Shown here one piece after another: positions 1 to 64,000 of a stretch of DNA of 64,000 bases; the stretch's first letter is position 1; every line of letters starts with the position of its first letter. The notes below the pieces were generated by a model. It made no database searches and was not told the origin of the DNA. It worked only from the letters and a program-made list of their open reading frames with translations. A program made the position numbers and the translations under genes. Location of the stretch: positions 61,324,019-61,388,018 of the forward strand of contig CM049306.1 in assembly GCA_026874595.1 (NCBI GenBank), read 5' to 3'. This DNA is from Sipunculus nudus (taxonomy: Eukaryota > Annelida > Sipuncula > Golfingiida > Sipunculidae).

Positions 1-1200
1 CCTGATACGATGAAAAAAAAAACATTGCGGCGGTTGAAAATGAATACGGACCCTCTGCATGGAATTCCGTTGGGTCCGCTTCTGCTACTTAAGAGGTATG
101 CATATTTCTGTTTCTTTCTTCAGGAACAGTTTCCTTGCAACGTACATTTAATAAATCTTTCATGTGTTCCTCACATCAACCTAATCTTTATACGTCCACC
201 GATAGAATCCAGTCAAATATCATCGAAAACCTGAATGTCCCCACGTCTCATTCCGGTTCGCTATGTCAACACCATCGCTGGCGGGGTCATCAAGGTAATC
301 ATACCGGGGTATAAATTTCTTGCCACGAGGACAGAACCACAGAATGAATGTTAAAAACATTGGAACATTGTAACTGATTGCTCCTCTCAGTACTAATATC
401 GGTCCTGAGTTTTCGTACTTGATATTTTCCGATTGAGTTGCCAGTCAGGATGGTGGATATAGGTTGTGTTGTAAGGCTATCTGGTATTGAGCCCGATGCC
501 ACATATTAGGAACTACTTAGTCATGTTTCACAGAGGGGCAATTAAGGTTAACCACCTTTTGTTGGTTCAAGAGGCCCATTCAGTGCTCAACACAGGGCGA
601 GGCTATATAGTTTTTGAAGAAAGAATCCGTAATTTACTTCCGTTTTCCTGTCAGGATTCGTTGTAACTTTTCCATAAATTGGTACATAATGTCCCAGGGT
701 TTTCTATGATGATGTCAGGTCTTTGGAATCTGGAAACCCCTTTGCCCTTTTCCTTGTGTAATTCATGTTAGTATATTAGTATAATTCATTGACACCAGAT
801 GGCAGAAGCAGGTAAAAGGCACAGACCCTTTCCCCACTCTAGTCTATAATATGGTCAAGGGGGGGGGGGGGGGGGGGGGGCAGTGCTACGAGATCACTCA
901 ATATGACAGGGAATTCCCATAACAACAGTTTGTTTTGAAGGTTCATGATCATGATAGGGAGTTTCCCTGTGAATTCTTTCCTCGAAGGGTGGCTGACAGG
1001 TTAATTTTTAAGTTTTATGTATATGCATTATACTTTCCCTCCTCTTATAAATTGTAACTGTAATAATAACATTATGAACATATTGTTAGTATCACTAGCA
1101 GTGGTCAAGGACCGAGTGTTGTTGACTGTTACTATGGCTGCCCTTATACCTTATATATGATATCTTGAAGTAATTTGCAGTTTGAGCTTTATAAAACTAT
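1..1200. other. 5' edge region, no gene supported
   Basis: The region is AT-rich sequence with a 22-base G tract at 859-880 followed by CA. Short open frames are present, for example an ATG at 235 that stays open to about 354 with a GT at 295 after an AAG codon. Nothing ties them into a gene, and any upstream exons would lie outside the window. Confidence 0.4.
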
Positions 1201-1201
1201 G

Positions 1202-1390
1202 TACAGTCCAACCTGTCTGAACGACCACCTGTGAAATGCGGGCAACTGGCTATTACGACCACTGGTTATCAGTCCCTTTCGAAATTCTGTTATATTATCT
1301 ATAGATAAAACCTGTGACATACGACCACCTGGCTATTACGGATTACGGGCAGTTTTTCCCGACCGAAGTGATATATTGACCTGCCTAATG
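1202..1390. mobile_element. Degraded DNA-transposon terminus, pogo/Tigger-like
   Basis: The segment starts with a string of the type 'ACAGTCCAACCTGTCTGAACG' and carries repeated 'ACGACCACCTG' and 'GGCTATTACG' words at about 1220, 1245, 1322 and 1330. This wording resembles the ends of pogo/Tigger-class elements ('ACAGTCAAACCT...ACGACCACCT'). No transposase frame is visible, so this is at most a terminal fragment. The class assignment rests on recall of the terminal motif. Confidence 0.35.
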
Positions 1391-2134
1391 CGGGCACCCC
1401 TTGAGCTACTCACTGACCAGCGCATTCCCGGGCGGTTGATCGACCATGCTTGAAATCGCGGTCACTTGCACCGCTGTTTGTTTCACTGGTGGTCGTTTGG
1501 GAGGACCCTGGGCCGAACCTTGGCCCGGAGCCCCTGCTAGGCCACTTGAATGGCTTACACGACCACACATGAAAGGTCTACCGAAGTTGTCTTTGACCTG
1601 AGCCCCCATTGTTTGTCATTGATCTATTCAGTGTGTCCTGAAAGGCGTTATTACAAAGTGTGGATAATCTGATGTTCCCATGAAGCAAGTGATGTTAGTA
1701 ACCAGTGACGTCAGCAAACAATTTTGAGTCGTTCATATAAAGATTTGTAGCTGACAACGCAGTTTTTTTTTATAACGTCGGGTTTACTGAAAGCGCAAAA
1801 TTATTAAATCTGTTCCCCTAGAGAAATAAGCAGCTGCTCCCTGGCTGTGAACGTAGCCTCCACCGCAAATTTCTGACAGCCATAATCGTTCCAAGATATT
1901 ATTTGAGATTGTTCGAAATTGCCTATGGCCTGAAAATTTGCATTTTCCGTAAGGCCTCCTTAATGGCCCGCTTGTATGCACGGTAGCCAGTCTGCAGTAT
2001 TCAGAAGAAATGCCGTCTAGGGCTATTCCATGAGTTGAAAAGAACAAATGACATGAAGTGTCGTCACTGTAACCGTGGTTACCAATTCGGGTACATGTGT
2101 GCTCCTATTTTTCGCTCATGCGCTCGTAGTTTAT

Positions 2135-4230
2135 GTTTATACATATCAGCTCCTAATCTCATTCTATTTTACATCTTGTTTATACATATCAGCTCCTAAT
2201 CTTATACAATCTTACATCTTGTTTATACATATCAACTCCTAATCTTATACAATCTTGCATCTTGTTTATACATATCAACTCCTAATCTTATTCTATCTTA
2301 CATCTTGTTTATACATATCAGCTCCTAATCTTATTCTATCTTACATCTTGTTTATACATATCAGCTCCTAATCTTGTTCTATCTTACATCTTGTTTATAC
2401 ATATCAGCTCCTAATCTTATTCTATCTTACATCTTGTTTATACATATCAGCTCCTAATCTCATTCTATCTTACATCTTGTTTATACATATCAACTCCTAA
2501 ATCTCATTCTATCTTACATCTTGTTTATACATATCAGCTCCTAATCTCATACTATCTTACATCTTGTTTATACATATCAACTCCTAATCTTATTCTATCT
2601 TACATCTTGGTTATACATATCAGCTCCTAATCTCATTCTATCTTACATCTTGTTTATACATATCAACTCCTAATCTCATTCTATCTTACATCTTGTTTTT
2701 ACATATCAGCTCCTAATCTCATTGTATCTTACATCTTGTTTATACATATCAGCTCCTAATCTCATACTATCTTACATCTTGTTTATACATATCAGCTCCT
2801 AATCTTATTCTATCTTACATCTTGTTTATACATATCAGCTCCTAATCTCATACTATCTTACATCTTGTTTATACATATCAACTCCTAATCTCATTCTATC
2901 TTACATCTTGTTTATACATATCAGCTCCTAATCTTATTCTATCTTACATCTTGTTTATACATATCAGCTCCTAATCTTATTCTATCTTGCATCTTGTTTA
3001 TACATATCAACTCCTAATCTTATTCTATCTTACATCTTGTTTATACATATCAGCTCCTAATCTCATTCTATCTTACATCTTGTTTATACATATCAACTCC
3101 TAAATCTCATTCTATCTTACATCTTGTTTTTACATATCAGCTCCTAATCTCATTCTATCTTACATCTTGTTTATACATATCAGCTCCTAATCTCATTCTA
3201 TCTTACATCTTGTTTATACATATCAGCTCCTTATCTCATTCTATCTTACATCTTGTTTTTACATATCAGCTCCTAATCTCATACCATCTTGCATCTTGTT
3301 TATACATATCAGCTCCTAATCTCATTCTATCTTACATCTTGTTTATACATATCAGCTCCTAATCTTATTCTATCTTACATCTTGTTTATACATATCAGCT
3401 CCTAATCTCATACTATCTTACATCTTGTTTATACATATCAGCTCCTAATCTTATTCTATCTTACATCTTGTTTATACATATCAGCTCCTAATCTCATTCT
3501 ATCTTACATCTTGTTTATACATATCAACTCCTAATCTTATTCTATCTTACATCTTGTTTATACATATCAGCTCCTAATTTATTCTATCTTACATCTTGTT
3601 TATACATATCAACTCCTAATCTTATTCTATCTTACATCTTGCTTATACATATCAGCTCCTAATCTTATTCTATCTTACATCTTGTTTATACATATCAGCT
3701 CCTAATCTTATTCTATCTTACATCTTGTTTATACATATCAGCTCCTAATCTTATTCTATCTTACATCTTGTTTATACATATCAGCTCCTAATCTTATTCT
3801 ATCTTACATCTTGTTTATACATATCAGCTCCTAATCTCATTCTATCTTACATCTTGTTTATACATATCAGCTCCTAATCTCATTCTATCTTACATCTTGT
3901 TTATACATATCAACTCCTAATCTCATTCTATCTTACATCTTGTTTATACATATCAACTCCTAATCTCATTCTATCTTACATCTTGTTTATACATATCAGC
4001 TCCTAATCTCATTCTATCTTACATCTTGTTTATACATATCAGCTCCTAATCTCATTCTATCTTATATCTTGTTTATACATATCAGCTCCTAATCTCATTC
4101 TATCTTACATCTTGTTTATACATATCAACTCCTAATCTCATTCTATCTTAGCTCCTAAGCTCATTCTATCTTACATCTTGTTTATGCATTTCAATTCCTA
4201 ATCTCACACTCTCTTACATCTTGTTTATAT
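2135..4230. repeat. 43-bp satellite array, about 49 units
   Basis: A 43-base unit (core 'TTTATACATATCAGCTCCTA', then 'ATCTCATTCTATCTTACATCTTG' split over the junction) repeats head to tail for about 2.1 kb with few changes. Recurrent variants are CAGCTCC/CAACTCC, TCTCATT/TCTTATT and a one-base-longer 'CCTAAATC' unit. The last units near 4140-4230 are degraded, as expected at an array edge. The array encodes no sustained reading frame. Confidence 0.97.
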
Positions 4231-4869
4231 TTGTTTACATCTTAATAAACATAAACAAGGTGAGATATAAACAGTTTGTACAAACAGTACACCTAAGATT
4301 TCACTTCGTTTATATTTCCGATCTATAATAACATATAAGAAAGAACACACATGTGAAACATCTAGACTAAGTATCATTCTTAACTTTATAATGTTTCATA
4401 TCGTTATCATTCAATAATTCTGTTAAACTGTACGTCAATAAATATAAAAAGAAATATGACCAATGAGTGCAGTAAATTTCTAAGTTAAACGTTCGGGGTG
4501 GTTATTTTCTGTGAGCCGATGATATTTGGCGGATAATGATTGTTTATCTCCCCTTGGAAACGTAGGAAATCTAACTCGGTATATATTAATTACTTGTATC
4601 AATAGGATATCTTTGGTTGATCACATAAATTGACATTACTTTGTAATATAATAGATATTTAAGGACTAATGAATGTTATAAAAGGGAAATGGTTTATAAT
4701 TGGAACAGTGAGCCCGAACAACGAGGCCATTGCGCGAAAACAGGTGGTTCTCGGTGACGAATCATCAATATGGATAGGCGCAGAACGCTATGTGAAAGTT
4801 ATGGATGAATTTAACGGGAATTTTGCAAGACTGTCACAGGTGATGACTTTTAAGTCATCTGAGCTATAG

Positions 4870-5951
4870 TCCTGGTCCTTTGTCCGTCATCCGGTCGTCC
4901 GTCCGTTAACATGGCACGTTTGGAAACCGTTGGACCTACGAATCCAAAAGTTTGTATATTGTTAATGTCCCCAAAATCTCCTACCATACCCAAAATTGGG
5001 TCACTAGGACTTCGTTCTCTTTGAAATATTAAGGAAAAACCTCCCATTTTCCATAAAAGCCATCGTTACACTTCAGGGCTGCCTAACACTTCAAGGCGAC
5101 CTAATATCAAAACCATTTATCTCTTTTTGATCATATTTAGTATGCATATTCTTTCATACATATTCTATGTACATACCAAAAATTAGGTCAGTATTGCGTA
5201 TTGTTTTGAAGTAATGGACCCAAACAATTCACTTTTTAAAATATCATGAAATATATTAACTCAGCATGAGAATTGGGTTCAAACTTAACTTATATATGGC
5301 TTACCACTAAAGTAAGAACCGTGTCGATTTTGAGGTGCAACGGTCAAGGCCACAGGACCCAATTTTTTAAAAGGATGCGTATGCATTTAAAGTAAAATTT
5401 TTCATCGCAAACCTTCCATCTTCAAGATTCTGCTAACCCGCTAATAGCGGAAGATTCTTTTCGGTTTTGGGATTATAGGGACAAAGGTCAAGATCACAGG
5501 GCTTATTTATTCACAAATTAGTTTATGGATGATAATTCTGCTTTTGTTGGACAGATTGACTTCAAACTTGATTAAATAATGACCCACCACTTAAGTAAAT
5601 TTCATTTTGATTTTCAGGGTCTAGAGACCAAAGTTGACGATCACAGGAGCCACATCTTTAAAAAGATTGTGGATGCCCTGTAAATCAAACATTTCATCCC
5701 GAACTTTCCATCTCTCACACATGGTTTATTTGCCGATAGTGAAGAAATCTGTAGATTTTGAGTTAACCTGGTCAGAGGTCAAGGTCTCTTTTTAAAAGAT
5801 TGTTACAATAATCTAAATGCTGCAAGTTCAAGGATAATAAGTTCTAAGACTTTTTGGTCACAAGGTCACAGGACTGTCATTCTGAAAAATTTCTTTAAAA
5901 ATATCCTTATAGACAAATACAGCTGAGCGTCGAGACCCATGGGTCCCTTGT
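4870..5951 (-). repeat. Dispersed element copy C (reverse orientation)
   Basis: The right boundary reads on the minus strand as ACAAG followed by a palindromic GACCCATGGGTC-type word and a '...CGACGCTCAGC' tail (5922-5951). The other end carries a GTTAACGGACGGACG-type string near 4890-4910. The same two ends and similar interior phrases occur at 6195-7260 and 56239-57100, so this is one repeat family about 0.9-1.1 kb long. No coding frame supports autonomy. The family name is unknown to me. Confidence 0.6.
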
Positions 5952-6194
5952 AATCTTTTATATCATTTTAATGTTTTAGTATATGTACAGTATCTTGATG
6001 AAACATAAATGCTTATAATATTGTTCTTTATAATAATAAAACAACAACAATATTTGTAGTAATAATAATAATATCAAAAACAACAAATACAACAAAAACA
6101 ACATCAACAACACCGTATAAACTGAACCGCCTTGTTCCCTGCAGACCTGCAGGTGCAGCCGAGGTCGCTTATAAAACCTCTATGTATGATAATA

Positions 6195-7260
6195 CAAGTG
6201 ACCCGTGGGTCATGACGCTCAGCCGACTGACATGTTGACAATATGTCCTTGCGCAGACAACTAATTAAGATAATGTAGGTGGCATCATTGATCATGCATA
6301 TTAGCTTAAGTTCATCAAGACCCATAAGCACAACAAATCTGATGACAAACCGACCGGCCTTTCATGAGGAATCTGGCAATTTGTGTGTATTTTGCATTAT
6401 TTCTAGGGTGCTCAAACATACCCTTAAACTCTAAGAATATAGTTCACTGTGACCCAATTTCAGGTTTCTGGGGAGAACTTATGAGGAACTCTCAGGATGC
6501 CAAGTAAGAAGATTCTGGGCCCAAAAGTTATGATTTGTGCCCTACTTTGGTATGAAATTTCCAATTATTCTGAGGGGTGCTTATAAGCCCCATAGCTCAG
6601 AAAACATGGGTTACAGAGACCTAAATACACCTTTCCAAGGAGATTTTCATAGACCTCCCTGGATTTTAGGTTAGAAGATACCAGGTCCAATGTTTATGAT
6701 TTGTGCCCTACTTTGGTATCAAATTTTTAATTATGATTTGGGGGGGGGGGGGGGTGCTTATAAGCCCAAAAGCTCAAAGAATATGGGTAACAGAGACCTA
6801 ATTTTAGGTTTCCAAGGAGCACTTTTATGGACCTCTCTGGATGTTAAGTGAGAAGATTCCAGGTTCAGTCTTTACGATTTGGACCCTGTTGACAGATGAT
6901 CGCATCTTTAAATGTCTCTAAAATAGAGAATAAAAATCGTAAAAAATCGAAAAAGTACAGGTGGTGCCATCAGTCTGCAGAAACTGATGGTACTCTCCAT
7001 GATCAATATCAATGCTAGGAATCATGGTGATCAATGCATTAGTTTTTCATATACTTGAGCTTTTGTATCAAATTTTTCATTATTCTGGGGGTACTTCGGA
7101 GCCCCATAGCTTGAAGAATATGGGTAACAGAGACCTTATTCCAGGTTTCCAAGGATATTTTTCATGGACCTCTTTGGATGTAAAGTAAGGAGATTCCAGG
7201 TCCAACGGTTACAATTTGTGCCTTGTTAACGGACAGACGGCCAGACGGCCGGACAGAGAA
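6195..7260 (+). repeat. Dispersed element copy A
   Basis: The left end is ACAAGTGACCCGTGGGTCAT and continues GACGCTCAGC. The right end is 'TTAACGGACAGACGGCCAGA'. The interior holds several diverged internal repeats of the type 'GGTTTCCAAGGAGA...GACCTCCCTGGAT', about 180-330 bp apart, and a G tract at 6740-6754. The interior is also shared with 56239-57100, including 'ATCATGG(T/C)GATCAATGCATTAGTT'. It is probably non-autonomous. Confidence 0.6.
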
Positions 7261-7264
7261 AGTA

Positions 7265-7795
7265 CAATATGTTAGGTTTATTTAGTCCAAGCATTATGAC
7301 TCCTTACGTGAAATTTTGTTCTAGTTATTTAACCACACTGTACCGACTTACAGATGTTCTCATTTACAGGAGTCCGTCTCCGGAATAGCTGCACACGGGA
7401 AATTCATAGTTTTTCTGCCAGTATTGTGGATCGCCGTATTTGTTTTTTTCATAATTAGAATAAAATCAGCAATAATTTTTCTTGTATAACTTACACATTT
7501 TCTTTTTTTTTTTAATTTGTACAACCAAATGAGATCCGAGCGGTAATAAATCAAAGGAAACCAACAGAAACCCTAGTCGTTGGAGATTTCGTTGCAGCCA
7601 AAACCCCCTTTATCAGGAAGGGTTTCTCCAAGTGCGTGTTTAACAAGAAAGAAATGATAGCCGGTACTAATGCACTCTATCACGTGATCATCCATATGCA
7701 CACAAACAAGGCTGCGTCCGGGTAATTTAACCATAATTTCAGTTTATTGTATATCAGTAGTTCAGTACTTTGTATACTTGTGTTTACATTCATAC
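7265..7795. other. AT-rich intergenic sequence, no feature seen
   Basis: Short open frames only, none with a start context, splice-site pattern or compositional signal of coding sequence. Confidence 0.4.
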
Positions 7796-7799
7796 ACTG

Positions 7800-8003
7800 C
7801 ATGCATGGATGTAATTCAAAGTTTTACTATGCACGTTGTGTTGGATGCACATTACATGGACGTGATCCGAATTTTAGTATGACGTTGTGTTGGATGCACG
7901 ACACATGGACGTAATCCAAATATTAGTATGACGTTGTTTTGGATGCACGATACATGGATGTATTCCCCAGTTTTAGTATGACGTTGTGTTGGATGCATGA
8001 TAC
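7800..8003. repeat. Imperfect 50-bp tandem repeat, four units
   Basis: The words 'TTGTGTTGGATGCAC' and 'ACATGGA(C/T)GT' followed by 'TTTTAGTATGACG' recur every 49-50 bases through four diverged units. Confidence 0.8.
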
Positions 8004-9996
8004 GTTTTCCTATATCTTTTTCAAATTATAGAAAAGGTTTAATTCTTGATGCCAATCTTAACAATATTCTCACATTTTACGAGACGGTCAATTGTTTGCT
8101 GTTTTTTATGCCCTAACTGGAATTTAAAAAAAAGGTTATATAACATTGGTAGTTTAGACTTTTCGTGTACATGCCCACATTGTATGATATGACCAGTTAA
8201 TATACCATAATACTGAAGACGCCTGCGCGTATGATGAAATATTATACAAAATTCCAGGGAAGTAAGGCAAAAGGTAATTAATGACAAATAAGTAGATAAT
8301 CTACAACGGAGTTGACCTTTAAATTTTAAATTGTGTGATTTCATCTTTTAATTTAGACAAGAAAAAAACACGGGAGAGCAAAAACGACATGGAGGTTTTA
8401 AAAATAATTTAATTAATATTGAAATATCATAAAAAATTAAAACTTTTTAATATAATAGAACAAACTGGGATAGCCAATACACACGAAATATTTAACAAAG
8501 AAATTTTTCCCAATGTTTCACTTAAATTATCAATCTTTACAAAAGGAGCATTTTTCACTGAGTTGGAAAGAACCCCTTAAATGATCAATCTTCACAAATG
8601 TATCAATGTTTTCGCCGAGTAGAAAAAAAAAAAACACAAGCACTGCATAAATTGATAAAGTGTAAATAAACAATATTTTAATAAAGTCATTAGATCCCTT
8701 ATAGCGTGGAGTATATTTTTTTTTACCAAATATGGACATTTTTAACTTTTGATATTATTCAGGAAGTCTTCAATATTGTAGAAACATACTTTCAGAAGCA
8801 CGACCAAAACAATGATCTGCATACACCCATTTTTACTTTGTATACTGTTGGAAATTTTAACATAATATTTCTTTCATATACATTGTATTAGTAAATGTTT
8901 GGGGGGAGGGGGATATTGAGGCTTCTATTGTTCGATTGGCGATTGCATACATCAATTTATCTTCCTTCGTCTTTGTGGCTTTCTCTATGCATTACTTTCT
9001 TCTCTATCTTTCTCGATTTGTCTCTCTTTAATTTTACGAATTTTTTTTATGATTTATATAAGTAGCTATGATATGTTATATCAAATAAATATGTACTGGC
9101 GGGTCCAGGATTTTGCTATACAGTGGGCACAGCTGCCACATGGATATGATTTTTTATGTACATGTATTTCGTTCAGCATCTCAATTCAAGTGCATGGAAC
9201 GTCGAATGTTTCATACAAAAATAATAAGGCCATTTGTTAAGTCTCCTTTGTGACCTTACAATGGTATTTGTGATAGAAAATCTGCGGTAAATGGGAATAT
9301 AAATTTTAAATAAATTTAAAATCTTAAATTAGTGAATTCAAATTTATTAAACTCAGTATAGCATCTTAATTACCAGCTTAGTTAAATTCAATACATGGCA
9401 TGCATGTAATGACTTTGAGATTCTATATATACAAATGTTATTACATAAACAAACTTTTCTTTCCATAAATATTTAGCGGCCATGGCAATAGATATGAATC
9501 CATGAAACTTTTTAATGGTAAAAACTACTTAGGCGTTAATATAGAAATAACTTTTAATTATATTAAGGCCTAACTTTACATGAAGTTCTCATAATGATCT
9601 AGCAAAGAATGTTTCGTAAATATTAACACCAAACACAATTTAAACAACTTAGTTACTAAATCGCACACACAAGACAAATTTAAACATTTGAACATTTAAA
9701 TACTTATATTATCGAGGCACATATATTATCGAGGCAAAGGGGCAGGGAAAGTTGGGTGTTATGTATAGAATAAAAACAGGGAGATTGGAAAAAAAGAGAA
9801 ACTAAACCCTAAAATGAAATGGAAGCATTTGGGTAAAAAAATTTCCTATATTGCATGACTAAACATATAAAAATTTCTTTGGTTGGTTTCACTCCACTTC
9901 CACCCTTTCAGTATCCTCCTTTATTTTGATACTTTTCCACCACATCCAAATCTATAATTCACTGGGGCTATAGTTTTTAACAAATTTTTTTTATTT
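8004..9996. other. AT-rich intergenic sequence, no gene seen
   Basis: Short open frames only, with no coding signal. A string 'GGCGGGTCCAGGATTTTG' near 9099 matches the lead-in sequence of the poly-G repeats elsewhere in the window. Confidence 0.4.
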
Positions 9997-10296
9997 TCAT
10001 TCCTTAAACAAAATTTGTGCAATACTTGTGCAGATCCAACAAACTGCAAAAAAGATGCTGAAATTCATCCTCAAACTACCAGGTCTATGGCAGCTGCCCT
10101 TTTCACAACTACCACAGACTTGGTAGTATGACGATGTTGAACCTTTGCACATATTCTTTTCGGCAAACTTTGGTTTTTCATGCAAATAATCCTTCCAACC
10201 CTTACATTCGTCTGTCCATGAACTGTCCGTACAGTGGGTCAGATATTTTCCACAAAGAATATGCCTTTTAAACTTTGCCTTGCCGAAATATGTTTA
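9997..10296 (-). CDS. Possible exon of a Cys-rich protein (ShKT-like spacing)
   Basis: A minus-strand frame stays open for about 99 codons with no ATG near its start, so if real it is an internal or terminal exon. Between about 10233 and 10090 it carries six Cys spaced C-TD-x5-C-x2-W-x14-C-x9-C-x2-C-x4-C. This loosely recalls ShK-type six-Cys modules (C-x-D, C-x2-W, a closing C-x2-C) found in many secreted animal proteases and peptides. The long loop between Cys 2 and Cys 3 is not typical. The frame ends in a hydrophobic stretch, probably read past a splice donor near 10085. No partner exons were found. Treat it as a candidate only. Confidence 0.25.
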
Positions 10297-10968
10297 ATTG
10301 CCCAAATTACACTAAAATAAAATGGCCGTATTTCCAGAACACTTTGAATTATATTGTATATATAAGTAAACTGACCTCAACATAAGCCTGACATAACGTA
10401 GACATTTATGTACATACAATAGTTACCAACAGTATGGGAGAGGGAGCGTTTCCATTTGGAAAGGTATCGGGTAATGAAGCCGAAGGTCCGACCGTCCATT
10501 GACCAAGGCCGTTTCCACTCATTTGTATTGCGTGGGTCCTTTGAAAAAATGATCGGGGTTACTGTAAGGGAATAAGGAAGGGGGTCAGCTTGAGATAAAA
10601 ATTATTTCTGGAAACATCCATGGTGAATTTTAGATTAAAGGGCTGAATGAAGTAGGCAATATATATCTCTCAAAAGTGATATTTCTTACCGCTGTGGCTT
10701 CCCTTTAGTCACGTGATCACACATTGATCCACACAGCAATCATTAAAAATATATTTATGATGCGCTTAATCTCAATGAGAAATGTGCAAATACTTTTTTT
10801 CTTTAGCAATAAGTTAAATATTTGGGTGATTCTCTCGAAAACACGTTTCGGATCAGGCCTAGCCGTGACAACCCGACTCCGTATGCCATATAAAGTTTCA
10901 GTGGTCCGACACTAATTTCTAGCCCTGATCTGTACACCAGATTATTTTCAGACTCCATAAAAATACGT

Positions 10969-10973
<5 letters not shown>

Positions 10974-11012
<39 letters not shown>

Positions 11013-11021
11013 ATATATATA
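10974..11021. repeat. TA dinucleotide microsatellite
   Basis: Uninterrupted TA runs with one phase slip near the middle. Confidence 0.95.
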
Positions 11022-11270
11022 ACAGTTTCAGCGTTATCAAAAATGGCTTATTTGGATATGAAAACCATTTCCCCCTTTTAACTGACTAATTCCCCGTCCA
11101 AAAAATCATGATAACACGGGGTTTCGTTGGTTATGGTCAGCACTGGTTCATATCTGATGTATAGCAAAGTGACAAACATATAGGGGCTGTTATTGTCATA
11201 TTCATAGTAAGCAAAGATCAAGATATAGAAAAATCGATAAAAATGACACGTTCATTTTCCGGTGTGAATA

Positions 11271-11282
11271 GAAAGAGAAAGT
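11271..11282 (+). promoter_or_regulatory. ISRE-like GAAANNGAAA site upstream of gene A
   Basis: The string GAAAGAGAAAGT lies about 165 bp before the TATA box of gene A and fits the IRF/ISRE core GAAANNGAAA. It is short and AT-rich, so chance occurrence is likely. It is worth noting only because the downstream gene looks like a cytokine. Confidence 0.2.
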
Positions 11283-11447
11283 ATTGTTCTGCTTATACCA
11301 AACAAAGATTTAATTGTTCTATCCGCCAGGCCTAAGATCGAGCTAGGCCAGCTTCATGCACGCTTTGGCTCTCAACGGGATCCCCCTTTAGTAGCACAAA
11401 ACTGCCCGATGCCCATGCAAGGTTTCGCCTTCCTTCTAACCTTTGCT

Positions 11448-11455
11448 TATATAAG
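11448..11455 (+). promoter_or_regulatory. TATA box of gene A
   Basis: TATATAAG lies 80 bp before the ATG at 11528. The same octamer, or a close variant, stands 78, 71 and 83 bp before the start codons of genes B, C and D. Confidence 0.65.
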
Positions 11456-11527
11456 AAATATAATTTCCTTTTTCCTTTCAATTAAACCCTTTAACTGTTG
11501 TTAACGACTGCAGTCACAAAACAAAAA

Positions 11528-13919
11528 ATGTGTAAGTATTCTTCACATTTATCTTATTATTATTAATTATTATTTATTATTGATTTTTAAAGATATATAT
11601 ATATATACAGCATGGCCTGTTAAGAAAACATTCTGTGTCCTTTCTATTTGGTTTTGTCCGGCCACGCTAGACAATGCAAAAGAGCAAATTTCCTATCAAC
11701 AAGGTAATTTGTTTTGTGTTTAAGGCGGCATTCTAGCAAACAGGAATTTCAATTCATTCTGGTAATACCCCGAAGACTAATCCGTATTTCCTACAGACTT
11801 TTGCAGATTTCGTCCTGAACACAGGAACATTAGACTACCTTGACATTTATCAACAGTTTCAGCAGATTTCTCAGCAAAAACTTGCGAGTAGGAAAATTTG
11901 TCCATTTGTGCAACTTAGATGTGGGAAATTTTCATAATAAATCACACCAGCACACTTGACAATGACATTCTGCATGTCCATACTATTCTGTTTACTTTAT
12001 TACAGCCAGGTTTACTCTGGTTCTTCTCTCTGTCTGCTGTGGTCTCATCAATCTGTCAGCTGTCCATGGACAACGTGAAGACTGCCTCGGGCTTATCGAC
12101 GACATTGATTATGAAGTACAACAATACGTAAGTACTAATCACAATTCAGTAGTTGGGCTTTGTTTAAAGAATACAGCTGATTTTCACCAAAAAATTTTTG
12201 AAATTTCTATATCCGTTTACGAGAGTTAACACTATTTTTGCTAATAAAAAACTTTTCGTAATTTTAAAGATTTATTTATTGAGGACGCGTATATATTGTG
12301 CATCTATATTGAATGAGTATGTATAATATTTGAGCAGGTTGTGATAAGTTGCTTTTTCAGCTTTTTATTGATTAAATTAATTGAATTGACACACTATCCA
12401 AAAGAGTGGATATTAATTAATATTTGTATTTATTTAAATGAATATTTGAAATATAAGGTAAAATATTATCCTTTTCTTTTATCTGCAACATTAAAATAAT
12501 TATTTTTATAAACAAATGATGGAATATTACAGTGTACCATCCACCGGTCAGTTATCACTCTGGAGAATGCCTGCTCTGCTAATCTGACCAAATATCGAGC
12601 ACCTGCAGCAATACAAGAACAAATAATTTACCCCAACACAACAACATTAAAGGTTTGTATAAACCCTGGCAATGTAAAAGGCAGTGCAAAAGAACATGCT
12701 TTGATCTTGAAAATTAAAATTTAGGTAAACAGTTAGTAAACTACTCAGTCTTCTTTTGATTTAACTGAATTAATGAATGTCTGTCATAAATTCTAGCAAA
12801 GAATAGAGGATGACGTGTCCAATTATGATATATTTGTTATAATAATAAGGGGTCACGAAACGTATTATGCCAAAAAGTTATTTCAATAATAATAACTTTT
12901 TAACATGTTTTAAAGATTTCTTTTCACTTGCATAAGTAGAACTTATTAATATTGCGAGTTTGACAATAAAAGCAAAAAAAAAAAGCTCATATATCAAGTG
13001 ACAACTTGATGGCGCTGACAAACTACAGATGACTTGACGGGAATAGTACTTAAAACAATAAAACATAGATACATAAGAAATAGGATATGATGATCTATAA
13101 CTGATTGTATTAGGAATATTTTTCTGATTGTTCGGGTCGGTTGTTATTTCAGGAGGCATGGAGAGTCCTGAACAAACTGAAAACCTATAGTGTCACAGCG
13201 AGTCGTATGTGCTTCCGTCCAGGAAACAAAAGCAAAGATCCGGATATAAACTTCTGCACCACACACGAACTGATTGGTCACTATTTGAATAACATGCAGC
13301 AAATTCTGGTAACGAATGAATTTTTCTCCTAAAACGGTTGCATCATTTAACATTTGCTATTTTGTTATTAGCAGACTGAATTTTTTGGTATGTTAGAATA
13401 TCTGTCAGTCAAAATGTAACATGAGCTGTATATATGTCTCTGTGTTTACCATTTATTAATTTGTTTACTATCAATATAGAAATTTAAAACGTGGTATTTT
13501 TAAACGAAATATGAATTTAAAAATCAGTTTAAAAATTTAGCTAAACGTTTGTTTCTGTCTTTTACTCTGTTTTAATAATCCAAAAAGAACAGTTTTATTC
13601 AAAATAATGTATCGTTATTGACAAGTGCAAATTAAAAAAAATACCTTTAAACGTTTTTCCAAATTTTAATAAATTTCCGGATGAGATTTTAAGCAGATAC
13701 AAGACGTGATTATTACAGCTCTTTCTGACTGTCCTTCAGAACTGTAATTATTTTATTATTATATTTTCACAGTGCTTCAGGCAGGATTTCTATGAAGAAG
13801 AGTCCACAGAACAGCAACTCAGCACTTTTAACATAAGCACTGTATCCCAGCGCGCTACACATTATGTTGTAACCATGCGACAACTTTTAAAGGTCATTCA
13901 CTTAGCCCTAAAGAAGTAG
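11528..13919 (+). CDS. Gene A: secreted helical cytokine-like protein, 182 aa
   Basis: Five exons: 11528-11531, 12006-12127, 12533-12652, 13153-13308 and 13773-13919, all with GT-AG introns. Exon 1 is only ATG plus one base (phase 1); the other introns are phase 0. Every exon joins in frame and the protein ends at TAG 13917-13919. Residues 1-23 form a signal peptide (MSRFTLVLLSVCCG..., predicted cut after VHG). The mature chain starts QREDC followed by a first helix. Exon 3 opens with Cys and has a second Cys after LENA, plus a likely N-glycosylation site (NLT). Exon 4 codes two helical blocks around a Cys-flanked loop. Exon 5 opens with Cys, has an NIS site and ends in a basic amphipathic helix. 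Size, phase pattern and helix order fit long-chain class I cytokines (IL-6 type). There is no identity-level match, so the function, a secreted immune or growth signal, is inferred. ATTAAA at 13984 may be the poly(A) signal. Confidence 0.78.
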
Positions 13920-14169
13920 AGTGCTTGGCAAAGAAAACGTTACAAAAAAGCAGCATTACGGTGTTATTGACGACTGATTTACAATTAAAGTTTACTCAGG
14001 ATATTTTATTATATTTTGTAATATAGAGAAAATCGTTTTAAATATCAGCTCAGTTTAATTATCTATTTCTGTTTTTAACTATTAATTATACAATATAACA
14101 GCGAAATTAGAATCTATAGGATCTCTTCTGTTGTGATATTGTTGAACCTGAGGGAAATGTATGGTTTCA

Positions 14170-14770
14170 TATGTCTGTTTTAATGCGAGTTGGTGGAAAC
14201 GACCTCTTGTTTACTTTTCTCTCTGACTTTTTATCGTGTCACTTTCATTCTTTCTTCATTGCGTTATTTTCTTACGTGTTCTCCTTTCTCTTTGGTTTGC
14301 TTTCTATCATTTTTGGCGCTCTTGTTTCCTCGTCGTCTTCTTGTGATATTCTCCTTGGCGTTCTTTCATTTTTTATCACTCCCTGTATTCCTCTCTCTCG
14401 CTGGTTACCCCTTCTTTTAGGCTCTTCTTTATTCCTTCCCGTTATTTCTCTCCCTCTCTCTGGTTTCCGTACTGTCTGGCTTTCTCCTTTCTCTACTGGA
14501 TTTCCTTAGATTCTTTCCCTCTGCCTTGCTGGTTTATCTCTGGCTTCTTCCTTTATCTTTTACTTCCCCTTTTCTGTCTTGATTTACTTTTTCTCTCAGA
14601 CTTCCCTGTTTTTCTCTGAATTCCTTGTTTTTCTGTGAATCTACCTTTTCCTCTTCTTCCGTCTGTCTGAGTGTTCATTGTATCTTCCTCCGTTCAGGCA
14701 TTTTTTTACTTTTCTTTTAACTTTCTCCCTTACTTTCTATGTTGGTTTCTTGTTTTTTTTAGCATCTCTC
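14170..14770 (+). repeat. Pyrimidine-rich (C+T) tract of about 600 bp
   Basis: The plus strand is overwhelmingly C and T ('TTTCTCTCTGACTTTTTATC', 'TTCCTCTCTCTCGCTGG' and so on), with diverged repeats of 'TTTCTCTGA(C/A)TTCC'. The two open frames over it (from 14171 and 14190) are low-complexity artefacts, not genes. It lies 250 bp after gene A. Confidence 0.8.
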
Positions 14771-15637
14771 CCCCACATAAAAAAGACGGCCTGTAATTCC
14801 CTGTATATCCCATCAATTGGAAGATGAAAATTATGTATTGCCAGCTTTTCAGAATAAGCGTATAATTACTTTAATAATTCTTCTTATATAATATCGTTCC
14901 TGTTTAATCATTCAGGGAGCTAATGGATCAGGAATAACAGCGGCGTATCCAGAATATGAGGTCGGGGGGGGGGGGGGGGCAGTTAACAGACAAATCTATA
15001 TACCGAATACTGAGTATATATATTCCGATTTTTTGTGCAAAGGTAGCATATGGCATATCAGGGCTTTTCATTTACTAGAACGCATTAATGGTGATGACGT
15101 TGAGGCAAAATTTTAATTTAAAATATCGGCTGGCGTAAATCTATACAGGATTTAAAGGATAGGACAATAACAAAGAGAATGTACAGCCTTTGAAATATCC
15201 ATATTTAAAATAAACAGGCCAAAAAGTGTAACTTCCTTGTTGTCGGTGATATCCAGTGAATGTATTGCATGTTAACAGAAGGATTAAATTAGAATGATTA
15301 ATTTGATAATGGCAAGTATAGAAGAGTCAATTTGATGGGATACTAAAAAAAAAACATGCATACAACTGTCCTTCGGTCGTGCGTTTACTGCATGATAAAA
15401 ATCAAACCATGGCTTATTTTATAATTTCCGGTGTTAATTGCAAGTTTTAATCGTGATCTTGGTGCAATAATGTTTTATGTCAGGTAGCCTGATAATGTCT
15501 ACCCACGATGTGAAAAATGTCTATCTCCTGTAATCTTTAGTAATTAAAAGGAAACCAACACATTTATCTAGATCGAATTTATTTAATATACTGAAATGAA
15601 ATGAAGCAAGGCAAATATTGAAATCTTTGTATTTATA

Positions 15638-15678
<41 letters not shown>

Positions 15679-15792
15679 CTTGGCTTTTATAATCAATCGT
15701 CCTTCATTAGGATGTGAGGGGTCAGATTTTATTACTGGTAATAGTAAATAAAGACAACCAATGGCGATCCAGGAAGCAACACACACACACAT

Positions 15793-15823
<31 letters not shown>

Positions 15824-17465
15824 TTATTTATAAAGCAATGCAAATATAAGAAATGCCTTATTGGTTTTCATGTATAAGGTTTTATTCATAAGGTTACGCC
15901 TCGTGAATTAGACAAGGGTTATGGTTATAAATACAACCACGTGACCGCGTGGCTGACTCAAACATAAATGACCACGTGGTGGTTTTGTTCATTAAGATCC
16001 TCATGTAGTTGAGAACAGGCCTGGTTACCCACGTTATGCTTCAGTACGAGTCCACGTATATCCGGGTACGGTATAGTTATAACTTCTGATCAGGACGTTG
16101 AAAGAGGCTTTAGCATTTAATTATACCATATACAATCTGAAACAGTATACACCAGCAACCGACTATTGGAATTATTGATAAAATGGCGATTTTCTATAGA
16201 CTAATACATATATATATATATATATATGTGTGAATATATATTCTTTCAAATGTCGATACGTCGATATGGTTGCCGATACGCGTTGTATACTGCATTTATC
16301 ATATCGAGGATAAAACAATGACTGCCATTAAATATTGATACAAGCCTAACAATAGCTATAATCTTAAATACTTGTACAGCTATAGCTACATTTTTTTTGT
16401 TATTTTGGCTCAATATTTGCTCAATTTTCAACACTTTTTGATTCGAAGACACAAGAAAATTCTAGAGGCTAACAGTCATGATGATCCAATAGGACAATTG
16501 ATACAAGCGATATCCTGTAATTTCTTATTATGAAATGCGCAGCTGACAGAGTGTTGAGAAAAACGTGAAGAAACCTGAAAATGGAAACTGAAATTATGAT
16601 CTTGAAATCGCTATGTACAAAAGCAAAATTTTATCCCTATACATTTTATCCCTATATGGTGAGGGGGACATGTCCCCCCCCCCCAAAAAAAACCCCCAAG
16701 GCCCATGATTGCTGACGTTCCTCGTTATAGATGAAATCTATACACATATTACATATTGCTGCCATTTAATTATTTTTTTAATTCTGTGATCGTAGCAGGG
16801 CACGTTTCCCTTTATAATCCACCATTTTACCTTTACCTGATTAAGTTTTTGCTCAATTTTTCGAGGTGTTTTTTTATACCGTTCAAAGAAGGCAGGAAAA
16901 TGTTATTGATTCATGGATTGGTATTCCCGGAATAACAACAACTATGTAATTTCATGACATGAAAACAGTCCATGATTTTCCCCGACAAAATACAAAGGAA
17001 CGATGGGAAGGGGGTGGGGTGCAAAGGGCTTGACACAAAATCGGAATTTGAATATTCAGTACTTTTATTGAATAAATACGGTTAAAGAAAAAGGTTTGGA
17101 AAATTCTGCCCACTTATTACGTATCTTAAACTATTTATCAAACGACAAATTGGGCACATCCTTTGAAATTATTACCTATCCATTTCTACATTTCATCAAT
17201 TTCTACCAAGGTATATTAGGACTAGTTTACCCTAAAATATCCATATGCTTTCTTGAAATGACGTTATATATAAAATAAGGATTTCTTTAATCAGTTGTTT
17301 TTATCAACTAATATTTTTTTCTTTGTAGAAATACAGAACATATAGATATTATGTTGTATTATAAGAAAGTAAAAACATGTATTATCAGAGCTTTATTCAG
17401 AAAATGGTTTAAAAAGAAAAATCGGGCGAATCGTCAATATGTAATGCGTATCGAATTGAGTGTAT
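14771..17465. other. Intergenic region with G tract and TA microsatellites
   Basis: It contains a 16-base G tract at 14964-14979 that follows 'GGCGTATCCAGAATATGAGG' and is followed by CA, TA repeats at 15633-15677, 15793-15823 and 16208-16227, and AT-rich sequence. No supported gene was seen. Confidence 0.6.
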
Positions 17466-17469
17466 CGCA

Positions 17470-17721
17470 ATGCGTATTGTACGTGAATTGGCAGACCGAG
17501 ACCAAGCCCTAGTAAAAGTATATAAGAAAGGAGAAACAGATTTATTACAAGTGCCAATTTACGAGCTGGGGGCTGTTCCCGATATTTTAAAAAGTAATTT
17601 CATATCCTTGAAATATGTATCAGCGCGCGTACATGCTGATAACCAGAGAATGTGTCACCTTTGCCAAGAGCAGATTATTTATCGAATATTTCACGTATTA
17701 ATAGGGTCAATGGGTGCTTAA
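17470..17721 (+). CDS. Hypothetical 83-codon open frame
   Basis: An ATG-initiated frame runs 83 codons with mixed, non-repetitive codons and a C-x2-C pair near the end (MCHLCQEQ). I do not recognise it and see no flanking exons or promoter. It could be a retrocopy fragment or a chance frame. Confidence 0.15.
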   Translation: MRIVRELADRDQALVKVYKKGETDLLQVPIYELGAVPDILKSNFISLKYVSARVHADNQRMCHLCQEQIIYRIFHVLIGSMGA

Positions 17722-19830
17722 GGCTTGGAGCTCTTTGCGAAACATAAAACCACATGTATGGTGGTAAACCAGGATACATGCGTGGCTATGATAAAATAAT
17801 ATATTGTCTGTATGTTATTATATCCCTATCTGTGATGACCTAGTGGATACGGAAAACAAGACCCTACTCATAAAGTATATATACATGCACACTTACATTT
17901 GTCTGGACGTAATGATTCCTAAAACTGAATTAACACCCAGGTCTCCAAAGTATGTATCAAATCGGTTATCAAATGTACTCATTTCTGTTGTAACTCTTGA
18001 ATATAAAAATAATACTAGGTTATAGACAATACCTAGTCCAAAAAGTACATAATTATCAAAGTGTGCATATAAAGAATTATAGAAACTCTATGTTGTTATA
18101 CCTTGTTTAGGAAGTAACTTGATTTAGAATGTCCTGCTCCAGTTGTTATCAGTCCGTCTCAGTTGTTGAATATCCTCTACAGTTCACCACAAACAACTGA
18201 TCAATAGTTTATGATCATGGACACAGTGGATGGTGTCTCTCATGTTGAGAGTGTTTGGATACTTTGTTCGCGACGGTTTCATATTCATGATATTCGCTAT
18301 ATAAAGATAATCGCGAAAATGAAGGCTTCCTGAATAAAACACCTCATCAACACAGGCGAACGGTCATTTATAATTACCATATTGGCATTGTATGTATGTT
18401 ATTCAAGCGACCATACCTTTACATTCAAAAGAAGAAAGACATATTTATTTTATAATTAATAGCATATATTTTATGTTACCTGTAAATAAAAGTTAGACAT
18501 TATAAATTATATCTGATCTTTTACATTATCTGCCTGCAAAGGACAATGTCCTCGTCAAATTGTTATTTGAGTGCGCATGTTAAATAATCATTGTGCCACT
18601 CGATATACTATATGTGTAGGTCACTGCATGCATGGAGCTTCGCTTAATAATAAAAAAAGTGACAATCGCGAAATATTAGCCTCGATTGCGGATGTTAAAA
18701 CATGCAACCACAGTATTAACAACATGTTTCACTTATATTTTGTGGGCGGGGCTGGCAGAAAAAAAGTAGAAATAACTTGGTATGAAATACAAAAACCAAA
18801 CTTCAAGACATGAGTGAAGGAAGCTAAGAGGGCGCACCCATATCTCACCTAATTAGGTGAAGGATCTTGGCAGCGGCCCCCGTAGCAAGGAAATAGCATA
18901 TATCCTATATACAGTCATACTCTCCAGAAAATACTATTATATGATATATGCAATTGAAGATTCCTTCATATATACTCTTTGTGACAAGTGAAATTCCTTT
19001 AAACACTAAAATAATGATAAAGGGAATTGTTTCCTTTTCTGACGGCTAAACATAAGATCATATTTTGTAATCAGTCTTCACCGTCTCTAGGTAAGTGTGT
19101 CTATTTGTCCGTCAATCTTTCGACAAGGAAGCTCTGATGCGGGGGCTGATATAGAGGAGTGGAATTTCAAGAATGAGTCCGGTATTGTTTGAACCCTTAA
19201 ATATCCGGGTTTATCTAGTATGTATTTAAAAATATTTAGACTAATTATGTGTACATAAAGTGATTTACAAATAATAAGATATGATAAGACATATCAATAG
19301 GCATACTATGTTCTAAGTCCTTCACATATGGTCATTTTATCCACTTATCACCACTAAATTATCATAAAATGAAAAATATAGATTTCCAAACTAAAGCTGA
19401 TGTTACTTGGTATTTAGACGTTTTAAACCCAAATGGCTCAACGTTATCTCGGTTATAGGGATATTCCTTTGTTCGTCATCTCTTCATCCCTCCTCAACCG
19501 TACGACACACAGCACTTGTAACAAAAATCCACAAAAATGTAGTCAGTCTGAGCCTGATATCCATGCGTGATGTGATCGCGTTAAAAATTAGATCACTATA
19601 GCAAATTTTCATCCATCTGCTGAACGAAAAACAAAAGGTTTGAGCACTTCAATAGGGGCTACTCTTACAGGTAAACTAAAAAAACACTCAGGGTCTACTC
19701 ATAGGTGGCAGCATATATTGCCCTACCATTTGATGTGCTTGCTCATCCTGCAGATTTAGCTTTCATTTTAGGTAAAATCCGTGCAAAAAAATTAGTTGCT
19801 CATGAATCGCTTTAATTTCCTCCGCCGAGA
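17722..19830. other. AT-rich intergenic sequence, no gene seen
   Basis: Only short frames with no splice or promoter context. Confidence 0.4.
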
Positions 19831-19839
19831 GGGTATGCG

Positions 19840-20140
19840 TTTATGAATCCCCCTTCGTGTATGTATTTGTTCACAACATAACTCTCGCAATCATGAAGAA
19901 TCATGAAATTTTCAGGGCACCTCGGGGAAAGGGCCAGTGAAGAATCGATTGGATGTTTTTGTGGGTCCGGATAATGTACCGGATCCAGAACGCTTGCAGG
20001 AATATTCACAAATGTGTAGTCACATATGCACTATTGAATTTAGGAATATGGGCCGAAGAAGTGAATGCAAAATTAATGTGGGGAACTTATGCACCAATGA
20101 ACCTAGGAATATGGGCCAATCAATGTATGAAAAGACGGGT
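19840..20140. repeat. Dispersed repeat copy (partner at 29508-29700)
   Basis: It shares 'GTTTGTTCACAAC-TAA', 'CGCAA(T/C)C(A/G)TGA', 'ATGAATCATG'-like and 'TAGGAATATGGG' words in the same order with 29508-29700. Within this copy the 'AGGAATATGGGCC' word is itself duplicated, at about 20042 and 20105. No coding frame supports a named element. Confidence 0.6.
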
Positions 20141-20978
20141 TATAACCACATTAAGGACCGCCCAATTGGCGGAGGACTGCATTCCTGAGAATGCATATTT
20201 TTTTAGTAACATTTAGTTTGCTTATTCGATTTTTTTTATCAATGAATGCATAAGAATGGTGAGAAATACTTTGTTTGCTCACATGTTTTATTTTATTGTT
20301 TAGCATTCGTGTCATGCATGTATTGATCAGCTTTTGTGATGAATTTTTGAAAATCAGGGAATAAAGCGATTTAAATGCCTTAATATTTCTTCCTTGAAAA
20401 AGAAATCTCTGCATATACGCACAGATGGTTGATTATCCGCATTGACCATGCGGAAATGTGGTTATATCGGTGGCACATAACCCTTACCAGAGTTACAACA
20501 CTTAACATGCGTGTCCGCCTCTCTCCTGAGCTGCTGCCCTCGCAGGTTAAATGCACTGAATGACATGAAATCTGATTCATTACGTCACGCACTCTTTGCC
20601 CAGCATGCACTTATTTAAAGCCGGAGGCAAAGCAGGCTGTCTGTGGGCAGGGCCAGGGGATGGTTTATTATAATGGTCAGCTCTCTGACTCAAACTAACC
20701 ATACTAATAAAAACCCTTAATGACGATACTTCCAAGAAAATAGACTGAAAGTAGTAAGGCATCGAACCAAGAGATGTCTTAAGTTCAATGCGGACAGGCG
20801 ACAGGTGATTTTACGTAACTTTCCTGTATATATTGTAAAAATTCCAACTATATAACTATGAGTTTTTACAGGGCAATTGGGTTTGTTCTGGTTAATAACT
20901 ACACCGTTTTATTTTTCTTTAATTTCAAGGATGCATGTTAAATTCCCCACGAGGCTGCATCCACGCATGTGCACTCTG

Positions 20979-20986
20979 TATAAATA
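20979..20986 (+). promoter_or_regulatory. TATA box of gene B
   Basis: TATAAATA lies 78 bp before the ATG at 21057, matching the 71-83 bp spacing of genes A, C and D. Confidence 0.55.
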
Positions 20987-21056
20987 TGCTCGGGGCCAAC
21001 CCAAAGGGCACACAAATCAAAGGCAAACCTTGCAACATTTGAAGACAAACAGAACC

Positions 21057-24000
21057 ATGCAGCTTTCCATCGCCAAAGGTTGGTAGTTTTTGTAAATATC
21101 ATAGATGCGATGATATATTTTGCAATGCTGTTCATAGTTACAGCTGATATTCATGGTTTTACAAAATATACGGGAATAATGATCATGATAATATTGGAAA
21201 GATAATATCTATGATCAAACCGTGAATATCGAACTCAGTTTGTATTCTTAAAACTCGTTCTGCAACACGTGGTAACTGGCGATCAAGATCACTTTCGCGA
21301 TCCAGGCAGGAGCATTGAAAATTTAAGGTGTCCTTACGATAGGGACCAAGTTTTCAAGACACCCGATTGTTTGCGTTTCCTTACGTTTCTAGTTTTTTTT
21401 TCTATCAGAGTTGTTTTGCTTTTTCGTTATGTTTTCTTGACTTTTACGTTTGCGATACTGAACGTTTCTGGCGTTGTATTATATTAGGGTTGTTGTGCTA
21501 TTATGTTAACGTTTTCCTGACGTCTGCTCCCGATAGTTTGCGTTTCCTTGTGCTTCTAGGCTTTTTTAACTTGCGATGTTAAGCTCTTTTTGTGCGTTTT
21601 CTTAACGTTTACCTGTGATTGCACGAACTACTTTGAGCAGGTACAAAATCTGTCAACACATCGGTTCCCTGTCCCAAGTGTCACGCATTTTCTGTTTTCT
21701 GTTTAAGTAGGACGTCCACTTAATTTATAATGCAGCCCTCAGTATATGGCTGCCATTCGACAGGACTATATTCACGGATGTAGTTTCAAGGTTTAAGGTT
21801 GCATCCTCGGAAGAAAAAACCTTCCTTAAAAAGCAAACTTTAAACTTGTTTTAAATTCTTTGGGACCCGATAAGATGTATAACACTTTAAACCTAGTGTT
21901 CTTTCTTCTGGTACATGCAAGTATTGATGAAATGCACTGATGAAAAATATTATTTTATATAAAAAAGTTAAACTTGTTTAAAAGTGTGCACATGGAGAAA
22001 GCCACTTTTCGGTTGGCTAATATTAAGGCAGATTGCACTAACTCAAAACAGCTTTTTTTCTTCATCATATTTCTTTCTGTTCAAAATGAAAATGCTATAC
22101 TTTAAAGCAACACATTAGTTTTGGTTTTAATTTGTTCTGTTGATAGTCACAATTTGTTCACTCTTTTGTCTTTAAATGCATAGCTATGGATAGAGGAAAA
22201 TATTAAGGGGCTAGATGCAAAAGCGTATAGTGGGAATTTAAATTATTTGTAAGCGTTACTTATTACGGATTCTCTGTGTGTGCGTGTGTCTGTGTGTGAG
22301 ATAGAGAGATACTCACGTAAGATGTAACGGGGTTTTTTTTTTAGCCGATAAAAATTCTGATCGTATGGGCAAAAACTGTGTATATTTCAAAACTTTATTA
22401 AAATGTGATGTTTGCATCAAACCTGTATCTCATGTGGGAATGCATAATTGTTTATTTGAAATATATCTTAAAAGAGCTATAAAGGAGTTACCGTAATTTT
22501 AAACCGTAATATGGTGTTACTTAATAGTCTATTTCCACAAAACAGAATAACAATGGATAAAAGTTTTACTTTCTGTGCCACATGCAAATTCAATTAATAA
22601 ATAATATTACCTGTTTTTATGGGAAAATATTATTTCCATATAAAATCCCTTGTTCCACGTGATAACAACACTCCCACGACATTTAGTAATCCAAGGTGCG
22701 TTTGTTTACTTTATCAATGAAACATAGCTTGAACTGAGTGTTAAAGCTTTAATAAACAACCACGGAAGATCCGCAGCATACTAACACATAATTAATAAAA
22801 TGTTGGGGTTTTTATCAATTTATAGTCTTGGCCTAAATTGGGTAGCTTGATCACAGAGATGCTCTTTAAAACTTATTCCTCTGTCAGACGGTGTTGAAAT
22901 CCATGCTTATTACTCGAGATAGGGATATATTCTTAATGAAGATCCTAACTTAAAAGGAAGAGGCACAAATTGAGCTTTCAATTAAATTTATTAATTGTGA
23001 AACTTACTTTCGGTAAAACTACGTTTACATTTAGTTTCGATGTTAAGGTATAAAATGCACCCACTGTTAATGTGTTTATACCACGACTACAATTAAACAA
23101 AGCATGTTTATCTCAAAAGGTAAGACAACCGAACAGGGTATGTGATGGTTGACGTCTTTTATTTTCTTAAATTTCTATAGTTCTTCTACTGCTTGTATAC
23201 TATTCTGTGACTTATAACCCCTCAATCAGGGTCGAATTCTATATGGTAAAACTATATATTTTGCTTTATATATACACAGACCCTTGAAAAGCCATTGAAA
23301 CTTAATTTTGAAATGTTCGGTAATCACCTGAGCATTTGAGCAATGGAAGCATATACCAGGAATATCCACATTACAAAGCGACATTTGAACAGGTTTAATG
23401 GTTTTAATGATTTAAATAGCTCCAGTCGTAAAAAAAAGAACAAAGCTTTATACTAAGCGCTTTGTTAATTTTATTCTTACGTAAAATATGTTCCTCTTAT
23501 CCTTAGAATGATTGCCTGACATCCAAGTTACTATAACCTCGACAACATATACATGTACCATTAATATATAGATCTATGTATATTTATTCTGTACAGCCAT
23601 GCATGGTTGTATGATAGATAAAAGTATACTTAAACAGTATAATAACAATCATGACCTATTAAACGTGTTATTGTTGAATGCTTCAGTTGACCCGATTGAT
23701 AAAATTTGATTAGCAAGTGCTTTTAGCGTACCTCGGGGGCCGCGCTGGATGTACTGTATGTTTATTGAGAATTTTTACGTACAGTGTATTTAACCCTTTA
23801 CTGTTTACATTTATTTAAGATTTCCGACAAATTCTGACACTATTTATATTTACACTAACAGCCATATCTTTTCAAGCTTTTTTTGTATCTTTATCAAATT
23901 TTCAACGGTTCCCACTAAGAGGGTTTGCTGAAGATTATTGAAAATCATTGAAACTTAGAAGTAATATGCAAAATTTTTGTCCTGAAAGAATACATATCAT

Positions 24001-27000
24001 GGCATTCTAGTTGCCCATTTAGAGTGCTCTTTAGTGGCTTGTAAACAGTAAAGGGTTAAATGGCAAATTGTATGTAAAGGAGTATGGGCTGACATGCAGT
24101 GGCATGTGAAGTCTCCTTTATAAGTCACGAAAGAAAAGCTTTGCACTCATATGGGTCAAACTTATGCAACTCTTGATGTACGCGTGATCGATGATACATA
24201 TAGGGTACTCCAGATTTTGGCAAGGGGGTAGGGGGGGGGGGGACACCATGACGCGATCCAAGGTGGGTGAAATTTAAAAAAAAATTCCTTAATCTAAAAT
24301 TTTGTTGAATATATATTTGGAGGGGTGTGGGGGGGGGGGGGGGCAATTATCTATATACCGACCTTCCGATCATATGAACAAGAAACTACAATAGAACATT
24401 TCCTTTCCTCGATTTTGTTTTATAGGAGAGTGCTTTGGACTTCTGCGTACTGTTTTTTTTTTCTTCAAGCTGCTGGAGCCATATAGCCTTAAATCCAGCT
24501 ATTCACCTACCCTGTTTGAAAAAGTTCCAATAACGCCTCTCTGAACTTGTTTTTCTGATAGATTACGCAGCAATGTTGACAAACAGAAAAATCATGTAAC
24601 CTAAGGCGGCTGACTGCTTATATGGGGAAGTTGAGAGATCATTACTTGTAAAAACGCCCTTTGCAAAACTTTGGTTCGTCTGACTTGCCAAAGTTTGATC
24701 TTGTTGAATTTGTATGGATTGTTTTAGAAGGTCCCCACACGTTATTAACACGTGAATATAAACAAGCGAACAGTTGGATTAGCGTTTCCTACCAATTTTC
24801 ATGAAAGGGTAAATGATTTATCTTTTGTTGGCAGACGTCAGATTTCGGAATCCTTTAATTGTCTGTCGAATTATTTACCATAACGAATCCAATATATATT
24901 TTAGTATTTCATCATTTTTCAAACAACAGACAGAATTATGATGTGATTGGTTGTTTAAAGTGTGACGTCATAGGGCGTTTTTTGTAATATATTCACAAAT
25001 ATGCCTTGAGTAACACGTGAACCTCATTGGGGATACTCCCAACTGACTGTACTCATTACATATTAGACCGGTTTTCCCACCAGAAGATGGGATTGGCTTC
25101 ATTACATTTTGGGGTTATATCCTACAACTGCCTGTTACTTATTACGATACAATTGATCATGTCTAACCATGTCGAATATGTTCATATAAAGGGATGTATT
25201 AACAAATTCATTTTTTGGTGATTATTTTTTTTTTTTTTTTTTTGGGGGGGGGGGGCAACCTTAAATTATGAGCAAACTATATTAGCAACTAAGATAATCT
25301 ATAAAATATTGTACTTTGAGGTTATTCGACGTATGCAGGAACTGAATGATAGATTCAGGGCTTATCCTCGCCCTCAGCAGTTTAGAAAGTACTAAGTATT
25401 TTATTATGTAATTATGGTTTATTAAACACAAATATTACAAATATCGGGATAATTAATTTGCTCAAAATATTGTCGGGGACATAATATCTCTGCCCCCCCC
25501 CCCCCTTTCTCTGCCCCCTGCTTCCTACACCATTGATATATACCAGGCTTTGATTTTTTCAGTTTCAGCACCACAGCGACTTCATCTGATTTTATTGCTG
25601 ACGTTGAATATTTCACACACCGCCGCAAAGTATGATCCGTGCGAAAATCTGCCCTTACTGTACAAGAAGCTGTATAAACAAGCAAGGCGGGTCTTCAACA
25701 AGACGGTACGGTGTACTGGTATACATCTCACATACCGGTTAATACGTTTACTCTTGTAGTATTCTGTTGTATTATTCAGTGATTAATTTATGGCATATTT
25801 TTTCGTATTATATCAGTGAACTTTATGATAATAGCTGGGAAGTGTATGTTGTTATTCTGTTTTTATTTTCAATCACCTTTCTTTCTTTTTTAAATTAGGA
25901 AAGGAAATATTATATTATATATATATATACGGGTCGCATCCCGTGAAACAGTCTGTTGTGAATTAACAGTGTTGTTTTTCTTCAGAGTTATATATATATA
26001 TATATATATAGCACTTATGATGAATGCCATTACAGTGTCAAGATGTGTTTAACCTCCTTCCTGAACAAGTCACCCCTATCAGGAGGCTCGAGGCATGTGA
26101 GCAGTTCTCCAGGAATTATATCCAACATCATCGGCTCCCCATTCCAGTGGCGCCCTCTTACGAGAACTGCGAGGTGCGGTATAAATCTTTACGGAAACAT
26201 GTTAATATGAACAAGGTTATGCCGGACTATATTGGATTATGTTTATCATTACGGAAAGAAAATATAGGTTTTTAAATAAAGATACTAAGAAAACGATTAA
26301 AAAAGAAACGAAAACTCCCTGAAAGATCATATTGTAACATCAGATTTAATTTGAAGATTGGTATTAATTTGTTTTAAATCAGTTGTTCAGATATTCAAAC
26401 GAGTTGATGAATATTAAGGGAATCATATTAATATTAAAATTAAAATCATACAGATTATAATATTTTTGCTGACCTTAGTTTAAAGAGTGATGCAACAAAA
26501 TACAAATGTTCAGAATATTTTACGGTAATTTAATGCTCTTTTATCAATTTATATACTTCAGGTAGCCCTATCCGAGGTGAGCTGCAAATTCCAGGAATAC
26601 AGCCAAGTGTTCCGTCAGATGGTTGAGGGAGGGGACAGGTCTAAGCGTGATGGTTGCCCCAGCTGTCACCAAGGGTGCTGGTCTCCTTACAGCAAACTGT
26701 ACTGCGAGCTGAAAAACATTACGCTGTTCGACCTCAGACGCATTCTTCTTGTTGTAAGTGTACCTTATAATATAAGTATGAGTCCCTATATTTTATAGGG
26801 GCAAAATGTCACTACTGATTTTCCTCTAAGAGATTAATGTAGATATAGACACATGTAAACCAGAAGAGGACCAGACACAGTTTCTTTTATTTGTGTCGAT
26901 TCTGCAAAATAATGTATCATTCATAATGCTTATCCTGTGAAAGTATTACATACCGCTGCTATACTAATGCGACAGTTATATGATGATTAGAAGATGCTGT

Positions 27001-27352
27001 CTGGGTGGAACTAAGTCAGAATGCTTTATTTTATTAAATGTGTTTTTACCTATTATAGTTAGTGTCTGTTCTTTCACGAATATTTATTACATAAATCAAA
27101 TATCGTGAAGACTTATAAACATGTTTATTGTTACGTCATCTCGTTTCATGATTGAACCTACAGATGCCCATGTGCACGCAGATGCCAGAAACCGTGTGCA
27201 GCTTCAACGCCAGCCAGCCAGCCGACCACAGCCTGATGAACGAGTGTGAACGTCATCAACACGCCCTGGCCGCGGCCTGGTCCATGTTTGAACAAGCCAA
27301 ACTTACTAAAGAGACCATGATCAAGACTTGCTATACTTCACTGAACGGTTAA
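21057..27352 (+). CDS. Gene B: Cys-rich secreted helical cytokine-like protein, 225 aa
   Basis: Exons 21057-21078 (22 nt, phase 1), 25569-25705, 26036-26173, 26562-26753 and 27164-27352; the last three introns are phase 0. An alternative exon 2 acceptor six bases upstream (25563) keeps the frame and adds two residues. The signal peptide spans exons 1-2 (MQLSIAK then PQRLHLILLLTLNIS). A Cys (YDPC) precedes the first basic helix. Exon 3 opens with Cys and contains RRLEAC. Exon 4 starts with a helix containing SCKFQEYSQVFRQM, then carries a Cys-dense loop (GCPSCHQGC) not seen in genes A or C, and an NIT glycosylation site. Exon 5 has four Cys and a long Ala/Glu-rich helix ending KTCYTSLNG. There are 13 Cys in the mature chain. 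Exon 1 is 4.5 kb away and is the least certain part; its TATA spacing and phase support it. AATAAA at 27792 is a possible poly(A) signal. Confidence 0.75.
21090..25548. other. Long intron 1 of gene B
   Basis: The intron is AT-rich and holds G tracts at 24231-24242, 24329-24343 and 25244-25255, a C tract at 25493-25505 and no coding exon that I can support. A pyrimidine-rich segment at 21360-21620 repeats 'TTTGCGTTTCCTT' twice. Confidence 0.45.
25930..25994 (+). repeat. 65-bp dispersed repeat, copy 1 (partner at 37054-37113)
   Basis: 'GGGTCGCATCCCGTGAAA' through 'AGTGTTGTTTTTCTTCAGAG' is shared with 37054-37113. Both copies sit directly beside TA microsatellites. This copy is in intron 2 of gene B, about 40 bp before exon 3. 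Confidence 0.8.
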
Positions 27353-27629
27353 TTAACGTGAAACAGTAAATTTTTATATACATCTTACGTTACTTTCTTA
27401 TTTATCCATGATTTTAGGCCCAGTGTTCGGTCAGTAACCATAAGGGGGCACTTCTCGTTCAAGTAGGATGAACAAAATCATATGACGAGGATGACATATT
27501 ACAACTGACCCTTCAGGTTTTATAACACACACATAAATAATCTACACTAAGAGCTAGAAATAACACGGAAATCCTAATATGCAGTTTAGGCAGGTTGAGA
27601 ATGTGAGGTTCTGTTGTGTTTTGTTTTGA

Positions 27630-27710
27630 GGCTGTGCCGGGGATCGAACCAAGGATCTTTATCTTCGAGGTCAAAATCCCGAGCCATAAGTCTATTAAAA
27701 ATCTACCTGC
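27630..27710 (-). repeat. tRNA-derived SINE fragment
   Basis: The minus strand carries GGTTCGATCCCCGG (27637-27650), a pol III B-box, preceded by tRNA-like sequence. It lies just 3' of gene B. Confidence 0.5.
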
Positions 27711-28210
27711 ATGATTTCGTTGTGTTGTTGCCAGTAGAACTGAACTTCTTTTATTGTATTTTAAGACGAATTCATTATACTGTTCATATTAAATAAACTT
27801 TCAAATCGTTTATTTCTAAGAAAATACGTAAGTTCAGCTCTAAAATTGCAGTCCAGTGAAAACCTGCCCACTTGTGAAAATTCTTCAAATGAAAACCCGA
27901 TTTATAAAATGTCTGGTTGATTCTGAGAGCAGATGCTATACCATTTATGCTACACACGAAAAAATTGTTCCGCGGACTCAGGGTACCTATTTTCGCGGAT
28001 TATATATGTTATTTTTTTAAGGATAGGTCCATTGCCTGTTAGTGACACTGTCTATTGAATGAGGTTGATGGTGTCCATACAATAAGGAGATGATGATGCT
28101 TTCTGGATTTCAGGTTCTATATGCACGAGGTTAGGAATTATCCATCATAATTCATTACCTGTCACTAAAGCGAATCCCATAGCTCCTATCGAGATTTCAC
28201 CATTGTAACT

Positions 28211-28300
28211 TTGAGGCATCTGGGCGGGGTTCGAACTTTGGACCCTCAGCTCCGAAGTCTAACGCCTTACAAATTAGGGTACGCCCTACCCCTTATATCG
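28211..28300 (-). repeat. tRNA-derived SINE fragment
   Basis: The minus strand reads as a tRNA-like head: a 'CCCTAATTTGTAAGGCGTTA' A-box region followed about 30 bp later by 'AGTTCGAACCCCGCC' (28223-28237), a good B-box. No intact tRNA gene is formed. Confidence 0.5.
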
Positions 28301-29505
28301 TTCAGCAAATATTTTATAAAATATTTTTCCTCGAATATTTTTCTAATGTGTGCTCTTGTCACAGCCCCTTCTAACCTAAAGTGTCATGAAAATGGACTGT
28401 GTTGTGCATATGCTCCATGCAGGTCAGGAGATGTGTCCATTTTATTTTGTCTCTATAACTTTTTTTTATTCTTTTTATTTTTTTCAGTCCGTAGATTAAT
28501 AAATATTTTTGTGTGCGGTCTTTGTACTTTATACTTTATGGGTCTGATATGAATTTACAACAACACTGAGTTATATATAGGTTATATGTGAATATGTTTT
28601 TGCTATTAATGCAACCTTATATATTCTTACCTTGAATATCCTAGAAACAAAAATAAAGTGTGGCAACTACGCAAATATATAAATAAAATAGATAGTCAAT
28701 ATATATTTAATGTCAGTTTTGTTAAATGTTGAGTATCATATAGATTTATATTGTTTTAACATATCACTCATCGAAATTAAGCAACTCTTCTTGCTCCAGG
28801 ACCTATCGTAATAGTTCCAAGTTTCCCCACTAGAAGTCGTTACAAGTAATTAAACCTTTTACTCGCATGTGACAGATGGCAAAGCAGACAAGAACTGAAT
28901 CCTGGATCAACATCCAGAACAACAATTGTCCATTGTCAGTCTTAACTAATTTGCACACAAACACAGAACAACTTACACAAATACATTGAAACTTTTCCGT
29001 CCAACAGTGCTGCTGAAGTAATCTTTAAGGCGCCCACATAAGGCGCCTTCCTGTCTCCGAACACAACAACCTTTTTTTTTTAACTGGCCATACAGGAAGG
29101 ACTCTCACGGGTGTAGCAAAGCCATATGCACATATCTGAATAAACATTAAAATATTACTTAAATTAACATGCACATACCTTTATTTATATTATTTTTTTC
29201 TTTTGCGTACTGTATAAAATGCTAAAGTGCAATAGTCTGCAAAATGTATCCTTACTTTTAGTGCAATGAAGATCTGACATATGGTATACAGCATATCTTT
29301 ATCTTTGTATTTACTGATGATCATTCTACCTCAGTGAACACAGAGTCTTATCCGTACCTTATTCGTATTCGTATATTTCATGTTATATAATCAGGAAACG
29401 TTGATTGTACTCCATGTTTAACCAGAATAAAGGTTTGTTACGGCATTGTTTCTTGTTGTGTTTACTTGTTGATTTTAAGTATTTGGCCCTTTTTGCTTCA
29501 ACCAG
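28301..29505. other. AT-rich intergenic sequence, no gene seen
   Basis: No coding or repeat signal was supported apart from the flanking SINE fragments. Confidence 0.4.
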
Positions 29506-29507
29506 GA

Positions 29508-29700
29508 GTGTATGCGCGTTCGTGAGTTTGTGTGTGTTTGTTCACAACCTAAGTCACGCAACCGTGAGTGAAATCTCATGAATCATGGCATTAGAGGAAT
29601 CGATCCTGTTTTGGTGTTGATTATGACATAATAATGGCATTCAGGAATACAGTCATCTTTGCACGAATGAACTTAGGAATATGGGTCGTAAAAGTAAATG
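29508..29700. repeat. Dispersed repeat copy (partner at 19840-20140)
   Basis: The block order is shared with the earlier copy: 'GTTTGTTCACAACCTAAGTC', 'CATGAATCATGGCATT', 'GAGGAATCGATCCTG' and 'ATGAACTTAGGAATATGGG'. Confidence 0.6.
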
Positions 29701-29811
29701 CAAACACGGTTTTTGGAGCATCCAGCATCCTCTTTTCCAGTCTTTTGGACCGGAAGTCATAAATTAAATTATCCGCTAGTTAGAGTTACTAAAGTGTGTG
29801 TGATTGTCATT

Positions 29812-30709
29812 ATGTCTCCCATCTCATGGGCGGGGGGGGGGGGGGGGGGGAGACATGCAGTGTTTGTCGTTGTCTGTTTCAATTTTTGTGAACGCGATGA
29901 CTTTTGAACAACTAGTCAATTTTTTTTCATGCAATTTGAATTGTTCCTAACAATATCTTGGACGAGTTAAAAAACCGGTGACCTTGACCATCATCTTAAA
30001 GCTAATATAGGCCGAAATATGATTTTTTTTTGCGGGAATCTCATAATTTTTGAAGTATCGGATAGTTTTCCCTCAAATTTAAAACGTAATTGTATGTAAT
30101 CAGGTTCTTCGACGAGTTTGAAAACTGGTGACCTTGTCCTGGATCTTCAAGGTCAAATCAGCCAGGATAGAAATTATTTGTGAACACTATAACATTTGAA
30201 CCATGTGGGAGTCAAATAGCGTTTGGTTTGTCGTCGTCGGTGTCCAGAGTCGTTTGTGTCATTTCTTGAATGCGGTAACTTTTGAACGTCTCGACATTTT
30301 TTTCATGAAATTCGAAATTTGAATTGTTCCTACCCATATCTTGTAGGAGTTAGAAAAACTGGTGACCTTGACCATCATCTTCAGGGTCATATAGGCCGAA
30401 AAACCAAATTCTTTGATGAGTATGGAACCTGATGACCTTGGTGACCTGGATATTAAAGGTAAAATCAACCGGAATAGAAATATATTACACTTTAACTTTT
30501 AACCACTGAGTGTATTGTCATGAAATTTGATATGCAAGATGTTTCTGAAAAAAATTATTGCAAGTGTTCTGGAAACCAGTGATCATGACCTTCATCTTCA
30601 AGGTCAAATCGGCTGGAATGCAAATTTTTTGTGAATACTCTGAATTTTTAGTAGTCCATAATTTTTCAATAATATTTGGGGATGGGAGGCCTATAGGGAT
30701 GGGAGACAT
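29812..30709. mobile_element. MITE-like element with 12-bp terminal inverted repeats
   Basis: The left end ATGTCTCCCATC (29812-29823) is the exact reverse complement of the right end GATGGGAGACAT (30698-30709). The interior is built from about five diverged modules of the type 'GG(T/A)GACCTTGACC(A/T)TCATCTT..AGGTCA..TAGGCCGAAA', a repeat phrase I associate with bivalve genomes. A 19-base G tract sits just inside the left end (29832-29850). No transposase frame is visible, so it is non-autonomous. A target-site duplication could not be assigned. Confidence 0.6.
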
Positions 30710-31484
30710 GTATCTGTTTTTGTATTACAAAAACAACCTCATTCTAGTTCGATATGAATGATTTAGGATAAGAGGTGGCTGACTGTAAGCAATGCAAAAT
30801 ACAATACACGTGTTGTCTAGAAAAAGCCTGGACCAGCATAACTACATCTTCGAGACATAAAGCGGGGTATATTTTAAGGAAATGTTAGAACTGCAGAAAC
30901 TTCCAATAAAACGTTCCTTTCATCATAAAATGCACCCTGATATATACAGATGTTGAAGCCATGCAAGAAAACCAGGCTCATTAGAGACGGAGGCCTTTTT
31001 TTGTTTTAAGGCTTCAATATTACCAGTCGATCTCAAGTCTGTATATATATAGCTTTTCTAAACAATATAAATATCATGAACGAAGTGTGAATGAAATAAG
31101 ACAGAATATGTGTAATTATTACAGAAATTATATTATATTATATTATATTAAATTATAACTGCATAAATAGGGATCAGTTGCACATTAAAATATACCCTGA
31201 TATAAAAAAATATGATTCAGCGTTTGACTTTTGCGCTGTAAAAAAGCGACTCATTAACAATTGTTTTTTATTCTCTGTTTGCAGCGCCCTAAACAGGTAA
31301 ATTAATTAATCGCAGGGGTGTTCATAACCATGATTAATCATGCATTGTGAAACGTTCCGTTAAAACTATCATGTGATCTGGCCAATGCAGCCGAACGTCC
31401 GGGTTAGACACAATTAAAACCTCATTTATATATTACTCCGGTATAGCGTGGGTTCTCCGGTATAGCGTGGGTTTTCTAGAATAG

Positions 31485-31612
31485 CGTTGGTTCTCCGGTT
31501 GGTTCTTGCTGTGTATCTACTCTGGGAAATTCCCGTTAACACTGATGCTTCGAACGGCAGAGATGAGTGTTCTGTTGATACATTACGTTATATGTGGCGC
31601 ATAGATAACCTG
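31485..31612 (+). pseudogene. Orphan signal-peptide/first-helix exon of the cytokine-like family
   Basis: A 128-nt exon-like block with a phase-1 acceptor (AG at 31483-31484) and a phase-0 donor (CTG|GTACGT at 31612). It codes LVLRLVLAVYLLWEIPVNT, then NGRDEC and a helix RYMWRIDNL. The G-R-D-E-C start parallels G-Q-R-E-D-C in gene A, and its phases and length match exon 2 of all family members. No first exon, and no exons 3-5, are recognisable on this strand before gene C's opposite-strand exons. It is most likely a relic of a lost copy. A functional gene with unrecognised exons remains possible. Confidence 0.55.
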
Positions 31613-31920
31613 GTACGTACCCCAGGTTCGTCCAACTTGCTTGCCTTGTGTGTGTCCCCGGACCGAGTTAAAATAAAGGATCATATAAATATATATAAAT
31701 TTAATATATATATATATATCCCCTTTGCTAAATGCCTGGGAGTGGTTGTATACACCCCATCCCAACTGTATTGACGGGCCCGGTGTAAGTGTATGTGTGT
31801 GTGAGAGAGAGGGAGGGAGGGAGAGAGAAATTTTTTAAAGGTGTACCTTTAACTGATCATATAAGCTATATTTTCTCTGTATAACTGAAATTTTGAGTCC
31901 AAATGACGGAACGTTGTACT

Positions 31921-32494
31921 GTCACCTTGAGATGTCAAGGAAATAACGTGCAGTTATATCAGTCCCCTTGAAATGTTAGGGATAAAAAGTGCAGTTATAC
32001 CAGTCAACTTGACATGTTAAGGGAATTACGTGCAGTTATACCAGTCACCTTGACATGTCATGGAAATAACGTGCAGTTATACCTGTCACCTTGAGATGTC
32101 AGGGATATAACGTGCAGTTATACCTGTTACCTTGAGATGTCAGGGATATAACGTGCAGTTATACCTGTCACCTTGAGATGTCAGGGATATAACGTGCAGT
32201 TATACCTGTCACCTTGAGATGTCAGGGATATAACGTGCAGTTATACCTGTCACCTTGAGATGTCAGGGATATAACGTGCAGTTATACCTGTCACCTTGAG
32301 ATGTCAGGGATATAACGTGCAGTTATACCTGTCACCTTGAGATGTCAGGGATATAACGTGCAATTATACCTGTCACCTTGAGATGTCAGGGATATAACGT
32401 GCAGTTATACCTGTCACCTTGAGATGTCAGGGATATAACGTGCAGTTATACCTGTCACCTTGAGATGTCAGGGATATAACGTGCAGTTATACCT
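31921..32494. repeat. 41-bp minisatellite, 14 units
   Basis: The unit 'GTCACCTTGAGATGTCAGGG' plus 'ATATAACGTGCAGTTATACCT' repeats in exact 41-base steps; 14 units span 574 bp. The first three or four units are diverged and the later ones nearly identical, which points to recent expansion from the 3' side. It lies about 420 bp beyond the stop codon of gene C. Confidence 0.97.
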
Positions 32495-32917
32495 CTCAGT
32501 CCGCCAGTCGTCAACATTCCCATTTATTCATCTATTCATTTCATAACAACCACAATTATGTATCACAAAAACCTGTATATTATATATTGAATAGGTGTAT
32601 GCATTTATTATGTGTCCTACCATTGAACTAGATAATAACTTTACAAATATGCCTATAAAACTGAACACAGATAATGATATTTTTTGTAAAAAGGCCTGGT
32701 CAAATATATACCCTGGGATCTGCTGCTGCCAACGATAACATATAATGTAAAATATCAGACGATAGGACGTCTCATTCTTTGGACAAAATATATGTGGGGA
32801 AAAAATCTTATATAACCACAGTCAAATAAAAGCGTATGAAAAGGTGTAAACGAACATTGATATCACACAGTTATCACATGTTTAGTAGTAAACATAACCG
32901 GTAGGTGTCGCCTTATG

Positions 32918-35900
32918 TCAGTTAGCACCATTTATTCCCTGTAGCCTGTTGATGTAGCAGACAGTGTACACGCTTCTTTTGAATATTTCGGCCTGACGGG
33001 CAAGACGATACAGCATTTGCATGATTATAAAGATTTTTTCAGATCTACTCTTCCTCTGAAACTTCTTCGCAAGTTTTGATCTTCCTTTTTTGGTCTGTAA
33101 AAAGGAAACACTACATTTAAGGAACAATTCTGTGATATACAAGGACAAACCCAATCACAAACTACCTAAACCTTTGTTAATGGAACGGAAAGTCTCACAA
33201 AATATATTTTCACAATCCCTCAACGTTCCTAGTTCCATAGAATTTGCAAAGAAATTAAGACTGTTGTTATAACTTTCTTGAACTTTTATACTATAAATGG
33301 TGGTGTATTAAATATGGCTAATTACATGGCAATTACTATGAATTAGAACGAGCACAGTGTTCGTAAAACAGTAAAATTGAATGTTATATAATAGTTAGCA
33401 ATCATTGTAATAACATGGCGCTTTCCTGATTGTCGTTTTCAAGCCAACTTTACTTTAAAAAATAATGAAACGCCTTAAGTTTCCTTTAAGAGAACTGCCG
33501 CCCTAGTGATGTAATCACGAGTCAAAAATATGTTTGTGAATAAATTGAAACCAAATTATTCTTAATATCTCAACGACATAGGGCAGGGCTTAAATATTAG
33601 ATCATTTGTATAGATAAATGTTGCCCAGCCTCATTTGACATATATTGTATTCCGATGACAAAATTATCGGGTTAGTTTTGAAAGTAACCGGAAAATTACA
33701 GCAAGGACTTAACAATGTTGCAAAGAAATCAGAACCACCTATCTCAGACCAGCTGAACTAAGGGTGCTTCCAAGGTGAACCCGGAAACCATGCAAGCGTT
33801 GCCTATGGTAATTGCTCATTCACTACACTTTAACCTTTTGAAATCAGTTCGGCCAAGTCAAAACAATATGCTTGTCAGGTGTTGCACGGCGTGATCGAGG
33901 TCAAATATCCTTAATTAACTCTCTGATTAAACCGGGTGATCGGCATAATGTTGCGCATTTTCTCATATGTTTATTAAATTATAGCAGTTACTAAATTTCT
34001 AGTAAATTTACGGGTAAGTCAAACAGCCTCTCAACCACGGGGCTGTGTTTACATATGTGTAAGGAGCAAGTTTACACTATGTATATTTGTTCGTTTTCCA
34101 TTTGTTTACTCCCGCCAAATTCACCTACCGCCAAATACAACTCGATATTCGCCATCTGTTCGGTGTGGGTTTCTTGACTGTGCTCACCAGGCTACCAAAA
34201 TCATTTTCGTATAAATATGGTTAAAAAGCATTAAATGTGTCCTCAGTGGACCTTTACTGCGAGCATGCGCACTAACCGTAATTATTGTCTGCTGTGTCTA
34301 GTAAAATGAGCTGACATTGCCAATTTGGCAAGTGATGCTAAATACAACGCTGTTGAAGTTGGATTTTTTAATGTTATCAATTGTGATAATACAAAACAAG
34401 TCTTTCTTTTGTTGATGTAGCTGAACAAAATTACTGGAAATCACCGATAGATGTCGCTAGAGAAATAAGAAAGAAAAAAACTCTTTACCAAAATATGCAG
34501 CCTGAACAATTCACCACTATCACCTACCATTAACTCCTGTAGCCCTTGCGTTTTGAGAGATGAATGGTATGATTTGAGTTTCAATATTTACCTTGCGATG
34601 ACCAAGAAGCAGATTTTTCGTCACGCGTTGAATACGATGAGCGTCCGGAATTACTGTCACGTTCCCCCTGTTCTTGGTGGCGTTAATTATCACATTTAGG
34701 TAAAGATGGAAGTTCATGAGATCATTCATTACACACATGGGAGCCTTGATGTAAAAAAATAGAAAAATATTAAAACTTATTGTCTCACAAAAAATGGTAT
34801 GCCGGTTTGGAAAATGATACAAAACTCTATTTTTAATCTGCAGATAAGACTATAATGATGGTTGATATAAACAATACTTAAGATGATACAAAATCAATAA
34901 ATGCCGGAAATTTTATTCTTCAGGAGGACGTAATTCTGATTTCTGACTTTGAAAAATTAAAATATTTTCTTCAGATAATAAAATAAGGTGGATAAATTAG
35001 TTAGTTGTTTTCCAGGGCGATAATATCATATGTCTGATTGCTTATTAGGTTGTTGGTTTGTCTGCTAGCAGGAGCACGTAAAAACAATTAGACCAGTTTA
35101 CCCAATTTCCAGGAAGCTTTATTGAGTCAGGGAAGATTTATTTACATTTTGCTTCTGATCCAGAGAAAACTTGAAGGGGGGGGGGGGGGGGGCGGGGGGG
35201 GTGTCCGGTAGTATTGTTAAGCTGGCGGTGGTATGCGCATCTGAACATCCATATAGTTTCTCATGATTCTGACCCCAGCGACATTAAGTTCAACGTTACC
35301 CTCCACTTTACTAGCTTAAACCAGTTTAACTTCTTCCAGTGATCGATTGCATACATCTGTTACGTTTTAAATCAGCGGCATCTACAAGGCCTTAATAACA
35401 GGAACAGGCACTTTTTCTTTATTCAAGGGTATTTAAAAAATGATAATGAACAGTCACTGTAACAGAAATTCCTTCCTCCTTTTATGGCTATGAAATGACG
35501 AAAATCAATAAAACTTATCAATAAGATATAACGTTAACTTTGAGAAAAAAATATGAATTTTCAAAATCTCTCTTGGAAAGATAAATAGTTTTTTTTATAC
35601 TATTGTGAAAATCTCTGAAGTAATAATACTACAGTATTAGGTAAAATCACTATTGTATTCATCTTTCCGAAACCTAAACTGGTCTGTACAAAATTAAAGA
35701 CGATACTTTGTATGATATTAAACTACTTATTACCCATGTCGTGTTGGCTGTAACGTCTGGTAACTTGAATTCTAGCCTATGACTTTTATTTAAATTGTCG
35801 CACTTTTCAAGACGTGACGCATTAGTAGACGAACTCGGAGGAAGATCCTGGTGGTGTGAATTACACTGCAAAAAATATTTATCATTATATCAGTGTTGAT

Positions 35901-36948
35901 TACTGATCAAGTCATGAGCTCAGGTGTTAGATCTATTTGGTAATTACTCATCGTGATGGGATCTTATTGCAATCCTCAAAATGTTATATTTGTGTTTATA
36001 TATATATAAATGGCCAGCACTGAAATGATAATAAGTGAAACATTTGAAACTCATTTGGGTTGTGAGGTATAATCGGTCTTCATATCAGTCATGATTATCA
36101 AGTGAACGTAATTAAGCGTGAGCATATGCCGTTAATAAGAAATCCCGTGATTTCCCTTTGATATTATCATATAACAATAAGTAGTAACTTACGAAGGATC
36201 TGTACGCCTCCTTTGATAGGTTGTGGAGTTCCCTTGCTTTAGCATAACGGTTACACGGATTGGGACATGCGTCCGTTACGACGAGGATAAGGGCCAAGAG
36301 AAAAACAACTTGGAACAAGAAAATAGAAAAACATTATATTATTCATAATGCACCCTGTAGTAAATATTAAACAAAATTTAATCAAGATTTAAACTAAGCC
36401 AAATTCATGGCAGTACCATACTTTTCCTAAGTTCTTAAGTCTGACTTTGGATACAAAAATAAACAAACAAGGTTATCGTGAATCTATATATATTTCAGAG
36501 ATTATTCTGAAAGGTTTCTATTGAAAAGCGGTGCCCTACAGTTAGAGTTGTGCCGCATATCCTGATATAATATTTCTCCAAAAATCTGCACACACACTAA
36601 AAAAGGGCACCCAGACATTTGAAAACACGTAAAAATATCCAACAATGTTGCTCTTTTTGGCTTTTAAATTTGAACACTATATTTTTCCTTAAAACATAAA
36701 TACTGCAAGTAAATATATCCATTAGAAAGAAAGGTAGGAATCTGTCGAGTAAAATTTTCATAAAATATATAGTATATACCCATCGTCTTGGTTCCCAGAG
36801 GTCAAACAGATAATAAGCATGATATATATAGACAAACATGCTAGTCATGACTAGTCTGATGTATAGTGTTAAACTCAGTTTATATGTTCCTTATGCATTG
36901 GCGGCGAACCCAGATTTTCATAGGGGGGGGGGGGGCAATAGTAGACCA

Positions 36949-37027
<79 letters not shown>

Positions 37028-37177
37028 TTCTAACAACATTCACCTGAGGATCGGGTCGCATCCCGTGAAATAGTCAGTAGTGAATTTATAGTGTTGTTTT
37101 TCTTCAGAGTTATATCGCTCTGGCTTTGTCTGAAGGCTATAGAGCACTCTACACCGGAGGGTAACTCTACCTTCTAC

Positions 37178-37230
<53 letters not shown>

Positions 37231-38119
37231 AAGGGTCGTACCCTCACCCAAATGGCAGGGGGCAGTAAGCAGATTTTAGGGGGAAATCCCCAAAGGGGGA
37301 GGGTGTGGAACATTTTGAAAAACTGTATGTATACTGCAGTCTCCATGCAACATGTTGCATTCTGGTTTATGTTTGCTGTCATTTATTGTTCAATGCTTAC
37401 TAAGTACAACAGAACCTCTTTGAAAAGAGATTGTTATTTGCAATGGATGCATTTTAAGACAGAATATCAACTTTGCAATATCTTTTTTTTTGCACGTCAA
37501 ACCTCAGGCTGCGGCACTGTATATATGGTACTCCAAGTACTGCGGGCGAGAAGCGCCAGAGCGGAGGTAGATAAATATATGTGAGAGTGCTAAAACTCTA
37601 TAATAAAATAGTGGATGTTTTTATACCCGTCATTTTGTTTGGGGGGGGGGGGGGGGGCAGCCTCCTATACCCTTATAATCTCATAATATTACAATAATGT
37701 AGAAGTTACACCTGTAATGTTTGTCTTTACATGTTTCTTATAATTAAACATATTTCCAGTTTTCCATGTATCGACGTAAATACTTCTTTGGGTCCTGATG
37801 TTGTTTATGTATGTTACATATGTTATTAATGTACAGAGAATATTTATATTAGCCGAAGAGGTTACTTTGTAATCTTGTTTACAAACATAATTAAATATGA
37901 TAAAATTAAAATATGAATTAACAGATAATCACAATCTTTCACAGAAAATGACATATGTCATAGTGTGTTATAATATTCATTAAGAATTGGATTTTTGTAT
38001 GTTTCTAGCTGTATTTGTTTGAAACCTTGAGATGCATATATGAGATAAATCTCAGACTGGAGAAAACAAGCAGGTACTTGGTAATGAGCATATCTGTTTT
38101 GATCCTTACCTTTCAGCAT
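32918..38119 (-). CDS. Gene C: secreted helical cytokine-like protein, 195 aa
   Basis: Minus-strand exons 38119-38110 (ATG CTG AAA G, phase 1), 36308-36193, 35865-35734, 34744-34592 and 33094-32918; the last three introns are phase 0 and all sites are GT-AG. The signal peptide is MLKVVFLLALILVVTDA, followed by CPNPC and a helix ending EAYRSF. Exon 3 opens with Cys, holds SRLEKC and three or more N-glycosylation sequons (NAS, NKS, NTT). Exon 4 contains MCVMNDLMNFHLYLNVII, resembling the B-helix of IL-6 in pattern (Cys, then an aromatic/aliphatic amphipathic stretch), plus sequons NAT and NVT. Exon 5 is strongly basic, then a long amphipathic helix ending YTVCYINRLQ. There are six mature Cys. 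The gene runs convergently toward gene B. Receptor and role are not shown by sequence; a secreted cytokine is an inference from architecture. Confidence 0.8.
36951..37025. repeat. TA microsatellite
   Basis: About 37 TA units within intron 1 of gene C, just after a 13-base G tract (36923-36935) that follows 'GGCGAACCCAGATTTTCATA'. Confidence 0.97.
37054..37113 (+). repeat. 65-bp dispersed repeat, copy 2
   Basis: 'GGGTCGCATCCCGTGAAATA' through 'TTGTTTTTCTTCAGAGTTAT' matches 25930-25994. It is flanked by TA microsatellites on both sides (to 37025 and from 37176) and lies in intron 1 of gene C. Confidence 0.8.
37176..37233. repeat. TA microsatellite
   Basis: TA run with single-base interruptions. 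Confidence 0.95.
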
Positions 38120-38182
38120 GTTTAATCTGACGTACGGTTGATGTAGGTAAAGTATGAATGCATGGCGGTATCGACATACCGG

Positions 38183-38190
38183 CTTATATA
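38183..38190 (-). promoter_or_regulatory. TATA box of gene C
   Basis: TATATAAG on the minus strand lies 71 bp before the ATG at 38119; it is identical to the octamer of gene A. Confidence 0.65.
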
Positions 38191-38498
38191 GCAGCCCAGG
38201 CCCCTATGCATGGTTTTGTTATAAATAAAGATGATGGGACTGATCGTTTTGGTTTCCAACATCGATCTGAAGTAATTATGACTCCTAACCATTTCGCCTC
38301 CATCAGCAATCATTGTTTTCATCTTGGGGAAAGTTATATATGAGAGAATATGGGCGCGTCCCTTCGAAACCGCCTCCTCACAAAACGGTGTATTGACCCG
38401 GTCATGGTACTTCTCTACTTCCCTAAAGCGATGTATCCCTTGTGGGCTGTAATACCGGAACATCCCGGGTCTGTTTGTCAGGAGGAAACTAATAATAC

Positions 38499-38502
<4 letters not shown>

Positions 38503-38562
<60 letters not shown>
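38503..38562. repeat. TA microsatellite
   Basis: About 30 TA units, 310 bp upstream of the gene C TATA box. Confidence 0.97.
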
Positions 38563-38566
<4 letters not shown>

Positions 38567-38639
38567 TATCCCATCTACCCGCGCGGGTAGCCGGGCCTAA
38601 AACTAGACTCTACTTCCTCAAAACGTGCTAATGCATAAA

Positions 38640-40040
38640 CTATATACTGAAATGTGTTTCTTTTGAAATCACAGCAAGGAAACTCTGTAACGAATGTGTC
38701 TTGTTTAGTAACAGTATTATATTAATCAAAATACAATAATTCAATGTGATGGACATTAGTTCTGCTTATTATAAAAACGATTGCAACGAAGATTGGGTTC
38801 GGAGAATTTCATGCTATCCAGAATGAAATTTTGAATATTAATTTTCAAAATTTTAGAAACTTTTGGTACTTTTTTATATTCAAACACAGAAGACGTTATA
38901 TTTTATAACATGTGACATGTATCATATAACAAATACAAAAATCCTAATTATAGTTTTATTTATATGTATTTAAAGATATTTACAGAATAAAGAGTGTTTC
39001 AAATCTGACCTTTAAGATCAATGTCTTGATGGCACAATGTCTGAATTTTTAGTGCGGGTGGTATTCTTTCCTAAAATGACTTAAATGTGTTCGGCAGTTT
39101 GGTTAGCTGATTTAAAATAACAACTGAAGGAAAGGAATATGGGAGAAGTTAGCTCAAAATGACACATGTGTCAGTGGACTTTCTTGTTCGCTAACTATAA
39201 CACAAAAATACCATATAATTTTGGCTTTTAACCACAACAAACAAGATACTGTACTTGCATATGATCAAGATAAGTGTTTGGGGTTTAACAAGTGTTCTCT
39301 GAGGAAAACAAAGCTCGCCGGTACGGAACATTCGGAAAGAAAGTGGTCAATATGATAAGTTGCAACTGAAAGGAATATGGTGTTTATTTACTTTGAGATA
39401 TAAAAATGTACAAATCAAGGCAAAAGATATTATTAAAATACATGTCCCAACACTTAATATCAGTGAAATATCTTCATTGGTACTGGAACTAGAAGCCTAG
39501 CGAGGTAAGTTCCTTAAACGGCAGTTAAAAGTGTAATAATCAGATAATGAGAATAAAAAATGAAACTGTATTGTGTAGACACGACTTAAACCTAAGCCTA
39601 CTTGGAACCATTAAAAATTTAGTTCATTAAGTGCTTATTACAAGTACAAAAATTAAAGCATGGGATAATTGTTAAGTGCTATGTCAGGGCGTTGTCGCTG
39701 TGTAAAACGTGGTAACTTAAAATATCTTCACCAGTAATGGAGCAATAAACCTAACAATGATCTTTAACCTGGTTTCTTCATAAACGACTTTGGCTAATAA
39801 TCCTGATCTCTGACCATTTGCCTCCAAAGTCATGGGCGATTCCTAATCCTCTAGAATAAATATATGAAACATGAATACAATCAAATACAATAAGATAAGT
39901 GGCTGCTGAATTATTAAGACTTGACACTATAACCTCAGCTGTCTACGGACGACGCAAGGCTGAACCTTTATTCCGGCCAGCAAAAAGTATTGACAATAGA
40001 AACGTAAGATCATGAGATGTTTTATCATGAGAGAATGGTT
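38640..40040. other. AT-rich intergenic sequence, no gene seen
   Basis: I searched it for exons 3-5 to accompany the orphan exon at 40046-40161 and found none that keep phase and Cys pattern. Confidence 0.4.
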
Positions 40041-40045
40041 CATGC

Positions 40046-40161
40046 CCATATTTCACTTGTGTTAATTTTGGAACAAAGTCTCCGACTTGAGTTAGCACAA
40101 ACATCCTGTTTGCCAACTCTGGAGAAAGTGGTTGTCAGGAACATGAAAATCAAAACCTCCA
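40046..40161 (-). pseudogene. Second orphan first-helix exon with decayed donor
   Basis: On the minus strand a good acceptor (TTTGTCTTTCAG) leads into a phase-1 block of 116 nt, the same length as exon 2 of gene C. It codes VEVLIFMFLTTTFSRVGKQD, then VCANSS and ends TSEIW. The G-K-Q-D-V-C segment parallels G-Q-R-E-D-C of gene A and G-R-D-E-C of the orphan at 31485. At the expected phase-0 junction the donor reads GCATGA instead of GT, and the frame then hits a stop within two codons. No other exons were found. It is probably a dead copy; a rare GC-AG intron cannot be excluded. Confidence 0.4.
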
Positions 40162-41018
40162 CTGAAAGACAAAATCCTGCAGGTTTTACGGTTGTTCCCC
40201 TTTCATATTCCACCATATTAACATCACCAGACAACTACAATAGGTTGATGTTTTCTTTTTCATTCTGGCTCTTATTCCCAGATGGTTCAACATTATGGTG
40301 ACGGTACGTTTATTTTTGCAGTCTCCTTTAATCTTGCTGGTTGAGTACAGAGTAGTAAGGACTCATCTTCATTGACTTTCGCTATTTATACATGTATACA
40401 TCGACCTCAAAACACGTAATAACTTTCCAGTACTTAAATATATGTCATGTACAACAGTTCGTGTAAAAATGGCATGGTCCGTCTGCAAAGGTGACATTTT
40501 ATTAAAAAGTATTGAAATAATATTATTTTATGTTGTCAAAAAAATTATCATTCTATAGTCAACGGTCATATTGCTAAAACATTTTGAGGGGATTTTACCA
40601 AGATATGCTTAGGAACTATTTTACTGTATCACAACTGTTTCTATAATAAACAATCAAATACTCATTCATGAAATAAATGGACTATTTACAATAACGTATC
40701 AATGTGAATCACTAGAAACAACGAATACCGGAAAAACCTTGCTTGTTACACTCCGCCTAATAATAACTCATATATATACTCGATAATGATACTTACATTT
40801 AATATATATTGACAATGGCACTTACGAAGAAATAGGAAGGTGATAAACGTTCGATTTATGGAAAATCAGAGAGAGGGAAAATAAAGCTCAATTATGGATT
40901 TCCAAAGCGAAAGACTATTTTGTGCAGAAAAAAAAACTTGTTGATGTAGCTCTGAGGTTAATTAGTTCATGCAAATATTTACAAAGTACAGAATATAAAG
41001 AGATAGTAGTGCCTTGAC

Positions 41019-41192
41019 ATGTTTCAAAACCACTACCTTGCCCGCATAAACCGTGTAATTACGCAGTCTATGGACCAGCAAACCAGTGAATACCATGATA
41101 TACTAGCTAGGTTACACGCCATTCTTAAACTTCCATCGGGAAAACCAGTTAAAAGTGTCGAAAAATTCTTAGAATATGCAATAATACCATGA
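41019..41192 (+). CDS. Hypothetical 57-aa open frame
   Basis: The ATG at 41019 opens 57 codons ending TGA at 41190. The peptide starts MFQNHYLARINRVITQ and is amphipathic with ordinary residue balance (HDILARLHAILKLPSGKP). It looks more protein-like than its AT-rich surroundings, but I do not recognise it. It could be a last exon or a remnant of a mobile-element gene. Confidence 0.2.
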   Translation: MFQNHYLARINRVITQSMDQQTSEYHDILARLHAILKLPSGKPVKSVEKFLEYAIIP

Positions 41193-41199
41193 AGTCCCA

Positions 41200-44100
41200 C
41201 CCCAGAATAGGAAAATCTGATGAAAAACAAGATAAAAGAATAAAAATATTGATTAACGATTTTTGGCTGAGAGACACGTGTTAATACATAACAGTGCAGA
41301 TGAGGTACAAACATACTTCCGTAAATATCATAGACTTAAACCTTTTCTAATTAACCAGTTAATTATTTCTATACTTAGGCTCTTTGGACCCTCCTTAACT
41401 TTCAGTCCAGGCGGAATAAATATTTCCCTATTTTATTTTGGTCATCTAATTTCTTATGTAACGGTATGCAAAAGCCAAACCATCACTTTATTTATTATGC
41501 ATTATGAAATGTTACCAATTGCATGGAAATTTGCAAAGAAAGTCCTTATAATTCATTGTTTTCATGTGTTTATGGATTTTCCGGAGTTTATTTTTAACTT
41601 TGATCTCCGTAATTCCCTACGACAGAATCATTCATTCACCAATGCATAAAACAATGGTTAAAAGAATTTTCCTCTTTCTCTCTAAAATTCTCAATGTTAC
41701 TTGTATATTTTTCTCAGCTCACAAAATTACGAGTGGGAAATTTCACTCTTAAAATTCCCATAATATTTACAATATATATGAAAAGCTTAATATAAAAATC
41801 CAACTTTGATGTCCAAATCCTGTTTACGAGTATACATGGATGGCTTCATATTAATTAGTGAATTCGTCATTATCTTTGTATTAATTTGTTGACAATCGGA
41901 AATGGTAATATTTGACAAAAATATCGAATGGAATAACAAGTTATTTATAGAAGTACGATCAGGTATGCCGGTTACAGATCTATAAATAACCAGACAATGA
42001 CGATGATAGCAACAACATCAATTATCTTACATTTTTATACTGCAACCACATACAATAGTTACACGTAATTCTTTTACATATTCACTCATGTAAACACAAT
42101 CACAGTGTTTCTTTTTTAAATCAGATAGGGGATAGCCCTAGAGTTGGCATTGAAGAAGCCTTATATTTTGTCAACAACAATCATGATATTTCCCGATGGA
42201 ATAACATCTCTATAAAGCTTAGAGGGTATTAATGGATTTAATAGAACAATATCGTACAAGGGTGTATGTAATTAAGGAAGAAAAATTGTAATTAAAATCA
42301 TTTTAGTCACAGAGACAGAAGCTATCACTGTGGGAATTTGTGTGTGACTGGGTATGTACATACTGCCAACAACGTCCTTATCTGATAAATTGGACGAGCA
42401 AACTAAGGGAACACAAAGACGCTAATTCCTAATAACGCTAATTTGTATTGTTCTCTCAATATATAGCTACGTGGTTGTTTGTGGGGAGGCTTGTAACTAT
42501 CCTCATTGTATCTGTATGAATCATTTCGTCAGCAAATGTTGTACCACTGAGTATATATTCCCCTTTTATACTCAGATTTGAAACGTTGACAGCTGTATTA
42601 TTTGGAAAGCTGTTGTTTAATGTATTAATATTAATTCACAGCATTGTTTTTGGGACAACGCTAGCCCAGTATTGTATTATGGACTTTATCATGAACACAA
42701 TGGCGAGCATATACTTAAAAAGATTGTGCAACATTTTAAAATAGACAAAAAATATACAACATTTAAAATAGATAAATTTATAATCCTCTAAAGGACATAT
42801 TATTGGATTTATACACAGAAATTTTCCTTTGTCACCACTGCTCAGAACTAATGAATATTTTTTTCATGAAAAACTTTTGATCAAAGACGAACAGAGAATT
42901 TGTTTTACGCAAAAAGTTCAAACGAGGATTTTTTTTCTATATACTCTATGCAAATATTGACTCGGAGTATTTAAAGCGCTTCGAACTTTGAGAATGCAGA
43001 ATTTCAGGCAATAATTTTAAGAGATAAAGGTGCTTCATGATACTTCTTAGGAGTTTAGGGGACTTTTCTTGCCTTTTCGGAATTTGTGGGAAAATTGGAA
43101 CAACTTAATATATTTTGTCGGAAGGATAACTAAATCTCTCATGATACAAATCATCTTATATTTACTGTAACGACAAAACTTAAACATGTAACTTTTCAGA
43201 GGGTTCTGCTACATCGGTTGCTGTCGGAATTACCAATTAATAAGCCAGGTTTGTGACATTTGACAATTTTTAGAATTCATTGGAATTTTCGTTGCCATAG
43301 AGGATTTAGGGAAACTAAAGAGAGGTAGCATTCTTAAATAAAATGTCTATATCTATGTATAAGGATTTTTTTCAATACGATATCGAAGGTCGGCTCCCCT
43401 AAGCACACTTCATACAACATTTAACAAGGTACCTAATGTATTTTTTTTTTTTTGCAAAGAAAAAATTTCGAGAAATGACATTATAATGATTATATCATGG
43501 AACAGGTGAACAAAATTGCCTTGAAAAAAAATTACTTTATATTAAGTAATGTGCCATATTACTTTTTAATTACGCGAAATTTCAGCGTAAAAACGTACAT
43601 TTACAAAAAATTACAAGCACTGAGTTGTCGCTGATGTCGTAGACATTTCTCTCGGTGCACAGAGTAGGCCCAGATTGCACAGGCAACATACTGCCATCTA
43701 TCGGTTTTTTATTTTACTAACACTGACTGACTGCCGAATAGATATCAGATCGACGAATTGTGAGCATCATATGTCATAAACCACAGGCGCTTGAATTGCT
43801 ATTAGGGTAGATTTCGGTTAAATTTGTTACTTTCCTGAGTCATTTCCTTATAACTATTACTTATCTGACATTTCACTTAATATTTGAGATAGCCAGGCAA
43901 GACGCCCCCGTCGTTAGGTCCGACAGCCATGGCATAGCAACCGAGGACGCGCTTTCTGAGTGGTTCACATATCTACCACTACCATATCTTCAAATGGTGA
44001 CACCGCTGACGTAACAATGGTATTGCCAATCACGCATGTACTTCAAATTTAGTCTGAAGCCGATGTGCCATGGCTCTCGGGCCTAACAACGGGGGCTTCT

Positions 44101-44700
44101 AGACTGGTACCACCAGAGGTCACTGTACCTTAAGTTTTATTATTCCCTGTGGGGTCCCAAATTCTGTTTACCAGTAGGGAGTACACCCCCCCCCCCCCTT
44201 GAGGTGTAACACTCTCATTTACGCTATTTCTTTTCCCATTTATTCTTAATTAATTTTCATTTTTTTATTCCCTAGCAATTAAATTATTTATTCATCGACA
44301 GTTTATTACATTTTAATTCATAAGTTCAGATGTTTTATGAACAGCCCTGTATTTAAAATGGCATCCAAATGATTCTATACTAAGGTAGGGAGTCTCTCCG
44401 TTATTACCCTCGGTGGGTCATAACACCGAGAACTCCCCCCCCCCCTCCCTCCACATCCCAATCGCCTGCATGTGAGTGAGGCAAGACCTTCCCGTTAGCC
44501 AACATGAGCTCATCTTGGGCTGGGTCGACGTGAAAAACTCACGGCTCCTCGGCTAATACTGGAACTGATGACCTTGGACCACAGGAGCCACAGAATTGCA
44601 AAGATTACCATGCGACATATCATTTATATTAACATAAGGATTACATTTAAACGATTATATTGTGCAAGTTATAATCGTATATGCGCATTTTCATTGTATA
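41200..44700. other. AT-rich intergenic sequence with C tracts
   Basis: Homopolymer C tracts lie at 44186-44198 and 44435-44445. The frame at 41263-41649 lies in low-information AT-rich sequence. No gene or named repeat was supported. Confidence 0.4.
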
Positions 44701-44704
44701 TATA

Positions 44705-46028
44705 TGTGACCGTCTCGCTGGATTCGGACAAACCCCCGTATATTTGGTTATTTTTGTACTGTGCTGCCACCTTGTTTAGGAGCCGGTTGTCAGTCGCCAG
44801 TCTACTAATTCTGCCAACCAGCGCCATCTGCTGGGGAGTTTCTGTGAAATGACCTTTTTTTGTGAACGCTCAGCTCGTTGAGACGTCTCCTGCTGTTTTG
44901 CCGCTCTAGAACAAAGGTTTTACGCCGACTTGCGGTAAGAATGACTTTTTCCAGGCGATCTTCGTATTGCAAGCTATTTCCAGTCATTGTTTTGATATGT
45001 CCAATTTGTTGAATGACGGTGTGTCAGCTGGCACCCAGATTCATGATGTTCACAAGTTTGGAACTGCGTAGTTAAACCGCCATTTTGTGATTGGATTGCA
45101 GGCTGCAGAATGTTGCACTTGACGATAGTCGTGTCTCGCCTTAATGACGTCCAGTGGTCCCACTCTTAGAAACCTGCTAACCGCGGTTCGTAATATTTGA
45201 TACAATTCTAATCTTTCATGGTGTATGTATGGGATATGATGAGACGTGACGTCATCAGATATGCTTAAAGGTATATTTCAGCTAGGTCTTGTAGTGTAAT
45301 TAGAACATTTGGTAGATTTATGTCATGATGACCTAGATACTCCTTAATTAGTGATACTCTTAAATGGTCTGGTCATATGTAATATATGGTCTATGAAACA
45401 TAACCTGGTGTACTATATGGTATCATTCCAACAACTCAGTATTGTTTAATACAGATGTGTAAGTATTTAAGACTGTTTTAAGTGTACTTAGTATTGTCTA
45501 TTAATGTATTTTGTTTAGGTGGACTAATTTGGGTATTAGTTCTCATTGTCACTCTTATGTCAAGGTTACATGGGTGTATTTGTTTCGCACATTGTGGATG
45601 GATAGTAATAGTTGAATCTCTATGAGCATTATTGTGAGATAACATATATATATCACATATATTGCAGTATAACCCCATTACCTTGCCACCCATTCTGTTT
45701 GTTTTAAGCTCAACATCTGTACAGTCTAACCCAGTTGTTTGACCTACTTTGTTTATTAGTAGTTATCTTGCCCCAATGAAGTTTTCCTGTACAGTAACAG
45801 AGTTATATGAAGATAACAATAGGATATATCTTGAATTATATGGAATCTGAGGTCACACTACTTTGCTTAAGGATACTACAGTGACTCGGTAAATGTTTTA
45901 TTTCTTTATTATCATATGTTTTTCAGGGTTTCCTGTGCTGTCCTGAGTTTTATGTAACCAATATGACAGAATAAATCTTTGTCAACCTTTGCTGGTTGTC
46001 TGTCTCAGTCCATGGGGATTCGGCCACA
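44705..46028 (+). repeat. 5' LTR of gypsy element (1324 bp)
   Basis: It starts TGTGACCGTCTCGCTGG and ends GGATTCGGCCACA, with the canonical TG...CA ends. An AATAAA poly(A) signal lies at 45970-45975, close to the 3' end. The open frames inside the LTR occur in both copies and are not genes. Confidence 0.95.
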
Positions 46029-46033
46029 GTTTC

Positions 46034-46048
46034 TGTCAGAAGTGGGAT
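46034..46048 (+). promoter_or_regulatory. Primer binding site, probably tRNA-Leu
   Basis: TGTCAGAAGTGGGAT lies 5 bases after the LTR and complements the 3' acceptor/T-arm of animal tRNA-Leu(CAA), as I recall it. The three bases that should pair with CCA do not match well. Confidence 0.55.
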
Positions 46049-46215
46049 AGTCCAGATTACCGGATAGTCCAGATTACCGGATTGTCCAGATAACCTGATT
46101 GTCCAGATTTACCAGATTGTCCAGATTACTGGATGTGTCCAGATTTGCAGATGTTCAGATTAAAGGATGTACAGATTAGTGGATGTCCAGATAACCAGAT
46201 GTCAGGATTGCCATA
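46047..46215 (+). repeat. Leader tandem repeat of the gypsy element
   Basis: About nine diverged units of 'GTCCAGATTACCGGAT' (15-18 bp) lie immediately after the primer binding site. The following leader to 47999 is AT-rich and non-coding. Confidence 0.85.
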
Positions 46216-47999
46216 TGTGATGGACTTTATCCATGTTTCAACTTAACATGGACTTGCTAAACCTGCTGTGATCAGTATAAATGTATTACGATTGGTGTTA
46301 AACTGGACTGTCATGGTGTCATGGCCAAAAGCAAGCGAGGATAGATGTACACGTGCTGTGAACTCATTTGTGCTGTATAGCTCTCTTATGTCATGAGATT
46401 ATTATTATCAGTAAGATATGACATGCGTCTTGTAGAGTTGGGAACTTACTCTATGTCAGTGTTGGCGACACATAGTACACATCGTTACTAAGATACAAAC
46501 ACATGGCCCAGCACATAACATTAACATTGTTGCAGTGCTTCTGTTTCTGAAAATATTCATGGTTAATGTTTTTCCTATTTTTCTGGTGCATGCAGTTTTT
46601 TAGGTACTGGACTACTGATTCAGCCATAGTGATGCTAGACCAACAGACAAACGGCAATGAAAACATAACCTGTTATTAAGGTTATTAACATAATGACCTA
46701 ATTGAATGTAGAGATATAATACACTAAAGTAATGTAACACAGGTCACATTCTTGGCTAATTGCAACTGATCTGAGCTCACATATATTTATAATTGTTTTT
46801 TAAAGTGGAACCTTGTACCTGCTGTAGGTGATAGTGATACAGAAGTATTACTATGCTGAGTATTATGTATTACATGTGTTGACTTGATGATAAGATGAAG
46901 CTGAACCATCATATTTCTTTGGTTCACTACGGATAGTATGTATTTACCCCCTTGAAGCAGCACTTACTGTATTTAGTGTATTAAATGTAGACTTGTTCCA
47001 ATGTTTATGGTTTAAATGTTTAGGGTATACATAAAATGTATTGCGACACAGTTGTGCAGATACTGTAGAAGAAAGACATCATTGTAAATGATTGCTCCCA
47101 CACTTTTTTTTATTTGAGACGATAAGACCAGTGTATTTGAGTGCATATTGTGAAGATTATCACGTCACGGTGTAAACTACATACTGTAATACTACTTGCA
47201 AGTTTTTGAGTAGGTTGCAGAGGCTGTGTTCATCTGTGTCGAAAGGTAAATTATTTGTTTTTTTATGGCACATTGTGGGCACTTTGGTGGTTTAAGCCTG
47301 TTTAAGACCCTTCAACTTCATTAAAGGGGAACATTGCTGTGTTCTTGGTTTTTAAAGTGACCGCCACAAATTTGATAAAGCCAGTAAGGCAAGGGTCTGA
47401 ACTTATTGATAGGGTTTTGCGATACAGTCTATGAGGTTTTTTTTTTGTATGAATGTTTCTTATTTTGTCAATGAATATTTAATCCATGCATATGGTTTCC
47501 AGACTATGATGTTCACGTTTACTCATACTCATGCCTGCATATTTGAGTGTTTTCATATTGTAACACAAAATGTACTGCTAACACTGGACTGATAGTTTAA
47601 CATAGCTATATATTTAGTGGTGAATTGCCCAGAGTGAACAAAGTGAATCTCAGCAAATTCACCTATCGTTCATCGATACTCTTGTCATGCGCAGCTGATT
47701 GCAGTTTTTTTTTGCATAAAGATCAAGTGCGGGTGTACTCTTCCTTGAGGATGGATAGTTGATTTTTCTCAGTGACTGGTGTGTGAGGTCACATTATATC
47801 CTACTTATCGCAGTCATACGTTTTTATTTTTGTATGACTAGCAGTGATTTCCAGTTTATAATTTATCTTGAGGTTTGACCCTTCATTAGTGTGTTTGCTG
47901 ACACGCATCCAGGTCCTGTGATCCATTGTTCTGTATTGTCGCTGGTACAGGTGAGTGTTTTGATGATCTTGCTTTGATATTGTTGAATCATAATTTAAA

Positions 48000-50675
48000 A
48001 TGGCTGACTTGGAGAGTCTAAGGAAAAAAGTTGAGGACCTACAACAGAAAGTAGATGAGGAGGGTGCCTCATCCACGCGTGTTATACAGACTCATCAAAG
48101 GTTACGTAGTTTCGATGGCACCTCGGGTGATGTAAATGAGTGGATTCTGGAAGTTGAGAGGGCACTTCGAATACAAGGCTTTAGAGGTAAGACTGCTGTC
48201 GACTTTATTGAAAGTCATTTAGAAGACCCTGCCCGATAGGAAGTGAGGTATGCAGATGAGTCTGATCGTAAAGATCCTAAGCAAGTCTTAAAGATTCTTC
48301 GCGATGCCTTTGGGGAAAAGTTGTCTACCACCCAACTTTTGACAGTATTCCATGCGAGGCACCAGCGAGAGGGAGAATCGCTGCGGGACTTCAGTCACGC
48401 CTTGATGGGACTTTTATCACGAGTCCAACGGGAGGACAGCTCCGCTGTCGCTGACCCTGATAAATTACTTAAGAACTGCTTTGCGGAAAAGGTTAAAGAT
48501 AAATATTTGCGACGTGATCTCAAGAAACTGGTGGAGGATAGGCCAGCCTTGACTTTCAAGGAAGTACGGAATTCGGCTATTCGCTGGACTGAGGAGACTC
48601 CTGGCTATCCAAATGATCATAATACAACATGGTTAGATGAGGATGCAGTGTATACCATTGGTGGTGCTGCAGCTCGCCACTCTCCATGTAGAGGAGGTAC
48701 AGTGACCACTCCTGTTAATACAGAGACTGAGCTGTCAACTTTACGTAAGACTGTCGAGTTACTAGGACAGCAAGTCCAGTCACTAGTTACGCTTCAAGAT
48801 CGGCAGCAGGAACAGATTAAGGCTCAGCAAGAACAAATCAACCAGCAACAGAAGATGATCACAACCTTATTTGATAACTTTTCTCGTCCAAGTACCCCTG
48901 TGCCTAGAACAGAGAATGGCAGAGGCCGTGGTGGATATTACCGAGGTGGACACAGATTTCGACGTGGTGGATATGATTCGCAACCTAATAGGAGAAACGA
49001 GCCCTCTAGTAGTGCAACAAACCAGACAGAACAGGCCCCTGTTTCCCTTAGCAATAATCAGATAGACGCTGATCTCACAGTGGAGATATCAAAGATTGCT
49101 GGACCTAGACCAACCATTACTGCTAAGTTTGCAGGTATAGAAGTTGCATGTTTAGTCGATACAGGTTCAGTAGTGACTACCATATCTGAAAGGTTTTTCA
49201 GAGACTGGATTTACAGTGAAGATGGACGGAATGTGTTGGAGCCAATTGAATGGCTCAAAGTCAGAGCGGCCAATGGCTTAGAGGTTCCCTACATTGGGCT
49301 TGCCATCCTTGACGTTGAATTAAATGGGAAGGTATTCCCTGATGTTGGTGTGCTTGTAGTTAGAGATACTCCTCACACTCTGGAGAGTCGGAAACAACTC
49401 CCTGGGCTGATTGGGACGAATGTCCTAAGTAACGTCAAAGACTTTGACAGTCTCATACACTTGGTTGAGGATAATCCAACAGAAGAGAAACCTCTTACTT
49501 TGAACTCGGTGCGCATTGCAGAAGTTCAGGAGATATGTATACCCCCTCAAAGTTTGACTGCTGTGCCAGTCACAGGTCCTCCAAGAAGGATAGTTTCGGT
49601 AGTGGAACCCCTTGAGGACAGACAACATCTTCCTGATGGATTGCAAGTAGCTCCCACAGTTGTCCAGCACCAACCGAGTTGTGTCCAGCTTATGAACTGT
49701 AGTGATGAGGTGATAAGAATTAAACCACGTACATTGATTGGAAGAGCACAAGAAGTGGACTCCATGGACGGTGAACATTTACGTGTAGGCTTATCCCATG
49801 AAGGAATAACTATAGAAAAAGACACCTCTGTAACTGAAAAAGACCACCATTGTGTTGACTCTGTACTCAACAAAATTGACTTTGATAATACGGAAATCTC
49901 GAAGGACAAGGTTACAAGTATGTTCAGGAAATATGAAGAGATCTTCTACAAGGAAGGATCAGAGTTGAGTGCGACCCCTCTGATACAGCATAGAATCGTA
50001 ACAGCTGATGATGAACCGATTGTACAACCATTTCGGCGCCTTTCGCCACATCTATGGCAGGAAGTGAAAGCTCACTTAGAGGAGTTAGTGCGGAAAGGTA
50101 TCATTTGCGAGAGTAATTCTCCATATGCCTCACCGATGGTGGTGGTACGAAAGAAATCAGGAGGTATTCGCCTATGCATTGACTATAGGAAACTGAATCA
50201 GAAAACTAGGAAGGATTCGTTTCCATTACCAAGAGTTGTTGAGTCTCTTGAAACACTTGGGAACTCAAAGGTCTATAGTACTTTAGATCTAGCAACAGCA
50301 TATGCTCAGGTTGAAGTAGCTCCTGAGGATCGTCACAAGACAGCGTTTGTAACACCAGCTGGATTATACGAACACATTAGAATGCCATTTGGGTTAGTCT
50401 CGGCACCAGCTACTTGGCAACGCTTGATGACTATGATATTCAGGGATGATCTCTATTCCTCTCTTCTAGTATACTTGGACGACATAGTAATCTTCTCCAA
50501 GTCTTACGAGGAACATTTGGTCCACTTGGAAAATGTTTTCCAAAAGTTGCAGAAAAATCAGCTCAAACTTTCTCTTGATAAATGTCAGTTCTTCAAGACG
50601 GAAATAAAATACCTGGGATGTGATCTCGGAGCAAGGTATTTGGCCCGATCCAGGCAAACTTGCATGTGTCGCTGA
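48000..50675 (+). pseudogene. gypsy gag-protease-RT frame with internal stop
   Basis: The ATG at 48000 starts a Gag with an N-terminal coiled coil (MADLESLRKKVEDLQQKV), a capsid-like helical region, and an RG-rich tail (RGRGGYYRGG) instead of a visible CCHC zinc knuckle. A TAG at 48237-48239 interrupts Gag at codon 80; the same frame resumes at once. The aspartic protease motif DTGS lies at 49158-49169. The reverse transcriptase carries the YLDD catalytic box at 50472-50483 and conserved flanks (RLCIDYRKLN, MPFGLVSAPATWQRLM). The frame ends at 50675 through a shift near 50620-50640, after which the downstream frame carries the continuation. The stop could be mutation or, less likely, programmed readthrough. 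Confidence 0.9.
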
Positions 50676-52224
50676 TTGGCCACGTCCAGACAGCTTAAAA
50701 GCCCTTCGTCAGTTTCTAGGGTTTAGCTCGTTCTACCGGCGGTTCTTAACAGGATTTGCAGCCAAGGTCAAACCATTGAATGACCTTGTTGCTGTTTTAA
50801 TTGCCAAACAGAAGGTCAAGCGGCAGAAAGTGCACATCAGAGAGTGGAGTATTGAGTGCGAGAGGGCATTCCAAGAGGTGAAGCAAGCAATAGTTTCTGC
50901 ACCGGTATTGGCATTTGCTGATTTTTCCTTACCCTTCATTGTTGAGACTGATGCGTCCTTTTCAGGATTAGCTGCTGTATTGAGCCAGGTTCAAGACGGT
51001 AAAAAGAGAGCAGTAGCATATGCTAGTCGCGGACTCCGCCAGCATGAGAGGAATATGAACCGTTACAGTTCGAAAAAGTTAGAACTGCTAGCCCTCAAGT
51101 GGGCAATCACAGAAAAATTTCGAGAATACCTACAATACTCATCTTTCACTGTACTGACGGATAACAATCCTCTTACCAATCTATTGAAGCAGAACAAGCT
51201 AAATGCTGTGGAGCAGCGTTGGGTTAACGATCTCGCAGGTTTTGATTTTGAAATCATCTACCGCCCAGGCAAAAGGAGTGGAAATGTGGATGCACTGTCT
51301 CGTCAGACAGACAGGCCTTGGGACCAGAATTGCGATAGACTAGTTAATGTAGGAGCATGGCCTGAAATCCATGCCATGGAAGCATTATGTGAGGATAACT
51401 TTGAACAGATCTCACATGAGCAAGAGGAAAATCAGGATTGCTCTGTGATGGCACAAACCACACTGATACCAGGTGACTTGCAGTTAGCTATGTGTAGAGA
51501 GGAGATGTCAAACTCTCATCACCTGGAGATGCAGGCTACTGAGGTGAATGTATTGCCCTGTCTCTCAACTGAGAAACTGATGGATTTACAGAGGAAGGAT
51601 CCTGTTATAGGCATTTTCTTGAAGAGCTGGGACAAAGATTGTAAACCACCTTATGTCGAACTAAGAAGGTTAGCATTGGAAGTACAGCTTCTCTTTCGCC
51701 AATGGCATCGACTTGAGACACATGATGGAGTATTATATAGATGTGTGGAGGACCCTAAACTTGGAAAGCTGAGGCAACTAGTATTGCCAGCTGAACTTAG
51801 ACCAGAAGTGCTAGAAGGACTCCATGATAAGAATGGCCACCAGGGTCTTGAGCGGACCACCCAGTTAATTCGAACAAGATGTTATTGGCCCAAAATGTCT
51901 TTTCATATAGCACAATGGTTGGCACAGTGTAAACGTTGTGCTTTGGCTAACCCCGAGCGAGTCAAAACACCTTTGGGTACGATAGTGGCAAGAGAACCTT
52001 TGGACATTATAGCCATAGATTTCACAGTACTAGAGCCAGCTTCAGATGGCCGGGAAAATGTTCTTGTGATAACCGATGTTTTCTCGAAGTGGACGGTGGC
52101 AATACCAACACGAGACCAAAAGGCAACGACCATGGCACGCGTCCTAAGCCGAGAATGGTTTGCACGTTATGGAGTACCTAAACGTATTCATAGTGACAAA
52201 GGTAGATCTTTTGAAGGACTTTGA
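50620..52224 (+). pseudogene. gypsy RNase H and truncated integrase frame
   Basis: It lies in the +1 frame relative to the upstream RT and overlaps its last 56 bases. It begins with the conserved RT-tail region (LRQFLGFSSFYRRF), then RNase H with the TDAS motif at 50947-50958 and a chromatographic run to DALSRQ. The integrase zinc-binding H-H-C-C residues are His 51823, His 51838, Cys 51928 and Cys 51937. Two catalytic aspartates of the D,D-35-E triad are present (52018 and 52195). The frame stops at 52222 just after the second Asp, so the catalytic Glu and the whole C-terminal domain are missing. Only about 200 bp separate this point from the 3' LTR, pointing to an internal deletion. Confidence 0.9.
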
Positions 52225-52409
52225 TCGTTGAGATACGACAATGAGTGTCAGTGTATAAGTCGTGTTTCGCATTCAAGTAATTTGTTTGTAATATGTCGCC
52301 AAATCGTAGTTTTGTCTTCTCTCTGGATCCTGGTTCTTTCTAGTGAATCCAGCGATCTCATGAGGAAATTATTTTGTCGATTTCTGTCCAGAGGACCGGA
52401 CAGTGATAT

Positions 52410-52417
52410 GAGAGGGG
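52410..52417 (+). promoter_or_regulatory. Polypurine tract before 3' LTR
   Basis: GAGAGGGG precedes the 3' LTR by four bases (TGTG). Since tracts usually abut the LTR, the true LTR start may be 'TGTGTGTGACC' at 52418. Confidence 0.6.
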
Positions 52418-52421
52418 TGTG

Positions 52422-53744
52422 TGTGACCGTCTCGCTGGATTCGGACAAACCCCCGTATATTTGGTTATTTTTGTACTGTGCTGCCACCTTGTTTAGGAGC
52501 CGGTTGTCAGTCGCCAGTCTACTAATTCTGCCAACCAGCGCCATCTGCTGGGGAGTTTCTGTGAAATGACCCTTTTTTGTGAACGCTCAGCTCGTTGAGA
52601 CGTCTCCTGCTGTTTTGCCGCTCTAGAACAAAGGTTTTACGCCGACTTGCGGTAAGAATGACTTTTTCCAGGCGATCTTCGTATTGCAAGCTATTTCCAG
52701 TCATTGTTTTGATATGTCCAATTTGTTGAATGACGGTGTGTCAGCTGGCACCCAGATTCATGATGTTCACAAGTTTGGAACTGCGTAGTTAAACCGCCAT
52801 TTTGTGATTGGATTGCAGGCTGCAGAATGTTGCACTTGACGATAGTCGTGCCTCGCCTTAATGACGTCCAGTGGTCCCACCCTTAGAAACCTGCTAACCG
52901 CGGTTCGTAATATTTGATACAATTCTAATCTTTCATGGTGTATGTATGGGGTATGATGAGACGTGACGTCATCAGATATGCTTAAAGGTATATTTCAGCT
53001 AGGTCTTGTAGTGTAATTAGAACATTTGGTAGATTTATGTCATGATGACCTAGATACTCCTTAATTAGTGATACTCTTAAATGGTCTGGTCATATGTAAT
53101 ATATGGTCTATGAAACATAACCTGGTGTACTATATGGTATCATTCCAACAACTCAGTATTGTTTAATACAGATGTGTAAGTATTTAAGACTGTTTTAAGT
53201 GTACTTAGTATTGTCTATTAATGTATTTTGTTTAGGTGGACTAATTTGGGATTAGTTCTCATTGTCACTCTTATGTCAAGGTTACATGGGTGTATTTGTT
53301 TCGCACATTGTGGATGGATAGTAATAGTTGAATCTCTATGAGCATTATTGTGAGATAACATATATATATCACATATATTGCAGTATAACCCCATTACCTT
53401 GCCACCCATTCTGTTTGTTTTAAGCTCAACATCTGTACAGTCTAACCCAGTTGTTTGACCTGCTTTGTTTATTAGTAGTTATCTTGCCCCAATGAAGTTT
53501 TCCTGTACAGTAACAGAGTTATATGAAGATAACAATAGGATATATCTTGAATTATATGGAATCTGAGGTCACACTACTTTGCTTAAGGATACTACAGTGA
53601 CTCGGTAAATGTTTTATTTCTTTATTATCATATGTTTATCAGGGTTTCCTGTGCTGTCCTGAGTTTTATGTAACCAATACGACAGAATAAATCTTTGTCA
53701 ACCTTTGCTGGTTGTCTGTCTCAGTCCATGGGGATTCGGCCACA
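52422..53744 (+). repeat. 3' LTR of gypsy element (1323 bp)
   Basis: About 99% identical to 44705-46028; by eye I count seven substitutions and one single-base indel. The AATAAA copy lies at 53686-53691. Confidence 0.95.
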
Positions 53745-53749
53745 TATAT

Positions 53750-54094
53750 CAACATGTTACAAACGACTGAATGTTTGGACTTTCGAGTTAATAGCCAAAT
53801 GTTGAAGAAATATAAATACTTTAGCCGGCCACACATGAACCCACACTCTACATGAAACAACCCTTGACTACTTTTTGCAAAGACAGTTAAGAGAACAGTA
53901 GTTGAAGAACAGAAAATCCTCATATTTTTTTTTGGTGAATGGTTGCCTAAAAATGTCCTCTTTACTTTGCATATTTAAAAATGTTCTCAGTATGGAAGGG
54001 AGTACCCGTATACCTGTAATTAACCTTTCAAATGAACATGGCTTTAGATTTATTTATAGGCTAAAAAAAAATTACATATGTAGTAACAATATAA

Positions 54095-54140
<46 letters not shown>

Positions 54141-55506
54141 TTAAAGTTATATAATATTGCATATATGTATTGTTTAATACCAATCAACCGCTAACTTGTA
54201 GATTAGCGCCCGCCTGTTCTGGAATTTCTGAATCTGCCACAGTTCACGGTGAAATGACTGTACAAAAAATTAACACATATGAACTGAATTCCACAAAATT
54301 AAAGAATGGAATCGAACTTCTATTTATCGATACATCCGATAGCAAATATATATATAATATATAAACTTTATTTATTTTACATGTGGCTCAGGTGGTCGTA
54401 GTCAGTACTGTCTATAGGTGGAGGAAACCATCAGCCGTGGACGGGCTACTACAACCCACTCTCATAGCCACGCCAGGGATCGAATCCGGTTCGCCAGCGG
54501 AGAGAGCCGAAGGACTGTCCGTGCAGGCTGATTTTGATATTGATCTTGCTAAGCGTTTGTATTTTTTTAACTTGACCCCCAAAAAATCTATTCCTTGAAA
54601 ATTATTCGAGCATTAATTAATATGAACCAATCAATATTTTGAAATCAATTTATTTGATTATCATTTAACTATTTTTAAGATTCAGGGACAATGAACTTGA
54701 AATCAATTAATTACATACTCAAAACAATTGGGAGTGACATTCGCTTAAGTACCGCATAAATTTGTCGGCTAGAAGAAGGAAAATGGCATCATTAAGCACC
54801 GTAATCTATCAAATAAGTTGATTTTGGGTTGAAACCTTTCTTCCTATTTCAACTAAGAGTTCATATTCTGCTTTCATTGTAAAATTTTGCACATAAATAT
54901 GAAATTTTATAATAATCGGAAAATATATCGACCGAAAGGATAATATTAAATAATAATCAAATAGATGATCTCATTATTTGTGATCCTCCTGTATTTACCG
55001 TGTATATTTTCCATGATATAGCTGCCAGCTTTGTGAATGGACGTGTACTTCGTCTTCAAGACGTCAAGGACGGAGGGGTTAAAGAGTATTTAATGTATTC
55101 TTCAGAACTTGTGTATCCTTGTATTATGTTCCTATTTCGTTTTCACTTAGCGGGCATAATAATTGTTATTTGTTCCGGTATGTTACATTAGAATTTAGCA
55201 TAATCCGCCTTTGCAACATCGAAACACTTCCGCGTGCGAGAGCAGTCATGATTAATACAGATTTCATTGACCTCAAGCATACGATGTTTATTGTGCACTT
55301 ATCTTATCACCAGCTGTTGAACGCTTTATGGATCAACCTTTCATTGTTATTCATCTGAAGTAAAAACGCACATGGTCGCATTATAATGAACTAAACATAG
55401 AGCCTAACCCATTATGTTACCTTATTGAAAGCTTTGAACGGGTCAATACAAGAGCAATATTTATCCCTTAGTCCAATTAAAACCTCAAAAGAGAGGAATT
55501 TGTACT

Positions 55507-55544
<38 letters not shown>

Positions 55545-56230
55545 CGGCGAAAAGTTATTCATACCTAGTGTGGCCTTTTAGGCTGCCTCACACATCGCTA
55601 ATGTCACCCTGATGTGTCCCAAAGAAGTCTGCCAAAACGGCGAATCAGAATCGGCGAGGTGCCGGATAATCCACGGAGTATTCACGGAGAAATTTCGGTT
55701 TTTTTTTATATGGACTGATAGTTTAAAATAATCATTAAATCACTTGAAATTTGCAACTTTATTTCTCGTTACATAATTCTTCACTGTTATATGATCGACG
55801 TAATTAATAAACTTAAATTAATAAAAGAAAAAACCCCATTCAATTATATGTTTAACAGTTAACTGTGCAAAACCATGCAGGTGTATAAAATTCCAGTGTA
55901 TAAAATTCTGGCTGTTAATAGGGCACAAATTGTAACCGTTGGATCTAGAATCATCTATCTGTACATATAATAATATAATAAACAAATTATACTTTTACCT
56001 ACATTTATTGATTGATAAAAAAAATCACCATTATTAGTGAACAAATAAAAGTAGAAATACAAATATTCGACTCAATACACACGTAAAGCTAAAGAATTAA
56101 CTTGACAAAAGGATAAAATAAAAAAATGAAAAAAAGTAAATATTGTGATTACAGTTATGAAGTTATTACGTTTATACAGAATACTATACCTTTCTTACCT
56201 CTTTCTGACCGTAACAATAAAGAGAAAACA
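53750..56230. other. Intergenic AT-rich sequence with microsatellites
   Basis: TA repeats at 54095-54140 and a CA repeat at 55511-55541. At 54383-54500 a tRNA-like word GGATTCGATCC on the minus strand hints at a SINE fragment. No gene was supported. Confidence 0.5.
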
Positions 56231-56238
56231 ATAAAGAA

Positions 56239-57100
56239 CAAGTGGCCCATGGGCCATGACGCTCAGCTTTATTCAAAGAACCTTGAACAATGGGTAACAT
56301 GACTCCCACAGTGCTCAAAATCATGCATTTTGCAAATAGACCTTAGATATGGGTTACAGTGGCCTTATTCTACATCCCGCTGCTTATACCTTTTGTGCCC
56401 ATCTGACTTATAGAGTATTAATATCATGTTCTTTCACACGGCTGGCAGAATATAGGTCACAGTGACATTAATTCAGGTTTCCATGAAACTTTTACAGGAA
56501 CCTCCCTGAATCCTAATCAAATTAAAAGTTTCCATGTCCAGCTGAAACCAATTATACAAATCTGTCCTATAGGGTGCTAAAATCATGTTCTTTCACATAT
56601 TTTGCAGAAAATATGTCAGTATGACCTAATTTAATGTTTCCAATGAGATTTGTCTATGACCTCCCGGATGTACAGATAGATGATTCTAGATCCAACGGTT
56701 ACAATTTGTGCCCTATTAACAGCCAGACTGCTTCCTTTGAAGGTCTTAAAATAGAGAAAAATAATGCGTAAAAATCGAAAAAAAATGTAAGTGGCGCCAT
56801 TAGTCAACAGGAACTGATGAAACACTCCATGATCAATATGCATACATTTAATCATGGCGATCAATGCATTAGTTGTTCTGATACTGGAGCATTTGTATCT
56901 AAATAATAATTATTCTGGGGGTAATTACGAGTCCTATAGCTCGGAGGATAAGGGTAACAGAGACCTAATTTCAGGTTTCTAAGGAGATTTTTCATGGATC
57001 TCCCTGGGTGTCAAGTTAGAAGATTCTTGATGCAGTGGTTACAATTTGTGCACTGTTAACGAGCGGACAGACGGACAGGCAGGCAGACAGACGGACGGAC
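56239..57100 (+). repeat. Dispersed element copy B
   Basis: The left end ACAAGTGGCCCATGGGCCAT and the right end 'GGACAGACGGACAGGCAGGC' match copies A and C. The interior shares 'GGTTACAATTTGTGC' and 'GATCAATGCATTAGTT' with copy A. A 33-bp direct repeat with one mismatch (56284 and 57107) brackets most of it. Confidence 0.6.
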
Positions 57101-57179
57101 AAACAGAACAATGGGTAACCTGACTCCCACAGTGCTCAATTCAGTCTAGTATAATAATAAGAAAGCACAGGTAAGAATT

Positions 57180-58476
57180 ACTCCGGATTTGCACACTGAT
57201 GAATTTCCAGTTTGTTCTGGTATACACCAGGTTGATCCCTTGTCACCAACAATATTTAATATATGTCCGAATGAGATGTTACGAATTATCAATTCGCTCA
57301 ACATGGGGATTACTTGTGGCTTTACTAAAAAAAGGATATTACTATTCGCTGACCTTGCTCTAGTGGCACCGACTGCCAGGTATGTAATCCATTTCCCTGA
57401 TTGCACAAAATCGCTTACTCCGTCCAAATTTAATCTAAATTGGTCGAATTTAAAAGTTGTCAAGGAATATAAATATTTAGGGTTTTATCTTTCGTAGCAT
57501 ATGGATTATAAAACTGGAAGTGATGTTTTATTAGACGCTGGTTCAAGAGCACCTTGGAATTTAATTTCAAATTTAAATATTAAAAAAAAGTTTCTTATTA
57601 TTCTTATATTAAACTTTATCACAGTGCCGTAGCACCAGTGCTTGATCATGCTTGCGAGGTATGGGTCACTGTAAATCCCCAACTGTTGAAAAAGTTCAGA
57701 ACAAAGCTATAACTATTTTCTAGGAGTTCATAAATCATGTCCCATTCTAGGTTTAACTGGGGATATGGATTGGGTCCCCGGTTTAGAAAGGCGCCAGATG
57801 AATATACTGATATTTTGGAATATGCTCATAATAATGGACGAAGAAAGGCTTGAAACAATTTTTCAACATGGACCGGGAGTTTAGATATAACAACTGGTCA
57901 GCTTAAGAAGAAGAAATTCTAGATATAGAGAATGTGTCGCATATTATTGCTCAGGGGTTATTGTGTCGCATTGAAACTGTTGAAAAAAACTACGATAATT
58001 CTACGAATCTTAAGTGAAATTAAAGCCAAAACTAAGAACATAGGCATTACTCAGATCTTCATTCTGTACCTAATCTTGCATCATTCACTATTTAACGCGA
58101 GAAAATAGATCCTTAATGGCACAGTTTAGGTGTGGAATCTTCCCATTAGAAATTGAAGCTGGGAGTTTTAAAAGTATTAGAGACGCAAACACAGGTAAAA
58201 TTATAAGATGTAAACCCGTGTAAAGAATATGCACCATGTGTGACAATTCAGTTGAAGATAAAATCCATTTTATACGCTCATGTCCTAAATATTATGAAAT
58301 CAGGGAGGATCTTCACAAATCTATTCTTAAAAGTGAAAGAGTTGTTAGGATTATCTCCTAAAAGTCAATTTATATACCTGCTTCAAAACTGTGTTAAAGA
58401 AGTCAGTGACTTTGTAGCCAAATCATGGGAGATAAGAAAGAACTGTTTGTATGCCTGTACTACCATTTTCGACTAG
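57180..58476 (+). pseudogene. Non-LTR retrotransposon (LINE) reverse transcriptase relic
   Basis: The frame at 57189-57497 reads as an RT palm fragment: HTDEFPVCSGIHQVDPLSP recalls the 'GI(R/K)QGDPLSP.LFN' block, and FADLALVAPT stands in place of the YADD catalytic box with its second Asp lost. KEYKYLGFYLS follows, typical of the region after the palm. Further fragments in other frames end near 58230-58476 with a C-x2-C-x8-H-x4-C-type zinc-knuckle segment (CTMCDNSVEDKIHFIRSCP), as in many invertebrate LINE C-termini. Stops, shifts and deletions show that it is long dead. I did not assign a clade. Confidence 0.75.
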
Positions 58477-58479
58477 AGT

Positions 58480-59000
58480 ACAGGATGTCATTTTAACCCC
58501 TGCGAGGATTGGGTACTATAAGCAGATATTAACTGTATTTCTTTTTGTTTTATTGTACATGACACAAAAAATATTCATGTATTCATTTAAACACATTTAC
58601 ACATGAAACCACTTATTGCTTTTTTTGTTATCACAAGCAATCATATCGTTAAACAATCTGCTAATACACCCACATTCAGTTCCAATGTTATAATTACATT
58701 TAGGCTTTGGTATTCTCCGAGACAATTTTTTTTGGTAAATGGTGAAAATGTCTGAAGGGAAAAAGAAACTAAGACTTTTTTTAGTTAATTCCTGGATGTA
58801 AACAAAATTTCGTAGTGCAGTTGAGGAGTGAATTAGGTTTTCATGCATCATTCAAAATCAGACTCTTGTATTCTTCAGGGGGGATTCACTGGTACAATCG
58901 ATAGCTCATTAAAGAGCGTGTGCAGTTCCTGTTGTAACGGCTTTATTATTCTGAGAGAAATGACTGAGACAGATTTTAAAGCGTTATAAGGCTGTAAATT
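58480..59000. other. Intergenic sequence, no feature seen
   Basis: AT-rich, with no supported frame. Confidence 0.4.
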
Positions 59001-59006
59001 CTATAT

Positions 59007-59892
59007 GCAAATCTTCCTCCAGGACATTCTCCTCCTCACCCTCCTCAGCACCTCCTGCATGTCAATCTTCCTCCAGCACTTTGTCCTCCTCAACCTCCTC
59101 AGCACCTCCTGCATGTCAATCTTCCTCCAGCACATTCTCCTCTCCACACCATTCTAAGCACCTTCTGCATGTCAATCTTCCTCCAGAACTTTGTCCTTTT
59201 CACCCTCCTCAGCACCTCCTTTATGTCAATCTTCCTCCAGCAGATTCTCCTCCTCACACTCCTCAGCACCTCCTGCATGTCAATCTTCCTCAAGCACAAT
59301 GTCCTCCTCACACCATTCTAAGCACCTTCTGCATGTCAATCTTCCTCCAGCACTTTGTCCTTTTCACCCTCCTCAGCACCTCCTGCATGTCAATCTTCCT
59401 CCGGCACATTCTCCTCCTAACCCTCCTCTGCACCTCCTGCATGTCAATCTTCCTCCAGCACATTCTCCTCCTCACACCATTCTAAGCACCTTCTGCATGT
59501 CAATCTTCCTCCAGCACTTTGTCCTTTTCACCCTCCTCAGCACCTCCTGCATGTCAATCTTCCTCCGGCACATTCTCCTCCTCATCCTCCTCAGCACCTC
59601 CTGCATGTCAATCTTCCTCCGGCACATTCTCCTCCTCATCCTCCTCAGCACCTCCTGCATGTCAATCTTCCTCCAGCACATTCTCCTCCTAACCCTCCTC
59701 TGCACCTCCTGCATGTCAATCTTCCTCCAGCACATTCTCCTCCTCACACCATTCTAAGCACCTTCTGCATGTCAATCTTCCTCCAGCACTTTGTCCTTTT
59801 CACCCTCCTCAGCACCTCCTGCATGTCAATTCTTTTCCGGAACTTTCTGCTCCTTTCACTCTCTTCAGCACCACCTGCATGTCAATCTTCCA
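59007..59892. repeat. 54-bp minisatellite, about 16 units
   Basis: The unit 'CCTCCTGCATGTCAATCTTC' plus 'CTCCAGCACATTCTCCTCCTCACCCTCCTCAGCA' has a 54-bp period, a multiple of three, so frames stay open on both strands. Plus frames read as C-M-S-I-F-L-Q-H-type repeats, and the minus frame as basic 18-residue repeats (RKIDMQEVLRR). A longer period appears through a variant unit with 'CACCATTCTAAGCACCTTC' at about 59150, 59310, 59480 and 59755. I regard the frames as by-products of the array. Confidence 0.9.
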
Positions 59893-60850
59893 TATTACTA
59901 CTGCAATACATGCCTATAGCCTCATCTCAACTTATGATAAAAAGGCGCAGTTAATATACATTATAATTAGTTTATAATATCATAAGACACAGATGGATAT
60001 CTTGACATTAGTTATCTTTATTAAACCTAAGGGAGTATAAAGATTCAAGCGCCTGTTTTGTAATGTAGCCCTTAGTCATGCATAATAACTGTATCGTAAG
60101 TGCTTCTTGCTTACGACATAGGATACGATACGATTTCGCAATTTCCTATCATAACGTCTTATCGTAAATACACAAGATGTGTATCGCATTTTCCCGTACA
60201 TTATACGAATTTCGTTTAAAAGTGGATGGGATAATTACACTAAATACTGATCAGCAACATGGCTGCCCATGAATAAGTAGGTTCTATATATCGCAGTAAA
60301 TTGGCTTTATGCGCTTGGCAGCCGTATTTTTAGAAGGCGACAAAGAAGATTCACCGGACGGGAGACTAGGACATTCTGGGTAGGGCTCGGCTCATGAGGC
60401 GGATTTACGATTGCCAGAACTTTACGAAACGAAGAAATACGATACGATACGAAGAAAGATCTTATGACTTCGTATCGTATTTCAACATGCACGTTCCGAT
60501 TGGCTGCCAATAACCCAGGATTTCGTGTCGTATCCTGCTTCGTATCAGATCGCATCCAGATTTCTTAACGTGTATTAGATATCGTAACCATTTCTTATGG
60601 ATTAGTAGTAATTCGTGGCATTTACTTCGTGCATTGTACCGGTTAATATCCCACTCAGCGCTGCGATTTTCTCCGAAGTACGACATACCACGAGTTATAT
60701 ATAACCTACGATATTTGACAATTCATAGCAGCGGAAAAAAAAAACAGTTTTGAATCGACTCAGAATCGCACGAAACTGATACGAACTAACAATTCACGAC
60801 TTGCAACGAAGAGCAAAGAAGATAAAAAAAAATATACCACTTCGTAGCGC
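59893..60850. other. Region rich in TACGATACG-type words
   Basis: Words such as 'ATACGATACGA' and 'TCGTATCGTAT' recur at about 60118, 60436, 60468 and 60528. A perfect 14-bp inverted repeat is formed by 60434-60447 and 60470-60483. This is probably a decayed MITE. No gene was supported. Confidence 0.45.
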
Positions 60851-60852
60851 AT

Positions 60853-62350
60853 GGGGGGGGGGGCAATTATTGGAAGTAGAAACACCCTTAATAAGCAGGT
60901 CAAACTGTTCCAGAGACATCGTAGCCGATGGCATTGACGAGTTTTTCTCACGACCACCCACCATTTTTTTGAAGCTACGACAAGTCGGGATGGATCGTGG
61001 TCCAGATCAGCGACCCCTTTCCACACAATATGAAAGGCACGATAAACCTCGGATGATCTACCTCTGAGGCGTTGTAGGCCTGTATGAAAAGAGGAAGCAG
61101 AGACAGCAGAGCCTGCCGTCCAAAACATACGACCCTTCTTTGCCTGCAGTAAATGCTGCAGAGACTGCTATGCCAGAGTGGGACTACTCAGGTACCTTTT
61201 ACACTGTTCAAAGACTTATTTATCTTTAAAAAAAAATGCTGACAAATTTGCCTGTTTATGCAGATATAACACTTATTTTAATGAACTTAACCAGGAAAGA
61301 TAATAACATTTAAATTGGGTTATTTTGTACTAGTCTTTCATGCTTGGTAGGTATCCATGGTATTCACGATAAGAGGGAGTTCGATGAAATGGATGGCGGT
61401 CAAGTAATACAATTTCAAATTATTTATATCAAGGTTTTCACTGAAGTAATTAATAAATGGATATATGAATAAATAAACAAATAAATATTACTTATATTAC
61501 TTATAAATCTTACTTATACCAATACTACTACTGCAACTATGATAATAACAACAAGAAATCTGCATTCTAATGAATGCAAGCCTCCGCCATGTGGGAGGTC
61601 CCTAAATTAGGATGTGCCCCATCACTTGTTAACATTTATTTGTCAGCCCATATTCCCAGTTTCATTCGTGCATAAGTGACTGTATATTTGTGAATAATCC
61701 TTTATGGCGCTATTGAATCCGGATCATGTGCCGGTCGAACGCATACTCTATAATAATAATAATAATAATGATAATATAATAATAATTATAATAATAATTA
61801 TAATAATAATAATAATAATAATAATTATACTATGTAGTATGTAATAATAAACTGAAAAAGTGGGTCGTGAGATTGTCTCTAGTGCCGGTATAATTAGATT
61901 TCCCAATATAGCATAACTAGGTCACGCATAATAATTGGCCGAGTTACATACTGATGTTAACAGGGATCCAGCCAAGATATTTCCGCATTCAGTGCGATAT
62001 GTGCCTTACTGTGCATAAAGTGTCCCGAATGAAGGAGACCTTATGTGTGTAGTAAGTACGATCTGGAAACTGATACTGTAGGTTTTATGAACCTCTGTCT
62101 CGGAGCCAGTACGACCGGTAAATTGTCCTTGATGACCTGAAGGGTAACCACACGTTCTGATTGTGGATGCAGTTCTGTCACCTTGTAATACAGGAAACAT
62201 ATATAGGGGACACAGGAACCCGTGAACTGAAAGCTCTACCGCCTGTTTATAGTACTATGATAGGACATAGAACGTTAATAATTATTATTGTAATAATTAT
62301 TATTATTATATACCTTTTTACTGCAAAAATTATCTTACGTCTTATGATGT
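60853..62350. other. Intergenic region with AAT microsatellite
   Basis: G tract at 60853-60863 followed by CA. The AAT-type trinucleotide run lies at 61748-61835. The minus strand near 60885-60980 has a short frame with MSLEQFDLLIKGVSTSNN, possibly a transposase or DNA-binding remnant, unassigned. Confidence 0.4.
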
Positions 62351-63094
62351 ATATGGTATATAAGAATACTTTACATATGTATATTTATACTCTATATGTT
62401 ATATTTACACATTATAAACACATTGTATGATATAACGTACCCTATATAATAGCATATTTTAGTAATATAGGGCATGTGAAAGAAATAAAGCTACGTGTCC
62501 TCTTTTTTTCAAATAAAAATTTAATTATTTCCATAAATGTATGAATTTCGGGTAATTAGTATTGTCCCTTTGTGGCCAAATTACAAACATAATACCAGAA
62601 CAAGGGGTCTTAAACGCATTATCTGCACCAAATAAACGCCCCCTACAGCGGGATGATATTATCTGAATATTTCCGGGTGTCAAGTTGAAGGACTCAGCTT
62701 CCCGGATATTATGGGATAGAACATCCTGAAGGAGGGGTCATGAACTACTGGTTTGTTACTGTCAGAGAGTTACTGGTCACTGGGCCGTCATGGATTGAGT
62801 GGAATAGATCCTTCTTCCTTCAATAAGGGCCGATCCTTCCCTTTGTAAAGCCGTAAACCCACATGCCAATCATAAACGTCCATAACTCTCTATGTGTCTG
62901 GCCTCAGTTCCTGGTTATACATCTTCAGCTTGCAGCATCATAATTATCCCCTAGATAATACATCCTTTTACCTAGATATTGTTTAATATTGGTTTTAATT
63001 AAATAAGGAAGGGCAATTTAGGAACCTTTTCTTTTATTCAAAACCAAACCGTAAGTTCTACTCCAAATATCTTACTTTCGAAAATATTTGAAAC

Positions 63095-63102
63095 TATTTA
63101 AG
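63095..63102 (+). promoter_or_regulatory. TATA-like box of gene D
   Basis: TATTTAAG lies 83 bp before the ATG at 63178, the same spacing class as genes A-C. Confidence 0.45.
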
Positions 63103-63177
63103 AGGGGCATAATTTGGCTATTGCAGCATTTTATCAACAGATTCTGCATAAGCCTACTGATGCATAAACGCAGATAT

Positions 63178-63919
63178 ATGATGAAAGGTAGGATAATCAA
63201 ACTTTAAATACAGGCGCAAAAAATAGCATTAATACTGCTATATAGTCATACAGTCTTAATAAACAGCCTGTTGCCATGCTGCAGGGAGAAAGAGGAGGAA
63301 AAATAAAGATAAGTTAAATCATGAAACACCGTCTAATATTACAAATGATTTAACATAGGTAAATGAACACACAATCGTATAATGTACACTTTAACTGTTC
63401 ACATGTAATACTGCAAACTTCCAATGATGAATTATCTCTATGTAGTTTATATGACAAAGTATGCTCCGTGTGCGTGATGGTCGACAAGTATAATTTTCTC
63501 TTAATGTGATTGTAACCACGAACACAATATGATAGTGGTGCATACTTGTATTATTAAACAGTTATTTAGATAAGCCTACCATGAATAATAATCACCATGT
63601 ATACTTTTCATGAAAATATATGGAGAATAATTTAAAAGCAGCAGCATATTTCAGTCATTTTTAACAATTAAAAAAAAATACAGCCACTAGATGGCGCTGG
63701 TTATTAATCTAGGTTTAACGTAGATGTTCGATGGCTTTATAAAATACGCTTTATTTTATAAATGAAAAATATCGAATACTTCTTTCAGAGAATGTGTTCA
63801 TCCTCACTGCCTTGGTGGTGGCGTATTCAGTTCTTGTCAGAGCAAAGCCAGACTTAGGAAAAAGCGTAGTGAAAGCGAAGGAGCTACGGAGTATAACGAA
63901 TACACTATACGATGAATAT
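63178..63919 (+). CDS. Gene D (5' part): secreted helical cytokine-like protein
   Basis: Exon 1 is 63178-63187 (ATG ATG AAA G, phase 1), almost the same as the 10-nt first exon of gene C (ATG CTG AAA G). Exon 2 is 63789-63919, with acceptor CTTTCAG and donor TAT|GTGAGT in phase 0. Together they code 47 residues: a signal peptide (MMKENVFILTALVVAYSVLV, ending near RA), then KPDLGKSVVKAKELRSITN and a helix ending TLYDEY. The segment VKAKELRSITNTLYDEY aligns without gaps to AKARELHNLSKEAYRSF of gene C, so the two are close paralogues in this helix. The Cys present after the signal peptide in the other members is absent here. Exons 3-5 should lie beyond the window end. Confidence 0.7.
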
Positions 63920-64000
63920 GTGAGTATAAACGGTACAAGAAATACACAGATTCCCGACACATTGTGTATAAGAAGAGCGGTCTTCAAAGCATGTTGATAT

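What the first reader, a model, noticed from the sequence alone, without database searches (positions are those of the whole stretch)
11448..63919. Cluster of undescribed five-exon helical cytokine-like genes
Three complete genes (A, B, C), one 5' partial gene (D) and two orphan exons in 52 kb encode small secreted, Cys-containing, glycosylated, helix-rich proteins. They share exon layout and Cys placement but little sequence identity, the usual state of fast-evolving immune ligands. No gene of this kind is obvious from single-frame reading because every exon is under 70 codons. If they are class I cytokines, they would be candidate ligands for molluscan gp130/domeless-type receptors.
Basis: partly seen in the sequence, partly recalled or inferred. 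Interest (0 to 1): 0.95.

Follow-up and report, generated by a model that had tools for sequence, protein, structure and literature searches.

The report
Hidden helical cytokine-like gene cluster
Four small secreted-protein genes, which standard sequence searches do not recognise, are laid out like vertebrate immune-hormone (cytokine) genes such as G-CSF and IL-6, and could be a kind of ligand not yet reported in shellfish-type animals.

Summary
The genes are real. A (+), B (+) and C (-) are complete in the window. D (+) starts in it and is completed by the next 2 kb. Each has five coding exons, GT-AG introns in phases 1-0-0-0, a tiny first exon with a TATA-like box 71-86 bp upstream, a hydrophobic leader, 182-227 aa and N-glycosylation motifs. 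A has six relatives elsewhere (five on C9, one on C1) at 27-34% protein identity with matching exon borders; a tandem pair has dN/dS 0.47. C and D, and more weakly B and C, resemble each other. Pfam, NCBIfam and PDB sequence searches gave nothing significant. Exon 3 begins with a Cys codon after a phase-0 intron in all nine genes where it was found, as in G-CSF, and the exon layout fits the G-CSF/IL-6 type. I read them as class I-like helical cytokines, probably ligands of JAK-STAT receptors. The fold is not shown: AlphaFold on A alone (pLDDT 52.5) gave four main helices but no cytokine among the 50 Foldseek rows listed, and C failed. Receptor binding was not testable. A 2026 survey found no IL-6 in invertebrates and names only insect Upd and a C-type lectin as ligands.

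The parts
11448..11453 (+). Gene A TATA-like box, 80 bp before the ATG
11528..11531 (+). Gene A exon 1 (ATGT, 4 nt, ends phase 1)
   Evidence: inferred from TATA spacing, donor and frame; the scan preferred another exon 1
12006..12127 (+). Gene A exon 2: leader + helix A (phase 1 in, 0 out)
   Evidence: paralogous exon in P1-P4
12533..12652 (+). Gene A exon 3: begins with a Cys codon, 40 aa
   Evidence: a 120-nt exon also in P1-P4; the scan preferred another exon 3
13153..13308 (+). Gene A exon 4: helices B and C, 52 aa
   Evidence: helices (low confidence)
13773..13919 (+). Gene A exon 5: CD loop + helix D + stop (182 aa in all)
20979..20984 (+). Gene B TATA box, 78 bp before the ATG
21057..21078 (+). 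Gene B exon 1 (22 nt, ends phase 1)
   Evidence: the scan preferred another exon 1
25563..25705 (+). Gene B exon 2: leader + helix A
   Evidence: an alternative acceptor at 25569
26036..26173 (+). Gene B exon 3: begins with a Cys codon
   Evidence: the scan preferred another exon 3
26562..26753 (+). Gene B exon 4
27164..27352 (+). Gene B exon 5 + stop (227 aa in all)
38185..38190 (-). Gene C TATA-like box, 71 bp before the ATG
38110..38119 (-). Gene C exon 1 (10 nt, ends phase 1)
36193..36308 (-). Gene C exon 2: leader + helix A
35734..35865 (-). Gene C exon 3: begins with a Cys codon
34592..34744 (-). Gene C exon 4
32918..33094 (-). Gene C exon 5 + stop (195 aa in all)
   Evidence: the scan preferred another exon 5
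63095..63101 (+). Gene D TATA-like box (TATTTAA), 86 bp before the ATG at 63181, 83 before that at 63178
63178..63187 (+). Gene D exon 1, ends phase 1 (189 aa from this ATG; 188 from 63181, 195 from 63160)
63789..63919 (+). Gene D exon 2: leader + helix A; exons 3-5 follow beyond the window at window-equivalent 64282-64389, 64713-64883 (acceptor could be 64719) and 65594-65743
31485..31612 (+). Possible orphan exon 2-like segment (weak)
   Evidence: overlaps a 19-bp tandem repeat

Best explanation
The cluster is a set of old, fast-diverging duplicates that encode secreted helical cytokines of the class I (G-CSF/IL-6-like, long-chain) type. Exon 1 gives the start codon and exon 2 the leader plus helix A. 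Exon 3 gives a Cys-opened AB loop, exon 4 helices B and C, and exon 5 the CD loop plus helix D. The proteins are secreted and N-glycosylated, fold with one or more AB-loop disulfides, and most likely dimerise a gp130/IL6R/Domeless-type receptor to switch on JAK-STAT. Shown: the genes, splice phases, the A family and the Cys placement. Inferred: fold, exact helix limits, disulfides, glycosylation, receptor and function.
For: Four genes with the same five-exon 1-0-0-0 structure, far above shuffles. A-family paralogs with matching exon borders at 27-34% identity; loose purifying selection in the pair P3/P4: dS 0.20, dN 0.094, ratio 0.47, no coding indel. Exon 3 opens with Cys in 9 of 9 genes whose exon 3 was found (A-D, P1-P5); of all candidate 0-0 exons of 90-150 nt in the region 10 of 187 start with Cys, real ones included. 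G-CSF isoform A carries three extra residues after Leu35 through alternative splicing (PMC3817114, passages); that Cys36 comes next is recalled. Human IL-6 and fish and mammalian G-CSF genes have five exons (PMC5165036, PMC6389648, passages); their phases 1-0-0-0 are recalled. Single-sequence model of A: main helices 2-39, 55-79, 93-119 and 132-158 of the mature chain, introns after residues 19, 59 and 111. STAT-domain matches in the genome.
Against: The fold model of A is weak (pLDDT 52.5, pTM 0.44). Its first helix runs to residue 39, 20 residues into exon 3, so 'exon 3 = AB loop' needs that low-confidence part (28-55 under 50) to be wrong. Foldseek: 0 of 242 matches at E<=0.001 and no cytokine in the 50 rows listed. 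The C model failed (pLDDT 45). No significant Pfam, NCBIfam or PDB match. A shares no detectable sequence with B, C or D. No transcripts. No receptor domain above cut-off; the JAK domain model found nothing, in the control genomes either.
Confidence: 0.68

Rival explanations
1. Secreted helical proteins of another kind, such as fast-evolving gamete-recognition (sperm lysin-like) or host-defence effectors, whose five-exon layout resembles cytokine genes by coincidence.
For: Strong divergence, small secreted helical make-up, clustering and a tandem pair with dN/dS 0.47 fit such proteins too; no cytokine match by sequence or by the weak fold model.
Against: Phases 1-0-0-0 plus Cys at codon 1 of exon 3 match the G-CSF type closely; the Pfam matches up to E 10 were all below cut-off and to unrelated families, best E 0.01, none to a lysin.
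Confidence: 0.18
2. Class II-type helical cytokines (IL-10/interferon-lambda-like) rather than class I.
For: Five exons; helices apparently split among exons.
Against: IL-10 family, IFNL1, IL-3 and IL-21 genes split no codon, i.e. all introns phase 0 (PMC2654155, passages); here intron 1 is phase 1 in all four genes. IFNL2/3 do have an extra phase-1 first exon, but then six exons (same passages).
Confidence: 0.08
3. A and the B/C/D group are two unrelated secreted families that happen to sit together; only one, or neither, is a cytokine. (This can overlap with the first rival.)
For: A against B, C, D is at chance level, whereas C-D and B-C are above it; A's relatives found lie mostly on C9.
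Against: Same exon number, phases, Cys at exon 3 codon 1, similar exon sizes and TATA spacing in both groups.
Confidence: 0.15
4. Artefact: chance open frames joined by hand.
For: Short exons; scan chains differ in part from the models; for B, C and D no paralog or transcript confirms the joins.
Against: Shuffles; for A, conserved paralogous exons elsewhere and dN/dS below 1 in the family; for B-D, the C-D and B-C similarity.
Confidence: 0.01

Closest known systems
G-CSF / IL-6 (vertebrate class I long-chain helical cytokines, Pfam IL6/GCSF/MGF)
   Same: Five exons; phases 1-0-0-0 (recalled for vertebrates); exon 3 opens with a Cys codon as in G-CSF (splice point after Leu35, PMC3817114; Cys36 recalled); small secreted proteins; exons split the helices in a like way (inferred).
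   Different: No sequence or HMM match; B is Cys-rich (13 Cys); fold and receptor not shown; host very probably an invertebrate.
Drosophila Unpaired (Upd1-3), ligands of Domeless
   Same: Proposed role: secreted ligand of a gp130-like receptor feeding JAK-STAT in an invertebrate.
   Different: No sequence or gene-structure comparison was made here.
IL-10 / interferon-lambda (class II helical cytokines)
   Same: Five exons dividing helices (PMC2654155, passages).
   Different: Their introns are all phase 0; here intron 1 is phase 1.

Membership tests
Class I helical cytokine superfamily (long-chain) | Secreted single-domain protein of about 150-230 aa with leader | tested here: met
   182, 227, 195 and 189 aa with a hydrophobic N-terminal segment; leader judged by hydropathy, not by SignalP
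Class I helical cytokine superfamily (long-chain) | Five exons, intron phases 1-0-0-0 (phases recalled; exon number from PMC6389648, PMC5165036) | tested here: met
   Four of four cluster genes; the three paralogs read in full, P2, P3, P4, likewise
Class I helical cytokine superfamily (long-chain) | Intron 2 just before a Cys codon after helix A, as in G-CSF | tested here: met
   9 of 9 genes with exon 3 found; reference from PMC3817114 plus recall
Class I helical cytokine superfamily (long-chain) | Up-up-down-down four-helix bundle | tested here: inconclusive
   A: four main helices, pLDDT 52.5, no cytokine in the 50 Foldseek rows shown; C: pLDDT 45, not searched; B and D not folded
Class I helical cytokine superfamily (long-chain) | Binds a class I receptor (WSXWS) and signals by JAK-STAT | not testable with these tools
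   STAT-domain matches found; no receptor domain above cut-off, without a positive control
Pfam IL-6/G-CSF family proper | Profile match | tested here: not met
   Not among matches at E up to 10; hence not filed as a member of that family
IL-10/interferon-lambda (class II) | No codon split by introns | tested here: not met
   Intron 1 is phase 1 in all four genes

The most novel reading that the evidence does not exclude
Class I helical cytokines exist in a bivalve-like invertebrate as at least two divergent gene families and descend from the same ancestral five-exon gene as vertebrate G-CSF/IL-6. The ligand-receptor-JAK-STAT axis would then predate the protostome-deuterostome split, and these would be the missing ligands of molluscan IL6R-like receptors.
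Probability: 0.5. Interest if true: 0.94.

Novelty: new variant of a known kind. Interest (0 to 1): 0.83.

Why it matters
A 2026 survey traces IL6R to Mollusca but finds IL-6 only in vertebrates, and suggests that the molluscan receptor module may use alternative ligands (PMC13203501, passages). It searched with BLAST at E<=1e-5 and >=30% identity, which would probably miss genes like these. An abstract seen in a listing says no endogenous ligand is known for CRLF3, a class 1 receptor of all major eumetazoan groups (PMC8063046). Candidate ligands with exon coordinates make both questions testable. The gene-structure signature (1-0-0-0 with Cys at exon 3 codon 1) may find such ligands where sequence search fails. 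Of my ten literature searches, six bore on earlier reports and four on gene structure. Searches returned no paper, and one search listed 10 of 466. No listing showed a report of such genes; the library holds open-licence papers only and no preprints.

Tried and rejected
Sequence routes to known cytokines failed: Pfam (only sub-threshold matches to unrelated families, best E 0.01), NCBIfam (none; a prokaryote library), PDB by profile (best E 0.29) and by sequence for D, C and B (best E 1.2, 0.88, none). Fold route: the alignment of A with its paralogs was not accepted, so A and C were folded alone; A's model is weak and C's unusable. Receptor: PF09240 gave one sub-threshold hit on C16; the 4 kb around it (L050) show no WSXWS in the strand read and no receptor-like frame, so I rejected it; PF09067 none. 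The 14 control genomes gave no hit above cut-off either, so these are weak negatives. JAK: PF17887 none, uninformative. Promoter motifs: two kappaB-like and three STAT-like sites in 4 kb upstream of the four genes, against about 0.5 and 1.4 expected from the regional density; not used as evidence. Sequence link between A and B/C/D: none. Weak genome hits of A, B and C that I looked into (L027, L028, L036, L037, L042-L044): no convincing exon of the expected kind over the match. The best, for B on C15 (L036; 48 residues, 40%), lies without convincing exon borders a little downstream of a frame that looks to me like the last exon of an eIF4G gene; left undecided. Further hits (for instance on C11, C12, C6) were not fetched. 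P7 on C9 (33.976 Mb) shows only an exon 5. No open exon 2 was found for P5; a frame that looks right holds a stop, so P5 may be broken; it was left as found.
Full report
WHAT IS THERE. The window is G000:C1:61324019-61388018 of a 1.43-Gb, 153-contig genome. A (+), B (+) and C (-) are complete, with 12 of 12 introns GT-AG and phases 1-0-0-0 in each. Coding exon lengths in nt: A 4/122/120/156/147, B 22/143/138/192/189, C 10/116/132/153/177. D has exon 2 in the window, a likely exon 1 ending at 63187 and exons 3-5 in the next 2 kb (L009). It encodes 189 aa from the ATG at 63178 and has the same phases. Each gene has a TATA-like box 71-86 bp before its ATG; N-X-S/T motifs number 5, 4, 6 and 1 and Cys 8, 13, 6 and 6 for A-D, leaders included.

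IS IT CHANCE? A mechanical scan for chains of five exons with phases 1-0-0-0 and a hydrophobic exon 2 over 163 kb, both strands, found five loci: B 30.0, D 22.9, A 22.4, C 20.8, and one at 11.9 outside the window. Over 292 second-order Markov shuffles the mean was 0.48 loci and the most in one shuffle was 5; 7 loci in all reached 20.8; 1 shuffle had four or more loci of any score. Ten first-order shuffles gave four loci, best 17.8. The thresholds were chosen after I had seen the genes. The scan's best chains differ from my models in A exons 1 and 3 and the 5' end of exon 5, B exons 1 and 3 and the 5' end of exon 2, C exon 5, and the starts of D exons 1 and 4. The scan therefore supports the loci rather than each splice site.

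A FAMILY, NOT A SINGLETON. With A as query the genome shows weak hits (E 0.1 to 6) whose ends fall near A's exon borders, clustered on C9 at 35.29-35.59 Mb, plus one at C1:104.80 Mb. With P2 as query, hits to P1 and P5 reach E 4e-8 and 2e-4, and A's exons come up at E 0.03 and 0.42. From the fetched DNA I read paralogs P1 and P2 (L045), P3 (L046), P4 (L047), P5 (L048) and P6 (L049). Against A the pieces aligned are 27-34% identical; in mature form A scores 38 and 37 standard deviations above shuffles with P2 and P3. P2, P3 and P4 read as complete five-exon 1-0-0-0 genes, with TATA motifs 66-76 bp before the ATGs chosen. P1 lacks exon 1 in the fetched DNA and has a weak exon 4 donor. Exons 2 and 3 were not found for P6, nor an open exon 2 for P5; P7 at C9:33.976 Mb shows exon 5 only. 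The pair P3/P4 has dS 0.20, dN 0.094, dN/dS 0.47 and no coding indel; the genomic stretches align at 82-86%, exons included. These are coding genes under loose purifying selection.

B, C, D. Besides themselves, B has two and C three weak hits in the genome at E<=10, D none. I inspected the five; none has a convincing exon of the expected kind over the match. The C15 hit for B stays undecided. C and D resemble each other beyond 4999 of 5000 shuffles and B and C beyond 4987 of 5000; B-D is at chance. BLASTP of C against D gives E=1e-4 for that single comparison, over 46 residues. A against B, C, D is at chance. So B, C and D look like old duplicates; A is tied to them by gene anatomy only.

WHAT IT IS. 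Three features point to class I helical cytokines. (1) Five exons with phases 1-0-0-0. The human IL-6 gene and G-CSF genes of carp, man and mouse have five exons (passages of PMC5165036 and PMC6389648); I recall their phases as 1-0-0-0, which no call shows. IL-10-family, IFNL1, IL-3 and IL-21 genes instead split no codon (passages of PMC2654155), which speaks against class II. That paper also used exon structure to place helical cytokines that BLAST could not. (2) Exon 3 opens with a Cys codon in 9 of 9 genes with exon 3 found (A-D, P1-P5). Among candidate 0-0 exons of 90-150 nt in the region 10 of 187 do so, real ones included. In G-CSF the alternative splice inserts residues after Leu35 (PMC3817114, passage), which puts the splice point just before Cys36 (the Cys recalled). 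(3) Single-sequence AlphaFold of mature A gives main helices 2-39, 55-79, 93-119 and 132-158 and a short one 44-49, with pLDDT under 50 at 28-55, 84-86, 88-91 and 111-132. Introns fall after residues 19, 59 and 111. So exon 4 holds helices B and C and exon 5 the CD loop and helix D. That exon 3 is mostly AB loop needs helix A to end earlier than the model draws it, in its least certain part. Long AB and CD loops and a short BC loop would suit an up-up-down-down bundle; this is inference.

AGAINST. The model of A is weak (pLDDT 52.5, pTM 0.44). Foldseek gave 242 matches at E<=10, none at E<=0.001; the 50 listed are designed bundles, bacterial receptors, gp41 constructs, kinases and the like, with no cytokine. 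C's model failed and was not searched. No sequence library recognises the proteins. Receptor domains PF09240 and PF09067 gave nothing above cut-off in an exon-by-exon search, a poor test for split domains and without a positive control. STAT-domain matches above cut-off are present (3). The JAK model found nothing, in the control genomes either, so it says nothing.

HOST. Not named.

KNOWN OR NEW. PMC13203501 (passages) reports IL-6 only in vertebrates, IL6R back to Mollusca, and Upd and an IL-like C-type lectin as invertebrate ligands. Its cut-offs would probably miss these genes. None of the listings of my ten literature searches showed a report of such genes. I do not file the proteins in the Pfam IL-6 family (profile test not met). 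I file them as class I-like helical cytokines by gene anatomy, with the fold test open.

Noticed in passing
window 44705-53744: LTR retrotransposon (Gypsy-type by eye) between genes C and D: LTRs 44705-46028 and 52422-53744 are 99.4% identical over 1324 columns, so the insertion looks recent; long open frames at 48240-52224.
   Followed up: partly
L045-L048 (C9:35.29-35.59 Mb) and L049 (C1:104.80 Mb): Second cluster of A-type genes, including the close pair P3/P4 and P1/P2 about 6 kb apart; P5 may be broken in exon 2.
   Followed up: yes
L051, around C9:33976248: A lone exon-5 copy of the A family with no upstream exons found in the fetched 4 kb.
   Followed up: partly
L036, match at C15:30544375-30544524: 48-residue stretch resembling gene B exon 4 (40% identity) without convincing exon borders, downstream of an eIF4G-like frame.
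   Followed up: partly
window 17413-17517: About 100 bp of this open frame is a dispersed repeat: 39 further copies at 82-86% identity among the 40 scored of 220 candidates.
   Followed up: no
window 2134-4150, 31919-32498, 59010-59891: Tandem arrays with 43-bp (47 copies), 41-bp (14 copies) and 54-bp (16 copies) units.
   Followed up: no
whole genome G000: Many C1q domains: 141 matches from 150 scored candidates.
   Followed up: no
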